Shown piece by piece: positions 1-25,983 of a stretch of DNA of 25,983 nt. The DNA comes from a virus. A program made the translations under genes and the position numbers. How positions within the stretch are numbered: position 1 is the first letter of the stretch; each line of letters starts with the position of its first letter. The notes under the pieces are model-generated. The model searched no databases and had not been told where the DNA came from. It saw nothing but the letters and a program-made list of their open reading frames with translations. The stretch lies in the IMG/VR virus record IMGVR_UViG_3300042691_044710, positions 1 through 25,983 of that record. One strand, given 5' to 3'.

Positions 1-1
1 A

Positions 2-130
2 GATGGAAGTAATACCTGGTTAGCTTGGTCTTCATCAGCTGATACAATTGGTAATTATATTAGATACACTACAGATGATGGTGTGATTGGAAACGGAATA
101 ACAGTGAGAGCATTATTAACACAAGCGTAA
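2..130 (+). CDS. C-terminal end of a cut-off protein, probably a virion protein
   Basis: An open frame enters from the left edge and ends at TAA 128-130, giving the last 42 residues of a protein. The visible part is rich in Ser, Thr, Gly, Asp and Ile with alternating polar and hydrophobic residues, which suggests beta structure such as a fibre or capsid-decoration domain. No family can be named from this fragment. The next gene starts one base after its stop, and the genes that follow are structural, so it probably belongs to the same late transcript. The function is inferred from position only. Confidence 0.6.
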   Translation, partial: DGSNTWLAWSSSADTIGNYIRYTTDDGVIGNGITVRALLTQA

Positions 131-131
131 G

Positions 132-305
132 ATGCCAGATATTTTAACAGATATATTATTTGCTGTAACTGAATCTCATGTAGGAAATACTTTTGAAATG
201 TATATTCCTGTATCTGGTTCTGTTGGTAGTCCAGCTTTTATAGAACCGCAAACTGTTTATTATGAAATAAAATTGCCTGGAAAAGAAAATATAAGTATAT
301 TCTAA
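132..305 (+). CDS. Small protein of unknown function (57 aa)
   Basis: ATG at 132 begins one base after the upstream stop codon and reads to TAA 303-305, giving 57 residues that start MPDILTDILF and end KENISIF. It has no cysteine, signal peptide or membrane segment and contains several short beta-prone stretches. The tight junction with the upstream gene and the codon use (AAT, GAA, TTA-rich, like its neighbours) support a real gene. A promoter-like ATATTTATCATAAA lies a few bases after its stop, so the gene closes a transcription unit segment. I do not recognise the family; a minor virion component is possible from context alone. Confidence 0.6.
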   Translation: MPDILTDILFAVTESHVGNTFEMYIPVSGSVGSPAFIEPQTVYYEIKLPGKENISIF

Positions 306-310
306 ATTAT

Positions 311-324
311 ATATTTATCATAAA
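311..324 (+). promoter_or_regulatory. Putative late promoter, copy 1
   Basis: The 14-mer ATATTTATCATAAA matches the motif ATATTTAT(A/C)AYAAA that recurs upstream of seven other genes in this window. It begins 23 bases before the ATG at 334. No conserved -35 element is visible, as in T4 late promoters. Confidence 0.6.
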
Positions 325-333
325 CGATACATC

Positions 334-756
334 ATGGCAGATTTAACAGTATATATTAATGAGAAGATTACCTTAAATGGTACTGATAGAGGAGTATTAA
401 CTACTCAAACTATTACAGGAATAAATAATATTGATAATAGAATTTTAAATATATCTTCTGGATCAAATACTACTTTATTCTCATTAAGTAATGAAAATGG
501 AGCAGGTACCTTTGTCACTAGTAGTTTACAATATGTTAGAATAACTAACACATCAACTACAACTCCTGTAAAACTTATAGTATCTTCTTCAACAGAAGCT
601 ATGAGTTATTTAATATCAACTGGTAGTTCATATATGCTTTCTACAAGTAAAATAACTGGAAGTTTATCAGGTTTAGATTTTAATAACATTACATCTATAC
701 AAGCTCAACCATCAGGATCATCTGCAACTATTGAATATTTCATAGCAACGACATAA
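334..756 (+). CDS. Putative virion protein, beta-sandwich type (140 aa)
   Basis: This 140-residue protein is rich in Ser, Thr and Asn, lacks cysteine, and alternates polar and hydrophobic residues throughout, as expected of a small beta-sandwich. A central stretch (about residues 66-100, with QYVRITNTS followed by VKLIVSS and a Ser-Tyr-Met-Leu segment) and an end in IEYFIATT resemble small structural proteins encoded beside neck genes in T4-like marine phages. That resemblance is from memory and is not a firm family assignment. It has its own promoter-like motif 23 bases upstream and lies 11 bases before the gp13-like gene. A head decoration or fibre-associated role is possible. Confidence 0.65.
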   Translation: MADLTVYINEKITLNGTDRGVLTTQTITGINNIDNRILNISSGSNTTLFSLSNENGAGTFVTSSLQYVRITNTSTTTPVKLIVSSSTEAMSYLISTGSSYMLSTSKITGSLSGLDFNNITSIQAQPSGSSATIEYFIATT

Positions 757-767
757 TATAAAATAAA

Positions 768-1901
768 ATGAATATACCTATTTATCCTGGCTCAAGTTCA
801 TTTGCCCCTGGAGAAACTCCATTTGGGTTTTATGATTATGATGTTCAATTCCAAACCGATGCTGATAAAGTAGCTACATTTTGTGCTAGAAGATTAGGAT
901 ATCCTATCATGGAAGTTGAACTTCAAGATTTAAACTTCTACGCCGCATTTGAAGAAGCTATCACTACATATGGAAATGAATTATATGCTTTCCAAACTAG
1001 AGATAACTTATTAAATGCTATAGGAGCTTCTACTGCCTCAAATATGAATCACGCTATCACAACTCCTTCAATGGCAGGTGTGATAAGATTATCTCAACAA
1101 TATGCTGCTGAAGCAGGATCAGGAGGTAATTTAAATTGGTATAGTGGATCATTTATTACAACAGCTAGTCTTCAAGATTATGATTTTAATACTTGGGCTA
1201 TAGAAAATAATGTAACTGGAGGAATGGAGATTAAAAGAGTATTTTACTACCCACCTCCAGCAGTTAACCAAGTATATAATTTAAGTATATTCTCAGGATT
1301 AGGAGGAGTACCAGCAGTAGGAAGTTACGGATTATTTGGATCAACAGGATTCTTAATGTATCCAACAAGTTTATTAGTTCAATCTGTTCAAGCTGTTGAA
1401 ATGCAAAACCAAATTTCATTAGCTGATTATTCATTTGAATTAATAAATAATAAATTAAGAATATTTCCTATTCCTCCAGATGATGGAGCTTATATTTGGT
1501 TCCAATATATTAGTATAGAGGAAAGAAATAATAGTGCAATTACTCAATCCCCAGGTCAAGTAACAAATCCTTCAAATATTAATTTTACTAATCCAGTATA
1601 CTCTCAAATTAATTCAGTTGGTCGTCAATGGATATTTGAATATACTTTAGCATTATGTAAAGAAATGTTAGGATATGTTAGAGGAAAATATACAAATGTA
1701 CCTATTCCTAATAAAGAAATCACCTTAAATCAATCTGACTTATTAACCGCAGCAGCGGCTGAAAAAACAGCTTTAATTGATAGATTAAGAGTATACTTAG
1801 ATGAAACCTCTCGTCAAGCTTTATTAGCAAGAAAACAAGCAGAAAGTGACTCAGCAATGAGTGAATTAAATAAATCACCAATGACAATCTTTATAGGATA
1901 A
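768..1901 (+). CDS. Neck protein, T4 gp13-like
   Basis: This is a head-completion protein expected to sit in the neck that joins the DNA-filled head to the tail. The N-terminal region (about residues 31-85) has the pattern typical of gp13 proteins of T4-like phages: a helix with FCARRLGYPIMEVEL, then AFEEAITTYGNEL. The middle is a beta-rich domain with RIFPIPPDDGAYIWFQY near residues 228-245. The C-terminal third is helical and charged (AAAEKTALIDRLRVYLDE and onward). It is 377 residues against 309 in T4. The gp14-like gene follows after one base and gp15-like after that, so the order 13-14-15 matches T4. The start ATG is preceded by AAATAAA with no Shine-Dalgarno sequence. Confidence 0.82.
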   Translation: MNIPIYPGSSSFAPGETPFGFYDYDVQFQTDADKVATFCARRLGYPIMEVELQDLNFYAAFEEAITTYGNELYAFQTRDNLLNAIGASTASNMNHAITTPSMAGVIRLSQQYAAEAGSGGNLNWYSGSFITTASLQDYDFNTWAIENNVTGGMEIKRVFYYPPPAVNQVYNLSIFSGLGGVPAVGSYGLFGSTGFLMYPTSLLVQSVQAVEMQNQISLADYSFELINNKLRIFPIPPDDGAYIWFQYISIEERNNSAITQSPGQVTNPSNINFTNPVYSQINSVGRQWIFEYTLALCKEMLGYVRGKYTNVPIPNKEITLNQSDLLTAAAAEKTALIDRLRVYLDETSRQALLARKQAESDSAMSELNKSPMTIFIG

Positions 1902-1902
1902 T

Positions 1903-2412
1903 ATGGCCTTATTTGGATCAAGTAGAGATGTTTCATTTGTAAGAAGAATGAATAGAGAACTGATGGGAAATATTATTTCTCAACAGTGTGCTTTTTACAA
2001 ATATAAATTAGCTGAAACCACAGTTAATATGTATGGTGAAGCTTCTACTGGAAGAAACTTTGATGGTCCTGTATTATTAAACGCACTTATAACAATAGGT
2101 GATAATACAAGTCCTACAAGTGATTTAGGAGTAAATTTTGATTGGCCTATGTCTTTTGCTTTCTTAAGAGATGATTTAGTAGACGCTAATATACATCCTG
2201 AAGTTGGTGATGTTATTTTATATCAAGAAAGCTATTGGGAAGTAGATAATACAAATACAGTACAGTTTTGGACTGGAAAAGACCCTGACTATCCAAATGA
2301 ACCTAATCCTTTAAATCCTGGGTTAGCTAATTTTGGATATAATGTATCTGTAACTTGTGAGTGTCATTATGTACCTGCTGATAGATTGAATATTATTAAA
2401 ACTAGATTATAA
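1903..2412 (+). CDS. Neck protein, T4 gp14-like
   Basis: This 169-residue protein lies between the gp13-like and gp15-like genes, the same order as T4. Its C-terminal half carries the pattern seen in gp14-like neck proteins: FAFLRDDL (residues 86-92), then HPEVGDVILY (98-107), an aromatic YWEVDN and a GKDP turn near residue 125. These describe a small beta-barrel-like domain that helps complete the head-tail junction. It is shorter than T4 gp14 (256 residues). Its stop overlaps the next start by one base (TAATG), suggesting coupled translation. The assignment rests on motif pattern plus synteny and is less certain than that of gp13. Confidence 0.72.
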   Translation: MALFGSSRDVSFVRRMNRELMGNIISQQCAFYKYKLAETTVNMYGEASTGRNFDGPVLLNALITIGDNTSPTSDLGVNFDWPMSFAFLRDDLVDANIHPEVGDVILYQESYWEVDNTNTVQFWTGKDPDYPNEPNPLNPGLANFGYNVSVTCECHYVPADRLNIIKTRL

Positions 2413-3380
2413 TGTCTGAAGGAAGAAAACCAATACCTAAAACTCAAAGAGAAATAATTATTTCTCAACAAGAGCCTTATAATCAGGAAGGTCCAGGATT
2501 TCAACCTACTGGAAATCCTAATTTAGCAAATAATCCAAATAGAGGAAACCAAATTTCATTTAGAGGAGATACTACAAAACCTTTCTCAATTGGTATTCAA
2601 GATATTGATGAGGCTATATTTTATTATTTTAAAAATGTTATAAAACCTTTTGTAATACAAAATGGAGAAAGATTAGAAGTTCCTATTATATATGGTTCAC
2701 CTGAGAAATGGAAATCATTTCAACGTGATGGATATTATAGAGATTCTCAAGGTAGAATAATGATGCCTCTTATAATGTTTAAGAGAGATACAATCGATAA
2801 AGTTAGATCAATGACTAATAAATTAGATGCTAACAATCCTCATAATGTATCAATACAAAGTAAAAGATATTCTCCTAAAAATACTTATGACAATTTTAGT
2901 GTATTAAATAATATAAGACCTGAAAAAGTAAATTACGCAGTTATAGTCCCAGATTATTTAACTTTAACTTATAGTTGTGCTGTCAATACTTACTATATGG
3001 ATCAATTAAATAAAATTATTGAAGCAATTGAATACGCTTCTGATTCATATTGGGGTGATCCAGCACGTTTTCAGTTTAGAGCAATGATTGATAGTTTTGC
3101 TACAACTAATACTTTATCAGACAATGCTGAAAGAGTTGTTAGCAGTACTTTTTCTATAAAAATAAATGGACATATTATCCCTGATGTTATACAGAAAGAT
3201 ATGACCGCGTTAAAGAAAATACCAGATAAAACTAAAATTATTGTTAATGAAAGAATTATAGAAGGAGAAAGTTTAAATTATCAAACTCCAACAGTTGGAG
3301 TTTTAGTTACAGGATATTGGAATGATCAAGGAATTTGGGTTGACACAGGTTTTTGGGATGATAATGGATCTTTAGCATAA
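2412..3380 (+). CDS. Tail completion / proximal sheath-stabilising protein, T4 gp15-like
   Basis: The protein caps the tail tube and sheath at the head-proximal end. The core resembles T4 gp15: RLEVPIIYGSPEKWK at residues 87-101, PLIMFKR near 119-125, a strand with LTLTYSCAVNTYYMDQLNKI (183-202) and a final FSIKINGHIIPDVI (247-260). It is 322 residues against 272 in T4. The extra length is an N-terminal Asn/Pro/Gln-rich leader of about 50 residues and a C-terminal tail of about 35 residues rich in Trp, Gly and Asp. Both extensions could contact neighbouring neck parts, which is inference. It starts on the last base of the gp14-like stop codon. Confidence 0.8.
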   Translation: MSEGRKPIPKTQREIIISQQEPYNQEGPGFQPTGNPNLANNPNRGNQISFRGDTTKPFSIGIQDIDEAIFYYFKNVIKPFVIQNGERLEVPIIYGSPEKWKSFQRDGYYRDSQGRIMMPLIMFKRDTIDKVRSMTNKLDANNPHNVSIQSKRYSPKNTYDNFSVLNNIRPEKVNYAVIVPDYLTLTYSCAVNTYYMDQLNKIIEAIEYASDSYWGDPARFQFRAMIDSFATTNTLSDNAERVVSSTFSIKINGHIIPDVIQKDMTALKKIPDKTKIIVNERIIEGESLNYQTPTVGVLVTGYWNDQGIWVDTGFWDDNGSLA

Positions 3381-3400
3381 TAAATAAAATATTTTTAAAC

Positions 3401-4423
3401 ATGAGTATAAATAATTTAAGTAATGGATCGTCAGGAGCTGAAGCTAGAACTATAATAAATGAATTAGTTGATGCTATTAATGCTTTACCTACTATTGATA
3501 GTTCTCAAATTAATTTAGGATCATCAAATGATATAAGATCTACTTTAGGTATGTCTTTAGGATCTTATAACTATAGTGGTGGAAGATTAGCTACAGGTAC
3601 ATTAGTATCAGGAAGTACACACATCACATCAAGTGTTAGTACATCTGCCTTTTTACCTCAAGATTTTTTATATATTACAAGTTTAGATACTGGAATAACA
3701 ACTATTAATCAGATTGATACTATTGATAGTTCTAGTATTTTTACTTTAAGTTCATCTATTGATAGCGGTAGTACTTCTATTGTATTTAGTCAAGTTAATC
3801 AAGGAGCTAATACTTTAAATGTAGGATCACAAAATTATTCCTCAGGAAATGATTCTGTAAATATTGGAGGAGGAAATGAAACCACACGATATGGAAATAG
3901 TTCATTAAATGTAGGAACAGGAAATTATTGTAATAATAGTAATACTCTTATATCAGGTATAGGAGGATCTTCTATGTTCTCTCCAAGTAAAGTATTATCA
4001 GGTAATATCTTAAATAAAAAAGGAGATTGTCAATCAACAGAAATAATGATTGGAGTAATAACAACAAATGATTCTCCTACTTCTGTTTTATTATATGGAG
4101 ATAAAAAACTATCTATTCCTATAAATACAGCTCATAAATTTCATATAGAAGCTATAGCTCATCAAACTGGTGGATCTTCTGGAAATGTTGGAGATACTTA
4201 TTCTCAAGATATTTACGGTGTTATAATAAATACAGCTGGTACAACCAAATTAGTTGGATCTCCAAATACTGCAAATACATTTTATTCAACTGATGCTTCT
4301 ACTTGGGTTATAGATGTACAAGCTAATAATACTGATGATACTCTTTTAATTCGTGTTATAGGAGAAGCAAATAAAACTATTAAGTGGGTTTTTAAAATAA
4401 CTTTTATTCAAACAAAAATATAA
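3401..4423 (+). CDS. Putative receptor-binding fibre/adhesin with YadA-like repeats
   Basis: Three regions are visible in 340 residues. The N-terminus (about 1-30) has a helix, AEARTIINELVDAINAL, of the type found at the base of phage fibre proteins. Residues 136-187 hold three degenerate repeats of the form SLNVGxxNYxxxN / SVNIGxGN, very like the left-handed beta-roll head repeats of trimeric adhesins such as YadA. Residues 209-340 resemble a C-terminal domain common in phage tail and fibre proteins: it opens after KKGDCQSTEIM, has a LSIPINTAHKFHIEAIAHQT strand pair, and ends with LLIRVIGEANKTIKWVFKI. Together they suggest a trimeric surface fibre that binds the host. It sits between neck and sheath genes, outside the core T4 order, with only 20 bases upstream. 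Confidence 0.65.
   Translation: MSINNLSNGSSGAEARTIINELVDAINALPTIDSSQINLGSSNDIRSTLGMSLGSYNYSGGRLATGTLVSGSTHITSSVSTSAFLPQDFLYITSLDTGITTINQIDTIDSSSIFTLSSSIDSGSTSIVFSQVNQGANTLNVGSQNYSSGNDSVNIGGGNETTRYGNSSLNVGTGNYCNNSNTLISGIGGSSMFSPSKVLSGNILNKKGDCQSTEIMIGVITTNDSPTSVLLYGDKKLSIPINTAHKFHIEAIAHQTGGSSGNVGDTYSQDIYGVIINTAGTTKLVGSPNTANTFYSTDASTWVIDVQANNTDDTLLIRVIGEANKTIKWVFKITFIQTKI
3806..3961 (+). repeat. YadA-like coding repeats in the fibre gene
   Basis: Residues 136-187 of the fibre protein contain three units of about 14-16 residues built on N-(T/S)-LNVG or SVNIG followed by a GN turn. The DNA copies are degenerate, so the repeat is old or under protein-level selection. Confidence 0.6.
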
Positions 4424-4432
4424 AATTAAAAA

Positions 4433-5578
4433 ATGGCTATTAATCATAGATTATTATATGTAGATGTTTTTCCCTCTGGAAGGGGAGCTGCTAGTGTAAT
4501 GGGAGTAGGATTAAGTGATCCTGACTATATTACACTTAAAAATTGGTGCAATGCTAAAAGTATCACAGGTATTAAATGGTATTGTGATAGTTTTTCTTCT
4601 GGTCAAATGGCTAATTTAAGATTAGCTATGGAGGATATGAGAAGTACTACCACAGTTCAAGATCATTCTTTTATATCAAATAACATTTCAACATACCCTC
4701 AAACCTCAGTTGATTTAACTGTTAATCCTTTTGGATATAAAAAACCAAATCAATCTGACTCTTTAAGTAGTAATGGTAATCAAAGATTTTTTACTGTTAG
4801 AAGAAATAGTGGATATGATTTAGAATATGAATTTTATGGTATGCCAAATAGTCAAAGTGCTTTTGATACAGTTTGGAAACCTAGAGTAGAAAATGGAGCA
4901 GTAGGATTAGATTTTTCATATCAAGGAGCAGGATTTTCAAGAAAAGATGGTGCTAATACTTCTTACTTAGGTTGGTTTAAAGATGTAGTAGGAGTAGCTG
5001 ATACTATAGTAAAAACCCATACTAGAATAGATCTTCACGCTTATACAAATTTTAGATGGGGAACAGGTTCATTAGGAAGATATGGATTTAGTAGATATGA
5101 TGATTTAGCTTATGCTCAAGCAAAATATATTCTTAATGGAAGTGAAGCTTATTTTAGTTCTACTATAAACCAAACAGTACCTGAAAATATGGTAGTAAAT
5201 GCTGGATACGATAAATTTACAGTATTTCCTATTTTTAGTTTTGAAGCAGCAAATTACGACACTGCTACAAATACTTGGAATCACTTATCTCCAGTTTTTC
5301 CACATAATAATCTTAATAATAATTTTGCTGGAATGTTTTGTTATAGTGGATCTTTAGCTGGTGATACTCCTATTGTTGGTTTAGATTTAACATTTGATGA
5401 ATTATTTAATTGTTATTTATCTGGTAATAAAAATGGAACAGGAACAGCAGGTGGATTCAAAAAATGGCAAAGTGATAATTTAACAGGTAATGAGAGATGG
5501 ATACAAGAACCAGACGGGTATGTTTTATTTGAATATAGTTTAGCTTACGCCGCTCGTCCATCTACCTCAACTCCTTAA
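4433..5578 (+). CDS. Unknown surface protein, possibly glycosidase (TIM-barrel)-like
   Basis: The protein has 381 residues and no signal peptide. The start, RLLYVDVFPSGRG followed by a segment with LKNWCNAKSITGIKWYC and ANLRLAMEDMRS, looks like the first strands and helices of a TIM barrel: a buried strand, a helix, and a second strand ending in an aromatic residue. A later stretch near residues 160-205 (GLDFSYQGAGFSRKDG, then IDLHAYTNFRW) could be further barrel strands. I cannot identify a catalytic pair, so glycoside hydrolase activity is a guess. The gene follows the putative adhesin by 9 bases and its stop codon overlaps a late-promoter motif. A host-surface-binding or capsule-degrading role would suit this place, but a plain structural role is equally possible. 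Confidence 0.5.
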   Translation: MAINHRLLYVDVFPSGRGAASVMGVGLSDPDYITLKNWCNAKSITGIKWYCDSFSSGQMANLRLAMEDMRSTTTVQDHSFISNNISTYPQTSVDLTVNPFGYKKPNQSDSLSSNGNQRFFTVRRNSGYDLEYEFYGMPNSQSAFDTVWKPRVENGAVGLDFSYQGAGFSRKDGANTSYLGWFKDVVGVADTIVKTHTRIDLHAYTNFRWGTGSLGRYGFSRYDDLAYAQAKYILNGSEAYFSSTINQTVPENMVVNAGYDKFTVFPIFSFEAANYDTATNTWNHLSPVFPHNNLNNNFAGMFCYSGSLAGDTPIVGLDLTFDELFNCYLSGNKNGTGTAGGFKKWQSDNLTGNERWIQEPDGYVLFEYSLAYAARPSTSTP

Positions 5579-5591
5579 TATTTATAATAAA
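5578..5591 (+). promoter_or_regulatory. Putative late promoter, copy 2
   Basis: ATATTTATAATAAA overlaps the last base of the preceding TAA stop and begins 23 bases before the ATG at 5601. It matches the window-wide motif perfectly. Confidence 0.65.
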
Positions 5592-5600
5592 ATTAAATTT

Positions 5601-5849
5601 ATGGAAACAAAGTTATTAACACAAGAAGAAATTACTCAATTGAAAAATACAAGAGAAAAAAGATTTCAATTAGTAGAAAGTTTTGGTATTTTAGAATCAA
5701 GAATTCAAGAAATTAATTTACAAAAAGAAACTCTTAAAGAAGAACTTAAAAAATTAATTCAAGAAGAAACTAATTTAGGTAAAACTTTGCAACAAAAATA
5801 TGGTGATGGATCTATTAATCTTGAAAAAGGAGAATTCATAACCAGCTAA
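5601..5849 (+). CDS. Small coiled-coil protein of unknown function (82 aa)
   Basis: The 82-residue product is almost entirely helical and charged. From about residue 8 to 66 hydrophobic residues (Leu, Ile) recur with heptad spacing, for example in ILESRIQEINLQKETLKEEL, so a coiled coil is very likely. It ends with a short Gly/Asp turn (KYGDGSINLEKGE). It has no membrane segment. It has its own late-promoter motif and is followed by another one before the sheath gene, so it appears to be separately transcribed. Chaperone, scaffold or minor structural roles are conceivable; none can be chosen from sequence. Confidence 0.7.
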   Translation: METKLLTQEEITQLKNTREKRFQLVESFGILESRIQEINLQKETLKEELKKLIQEETNLGKTLQQKYGDGSINLEKGEFITS

Positions 5850-5869
5850 TGTTTTTGATAAGTTTCACC

Positions 5870-5883
5870 ATATTTATAACAAA
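5870..5883 (+). promoter_or_regulatory. Putative late promoter, copy 3 (tail sheath)
   Basis: ATATTTATAACAAA begins 38 bases before the sheath ATG at 5908 and matches the motif perfectly. It lies in a 58-base gap that has no other visible element. Confidence 0.65.
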
Positions 5884-5907
5884 AATCAAAAATAAACATA
5901 ATTAACA

Positions 5908-7641
5908 ATGGCAGAAACTTTAATATCACCAGGCGTTTTAGCAAGAGAAAACGATTCATCTTTTGTAAGTAAAAGACCGGTTACTGTAGGAGCAGCGATT
6001 ATCGGCCCAACTGTAAAAGGTCCCGTTGAAGTTCCAACGATAGTTACAACTTGGAGTGACTATGTGAATAAATTTGGTACTACTCTTTTAAGTGGTAGTA
6101 CTAATGATCAAAAAACATATACTTACTTTACTTCTATAGCAGCATATAATTATTTTGCTAATGGAGGAACTTCATTATTAGTAGCTAGAGTAAAATCAGG
6201 ATCATACACATCAGCTACAAGTTCCTTAATTCCAACTGGTTCAGGTGGTCCTACAGCAGGTGGTTCACCTTTTGTATTACAAACATTCTCTAAAGGTGTT
6301 ATTATGAATAATACTGGAGGTACAGAAGTAAGTGGAGCTTTAGCTAGTGGATCTTCAGATAACATTAGATGGCAAATTTTAAATGCTAATACTTCTTCTG
6401 GAACCTTTGATTTACTAATCAGACAAGGTGATGATAATACATTACAACCTATTGTATTAGAAACTTGGACTAATTTAAATTTAGATCCTAATTCTTCAAA
6501 TTATATTGCTCGTGTTATTGGTGATATAAATGAAAATTATGATTCAACAAATAATCAAATCCAATACTCAGGATCATTTGCTAATAGATCAAATTATGTT
6601 AGAGTAAGTGCTGTTAATTTTACCACACCTAATTATTTTGACGCGAACGGTGTCGCTAAAATTCAATTTACAGGATCTTTACCAACAAACGCCTCAGGTA
6701 CATTTGGATCTGCTACTGGTGATGTAAAAGGTGGAGCTTTATTTTATAATAATATAACAGACGCAGGCAATACTCAAGGATTAGTAGCAAGTAATTATGA
6801 TAATATGATTAACTTATTATCTAATCAAGATGATTATAAATTTAATATATTATTGACTCCTGGATTAATTAATAACTTTGCTACCCACACTGGTAAAATA
6901 TCTACTATTATTCAAAATACTCAAAACCGCGGTGATAACATTTATGTCTTAGATTTAGTAGGATATGGATCAAATGCATCTACAGTCACAGCTCAAGCTG
7001 GTACTAGAAATACTTCATATGCTACTTCATATTGGCCTTGGGTTCAAATTATTGAACCTTCAACAGGTGAATTAGTTTGGGTTCCAGCTTCAACAATGAT
7101 TGGTGGAGTTTATGCTTATAATGACTCAGTAGCTGAACCTTGGTTCGCACCAGCAGGTATTAACAGAGGTGGTTTATCAACAGTAGTGAGAGCTGAACAG
7201 CGTTTATCTCAAACTCAACGTGATAGTTTATACTCAGGAAAAGTAAATCCAATCGCTACATTCCCTGGAACTGGTGTTGTAGTATATGGTCAGAAAACAT
7301 TACAAACTAAAGCTTCTGCTCTTGATCGTGTGAATGTTAGAAGATTGTTAATTGCTCTTAAGTCATATATTTCTCAAATCGCTAATAACTTAGTATTTGA
7401 ACAAAATACAGTAGCAACAAGAAATAACTTCTTATCACAAGTTAACCCATACTTAACAAGTGTTCAACAACGTCAAGGTTTATATGCGTTTAAAGTAGTA
7501 ATGGATGATTCAAATAATACTCCAGATGTGATTGATAGAAATGAATTAGTAGGTCAAATTTACTTACAACCAACTAAAACAGCAGAATTCATTTACTTAG
7601 ATTTCAACATTACTCCAACTGGTGCATCATTCCCTGCTTAA
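5908..7641 (+). CDS. Tail sheath protein (T4 gp18-like)
   Basis: This is the contractile outer layer of the tail. The N-terminus has the sheath signature SPGVLARENDSSFV (residues 7-20), followed by GAAIIGPTVKGPVEVPT. The C-terminal domain has the conserved sheath core: RRLLIALKSYISQIANN, then FEQN, a FLSQVNPYLTSVQQRQGLY stretch and a final DRNELVGQIYLQPTKTAEFI before the last beta strand. These C-terminal strands weave sheath subunits into helical rings around the tube. It is 577 residues against 659 in T4, with variation in the surface domain between about 90 and 300. The 3' half uses more CGT arginine codons than the fibre genes, consistent with high expression. The tail tube gene follows. 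Confidence 0.95.
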   Translation: MAETLISPGVLARENDSSFVSKRPVTVGAAIIGPTVKGPVEVPTIVTTWSDYVNKFGTTLLSGSTNDQKTYTYFTSIAAYNYFANGGTSLLVARVKSGSYTSATSSLIPTGSGGPTAGGSPFVLQTFSKGVIMNNTGGTEVSGALASGSSDNIRWQILNANTSSGTFDLLIRQGDDNTLQPIVLETWTNLNLDPNSSNYIARVIGDINENYDSTNNQIQYSGSFANRSNYVRVSAVNFTTPNYFDANGVAKIQFTGSLPTNASGTFGSATGDVKGGALFYNNITDAGNTQGLVASNYDNMINLLSNQDDYKFNILLTPGLINNFATHTGKISTIIQNTQNRGDNIYVLDLVGYGSNASTVTAQAGTRNTSYATSYWPWVQIIEPSTGELVWVPASTMIGGVYAYNDSVAEPWFAPAGINRGGLSTVVRAEQRLSQTQRDSLYSGKVNPIATFPGTGVVVYGQKTLQTKASALDRVNVRRLLIALKSYISQIANNLVFEQNTVATRNNFLSQVNPYLTSVQQRQGLYAFKVVMDDSNNTPDVIDRNELVGQIYLQPTKTAEFIYLDFNITPTGASFPA

Positions 7642-7656
7642 TTCTTTAGAACATAG

Positions 7657-7670
7657 ATATTTATAATAAA
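7657..7670 (+). promoter_or_regulatory. Putative late promoter, copy 4 (tail tube)
   Basis: ATATTTATAATAAA begins 31 bases before the tube ATG at 7688. It gives the tube gene its own promoter and would allow more tube than sheath transcripts. Confidence 0.65.
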
Positions 7671-7687
7671 CAAAAAGATAAAATAAA

Positions 7688-8176
7688 ATGGCAGTATTAA
7701 ATCCAAACGAAATATTCTTCACAGCTTTCGAGCCGAAGGTTAAAAATCGCTTCTTAATGTATGTGGATGGTATTCCAGCATATATCATCAAAAGAATTGG
7801 TCCTGTAAGTGTTGATATGGGTGAAATTAAATTAAATCATATTAACGTTTACCGTAAAATCAAAGGTAGAGCTCAATGGGCAGATATCGAAATGACTTTA
7901 CATGACCCAATCACTCCCTCAGGTGCTCAGGCAGTAATGGAATGGGTACGTTTACATCATGAATCTGTAACGGGCCGTGACGGTTACTCAGATTTCTATA
8001 AAAAAGATGTAACAATCAACATTTTAGGTCCAGTTGGAGATATTATCTCAGAATGGATTGTTAAAGGAGCATTTATTAAATCAGCTAACTTTGGTGATTA
8101 TAACTGGGATGAAGATGCAGCTGCTCAAGAATTAACAGTTAACTTAGGAATGGATTATTGTATCTTGAATTTCTAA
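7688..8176 (+). CDS. Tail tube protein (T4 gp19-like)
   Basis: The protein stacks as hexameric rings to form the inner tube through which DNA passes. At 162 residues it is almost exactly the length of T4 gp19 (163). The sequence fits the tube beta-barrel: an N-terminal NEIFFTAFEPKVKNRFLMYVD, a central VYRKIKGRAQWADIEMTLHD, a helix with GAQAVMEWVRLHHESVTGRDGY and a C-terminal pattern ending with QELTVNLGMDYC. Four of its six Arg codons are CGT or CGC, unlike most genes here, consistent with heavy expression. A terminator hairpin follows directly, making this a monocistronic or sheath-tube unit. Confidence 0.95.
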   Translation: MAVLNPNEIFFTAFEPKVKNRFLMYVDGIPAYIIKRIGPVSVDMGEIKLNHINVYRKIKGRAQWADIEMTLHDPITPSGAQAVMEWVRLHHESVTGRDGYSDFYKKDVTINILGPVGDIISEWIVKGAFIKSANFGDYNWDEDAAAQELTVNLGMDYCILNF

Positions 8177-8193
8177 TTAGTAAAAATAAGTGT

Positions 8194-8235
8194 AAAGAAA
8201 GCTCACCTAAATTTGGTGAGCTTCTTTATTTTTCA
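8194..8235 (+). terminator. Rho-independent terminator after the tail tube gene
   Basis: GCTCACC (8201-8207) pairs with GGTGAGC (8215-8221) around a 7-base loop, with A-rich/T-rich flanks that extend the stem through a one-base bulge. A T-rich tract follows. It ends the tube transcript just before the next promoter motif. Confidence 0.8.
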
Positions 8236-8236
8236 T

Positions 8237-8250
8237 ATATTTATATCCGA
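8237..8250 (+). promoter_or_regulatory. Putative late promoter, copy 5 (degenerate)
   Basis: ATATTTATATCCGA keeps the eight-base core but departs from the AYAAA tail of the motif. It starts two bases after the tube terminator and 39 bases before the ATG at 8276, which would re-start transcription into the baseplate genes. Confidence 0.5.
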
Positions 8251-8275
8251 ATATAAAAGTTATTAAATAAAGATT

Positions 8276-9001
8276 ATGGATCAAACTTTCAATTTTCCAA
8301 CAGAAGAAATCGAATTACCGTCAAAAGGTTTAATATATCCTGAAGATAATCCTTTATCAAGTGGTAAAGTTATTATGAAATATATGACTGCAAAAGAAGA
8401 AGATATTCTTACTAACCAGTCTTATATACAAAAAGGTATTGTTTTAGACAAACTATTACAATCTTTAATTGTATCAAAAATTAATTACAATGATCTAGTT
8501 GTTGGAGACAAAAATGCTATTATGGTAGCAGCTCGAATTTTAGGTTATGGAAGTGATTATTCTTTTGAATATAGTGGTCAAGAATATACAGTTGATTTAA
8601 CTAAAATAGATAATAAACCGTTTGAACATTCTAATAAAGGTATTAACGAGTTTAATTATACTTTACCGTCAACAGGCGTAAACATTACTTATAAAATCCT
8701 AACTCATGGTGATGAACAAAAAATTCAAGCTGAGATAGACGGTTTTAAAAAAGTTAATAAAAATGCTTCTGTTGATTTATCTACACGATTAAAATATTTA
8801 ATAACATCTGTTGGGGGAGATCGAGATCCTAAAACAATAAGAGAATTTGTTGATACTCAACTCTTAGCTCGAGACTCACGTGAACTAAGAAAACATATTA
8901 AAAATACCCAACCAGATGTAGATCTAACTTTTTTTCCCGACGGAAGTACCGAGCCAGTTGATGTCCCTGTCGGAATTAAGTTTTTTTGGCCTGACTTCTG
9001 A
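8276..9001 (+). CDS. Baseplate / tail-assembly protein, T4 gp26-like
   Basis: The protein matches the pattern of the T4 gp26 baseplate family: an N-terminal EIELPSKGLIYPEDNPLSSG, then KYMTAKEEDIL, a helix with GIVLDKLLQSLI, a region where the family often has a CPxC pair (here SFEYSGQEYTVDL, with no cysteines), and a C-terminal GIKFFWP close to the end. It is 241 residues; T4 gp26 is 208. In many phages the gene at this position, between tube and tape measure, makes a tail-assembly chaperone. Its last 41 bases after ATG 8961 overlap a second reading frame. It is followed at once by that frame and then the tape measure. Confidence 0.75.
   Translation: MDQTFNFPTEEIELPSKGLIYPEDNPLSSGKVIMKYMTAKEEDILTNQSYIQKGIVLDKLLQSLIVSKINYNDLVVGDKNAIMVAARILGYGSDYSFEYSGQEYTVDLTKIDNKPFEHSNKGINEFNYTLPSTGVNITYKILTHGDEQKIQAEIDGFKKVNKNASVDLSTRLKYLITSVGGDRDPKTIREFVDTQLLARDSRELRKHIKNTQPDVDLTFFPDGSTEPVDVPVGIKFFWPDF
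8928..9001 (+). other. Possible programmed +1 (or -2) frameshift window
   Basis: The +1 frame is open from 8928, just after a TAA at 8925-8927, to the zero-frame TGA at 8999-9001. Two T7 runs lie inside it, at 8929-8935 (read ACT TTT TTT CCC) and 8981-8987 (read AAG TTT TTT TGG). At either run a tRNA-Phe could re-pair one base forward (UUU to UUC, or UUU to UUU) and enter the downstream frame. A shift at the second run would give a fusion of about 340 residues. Simple re-initiation at ATG 8961 is the alternative. Confidence 0.35.
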
Positions 9002-9299
9002 GATCGCTTCGCAATACCGAGTTAATCTATTCACCCAAATCCATGAAATAGTATTTCATGGAAAGGGTGGATATGATTGGGAAACCATCTACAATATGCC
9101 TAGATGGTTAAGGCAATTTACTTTTAATAAACTTACAGAACATTATAAACAAGAAGCAGATGCTCAATCTAAAGCTTCTCAAAAATCAACAACTTCTACA
9201 TTAATAGATCCATCAGGAAAAATTAATAGAGAAAATTGGAAAGATGTTCAAGTTCCTAAAAAAATTACCGCGGGTCCTTCTAAAGTTAAATATAAATAA
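8961..9299 (+). CDS. Overlapping second-frame protein, putative tail-assembly chaperone partner
   Basis: From ATG 8961 this frame gives 112 residues (a TTG directly upstream could also serve). Its first 41 bases overlap the gp26-like gene in the +1 frame. The core, QIHEIVFHGKGGYDWETIYNMP followed by WLRQFTFNKLTEHY, resembles small proteins encoded after gp26 in T4-like marine phages and recalls the downstream part of tail-chaperone frameshift products. The end is Lys/Thr/Ser-rich and looks disordered. No ribosome-binding site is visible at ATG 8961. It may be made separately by coupled translation or as the C-terminal half of a frameshift fusion. A gp51-like hub-assembly role is a possible alternative name, not proven. 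Confidence 0.65.
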   Translation: MSLSELSFFGLTSEIASQYRVNLFTQIHEIVFHGKGGYDWETIYNMPRWLRQFTFNKLTEHYKQEADAQSKASQKSTTSTLIDPSGKINRENWKDVQVPKKITAGPSKVKYK

Positions 9300-9314
9300 A
9301 AGTTATACTTTTTA

Positions 9315-9328
9315 ATATTTATAACAAA
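9315..9328 (+). promoter_or_regulatory. Putative late promoter, copy 6 (tape measure)
   Basis: ATATTTATAACAAA begins 27 bases before the tape-measure ATG at 9342 and matches the motif perfectly. Confidence 0.65.
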
Positions 9329-9341
9329 ATATACTTAATAA

Positions 9342-12044
9342 ATGGCATTATCAGCAGACGACGCAGCAAAATTACAGCAGAAATTGCAAGAAATTGAACG
9401 ATTATCTCGTTTATTAGGGGCTAATATTAATACTGTTAATTTACAACCTTTAGAAGAAAATGCTGGTAATATTGAAGCTATTTTTGAAAGATTAACAAAT
9501 CAAGCAGCTGGATTAGGTGAAGAAACTGATTATTTAGTATCTAATTTTCAAAAACTAGTTGGAGAAATTAAAAAATCAGGTTCAGGAATTAATGAAAGTA
9601 CTAAAGGTCTTAGAGCTCTTAGTAGTATAACTGAGAAAATTTCTAGTTATCAAAAAGGTTATAATAATCTATCTTCTAAAGAAATATCTGAACTTAAAGA
9701 TAAAGTTAAAATTGAAACAGATAGATTAAAAATAGCTAAAAATACTTTAAAAGAAGAAGCTATAGAATTAAGTCAAAAAATTCGATATGGTAATCTTACA
9801 CCTAAACAACTTCAAGTTGAACAAGAAAAATTAGCTAAAATAATTATAGCTAGAAAAAATATAAGACAACTTCTTGAAAATGAAGATATTACTTTAGGTG
9901 AACTTAATAATAAATTAGATATAGCTGAAAAAGAAGCTAAACGTATTGAAAAAGCATTAGGTCTTACTGGTGCTGCTTTAAAAGGAATATCTAAAATCCC
10001 TATTTTAGGAGATCTTGTTGATACACAAGAAGCTTTAAAAGCAGCTTCAGATGCTGCTAGAGATGGAGCTGGTAAAATAGGTGCTATGGGAGCGGCTATA
10101 GGTTCTATGGGTAAAAGTCTTGTATCAAACTTAAATGATCCTTTAGTAGTAATAGGATTATTAACAAAAGGATTTTTAGCTTTTATTAATTTATTAACAG
10201 AAGCAGATAAATCCACAGGTGAACTAGCTAAAGGTATGAATATGTCATACAATGATGCTAGTAAGTTAAGAGGACAATATGCTGAAATAGCAAAAAACGC
10301 TCATGATAGTTATATAACTGTAAAAGGTTTACAAGAATCTCAATTAGCTATAGCTCAAACATTAGGTACAACAGCTAAATTAAATGAACAGGATTTAAAA
10401 ACGTTTACTAAATTAAGAGATCAAGCTGGTTATACTAATGAAGAATTAGCAGAAATACAAAAATTAACATTAGCAGTTGGTGGTAACTTAGAAGGTAATG
10501 TTAAAAGTTTCGCGGGTACTGTAGCTAAATTAAATCTACAAAATAAATTAACAATTAATGAAAAACAATTATTAAAAGATGTTTCTAAAGTATCTGATAG
10601 TATCAAATTATCTGTAGGAGGAACAGCTGAAGCTATAGCTACAGCTGCTTTTAAAGCGAAACAATTTGGTATAAATTTAGAACAAGCGGATAGAATGGCG
10701 GAAGGATTACTCAATTTTGAGGAATCAATGACTAATGAAATATCTGCTCAATTATTAACAGGTAAAAATATTAATTTAGAACATGCTCGTTTATTAGCAT
10801 TAAATGGAGACATAGCAGGAGCATCAGCTGAAATTTTATCACAAGTAGGAGGAACAGCGGAATTTAGTAATATGAATCGAATCCAACAAGAAGCAATAGC
10901 TAAAGCTGTTGGATTAAGTAGAGATGAATTAGCAAAATCATTAATTGAAAGAGAAGCGTTACAAAAAATTGGAGTTAAAGATGCTGAAGAAGCAGAAAAA
11001 AAATATCGTATTTTAAGACAAACAATGACCGCTGAAGAAGCGGCTAAAGCATTAGGAGATGAAGCTTATGCTAGACAATTAGAACAAACCACAGTAGCTG
11101 AAGATTTTAACCAAATAATTTTACAATTAAAAGAATTATTTATTCCTATTGCTCAACAATTACTTCCTAAAATTAAGGAACTTTTAGGACCAGAAGGTGG
11201 TGTTCAATCTTTAGTAGATAAGATAAAAAGTAGTTTTGATACAATATTAACTGTTGTTGAAGTTATAGCAGCGGTCATCGGAGTAAAAATGGTAGCTGGC
11301 TTAGTATCATCAGTAGCTCAAGCTGTTAAATTAGTATCAACTTTAGGTCAAGCTAATACTGGTGGAGGAATGGGAGGAGGACCTAGTGGTGGACCTGGTG
11401 GAGGCGGTGGAGGAATGTTTGGGGATGGTCTTGGAGGTCTTTTTAAAGGTGGAAGAGCGGGGAAATTAGCTAGAGGTAAAGCATTAAGAGGAGCAGGAAA
11501 ATTAGCTAAAGGAGCTGGATTTTTATCTTTACTAGGAGCTGGGTTAGATTTAGGTACTAATTTAATGGATCCAAATAGATCAACAGGAAACGCTTTAGCT
11601 AAAACTTTAGATCAAAATAAATTTATGGCTTTAGGAGCAGGAATTGGTTCTATAATTCCTGGTTTAGGTACAGTTGTTGGAGCCGGAATTGGCGGTTTAG
11701 CAGATTTATTTTTAGGAGATTCAACTCAAATGGTTGAAGATGCTCTTATTAGCAGTAATGGTTTAGTAGTAGGTAAATATAACAGAGGTCAAATTAAACC
11801 TATAGCACAAGGAAGACCAGATGATAATGTAATATTTACAACAAATAATGTTTCAAATAATACTAATACAGATAATAGTGAGTTAGCTAGAGAAATGAGA
11901 GAAATAAAAGCAATACTAGCTGATACATTAAATGTAGATAAACAAATGGTAGCTATTAGTATGGCTAGTAAATCTCCATCTATTATAATGGATAGTACTA
12001 GTGTCGGTACAGCTATTAATATAGGTACTTATTCAATACAATAA
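9342..12044 (+). CDS. Tail tape measure protein
   Basis: This protein sets tail length and lies inside the tube. The order is typical: a long charged helical region (about residues 95-210, many Lys/Glu heptads), hydrophobic helical segments around 240-285, a helical middle domain (about 300-620), a hydrophobic stretch near 640-670, a Gly-rich hinge at about 674-694, then Lys/Ala/Gly-rich and hydrophobic helices (about 715-795, including GSIIPGLGTVVGAGIGG). The Asn/Asp-rich C-terminus may face the tail tip. At 900 residues it is longer than T4 gp29 (590), which predicts a longer tail if the helical rule of about 0.15 nm per residue applies. It is expressed from its own late-promoter motif and follows the chaperone-like pair. 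Confidence 0.85.
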   Translation: MALSADDAAKLQQKLQEIERLSRLLGANINTVNLQPLEENAGNIEAIFERLTNQAAGLGEETDYLVSNFQKLVGEIKKSGSGINESTKGLRALSSITEKISSYQKGYNNLSSKEISELKDKVKIETDRLKIAKNTLKEEAIELSQKIRYGNLTPKQLQVEQEKLAKIIIARKNIRQLLENEDITLGELNNKLDIAEKEAKRIEKALGLTGAALKGISKIPILGDLVDTQEALKAASDAARDGAGKIGAMGAAIGSMGKSLVSNLNDPLVVIGLLTKGFLAFINLLTEADKSTGELAKGMNMSYNDASKLRGQYAEIAKNAHDSYITVKGLQESQLAIAQTLGTTAKLNEQDLKTFTKLRDQAGYTNEELAEIQKLTLAVGGNLEGNVKSFAGTVAKLNLQNKLTINEKQLLKDVSKVSDSIKLSVGGTAEAIATAAFKAKQFGINLEQADRMAEGLLNFEESMTNEISAQLLTGKNINLEHARLLALNGDIAGASAEILSQVGGTAEFSNMNRIQQEAIAKAVGLSRDELAKSLIEREALQKIGVKDAEEAEKKYRILRQTMTAEEAAKALGDEAYARQLEQTTVAEDFNQIILQLKELFIPIAQQLLPKIKELLGPEGGVQSLVDKIKSSFDTILTVVEVIAAVIGVKMVAGLVSSVAQAVKLVSTLGQANTGGGMGGGPSGGPGGGGGGMFGDGLGGLFKGGRAGKLARGKALRGAGKLAKGAGFLSLLGAGLDLGTNLMDPNRSTGNALAKTLDQNKFMALGAGIGSIIPGLGTVVGAGIGGLADLFLGDSTQMVEDALISSNGLVVGKYNRGQIKPIAQGRPDDNVIFTTNNVSNNTNTDNSELAREMREIKAILADTLNVDKQMVAISMASKSPSIIMDSTSVGTAINIGTYSIQ

Positions 12045-12057
12045 TTTAAAAATAATC

Positions 12058-12071
12058 ATATTTATAATAAA
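12058..12071 (+). promoter_or_regulatory. Putative late promoter, copy 7
   Basis: ATATTTATAATAAA begins 31 bases before the ATG at 12089 and matches the motif perfectly. It would drive the baseplate genes that follow with no further motif copy up to the terminator at 18609. Confidence 0.65.
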
Positions 12072-12088
12072 CTAAAAAATTACATACA

Positions 12089-12415
12089 ATGGGACTTAAA
12101 GACATGCTTCTTAATCAAGGTACTCCACTTTCTTATGGAAATGGAGCTACTCCTATCACTAACCAAGGTGCAACCCAGCAATCAAAATTACATGCTGACG
12201 GAAATACAGCTGGATATTCTTTAGATGGATCTGACTTTCAAGATGTAAATTCTGCTTATCAACAATATAATGATGGTGTTGGGAACTTTTTACCTCAACC
12301 TTCAGGATTAGACATAAATGGTCAAGTACCTGTAGGTCCATTAAGTGATCCTAATGTACCTTCTATTAATAACTCTTTTTCACAAGGTCAGTATTTGAAT
12401 AACTTACCTGGATAA
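12089..12415 (+). CDS. Small Asn/Gly/Gln/Pro-rich protein of unknown function (108 aa)
   Basis: The product is 108 residues, rich in Asn, Gly, Gln, Pro and Ser, with few charges after the first ten residues and no cysteine. It begins MGLKDMLLNQGTPLSYGNG. The composition suggests an extended or partly disordered polypeptide rather than an enzyme. It is the first gene of the baseplate run, has a promoter motif 31 bases upstream, and its stop is two bases before the next start. A minor baseplate component or an extended arm is plausible from place, but no family is recognised. Confidence 0.65.
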   Translation: MGLKDMLLNQGTPLSYGNGATPITNQGATQQSKLHADGNTAGYSLDGSDFQDVNSAYQQYNDGVGNFLPQPSGLDINGQVPVGPLSDPNVPSINNSFSQGQYLNNLPG

Positions 12416-12417
12416 TT

Positions 12418-14451
12418 ATGGGTCTTATAAACCTTAGAACTAATCTAAAGGACCTAAAATTTGGAAATGATGAATCTGGTGGAGGAAGTAGTAAACAACC
12501 GTTTATTCAAACTCGTATCCCAGCTACAGATGAGCCACTACAGACTAATATATCAGCTAACGCTAGTTTAAATGTCTCTGTTAATAATCTTGGTCAATCA
12601 TTACCAAATATATTAGGCTCAGCAGCTATTGGAGCTGGTGGTGGAGCTTTATTTGGTGGTGGAGTTGGCGCAATAGTTGGTGCTGGAGTAGGTCTAGGTT
12701 TAGGCATAGCTGGGGCTATTGAAACAAATGACTTTAGTGTAGGAGTAAAAGCAGATGCTAGTCTAAAATTTCCTGTTGCTGGAACTGGAGGTCCTGATTT
12801 TTTACTTCGTGGTGGACTTTTATTACCTAATATTATAGCTAATGACGCGGCAAGATTAACAAAATATTTTGCTAGTACAGAGGGTGTTTTATTTTCTGTT
12901 AAACAAAATTTACTCTCTAGATTAGCAGTTAAAACACAAGCTAGTCCTATTTTATTAAATGAAGGAATATATACTCCTATTAGTACTTTATCTCAAGTTG
13001 TAGGTAATGCTTTTGGTTTACATGTTAATAAACAAGGCTTAAATCCATTCGGAGGATTTTTAGGCCTCACAACATACTCAGATGTAATAAAAGATAAAAT
13101 TTTACCTGAAGAAACTAATAGATTAATTCAATTAACTAATGATAAAATTAGTAGTGGTTTAGATGATGTAAATATCTTATCTTATGGTGGTGGTCCAAAT
13201 TCTTTTTTAGGTATAGGAAAAACAAATATTAGTTTTGCTACAGGTAATACTGGTGCTCCTTTAAAAGTAAGTAATGCTACAACAGATACAACTTTAGATT
13301 ATAAAGAATTAGATCAAATTTCTAATGATACTAGTTTTGGAAAAAGTATTAATTATATTAATATAATTGATTTTAGACAAAGTTTAAAAAATATAGTATC
13401 AAAGGCTCCATCATATGACCCAGGTAAAAATAAAACATTAGAAACTAGAACAAATTTAGGAGATCCAGGAAACTCAAGCATCTCCGGGAAAAAACCAGTT
13501 AGTTATACTAATGGTTATTCTAATGTTGATGTATCATTTGGGGCGGCTACTGCTAATTCATATGATAAAATAAACGCTTTACCCATTTATAGAAGTACAA
13601 ATGAAAGTTTTGTAGCTCCCAATTTAAATCCAAATACTTATTCTGATTTGGTTAATTTTAGGATAGGAGTTATAGATAATGATGTTAGTGATACTAATTT
13701 AGCTAAGATAGATTATATTCATTTTAGAGCATTTTTAAATACAATAAACGATTCATATGATGCTACTTGGAATCCTGTAAAATATATAGGAAGAGGTGAA
13801 AACTTCTACACTTATAGTGGGTTTGACAGAAAAGTTTCATTATCATGGACTGTAGCCGCTCAATCAAAAGCTGAACTTATCCCAATGTATAAAAAATTAA
13901 ATTATCTAGCCTCTCTTTGTGCCCCAGATTATAGTAGTTTTGGATATATGAGAGGAAATATAGTTAAATTAACTATAGGAGGATATTTTTATGAGCAACC
14001 AGGTATTATAACTAGCATTAGTTATGAGATGAATGATGAAAATACATCTTGGGAAGTAGGAATAGATGATAATGGTGATATTGATAATTCTGTTAAACAA
14101 TTACCTCATATAATTAAAGTTAATAATTTTAACTTTATACCGATTCATCAGTTTGTTCCAAGAAAACAACAAAATAAATTCAGAGGAATTGATGGTGAAG
14201 ATACAGGATTTATTAGTAGTTATGGAGATGAAAGATTTATAGCTTTACAAGGAGCAGATAAGGATGGAGTGACTAATACCGCTTATAATTCTGCTTTAGA
14301 TATAGCACAAGACAAAGCTTTATCTAAGTTTAATGGTTTAATTAACTCATCACCTCCTTCAGATAACGCTGTAGAACCTACTCTAACATTAGAAGAACAA
14401 TTAGGAATAGAACCATTACCTGGTACTTTTGCTAGTGATACAAATCGATAA
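12418..14451 (+). CDS. Baseplate tail-tube initiator, T4 gp48/gp54-like, with long N-terminal extension
   Basis: The C-terminal part (about residues 433-551) has a tube-like fold pattern as in T4 gp48/gp54: YIHFRAFLNTINDSY, then YIGRGENFYTYSGFDRKVSL, a helix with AELIPMYKKLNYLASLCAP, and IVKLTIGGYFYEQPGIITSI. Such proteins join the baseplate hub to the first tube ring. The protein is 677 residues, about twice T4 gp48 (364) or gp54 (320). The extra N-terminal half holds a Gly/Ala/Val-rich hydrophobic segment (about 62-100) that could cross or insert into a membrane, and a region (about 105-200) of mixed strands. It sits between the tape measure and a gp53-like gene. The family call is moderate; the N-terminal role is unknown. 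Confidence 0.62.
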   Translation: MGLINLRTNLKDLKFGNDESGGGSSKQPFIQTRIPATDEPLQTNISANASLNVSVNNLGQSLPNILGSAAIGAGGGALFGGGVGAIVGAGVGLGLGIAGAIETNDFSVGVKADASLKFPVAGTGGPDFLLRGGLLLPNIIANDAARLTKYFASTEGVLFSVKQNLLSRLAVKTQASPILLNEGIYTPISTLSQVVGNAFGLHVNKQGLNPFGGFLGLTTYSDVIKDKILPEETNRLIQLTNDKISSGLDDVNILSYGGGPNSFLGIGKTNISFATGNTGAPLKVSNATTDTTLDYKELDQISNDTSFGKSINYINIIDFRQSLKNIVSKAPSYDPGKNKTLETRTNLGDPGNSSISGKKPVSYTNGYSNVDVSFGAATANSYDKINALPIYRSTNESFVAPNLNPNTYSDLVNFRIGVIDNDVSDTNLAKIDYIHFRAFLNTINDSYDATWNPVKYIGRGENFYTYSGFDRKVSLSWTVAAQSKAELIPMYKKLNYLASLCAPDYSSFGYMRGNIVKLTIGGYFYEQPGIITSISYEMNDENTSWEVGIDDNGDIDNSVKQLPHIIKVNNFNFIPIHQFVPRKQQNKFRGIDGEDTGFISSYGDERFIALQGADKDGVTNTAYNSALDIAQDKALSKFNGLINSSPPSDNAVEPTLTLEEQLGIEPLPGTFASDTNR

Positions 14452-14462
14452 TAATTAAAATA

Positions 14463-14789
14463 ATGAATCGATATCAAGACATACCTATTATAAAAATTGA
14501 TAATAAAACATGTTATCAAACAACTCGTTATCCTGAGGTACCATTATCAAATAATGATATTTATGTTTATACAGTTCAGGGAGATAGATTTGATGTCTTA
14601 GCTTCTCAATATTATAAAGATAGTTCTTTATGGTGGATTATATCTATAGCAAATACTGCTATAGCTGGTACTTCTTTACCTTCAGATTTACCTCAAAATT
14701 CTTTAGTTATACCTGAAGGCAAACAAATTCGAATACCAGCTGATTATCCTGGGGTATTAAATAGTTTTAAATCAATAAATAATTTATAA
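14463..14789 (+). CDS. Baseplate wedge protein, T4 gp53-like (LysM-like)
   Basis: The 108-residue protein contains a LysM-like fold from about residue 30 to 95: YVYTVQGDRFDVLASQYY, then SSLWWIISIANTAIAG, and a closing strand VIPEGKQIRIP. T4 gp53 (196 residues) and P2 gpX are baseplate or tail proteins with this domain; there it serves as an assembly joint rather than for peptidoglycan binding. The WW-I-I-AN motif is characteristic. The gene follows the tube-initiator gene by 11 bases and its stop is one base from the hub gene. It is shorter than T4 gp53 and consists of little more than the LysM domain. Confidence 0.75.
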   Translation: MNRYQDIPIIKIDNKTCYQTTRYPEVPLSNNDIYVYTVQGDRFDVLASQYYKDSSLWWIISIANTAIAGTSLPSDLPQNSLVIPEGKQIRIPADYPGVLNSFKSINNL

Positions 14790-14790
14790 A

Positions 14791-17700
14791 ATGAATATAT
14801 TTGGTGAAGGATTTCCTAAAGAAATAATAGATCAAATTGAAATAAGACAAAAAGCTTATAGCTATGGTTATGGAAAAAATAATTTTAATAGATTTGAAGG
14901 TAGTTATGTCTACACTAACGCTAAAACAGCTTGGTGTAAGTTAGTTTCATCTGCTAATATTGATAATATTAACTTAATAAATAATTCTATTATAAGAGAT
15001 TTAGGTTTCACAAATGGAGACCAAATAGCTAGAGATTTTATATTATTTAATGGTACTACTCCGTCTTCATCATTAGATGGAAAATTTGGATTAGGATATG
15101 GAGATACTAAAGGATTTGGAGCTTATAATAGTTGGGGAATACAAAACGCTGATTTTGGTTTTAGACCAATGGCTGGTATAACCTCAGTTACAGTTAAACA
15201 TAAAAATAGAGGTTCTATTAGAGCAGCATCTGTTAATATTAAAGCATGGGATAAAGCAACTTTTGAGATCATTGATATTTTATATTTACGTTTAGGTTTT
15301 TCTGTTCTTTTAGAATGGGGAAACTCAGTTTACTTAGAAAATAGAGATGCTGTTCTTCAACAAAATGTTAATAATAGTTTAGCTAATGAATTTTTAAAAG
15401 CAGATTTAACTTATAATGAATTTTTAGCTAAAATTAAAAAACAACAATTAAAATCATTTGGAAATTATGATGCTATGTTTGGTAAAGTGACTAATTTTCA
15501 TTGGTCATTTAATCAAGATGGTAGTTATGATATAGTTTTAGATTTAATTAGCGCTGGTGATGTTCTTGAATCTTTTAAAGTGAAAGGAAATGCTTTAGCA
15601 GTTTCTGATACATCTACAACTACCTCAGGTACAGAAACTGATAAACCAGTTGATTTAGAAACAAGAGATATTTATAAAGTTTTAGCTAAATATGCTCCTA
15701 CAAATGATATAGCTAATTATCTATATAAAGCATCTTTAGTGTTTCAAGCTGATCATCAAGGTCACGCCAGTGGTACAAACTATTTATATAATTATTCATT
15801 TAAAACAGATCCTAATACATATTGGACTCCAACAACTGGAGATTTCGATAAGGCCAAAAATAGTTCTTCTCGTAAAAAAGATATATGTTTTGTAGTGTCA
15901 ACTACAGTTACTTCTTCTTCTGATAATTCTACTAAATATAATGCTGAAACTAATTATTTTATAAGATTAGGCAATCTTCTTAAATTTATACAAGAAGGAA
16001 CAATGTATAAAGTTAAAAATCAAAAAGGAAAAGAGCAGCCTCTTTTGTTATTTGATTATGATTTTGATAATTTTATGCATGTTCCTCCTCAAATGATGAG
16101 TTATGACCCATCAGTTTGTATGGTAAGAAGAAAAGTAACATTTCCTGGACCTCCAGGTAGTGCTAATATTGTAGATGAAAGTGAATATTTCCAATACAGT
16201 GGTTATATAGATCAAGCATCTGAAGTACGAGCTGATTTCGCTGAAGAATTTATGGTTGGTAGTTTAGATGAAGTAGGTAAAATAATGAATATATATGTTA
16301 ATTTTAGATATATTTTAACTAAATTACAAGAATCAACAAATGCTGACACCAATGAATTAAAATTAATAGATTTTTTAAAAAGTATTTTATCTGGTATAAA
16401 TGGAGCTTTTGGTGGTTATAGTAAACTAGAATTATTTATAGATGAATCAACTAATGAAGTAAAAATAATAGATCAAAATCCTTTACCATCTAATAAAAAA
16501 GCTATAGAATATATAAATCCAACATATAAAAATTCTAATCTTCCTGAAATTCCTACAAATTATGCTTTATTTGAATTATATGGTTACACTAAAAGAGATA
16601 ATGTTGATTATGAGAAAACTACTATAGTACAAGATTTTAAATTTAACACAGAATTAACTCCTGAGTTTTCTACTATGATTAGTGTATCTGCTACTAGTAG
16701 AGGAAATGTTGTAGGAGAAAATAATACAGCCTTATCTAAATTAAATTTAGGATTAACAGATAAATATAAAACAGAAATAAATGGAGGAGGAGCACTTTTA
16801 GATTCATCAGCTCAAGATATAAAAACAAAATTAAAAGAAGATAAAGAAAAAGCTGAGGAAGAATATTGTAATTTTGTAAGAAATTTAGTTGATTATTTAA
16901 GACATTTATTTTATGGAACATATATTCCTCAAGAAATTCAAGATAATAAAGGCGCATTTTCTATCTACTCAAATCTCTATAAAAAAGTTCAAAAAACTAT
17001 AAATGATTATAATAGTTATGATGCTTCAACTAATTCTTTTAAGAATCTAACTAAATTCCAACCAGGGACAGGTTTTATACCTTTTAATTTATCATTAACA
17101 ATAGATGGATTATCAGGTATGAAAATAGGCTCTAAATTTTTAATTGATGGCTCATATTTACCTTCAAATTATCCTGAGACAGTTGATTTTCTTATTAAAA
17201 GTATCACTCATGAAATAAAAGATAATAAATGGACTACTAATTTAGAATCATATTGTATAGCCCAAGGAGACTCATCATATTCTACTCCTAAAAGAGAATC
17301 AACTGTTGAAAACAAAAAATCAGAATCAAGTTCTAAATCAAATTCTAATCGTGATAAAAACACAAATACTAAAAATAGAGGAGATTTCTTTTCTTGGGTT
17401 AGAGGCCCATATGCTGAACCAGATGATAATTTTTCTAATAATGGTTATGCTGTAGCTGTTTTAAAAGGTACAGTTAGAGATAAATTTACTCAAAAGGCAA
17501 GTACAAATCCTCCAACTTTAAAAGCAGGATATCCAAAAACTGTTACTAGTAGTAGAGGAAAGCCAATAGTGACTGAAAAATATACCACAGTAGATTATAC
17601 CTCAGCTGAATTTGAACAACAACTTAAAGATATTTTAAAAGGCATAGGTGCTATAAGTACTCCAGGTAATATAATATTTATGAAAGCATGGCGACAAGCA

Positions 17701-17967
17701 GAAGGAGGATCAGCATTAAATAATCCTTGGAATTCTACTCAATCAATAGGAACTAAAAAAAGCAATTATAATTATGTTGGTGTTAAAAACTATTTTACAT
17801 ATCAAGATGGTGTAGATGCTACGGTTAAAACTATGACAAATGGTAGATATAATACAGTAATAAAAGCTTTAAAAAAAGGTTTAAAAGATAAAGCTGAAGC
17901 TTTAGAATTAGCTCGTTTAGTACAAAAATATGATATGACTGGAGCTATTCCTGATAAATGGAAATAA
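14791..17967 (+). CDS. Baseplate hub protein with C-terminal cell-wall-lysis domain
   Basis: This 1058-residue protein joins a hub body to a lytic domain. The N-terminal body (about 1-830) has gp27-like features: SVTVKHKNRGSIRAASVNIKA near 130-150, FGKVTNFHWSFNQDGSYDIVL near 230-250, and a beta domain near 760-825 with LTIDGLSGMKIGSKFLIDG. A Ser/Asn/Lys-rich linker covers about 837-866. The end (about 940-1058) resembles phage lysozyme or transglycosylase-type domains: FMKAWRQAEGG (putative catalytic Glu 971), NPWNSTQ, NYNYVGVKNYFTYQDGVDAT and a C-terminal GRYNTVIKALKKG. It would puncture the peptidoglycan during injection, a job done by gp5 in T4. The bond cleaved is not known. It follows gp53-like by one base. 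Confidence 0.75.
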   Translation: MNIFGEGFPKEIIDQIEIRQKAYSYGYGKNNFNRFEGSYVYTNAKTAWCKLVSSANIDNINLINNSIIRDLGFTNGDQIARDFILFNGTTPSSSLDGKFGLGYGDTKGFGAYNSWGIQNADFGFRPMAGITSVTVKHKNRGSIRAASVNIKAWDKATFEIIDILYLRLGFSVLLEWGNSVYLENRDAVLQQNVNNSLANEFLKADLTYNEFLAKIKKQQLKSFGNYDAMFGKVTNFHWSFNQDGSYDIVLDLISAGDVLESFKVKGNALAVSDTSTTTSGTETDKPVDLETRDIYKVLAKYAPTNDIANYLYKASLVFQADHQGHASGTNYLYNYSFKTDPNTYWTPTTGDFDKAKNSSSRKKDICFVVSTTVTSSSDNSTKYNAETNYFIRLGNLLKFIQEGTMYKVKNQKGKEQPLLLFDYDFDNFMHVPPQMMSYDPSVCMVRRKVTFPGPPGSANIVDESEYFQYSGYIDQASEVRADFAEEFMVGSLDEVGKIMNIYVNFRYILTKLQESTNADTNELKLIDFLKSILSGINGAFGGYSKLELFIDESTNEVKIIDQNPLPSNKKAIEYINPTYKNSNLPEIPTNYALFELYGYTKRDNVDYEKTTIVQDFKFNTELTPEFSTMISVSATSRGNVVGENNTALSKLNLGLTDKYKTEINGGGALLDSSAQDIKTKLKEDKEKAEEEYCNFVRNLVDYLRHLFYGTYIPQEIQDNKGAFSIYSNLYKKVQKTINDYNSYDASTNSFKNLTKFQPGTGFIPFNLSLTIDGLSGMKIGSKFLIDGSYLPSNYPETVDFLIKSITHEIKDNKWTTNLESYCIAQGDSSYSTPKRESTVENKKSESSSKSNSNRDKNTNTKNRGDFFSWVRGPYAEPDDNFSNNGYAVAVLKGTVRDKFTQKASTNPPTLKAGYPKTVTSSRGKPIVTEKYTTVDYTSAEFEQQLKDILKGIGAISTPGNIIFMKAWRQAEGGSALNNPWNSTQSIGTKKSNYNYVGVKNYFTYQDGVDATVKTMTNGRYNTVIKALKKGLKDKAEALELARLVQKYDMTGAIPDKWK

Positions 17968-17979
17968 AAAATATATATC

Positions 17980-18576
17980 ATGCCGTATTATCCTAAATCT
18001 CAAATAATAAGTAATTTATACACTAATGGTGGAGAATTATTTTATTTAACTGGAGAGCCGTATGTAGGATATTATTATAAAATATCTAATGGTTCATATT
18101 TTTCTGGTAAAACTCCTCAAGATGCTCCTAATGTTAGGTTAGTACTATCTCCATTATTAAAATCTAACAATATTAGTAATATTAATATTAATAGTTTATC
18201 ATATATTAATACATCTCAAGATTCAATAGATTATCCTTTATTTAGAGATGAAGATATATTATTGCCTTATTATTCTCCTACTCTTCCAACATCTCAAGAT
18301 TATCAAATAGGAGAAATGAGAAGATATTTTTGTAAAAAGATAAATGAAATATCTTATTTAGAAATAAATAAAGAAATTTATGATAAATTAATTAAAAATG
18401 ACTTAACTATAGCATTCCAATTCTACCAAGCATTTAACATACCATGGCAGTTAACAGGAGATAAAGAACAAGTCTTTAAAACAAACCGTAACATAGTAGA
18501 ATTAACTATGAAACAAAAAAAATTACCTCAGTTTGATTTATACCTTAAAAAAGATTATATAAAATATTATAAGTAA
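17980..18576 (+). CDS. Unknown protein closing the structural operon (198 aa)
   Basis: The product is 198 residues, rich in Tyr, Asn, Ile, Lys and Ser. It opens with PKSQIISNLYTNGGELFYLTG and then YVGYYYKISNGSYFSGKTPQD, a pattern that I associate with small proteins encoded near the end of structural blocks in T4-like marine phages; this is recollection, not a family match. The second half (about 105-198) is more helical and charged, with MRRYFCKKINEISYLEINKE and a basic end. It has no membrane segment. It is the last gene before a cluster of hairpins and a strong terminator, so it is probably a late gene; a baseplate or fibre-attachment role is speculative. Confidence 0.7.
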   Translation: MPYYPKSQIISNLYTNGGELFYLTGEPYVGYYYKISNGSYFSGKTPQDAPNVRLVLSPLLKSNNISNININSLSYINTSQDSIDYPLFRDEDILLPYYSPTLPTSQDYQIGEMRRYFCKKINEISYLEINKEIYDKLIKNDLTIAFQFYQAFNIPWQLTGDKEQVFKTNRNIVELTMKQKKLPQFDLYLKKDYIKYYK

Positions 18577-18608
18577 TACGTCTTAGGACCGTATATAGCT
18601 TCGGCTAT
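18576..18608 (+). ncRNA. Two abutting hairpins upstream of the terminator (structured 3' RNA end)
   Basis: ATACG (18576-18580) pairs with CGTAT (18590-18594), and the next base begins ATAGC (18595-18599) paired with GCTAT (18604-18608) across a TTCG tetraloop closed by C-G. The third hairpin, the terminator, starts at 18609. The three stems touch without spacer bases, which favours coaxial stacking. This could be a stabilised 3' end of the late transcript or a separate structured RNA. Confidence 0.45.
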
Positions 18609-18644
18609 GAGCACCCCAACTTCGCTCCTTGGGGTGCTCTTTTT
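18609..18644 (+). terminator. Strong rho-independent terminator between structural and replication modules
   Basis: GAGCACCCCA (18609-18618) pairs perfectly with TGGGGTGCTC (18630-18639) across an 11-base loop, and TTTTT follows at once. It is the most G+C-rich element in the window and ends the late structural transcript. Confidence 0.93.
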
Positions 18645-18653
18645 AACTAAAAG

Positions 18654-18667
18654 CTTGGGACCCCAAG
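18654..18667 (+). other. Small hairpin upstream of the polymerase gene
   Basis: CTTGG (18654-18658) pairs with CCAAG (18663-18667) over a GACC loop, 36 bases before the ATG at 18704. The TTG inside its first arm is 20 bases from TATCTTCT (18678-18685), a weak match to a Bacteroidota -33/-7 promoter. Either a promoter or a second weak terminator is possible. Confidence 0.3.
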
Positions 18668-18703
18668 ATTTCTTTAGTATCTTCTCCCTATAAAATAAAG
18701 GTT

Positions 18704-19975
18704 ATGTTCTATATAATAGAAACGTCTGAACAGTTAAGTGAGTTTTTCGAGATAGGTCACGATAAAGTATTTATTGAGCCTATACTTTTTAATGATCAGG
18801 TGCATCCTGCTTTAAATCATATATCTTTACTTTATATTAAGCCAGTAGTAAATGATAAAGGATATATACTATGTTTAAATCATTCTGAGGCATTAAAATT
18901 AAATAAAACACCTATAACAAATCTACTTGCTTCTTATAAGGAAATATATGTCCGTGATCGTAAGTCGTTTATATACTTTTTTCCATTAAAGAATTTAATA
19001 GATATATCATTTTACTCCCCAGAATATATTGAACCAACAACATCAGCTCATGAAATATTTTATAGAAATCATGGACATAGAGAAAATATAAATACTATTA
19101 TTCCTTTAACTAAACATTATGAAAAATGTGAGTTGATTTTCAATAAAGTAAAAGATTATTTTAAAACAGATAATGTTAAATTTAATAATAAGTTAACTAG
19201 TGTTTTCTTTGCAATTGAAAGAAACGGTATTAAAATAAATAAAAAACAATTTGATAAACATTTTGAATTAAATCATGAACAATATAGCATTCAGGATAAC
19301 ACAATTTATACACAATATAACTTATATACTACAACCGGAAGGCCTTCCAATAGTTTTAATAGTATTAATTTTGCAGCACTTTCAAAAGATAATGGATGTA
19401 GAAAATCTTTTATCCCAAATAATGATAGATTCATTGAAATAGATATAAGTGCTTACCATCCAACATTAGCAGCTAAATTAGTAGATTATGATTTTGGAGA
19501 TGAAACACCATATGAATATTTTGCTAGAGAAGCAGGTATTGAGGTAAATGAAGCCAAAATATTAATGTTTAGACAATTATACGGGGGTATTTATAATGAA
19601 TACAAATATATTGACTACTTCCAGTTAATTGAAGAACATGTAAATAAGTTATGGAAAGAATATATAACAAATGGTTACATATCTTGTCCTATCTCAGGTC
19701 ATATGTTAACAAAAGATATAAAAGATATCAATCCACAAAAGCTATTTAATTATACATTACAGAATTTGGAGACCTCAACTAATGTTTGTATAGTGTGGGA
19801 TATTATAAAATTATTAAAAAATAAAAAAACAAAAATTGTATTATACACCTATGATTCTATCTTATTAGATTATTGTGATGATGATGATATTTTAGAACCA
19901 ATTAAAGAAGTATTTAAAAAATACAACTTGAAAATAAAAACAACAAAAGGTGTCAATTACGACAAAATGGCATAG
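18704..19975 (+). CDS. Short, divergent family A DNA polymerase
   Basis: The C-terminal half carries the family A core in order: YTTTGRPSNSFNSINFAAL (about 208-226), motif A with FIEIDISAYHP (catalytic Asp 247), motif B with KILMFRQLYGG (Lys 285, Phe 289, Tyr 293, Gly 294, spacing identical to K758-F762-Y766-G767 of E. coli Pol I) and motif C with TYDS (Asp 384). Unusual residues: the position of the steric-gate Glu (Pol I E710) is His 252, the O-helix Arg (R754) is Val 281, and HDE is YDS. The first 120 residues suggest a degenerate exonuclease-like domain without an obvious DxE. At 423 residues it is far shorter than Pol I or T7 polymerase. It opens the replication module and probably acts with the 5'-nuclease, helicase and gp32. 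Confidence 0.78.
   Translation: MFYIIETSEQLSEFFEIGHDKVFIEPILFNDQVHPALNHISLLYIKPVVNDKGYILCLNHSEALKLNKTPITNLLASYKEIYVRDRKSFIYFFPLKNLIDISFYSPEYIEPTTSAHEIFYRNHGHRENINTIIPLTKHYEKCELIFNKVKDYFKTDNVKFNNKLTSVFFAIERNGIKINKKQFDKHFELNHEQYSIQDNTIYTQYNLYTTTGRPSNSFNSINFAALSKDNGCRKSFIPNNDRFIEIDISAYHPTLAAKLVDYDFGDETPYEYFAREAGIEVNEAKILMFRQLYGGIYNEYKYIDYFQLIEEHVNKLWKEYITNGYISCPISGHMLTKDIKDINPQKLFNYTLQNLETSTNVCIVWDIIKLLKNKKTKIVLYTYDSILLDYCDDDDILEPIKEVFKKYNLKIKTTKGVNYDKMA
19337..19348 (+). repeat. 12-base perfect palindrome in the polymerase gene
   Basis: GGAAGGCCTTCC lies over codons for Gly-Arg-Pro-Ser of the conserved TTTGRPS segment and uses the rare AGG and TCC codons. It could be chance or a protein-DNA site. 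Confidence 0.4.
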
Positions 19976-19977
19976 TT

Positions 19978-20436
19978 ATGGAAAGAATCGCGTTTGAGCC
20001 CTCAGTAGATATTTATAACCAGTATGACTTTACAACTGAAGGCGACTTTATGAACAATCGATTATTTGCGACCTTTTCGCAACATGATGACTTAGATTAT
20101 TTAATAGATAATCTAGCATCAACATATAGTATAATGTATAACAAAATGTTTGTGTTATTTGTTAAAAGTACAAATGAATATGTTGTCACATATAATGTTG
20201 AGCAAGGGAATATTAACTCAATCCCAGCTAACACTATTTTAGTACATAGAAAAAAAGAATCAAATACTTTATATACAATAAATGCTTTAAACGATTTAAT
20301 TAAAAAATTAAATGGTGGTGCTGTTGATCCAACTTTTAAAATTAATTGGCAACATTATCGCAACTGTATTTTATTAACTCAACATGGAGAAATAAAACAG
20401 TTAAATACAAAGATATTCAAAATTGTAGAGTTATAA
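19978..20436 (+). CDS. Conserved-looking unknown protein paired with the polymerase (152 aa)
   Basis: The gene starts two bases after the polymerase stop. The 152 residues include FTTEGDFMNNRLFATF (about 18-33), a segment with NKMFVLFVKSTNEYVVTYN, and a distinctive TILVHRKKESNTLYTINAL followed by a NDLIKKLNGG helix (about 94-124). The VHRKKxSNTLYTINALN pattern recurs, in my memory, in small proteins beside replication genes of marine T4-like phages, but no function is known to me. It has no membrane segment and no nuclease motif that I can see. Adjacency suggests a polymerase accessory, a clamp-like adaptor or a regulator. Its stop overlaps promoter motif copy 8. Confidence 0.7.
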   Translation: MERIAFEPSVDIYNQYDFTTEGDFMNNRLFATFSQHDDLDYLIDNLASTYSIMYNKMFVLFVKSTNEYVVTYNVEQGNINSIPANTILVHRKKESNTLYTINALNDLIKKLNGGAVDPTFKINWQHYRNCILLTQHGEIKQLNTKIFKIVEL

Positions 20437-20449
20437 TATTTATCATAGA
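20436..20449 (+). promoter_or_regulatory. Putative late promoter, copy 8 (gp32 gene, distal)
   Basis: ATATTTATCATAGA matches 13 of 14 positions of the motif and overlaps the upstream stop codon. It starts 135 bases before the ATG at 20571, much further than the other copies, leaving a long transcribed leader. Confidence 0.5.
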
Positions 20450-20570
20450 TAAGACGGTAATACTATTATCACACTGCTTATAAAAAAGGTGTTGAAAGAG
20501 CTTTAAGACTCTGTTTGGCCTTCAAAAAAAGATGCAGTATATTTAACATAGTAATTTAAAACTTATAAAT
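20450..20570 (+). promoter_or_regulatory. Structured 5' leader of the gp32-like gene, candidate autoregulatory site
   Basis: The leader can fold through ACTGC (20473-20477) with GCAGT (20534-20538), TTGAA (20492-20496) with TTCAA (20521-20525), and AGAG (20497-20500) with CTCT (20509-20512). After 20538 it is purely A/T-rich and unstructured up to the start codon. In T4, gp32 represses its own translation by binding a leader pseudoknot followed by unstructured A/U-rich RNA; this layout is similar. A pseudoknot is not proven. Confidence 0.4.
20514..20545 (+). promoter_or_regulatory. Bacteroidota-type promoter candidate for the gp32-like gene
   Basis: TTTG (20514-20517), a 20-base spacer, then TATATTTA (20538-20545) fit the Bacteroidota consensus TTTG-N19-21-TAnnTTTG with one mismatch. 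Transcription would start near 20551, giving a leader of about 20 bases without the upstream hairpins. Confidence 0.45.
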
Positions 20571-21443
20571 ATGGATTTAAAATCAATCAAAAACAAATTG
20601 AATGCCTTGCAGACACAAGGGCAGAAAAAAGAAAAGGTCGATTACAGTAAGTACCTATGGAAGCCAAAACAAGAAGGCAAGTACCAAATCAGAATTGTTC
20701 CATCTAAGTTAGACAAAAACAATCCGTTTCGAGAAGTGTTTGTACACTATGGTTTCTCAAAATTTCCTATCTACGCTTTAACAAATTGGGGTGAAAAAGA
20801 TCCAATCGTAGAATTTGCTAAACAGCTTAAGCAAACTAATGACAAAGAAAATTGGAAACTAGCTAAAAAGTTAGAACCAAAAATGCGTGTATTCGCTCCT
20901 GTAATTGTACGTGGAGAAGAAGACAAAGGTGTTCGTATGTGGGAGTTTGGTAAAGAAATTTACATGCAACTTTTAGGAATTGCTGATGATGAAGATTATG
21001 GTGATTACACAGATATTAGTGAAGGTCGTGATTTTACTTTAGAAGCAGTTATGGGTGATATTGGTGGTCGTCAAGGTTTGAAAACATCAATTCGTATTAA
21101 ACCTAAAACATCTCCATTAGGTACAGATAAATCAGATGTTGAGTCTTGGTTAGAAAACCAACCTGATATTTTGGAACTTCAACGTAAAACAGAGTTTGCT
21201 AAACTAAAAGAAATTCTTCAGAATTGGTTAAATCCAGAAGATGCTTCTGATGATGTAGATACTGATGATGAAGAAGAAACAGAAGAAGTAACTCCTAAAG
21301 CTAAAGGTGACTTACCTTGGGAAGATGAAGATGAAGAAGATGAAGCACCAGTTAAGTCAGCTCCAGTTAAAAGTAATTACGAATTAAAAACTAAAAAGTC
21401 TAAGGCAGATAAGTTCGATGAACTATTTGAAGACGAAGACTAA
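20571..21443 (+). CDS. Single-stranded DNA-binding protein (T4 gp32-like), cysteine-free
   Basis: The protein coats single-stranded DNA in replication and recombination. The core aligns by eye with T4 gp32: YQIRIVPSKLDKNNPF (38-53), VHYGF (58-62, T4 NHGF), then RMWEFGKEIYMQL (about 122-134) and a FTLEAV strand. The N-terminus is basic and amphipathic (MDLKSIKNKLNAL), like the cooperative-binding domain of gp32. The C-terminus is highly acidic from about residue 220 and ends DELFEDED, as expected for the partner-recruiting tail. The protein has no cysteine at all, so the zinc site of T4 gp32 (three Cys and one His) cannot form, although the equivalent His remains at 59. Length is 290 against 301 in T4. 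uvsX follows. Confidence 0.88.
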   Translation: MDLKSIKNKLNALQTQGQKKEKVDYSKYLWKPKQEGKYQIRIVPSKLDKNNPFREVFVHYGFSKFPIYALTNWGEKDPIVEFAKQLKQTNDKENWKLAKKLEPKMRVFAPVIVRGEEDKGVRMWEFGKEIYMQLLGIADDEDYGDYTDISEGRDFTLEAVMGDIGGRQGLKTSIRIKPKTSPLGTDKSDVESWLENQPDILELQRKTEFAKLKEILQNWLNPEDASDDVDTDDEEETEEVTPKAKGDLPWEDEDEEDEAPVKSAPVKSNYELKTKKSKADKFDELFEDED

Positions 21444-21458
21444 AATTAAAAAACAGTT

Positions 21459-22556
21459 ATGGCAAAAAAGTCAACTTCACTAACTGAAGCAGTTAGTGCT
21501 CAATTAAAATCTAATTTTGATCTTGATAAATTTAAGGAGAAAAAATCCTTAAATAATAAGGTAAAATTTAAAGATCAAAAATGGATCCCGTTTTCGGAAG
21601 CGCTTCAAAAAGCGCTTTCGTTACCTGGGATACCAATGGGACATATTACTGTAGTACGAGGTAAAAGTAATACAGGTAAATCAACAACTTCTATTGAAGC
21701 TATAGTTAGCGCTCAGAAAATGGGTGTACTACCAGTTTTAATGATCACTGAGATGAAACATGATTGGGGTCATTTTAAACAAATGGGATTCCAAATGGAT
21801 GAAGTAAAAGATGAGGAAGGTAATATCATTAACTATGATGGTTTCTTTATCTATAAAGACAGAAGTACACTTCATTCAATTGAAGATATAGCTGTGTTTA
21901 TGGCTGATTTAATGGATGAGCAAGCTAAAGGAAATTTACCTTATGATCTATTATTTGTATGGGACTCAGTAGGTTCAATTCCATGTCAAATGAGTATTGA
22001 ACAAGGTAAAAACAATCCAATGTGGAATGCAGGAGCAATAGCAACTCAGTTTGGTAATTTTATCAATCAAAAGATTGTATTGTCTCGTAAAGAAGAAATG
22101 CCTTATACTAATACATTCTTGATTATTAATAAAACAGGAGTAGCACCAGCAGAAGGTCCTATGGCTAGACCTAGAATGACTAATAAAGGTGGTGATACAT
22201 TTTTCTATGATGCTTCATTAGTACTTACTTTTGGTAATGTGACTAATAGTGGTACAAGTAAAATTAAAGCTGTTAAAGATAAGAAAGAAGTAGAGTTTGC
22301 ACTTCGTACTAAAATCTCATGTGATAAAAATCACGTTAATGGAATTACTACTAAAGGAACTATTGTAAGTACAGTTCATGGGTTTATTGAAGACTCTCCT
22401 AACGCAATTACTAAATATAAGAAAGATTACTCAAATGAGTGGTTAGATATTTTAGGTAAAGGAGATGTTAAAATTACTGAAGATAACTCAGACTGGGAAG
22501 AGAAAAAAGATATTTCTGATTTAGTAGATTTTGAAGAAACTGTAGGAGATGAATAA
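21459..22556 (+). CDS. uvsX: UvsX, RecA-like recombinase
   Basis: The protein forms filaments on single-stranded DNA and exchanges strands, for recombination-primed replication and repair. It has the P-loop ATPase core: Walker A GKSNTGKST (residues 68-76), a Walker B strand LLFVWDSVGSIP (164-175, Asp 169), and a later region with TNTFLIINKTG and RPRMTNKGGDTFFYDASL that fits the DNA-binding loop part of RecA/UvsX proteins. At 365 residues it is close to T4 UvsX (391). The acidic C-terminus resembles that of UvsX. It lies between gp32 and the 5'-nuclease gene, whose ATG overlaps its last 8 bases. An unusual stable hairpin lies within codons 46-54. Confidence 0.9.
   Translation: MAKKSTSLTEAVSAQLKSNFDLDKFKEKKSLNNKVKFKDQKWIPFSEALQKALSLPGIPMGHITVVRGKSNTGKSTTSIEAIVSAQKMGVLPVLMITEMKHDWGHFKQMGFQMDEVKDEEGNIINYDGFFIYKDRSTLHSIEDIAVFMADLMDEQAKGNLPYDLLFVWDSVGSIPCQMSIEQGKNNPMWNAGAIATQFGNFINQKIVLSRKEEMPYTNTFLIINKTGVAPAEGPMARPRMTNKGGDTFFYDASLVLTFGNVTNSGTSKIKAVKDKKEVEFALRTKISCDKNHVNGITTKGTIVSTVHGFIEDSPNAITKYKKDYSNEWLDILGKGDVKITEDNSDWEEKKDISDLVDFEETVGDE
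21595..21620 (+). other. G+C-rich hairpin inside uvsX
   Basis: CGGAAGCGCT (21595-21604) pairs with AGCGCTTTCG (21611-21620), one G-U wobble, over a 6-base loop. No T-run follows, so it is not a simple terminator. Confidence 0.4.
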
Positions 22557-23598
22557 TAAAGATTTACTTAAACTTTTAGATGGGATTCATGAAGATGAAA
22601 GTACTGTTCTTAAAGATGAAAATAGAATTTTGATCATAGATGGTTTAAATCTATTTTTAAGAAACTTTGCTGTACTTAATTATATTAATCCTCAAGGAAC
22701 TCATATTGGAGGTTTAAGTGGTTTTTTACGCTCACTAGGTTCACTAACAAAACAGATTAAACCAACTGCCGTGTATATTGTATTCGATGGAATAGGTTCT
22801 TCCTTAAATAGGAAGAGCCTCATTCCCGAATATAAATCAGGTAGAAATGTAAATAGAGTAAATGCAAATATATTTGAACATTTAGATGATGAAAATGAAT
22901 CTAAAGCAGATCAAATAGGTAGATTGATTCAATATTTACAATGTTTACCTGTTAAAATGTTATCAATGGATAAAGTAGAAGCAGATGACATTATAGCATT
23001 TCTAAGTGTTGAAATGACTAAAAATGAAAAAACAAAAGCATATATCGTATCCTCAGATAAAGATTTCTTACAATTAGTAGATGAAAATATAACTGTTTAT
23101 GCTGCTATGGAGAAAGAATTTTATACACCTAAGAAAGTAAAAGAAAAATATAATATTGAACCCTATAATTTTTTAACATATAAAATATTAATGGGTGACA
23201 ATTCAGATAAAATTCCAGGAATAAAAGGATTAGGTCCTAAAAAATTACCTAAAATGTTTCCTCAATTATTTGAAGATAAATTATGTACATTAGATGATAT
23301 CTTTAATATAGCTAAAGATAATTATGAAAAACATGATGTATATTGTAGAGTAATAATGGATTATGAAAAATTAAAAGATAGTAAAAAGGTTATGGATTTA
23401 GGAAATCCTATCTTGGATTCTAGGGAAAAAGAACTTATATTAAAATCTGTAAAAGAATCAGCGTTTAAGTTAGATATTCCAACATTTATAAAGTTATATA
23501 ACCAAGATGGATTAGGAAATGTTTTAAAAAATATTGAATTTTGGTTACGTGACAATTGGAGTATTATTGATAGATATAATAAAGCAAAACATAAATAA
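22549..23598 (+). CDS. rnh: 5'-3' exonuclease / flap nuclease (T4 RNase H type)
   Basis: The enzyme removes RNA primers and 5' flaps on the lagging strand. Metal-binding acidic residues of the FEN family are in place: RILIIDGLN (Asp 31), YIVFDG (Asp 80), VEADDIIAF (Asp 146, 147), SSDKDF (Asp 170, 172) and the helix-3-turn-helix segment MGDNSDKIPGIKGLGPKK (Asp 217, 220). Arg/Lys-rich EYKSGRN near 94-100 fits the helical arch. It is 349 residues against 305 in T4 RNase H; the first 25 residues and the C-terminal part past about 300 account for the difference. The ATG overlaps the uvsX stop, suggesting coupled translation. An unusual long hairpin lies in codons 81-93. Confidence 0.9.
   Translation: MNNKDLLKLLDGIHEDESTVLKDENRILIIDGLNLFLRNFAVLNYINPQGTHIGGLSGFLRSLGSLTKQIKPTAVYIVFDGIGSSLNRKSLIPEYKSGRNVNRVNANIFEHLDDENESKADQIGRLIQYLQCLPVKMLSMDKVEADDIIAFLSVEMTKNEKTKAYIVSSDKDFLQLVDENITVYAAMEKEFYTPKKVKEKYNIEPYNFLTYKILMGDNSDKIPGIKGLGPKKLPKMFPQLFEDKLCTLDDIFNIAKDNYEKHDVYCRVIMDYEKLKDSKKVMDLGNPILDSREKELILKSVKESAFKLDIPTFIKLYNQDGLGNVLKNIEFWLRDNWSIIDRYNKAKHK
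22789..22826 (+). other. Long intragenic hairpin in the 5'-nuclease gene
   Basis: GGTTCTTCCT (22795-22804) pairs with AGGAAGAGCC (22810-22819) over TAAAT, with one G-U wobble. GGAATA (22789-22794) and TCATTCC (22820-22826) continue the stem past one bulged C, giving about 16 base pairs. Confidence 0.45.
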
Positions 23599-23603
23599 AA
23601 GTT

Positions 23604-24977
23604 ATGACATTAAGTAGTTTAGAGAATTATGGAATCGGATTCCAAACAAAAGTTATCTCTGCTTTATTAACAGATAAGCCCTTCTTACAAAATGTAAATG
23701 ATGTCTTAACAGAAGAATATTTTAGTAATACAGCTCATAAGTGGGTAGTTAATGAAGTATTAAAATATTATCATAAGTATCATACAAATCCTACAATGGA
23801 TGTTCTTAAAGTAGAAATGAAGAGACTTGACAATGAAGTACTTCAAGTATCTATTAAAGAACAATTAAAAGAAGCATATAGATCATCTGATGAAAGCGAT
23901 TTAACTTATGTAAAACAAGAATTTACTAATTTTTGTAAAAACCAGCAATTGAAAAAAGCGCTTTTAAGTTCAGTTGATTTATTAAAAGCAGGTGACTATG
24001 ACTCAATTAGATCATTAGTTGATGGCGCTTTACGTTCAGGTCAAGACAAAAATATTGGTCATGAATATAATAAAGATACTGAGTCAAGATATCGTGAAGA
24101 AGATAGAACACCAATTCCTACACCTTGGAATGAATTAAATGGATTATTACAAGGTGGATTAGGTGAAGGTGATTTTGGATTAATATTTGGTAATCCAGGA
24201 GGTGGTAAAAGTTGGAGTTTAGTAGCATTAGGAGCATATGCAGTACAAGCAGGTTTTAATGTCATACATTATACATTAGAATTAGGTGAAAGTTATGTAG
24301 GTAGACGATATGATGCTTTTTTTACTCAAATACCTGTAAATAAAATTACTAAATTTAAAGACAGAGTTGAAGAAGCAACATCACAATTACCAGGTAATTT
24401 GATTATTAAAGAATATCCAATGGGTAAAGCATCTATAAGTACTGTAGAAGCACATATTAAAAAATGTATTGATTTAGATTTTAAACCAGATCTAATTATT
24501 ATTGACTATGTGGATCTCTTATCATCAAAAAGAAATAACCGTGAACGGAAAGATGAGATAGATGATATTTATACAAGTACGAAAGGATTAGCTCGTGAAC
24601 TTAAATTACCTATCTGGAGTGTTTCACAAGTAAATAGAGCAGGCGCTAAAGATAGTATTATTGAAGGTGATAAAGCAGCTGGATCCTATGACAAAATGAT
24701 GATCGCAGATTTTGCGATTTCTTTGTCTCGTCAAAAGAAAGATAAAGTAAATGGAACAGGTAGATTTCATATTATGAAAAACAGGTATGGTATGGATGGA
24801 CTTACTTTTAATGCTAAAGTAGATACATCAACTGGTCACATTGAATTTTTAAATCAACTAAATGAGGATGATGAAGATGATTTAGTACAAAGTAGTAAAC
24901 CAAATAAAATGAGTGGTGACTTTGATGATTTAGATAGAGAAATTTTAGCACAACAATTCTTTGCATTGAACAAATAA
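23604..24977 (+). CDS. Replicative DNA helicase (T4 gp41, DnaB-like)
   Basis: This hexameric helicase unwinds DNA at the fork and is expected to move 5' to 3' on the lagging strand, as DnaB/gp41. The N-terminal domain (about 1-150) is helical as in the family. The RecA-like core has Walker A FGNPGGGKSWS (195-205), a strand HYTLELGE near 222-229, Walker B LIIIDYVDLLSS (297-308, Asp 301), and motif-4-like ADFAISLSRQ followed by FHIMKNRYGMDG, including the Arg of the KNRYG segment. Length 457 is close to T4 gp41 (475). The C-terminal end is acidic. It starts five bases after the nuclease gene. No separate primase gene is visible in this window. Confidence 0.92.
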   Translation: MTLSSLENYGIGFQTKVISALLTDKPFLQNVNDVLTEEYFSNTAHKWVVNEVLKYYHKYHTNPTMDVLKVEMKRLDNEVLQVSIKEQLKEAYRSSDESDLTYVKQEFTNFCKNQQLKKALLSSVDLLKAGDYDSIRSLVDGALRSGQDKNIGHEYNKDTESRYREEDRTPIPTPWNELNGLLQGGLGEGDFGLIFGNPGGGKSWSLVALGAYAVQAGFNVIHYTLELGESYVGRRYDAFFTQIPVNKITKFKDRVEEATSQLPGNLIIKEYPMGKASISTVEAHIKKCIDLDFKPDLIIIDYVDLLSSKRNNRERKDEIDDIYTSTKGLARELKLPIWSVSQVNRAGAKDSIIEGDKAAGSYDKMMIADFAISLSRQKKDKVNGTGRFHIMKNRYGMDGLTFNAKVDTSTGHIEFLNQLNEDDEDDLVQSSKPNKMSGDFDDLDREILAQQFFALNK

Positions 24978-24982
24978 AAATT

Positions 24983-25933
24983 ATGATAACTGAACCAAGA
25001 ATTTATTACAAACCATTCGAATACCAAGACGCATTCGATTTCTATAAGAACCAGCATAGGGCCCATTGGCTAGCTGATGAGGTACCTTTAGCATCCGATT
25101 TAAATGATTGGAAATTAAAATTAAATGAATCCGAAAAAAACTTAATCGGTAATATTTTAAAATCATTTGCTCAAACAGAAGTACACGTTAATGATTACTG
25201 GTCAACAAAAGTATCAGTATGGTTCCCAAAACCTGAAATTCAAGCTATGGCTCGTGTGTTTGCTGATTTTGAATCAATTCATGCTGAAGCATATGCTCGT
25301 TTAAATGAAGAATTAGGTTTAGATGACTTTAGAGCATTTTTAGAAGATGAAGTATCAAAAGCTAAAATTGATCGTTTAATTGAAGTACCTGGAGAATCAT
25401 TAGAGGAAAGAGCACTATCATTAGCTATATTCTCAGCATTTACTGAAGGTGTAAATTTATTTAGCTCATTTGCTGTACTAATGAGTTTCCAATTAAGAAA
25501 CTTAATGAAAGGTACAGGTCAAATTGTTGAATGGAGTGTAAGAGATGAATCATTGCATTCAAAAGCAGGATGTTGGTTATATAGAACATTACTTAAAGAA
25601 TGTCCTGAATTAGATACTGCTGAAATGAGAAATAAAATTGTTGAAGCATGTGAGTTATCAGTTCAACTTGAATTTGATTTCATTGAAAAAGCATTTGAAA
25701 TGGGTGATATTGAAGGCTTAAATAAAGAACAATTAAAAGCATTTATCAAAGCCAGAGCAAATGAAAAAATGATTGAATTAGGTTATAATGCAATTTATAA
25801 TGATGTAGATCCTAATCTAGTTAAACAAATGGAATGGTTTGGTCACTTAACAAGTGGTAAAACACATCAAGACTTCTTTGCAGGTCGAGTAACAAGTTAT
25901 TCAAAATCAACAGCAGATTGGGACGATTTATAA
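24983..25933 (+). CDS. nrdB: Ribonucleotide reductase class I beta subunit (NrdB)
   Basis: NrdB carries the di-metal centre and radical that start reduction of ribonucleotides to deoxyribonucleotides. All six metal ligands are visible: Glu 66, Glu 97, His 100, Glu 155, Glu 189 and His 192 (in AQTEV, FESIHAEAY, FTEGV and RDESLH). Tyr 104, seven residues after Glu 97, matches the radical Tyr 122 of E. coli. The first ligand is Glu rather than the Asp 84 of E. coli NrdB. The C-terminal tail ends STADWDDL, a type that docks on the alpha subunit. Length is 316, on the short side of the family. The ATG follows the helicase gene by five bases. Confidence 0.94.
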   Translation: MITEPRIYYKPFEYQDAFDFYKNQHRAHWLADEVPLASDLNDWKLKLNESEKNLIGNILKSFAQTEVHVNDYWSTKVSVWFPKPEIQAMARVFADFESIHAEAYARLNEELGLDDFRAFLEDEVSKAKIDRLIEVPGESLEERALSLAIFSAFTEGVNLFSSFAVLMSFQLRNLMKGTGQIVEWSVRDESLHSKAGCWLYRTLLKECPELDTAEMRNKIVEACELSVQLEFDFIEKAFEMGDIEGLNKEQLKAFIKARANEKMIELGYNAIYNDVDPNLVKQMEWFGHLTSGKTHQDFFAGRVTSYSKSTADWDDL

Positions 25934-25941
25934 AATAAAAT

Positions 25942-25983
25942 ATGAGCATACAAGTTAATACAACAAATTGGATTAAAGGAAAA
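25942..25983 (+). CDS. Start of a gene cut by the window edge
   Basis: ATG at 25942, preceded by AAAATAAAAT and eight bases after nrdB, opens a frame that continues out of the window. Only 14 residues are visible (MSIQVNTTNWIKGK). The alpha subunit of ribonucleotide reductase is the expected neighbour of nrdB, but 14 residues cannot confirm this. Confidence 0.5.
   Translation, partial: MSIQVNTTNWIKGK

Follow-up and report, generated by a model that had tools for sequence, protein, structure and literature searches.

What a short motif does in front of the virion genes of a T4-like myovirus is not obvious when six of its copies contain TATTTATA, the exact reverse complement of the T4 late promoter TATAAATA, which works with gp55, gp33, and the gp45 clamp. 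The questions are whether such a motif is a promoter, on which strand it is read, and by which factor. The DNA in which it was noticed (the window) is a 25,983-base IMG/VR fragment that encodes sheath, tube, hub, baseplate wedge, and head-tail adaptor, followed by replication genes. An earlier note on this DNA had counted the six copies and had stated that all visible genes read rightward; both observations are borne out, the second by 24 of 24 called genes. In all likelihood, T4-related myoviruses of an immuto-like clade use the motif as their late-promoter element, which is most likely read by a sigma factor of the gp118 family and acts rightward into virion genes.

This group of T4-like phages is large, and most of its members have hosts of the flavobacteria type. 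No phage record is close to the window by DNA comparison. Judged by the sheath protein, its nearest isolated relatives are the immuto phages of Flavobacterium (54%), and sheaths 61–93% identical to that of the window occur in many viral contigs. Shine-Dalgarno sequences are absent at the gene starts of the window, as is usual for Bacteroidetes (PMC6847099), and a scan with the E. coli sigma-70 consensus gave no excess over shuffled sequences.

The motif in the window and in related phages

The pattern ATATTTATMAYAAA has six exact copies in the window, all of them intergenic, on the coding strand, and 23–38 nt 5' of an ATG (Table 1). These six + strand matches compare with 0.0125 expected and a maximum of 1 in 400 dinucleotide shuffles of the window; in shuffled intergenic DNA the expectation is 0.0035. 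There are no matches on the other strand of the window and none for the pattern read backwards. When up to two mismatches are allowed, 17 matches stand against 11.6 expected, a number reached in 10 of 100 shuffles, and the excess is not clear. Therefore, the signal resides in the exact motif, and the two deviating copies, at 8237 and 20436, require evidence of their own. The eight coordinates that the earlier note listed are all correct, and these two copies deviate as it said.

The copy at 8237, ATATTTATATCCGA, is off consensus and is probably a degenerate real site. At the orthologous position, relatives often have a ATATTTATAATAGA-like sequence, that is, a degenerate late motif (d 34–41). 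The site at 8236 also fits the early pattern TTTGG-N19-TATATTT, with TTTGG at 8212; because ATATTTA is common to early promoters and the late motif, some sites, this one among them, are ambiguous. The copy at 20436 is probably neither a real site nor the promoter of the ssDNA-binding gene. It is the weakest of the listed copies, because an early-type candidate lies closer to that gene.

Table 1. Putative promoter elements and a terminator-like hairpin in the window, with their conservation in relatives.
Feature	Position	Strand	Associated gene	Remarks
Putative late promoter element ATATTTATCATAAA	311..324	+	ATG at 334	exact match; 23 nt before ATG
Putative late promoter element ATATTTATAATAAA	5578..5591	+	ATG at 5601	exact match; 23 nt before ATG; overlaps the stop codon of the upstream gene
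Putative late promoter element ATATTTATAACAAA	5870..5883	+	tail sheath (5908-7641)	exact match; 38 nt before ATG; relatives 70/74 with ≤2 mismatches
Putative late promoter element ATATTTATAATAAA	7657..7670	+	tail tube (7688-8176)	exact match; 31 nt before ATG; relatives 74/77 with ≤2 mismatches
Terminator-like hairpin	8199..8223	+	between tube and hub genes	
Degenerate or hybrid element TATATTTATATCCGA	8236..8250	+	5' of baseplate hub gene (8276)	directly after the terminator-like hairpin
Putative late promoter element ATATTTATAACAAA	9315..9328	+	tape-measure-like gene (9342-12044)	exact match; 27 nt before ATG; 4/4 detectable orthologues
Putative late promoter element ATATTTATAATAAA	12058..12071	+	gene at 12089	exact match; 31 nt before ATG; relatives 14/14 with ≤2 mismatches
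Early-type promoter candidate CTTGG-N19-TATCTTC	18654..18684 (also given as 18678)	+	family A DNA polymerase (18704)	
Off-consensus copy ATATTTATCATAGA	20436..20449	+		1 mismatch; 135 nt from next ATG
Early-type promoter candidate TTTGG-N19-TATATTTA	20514..20545 (also given as 20538)	+	ssDNA-binding protein (20571)	

Six related contigs contain 41 matches to the exact motif, on one strand per contig and always the coding strand, and the reversed pattern, used as a control, has none in the same six contigs. Such strand-specific matches rule out a palindromic protein-binding site. With few exceptions the matches are intergenic, mostly 18–38 nt before an ATG; genes of uncharacterised contigs were called by a simple longest-ORF script, and single distances may err where the true start is downstream. 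De novo 8-mer enrichment in eight genomes places ATATTTAT in 127 of 366 upstream regions against 8.7 expected, and unsupervised EM on 366 upstream regions of eight genomes returns ATATTTATaAYAAA as its leading motif. The consensus is ATATTTATAAYAAA, the exact form of which is absent from T4, Syn19, and HTVC008M.

The promoter-like character proposed by the earlier note is upheld by the retention of the motif 5' of virion genes such as sheath and tube (Table 1), and the genome-wide coding-strand enrichment 5' of late genes that it suggested looking for is present in relatives. In-gene control windows are clean for the sheath gene (0 of 74 with two or fewer mismatches) and less clean for the tube gene, where 13 of 73 such windows come within two mismatches of the motif. 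A footprint at the gene before the sheath gene (5601) was dropped, as few orthologues carry the motif and the in-gene controls run into the sheath promoter. The note was also right that no -35 element is shared: among 90 late sites, a set seeded with at most one mismatch and biased towards the consensus at its inner positions, no upstream position is conserved above 0.42 bit. The motif, its strand, and its conservation are directly supported.

A candidate sigma factor in the relatives

The sigma gene is not in the window itself. In immuto, a search for the PHROG late sigma gives one weak match, gp118 (phrog_234, E 0.008), which belongs to a large family whose members are 57–91% identical. Within this family, weak matches to the PHROG late sigma occur in 20 of 45, and the commonest Pfam match, sub-threshold, is Sigma70_r2 (PF04542; 30 of 45). 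A profile comparison with two gp55 sequences is weak (E 0.016, probability 2.9%). A single-sequence search with T4 gp55 gave nothing significant, and the gp118 profile found chance matches only among PDB sequences.

The structural model of gp118 (pLDDT 81) has as its best PDB match by VIA-align 7d7c_F, which is T4 gp55 in a promoter open complex (Z 9.5, 129 residues, rmsd 6.0). The comparison with 4lup_C gives Z 8.5 and rmsd 2.8 over 93 residues, and nearly all other VIA-align rows are sigma factors. Foldseek on the same model found nothing at E <0.001; thus the evidence for the fold is that the VIA-align list consists almost uniformly of sigma factors. It is supportive of a sigma region 2 fold in gp118, a Z of this size for a helical model being support and not proof. 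As for the gp55-like sigma that the earlier note proposed to look for, relatives do carry the gp118 family, whose best structural match is T4 gp55. The C-terminus of the family is a conserved helical domain that ends in ..YxxYxxxG, and the best structural row for this domain in gp118 is an integrase N-terminal domain (Z 6.6). A fused sigma 2–sigma 4 protein was considered and set aside, as the C-terminal domain modelled alone (pLDDT 89) has no match to sigma region 4; region 4 may still be present.

The tie between the motif and the sigma gene is directly supported. The core [AC]TATTTAT precedes the gene after the sigma gene in 80 of 80 loci, and the 14-mer with two or fewer mismatches is found there in 69 of 80, against 0 of 80 control windows. 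Contig G002, the sheath of which is 65% identical to that of the window, has both the sigma gene and the motif. In G001, which has the same motif, the sigma gene is not in the sequenced part, and the contig ends flank the position that it occupies in immuto; this absence was rejected as counter-evidence because the contig breaks exactly there. We infer that the sigma factor binds the motif and that the genes behind it are expressed late.

The pairing is also found in Mel-JY01, a phage with Shine-Dalgarno-like leaders that is recorded on Microcystis (host as written in the record). It has the gp118 sigma family (E 1.7e-48), and ATATTTAT occurs 17 times against 1.8 upstream of its genes, which places this sequence among its two most enriched upstream 8-mers. 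What is shared is the 8-bp core alone; the AAYAAA half is not common to both. Since Mel-JY01 carries sigma and core and is recorded outside Bacteroidetes, the phage's own factor is favoured over a host sigma. The same sigma family and core in a phage recorded on a cyanobacterium offer a way into the co-evolution of late sigma factors and promoters.

Direction, start site, and alternative readings

The distance from the motif to the downstream ATG is tight (interquartile range 22–31 nt; 13 to 59 nt overall) and that to the upstream stop codon is loose (interquartile range 3–26, 95th percentile 118 nt), a contrast that favours rightward action. A T4-type late promoter TATAAATA that fires on the opposite strand or both ways would explain the exact complementarity of TATTTATA, but it is scarcely credible: it is the downstream ATG, not the upstream gene, to which the distance is fixed, leftward genes are almost lacking, and in Mel-JY01 no opposite-strand core stands at promoter distance from the leftward genes. 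Moreover, the base that completes TATTTATA varies, and 18 of 74 sheath sites do not have the full sequence. On the coding strand, TATAAATA occurs in 20 of 335 upstream regions versus 118 of 335 for ATATTTAT. The likeness to the complement of the T4 box is best read as a coincidence of two A/T-only boxes. Of the two options that the earlier note had left side by side, a late sigma that reads a different element on this strand stands, and antisense firing falls with the anchoring to the downstream ATG and the breakable TATTTATA.

Early promoters of immuto form a separate class, GTTGC-N18-TATMTTTAGG, that conforms to the -33/-7 promoter of Bacteroidetes and is concentrated at 60–77 kb, a region of small unknown genes. 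Across the clade, early promoters have a -33 TTG at fixed spacing and a host-like -7 TAHHTTT. A weight matrix for this class gives 33 forward sites, 1 reverse site, and 0 reversed-control sites in immuto (score 14), where 17 of the 33 were used to build the matrix and match by construction. Counting TTG-N20-TAHHTTT without the matrix was rejected, as the T-rich reverse strand is about equally rich. Most late-motif sites of immuto lie among virion genes, and a few precede lysis genes, metabolism genes, or genes that are unknown. The early/late partition by genome region is directly supported; it is strong, but not absolute.

This partition bears on two further readings. The motif could be a variant of the Bacteroidetes housekeeping -7 box that is read by the host sigma, with a phage sigma unneeded. 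The late core ATATTTA is also present in the early promoters of these phages (TATATTTA), the sigma-ABfr promoter (-33 TTTG, -7 TAHHTTTG) likewise has a TTT-centred -7 box and is fitted by the early promoters, and the -33 box is weak in F. johnsoniae (PMC6847099). However, the late sites have no -33 box, lack the near-invariant T-12 (present in 19 of 90) and G-5 (present in 1 of 90, the other 89 having A), and add seven conserved bases downstream. With early and late sites separated by genome region, and with core and phage sigma persisting in the cyanobacterium-recorded phage, reading by the host sigma is unlikely. A translation or processing signal that acts in RNA before start codons would suit a strand-specific motif just 5' of the ATG in phages without Shine-Dalgarno sequences. 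Such a signal is very improbable, given that the spacing to the ATG ranges from 13 to 59 nt, that the motif is found chiefly where a gap precedes the gene and, in one case, behind the terminator-like hairpin at 8199, and that its class differs from the early promoters.

According to the preferred reading, a rightward late promoter served by a phage sigma, the most likely role of the gp118-family sigma-region-2 protein is to bring RNA polymerase to the core [AC]TATTTAT. This core would act as a -10-type element without a -35 partner, and transcription would proceed rightward into the virion genes. The register of the start site can be proposed from geometry, by alignment with the -7 box of Flavobacterium, where the start lies 4–5 nt after the box (PMC6847099). 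If the first A of the motif is aligned with A-11 of that box, the motif would span about -11 to +3, with its 11th base, a conserved pyrimidine, as -1 and its 12th base, an A, as +1. In one gene family (G003, G005/L033, L041, L042, and L019; homologues 44–74% identical), the ATG abuts or overlaps the end of the motif, and thus the start site would lie inside the motif if the motif serves that gene. The T4 register, in which TATAAYAA would be -13 to -6, is disfavoured because genes with a conserved ATG at the 14th base of the motif would precede the transcript.

Comparison with known late promoters

The T4 late promoter and the motif described here are alike in being placed at T4-like virion genes, in having an A/T-only -10-type box and no -35 element, and in the phage-encoded sigma-region-2 protein. 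They differ in consensus ([AC]TATTTATAAYAAA here, TATAAATA in T4), in the number of conserved positions (about 14 versus 8), and in the start, which appears to lie inside the motif here and lies about 6 nt after the box in T4. Unlike T4 gp55, gp118 has no short hydrophobic-acidic C-terminal motif for clamp binding (T4 ..SLDFLYEAND). The gp45 model phrog_223 matches in the control phages T4, Syn19, and HTVC008M, and it finds no gp45-type clamp in immuto, G001, G002, G007, or G008. A gp44-type clamp loader is present in G001 and G002; thus a divergent clamp may exist, and a firm claim that there is no clamp was dropped. The generality of the T4 arrangement with the gp45 clamp is put in question.

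A broader picture can be drawn tentatively, at somewhat less than even chances as a whole: a widespread T4-like clade would have a new late consensus that spans the start site, a gp55-like sigma that is divergent and carries an additional conserved domain at its C-terminus, possibly no gp45-type clamp, a sigma-promoter pair retained although the host phylum changed, and late mRNAs of which some are nearly leaderless. In abundant phages that are for the most part uncultured, the 14-base signature provides an operational rule for recognising late transcription units and the likely sigma gene. A search of open-access literature, outside which most subscription papers lie, brought up no account of this promoter. 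Close parallels are the late promoters of the T4-related phages KVP40, 44RR, S-PM2, and Aeh1, for which a late consensus was likewise derived in silico and linked to gp55 homologues (PMC2988020); theirs keep a T4-like consensus, whereas that of the immuto-like clade does not.

DNA polymerase and its accompanying genes

Immuto appears to encode its family A DNA polymerase in two parts, on separate genes that lie about 37 kb from each other. In the window, the homologue of the first part is immediately preceded on its 5' side by a terminator-like hairpin and a candidate early-type promoter. A conserved thioredoxin-like gene accompanies the family A polymerase in immuto, G001, and G002, an arrangement that resembles the T7 polymerase-thioredoxin pair. 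A search with PHROG models detected no gp45-type clamp in G001, G002, or immuto, even though G001 and G002 each have a clear gp44-type clamp loader; no loader was detected in immuto.

Coordinates of replication-related genes and of the large window protein
Feature	Sequence	Positions	Match
Family A DNA polymerase, two gene parts	immuto	1-1326 and 37898-40231	
Homologue of first immuto polymerase part	window	18704-19975	
Thioredoxin-like gene	immuto	16792-17055	
Thioredoxin-like gene	G001	87490-87741	
Thioredoxin-like gene	G002	53510-53755	
gp44-type clamp loader	G001	100585-101469	clear, E 1e-71
gp44-type clamp loader	G002	64210-65130	clear, E 4e-77
1058-residue protein	window	14791-17967	

Large window protein

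Judged by eye, the C-terminal part of the 1058-residue protein looks glucosaminidase- or lysozyme-like; the syntenic immuto counterpart is annotated as a carboxypeptidase.

Promoter elements and the sigma-like protein

In the early promoters of G001 (141-155 kb), TTAGGCTTACA replaces the upstream GTTGC. Thus, the early -33 element varies among relatives, whereas the late motif does not. The Mel-JY01 genome has a second upstream-enriched motif, AGTTCTTGCATAC. The model of gp118, the sigma-region-2 protein of immuto, resembles by Foldseek a 119-residue protein of Tenacibaculum phage pT24 (A0A1B4XWX9; E 0.19, probability 0.99).
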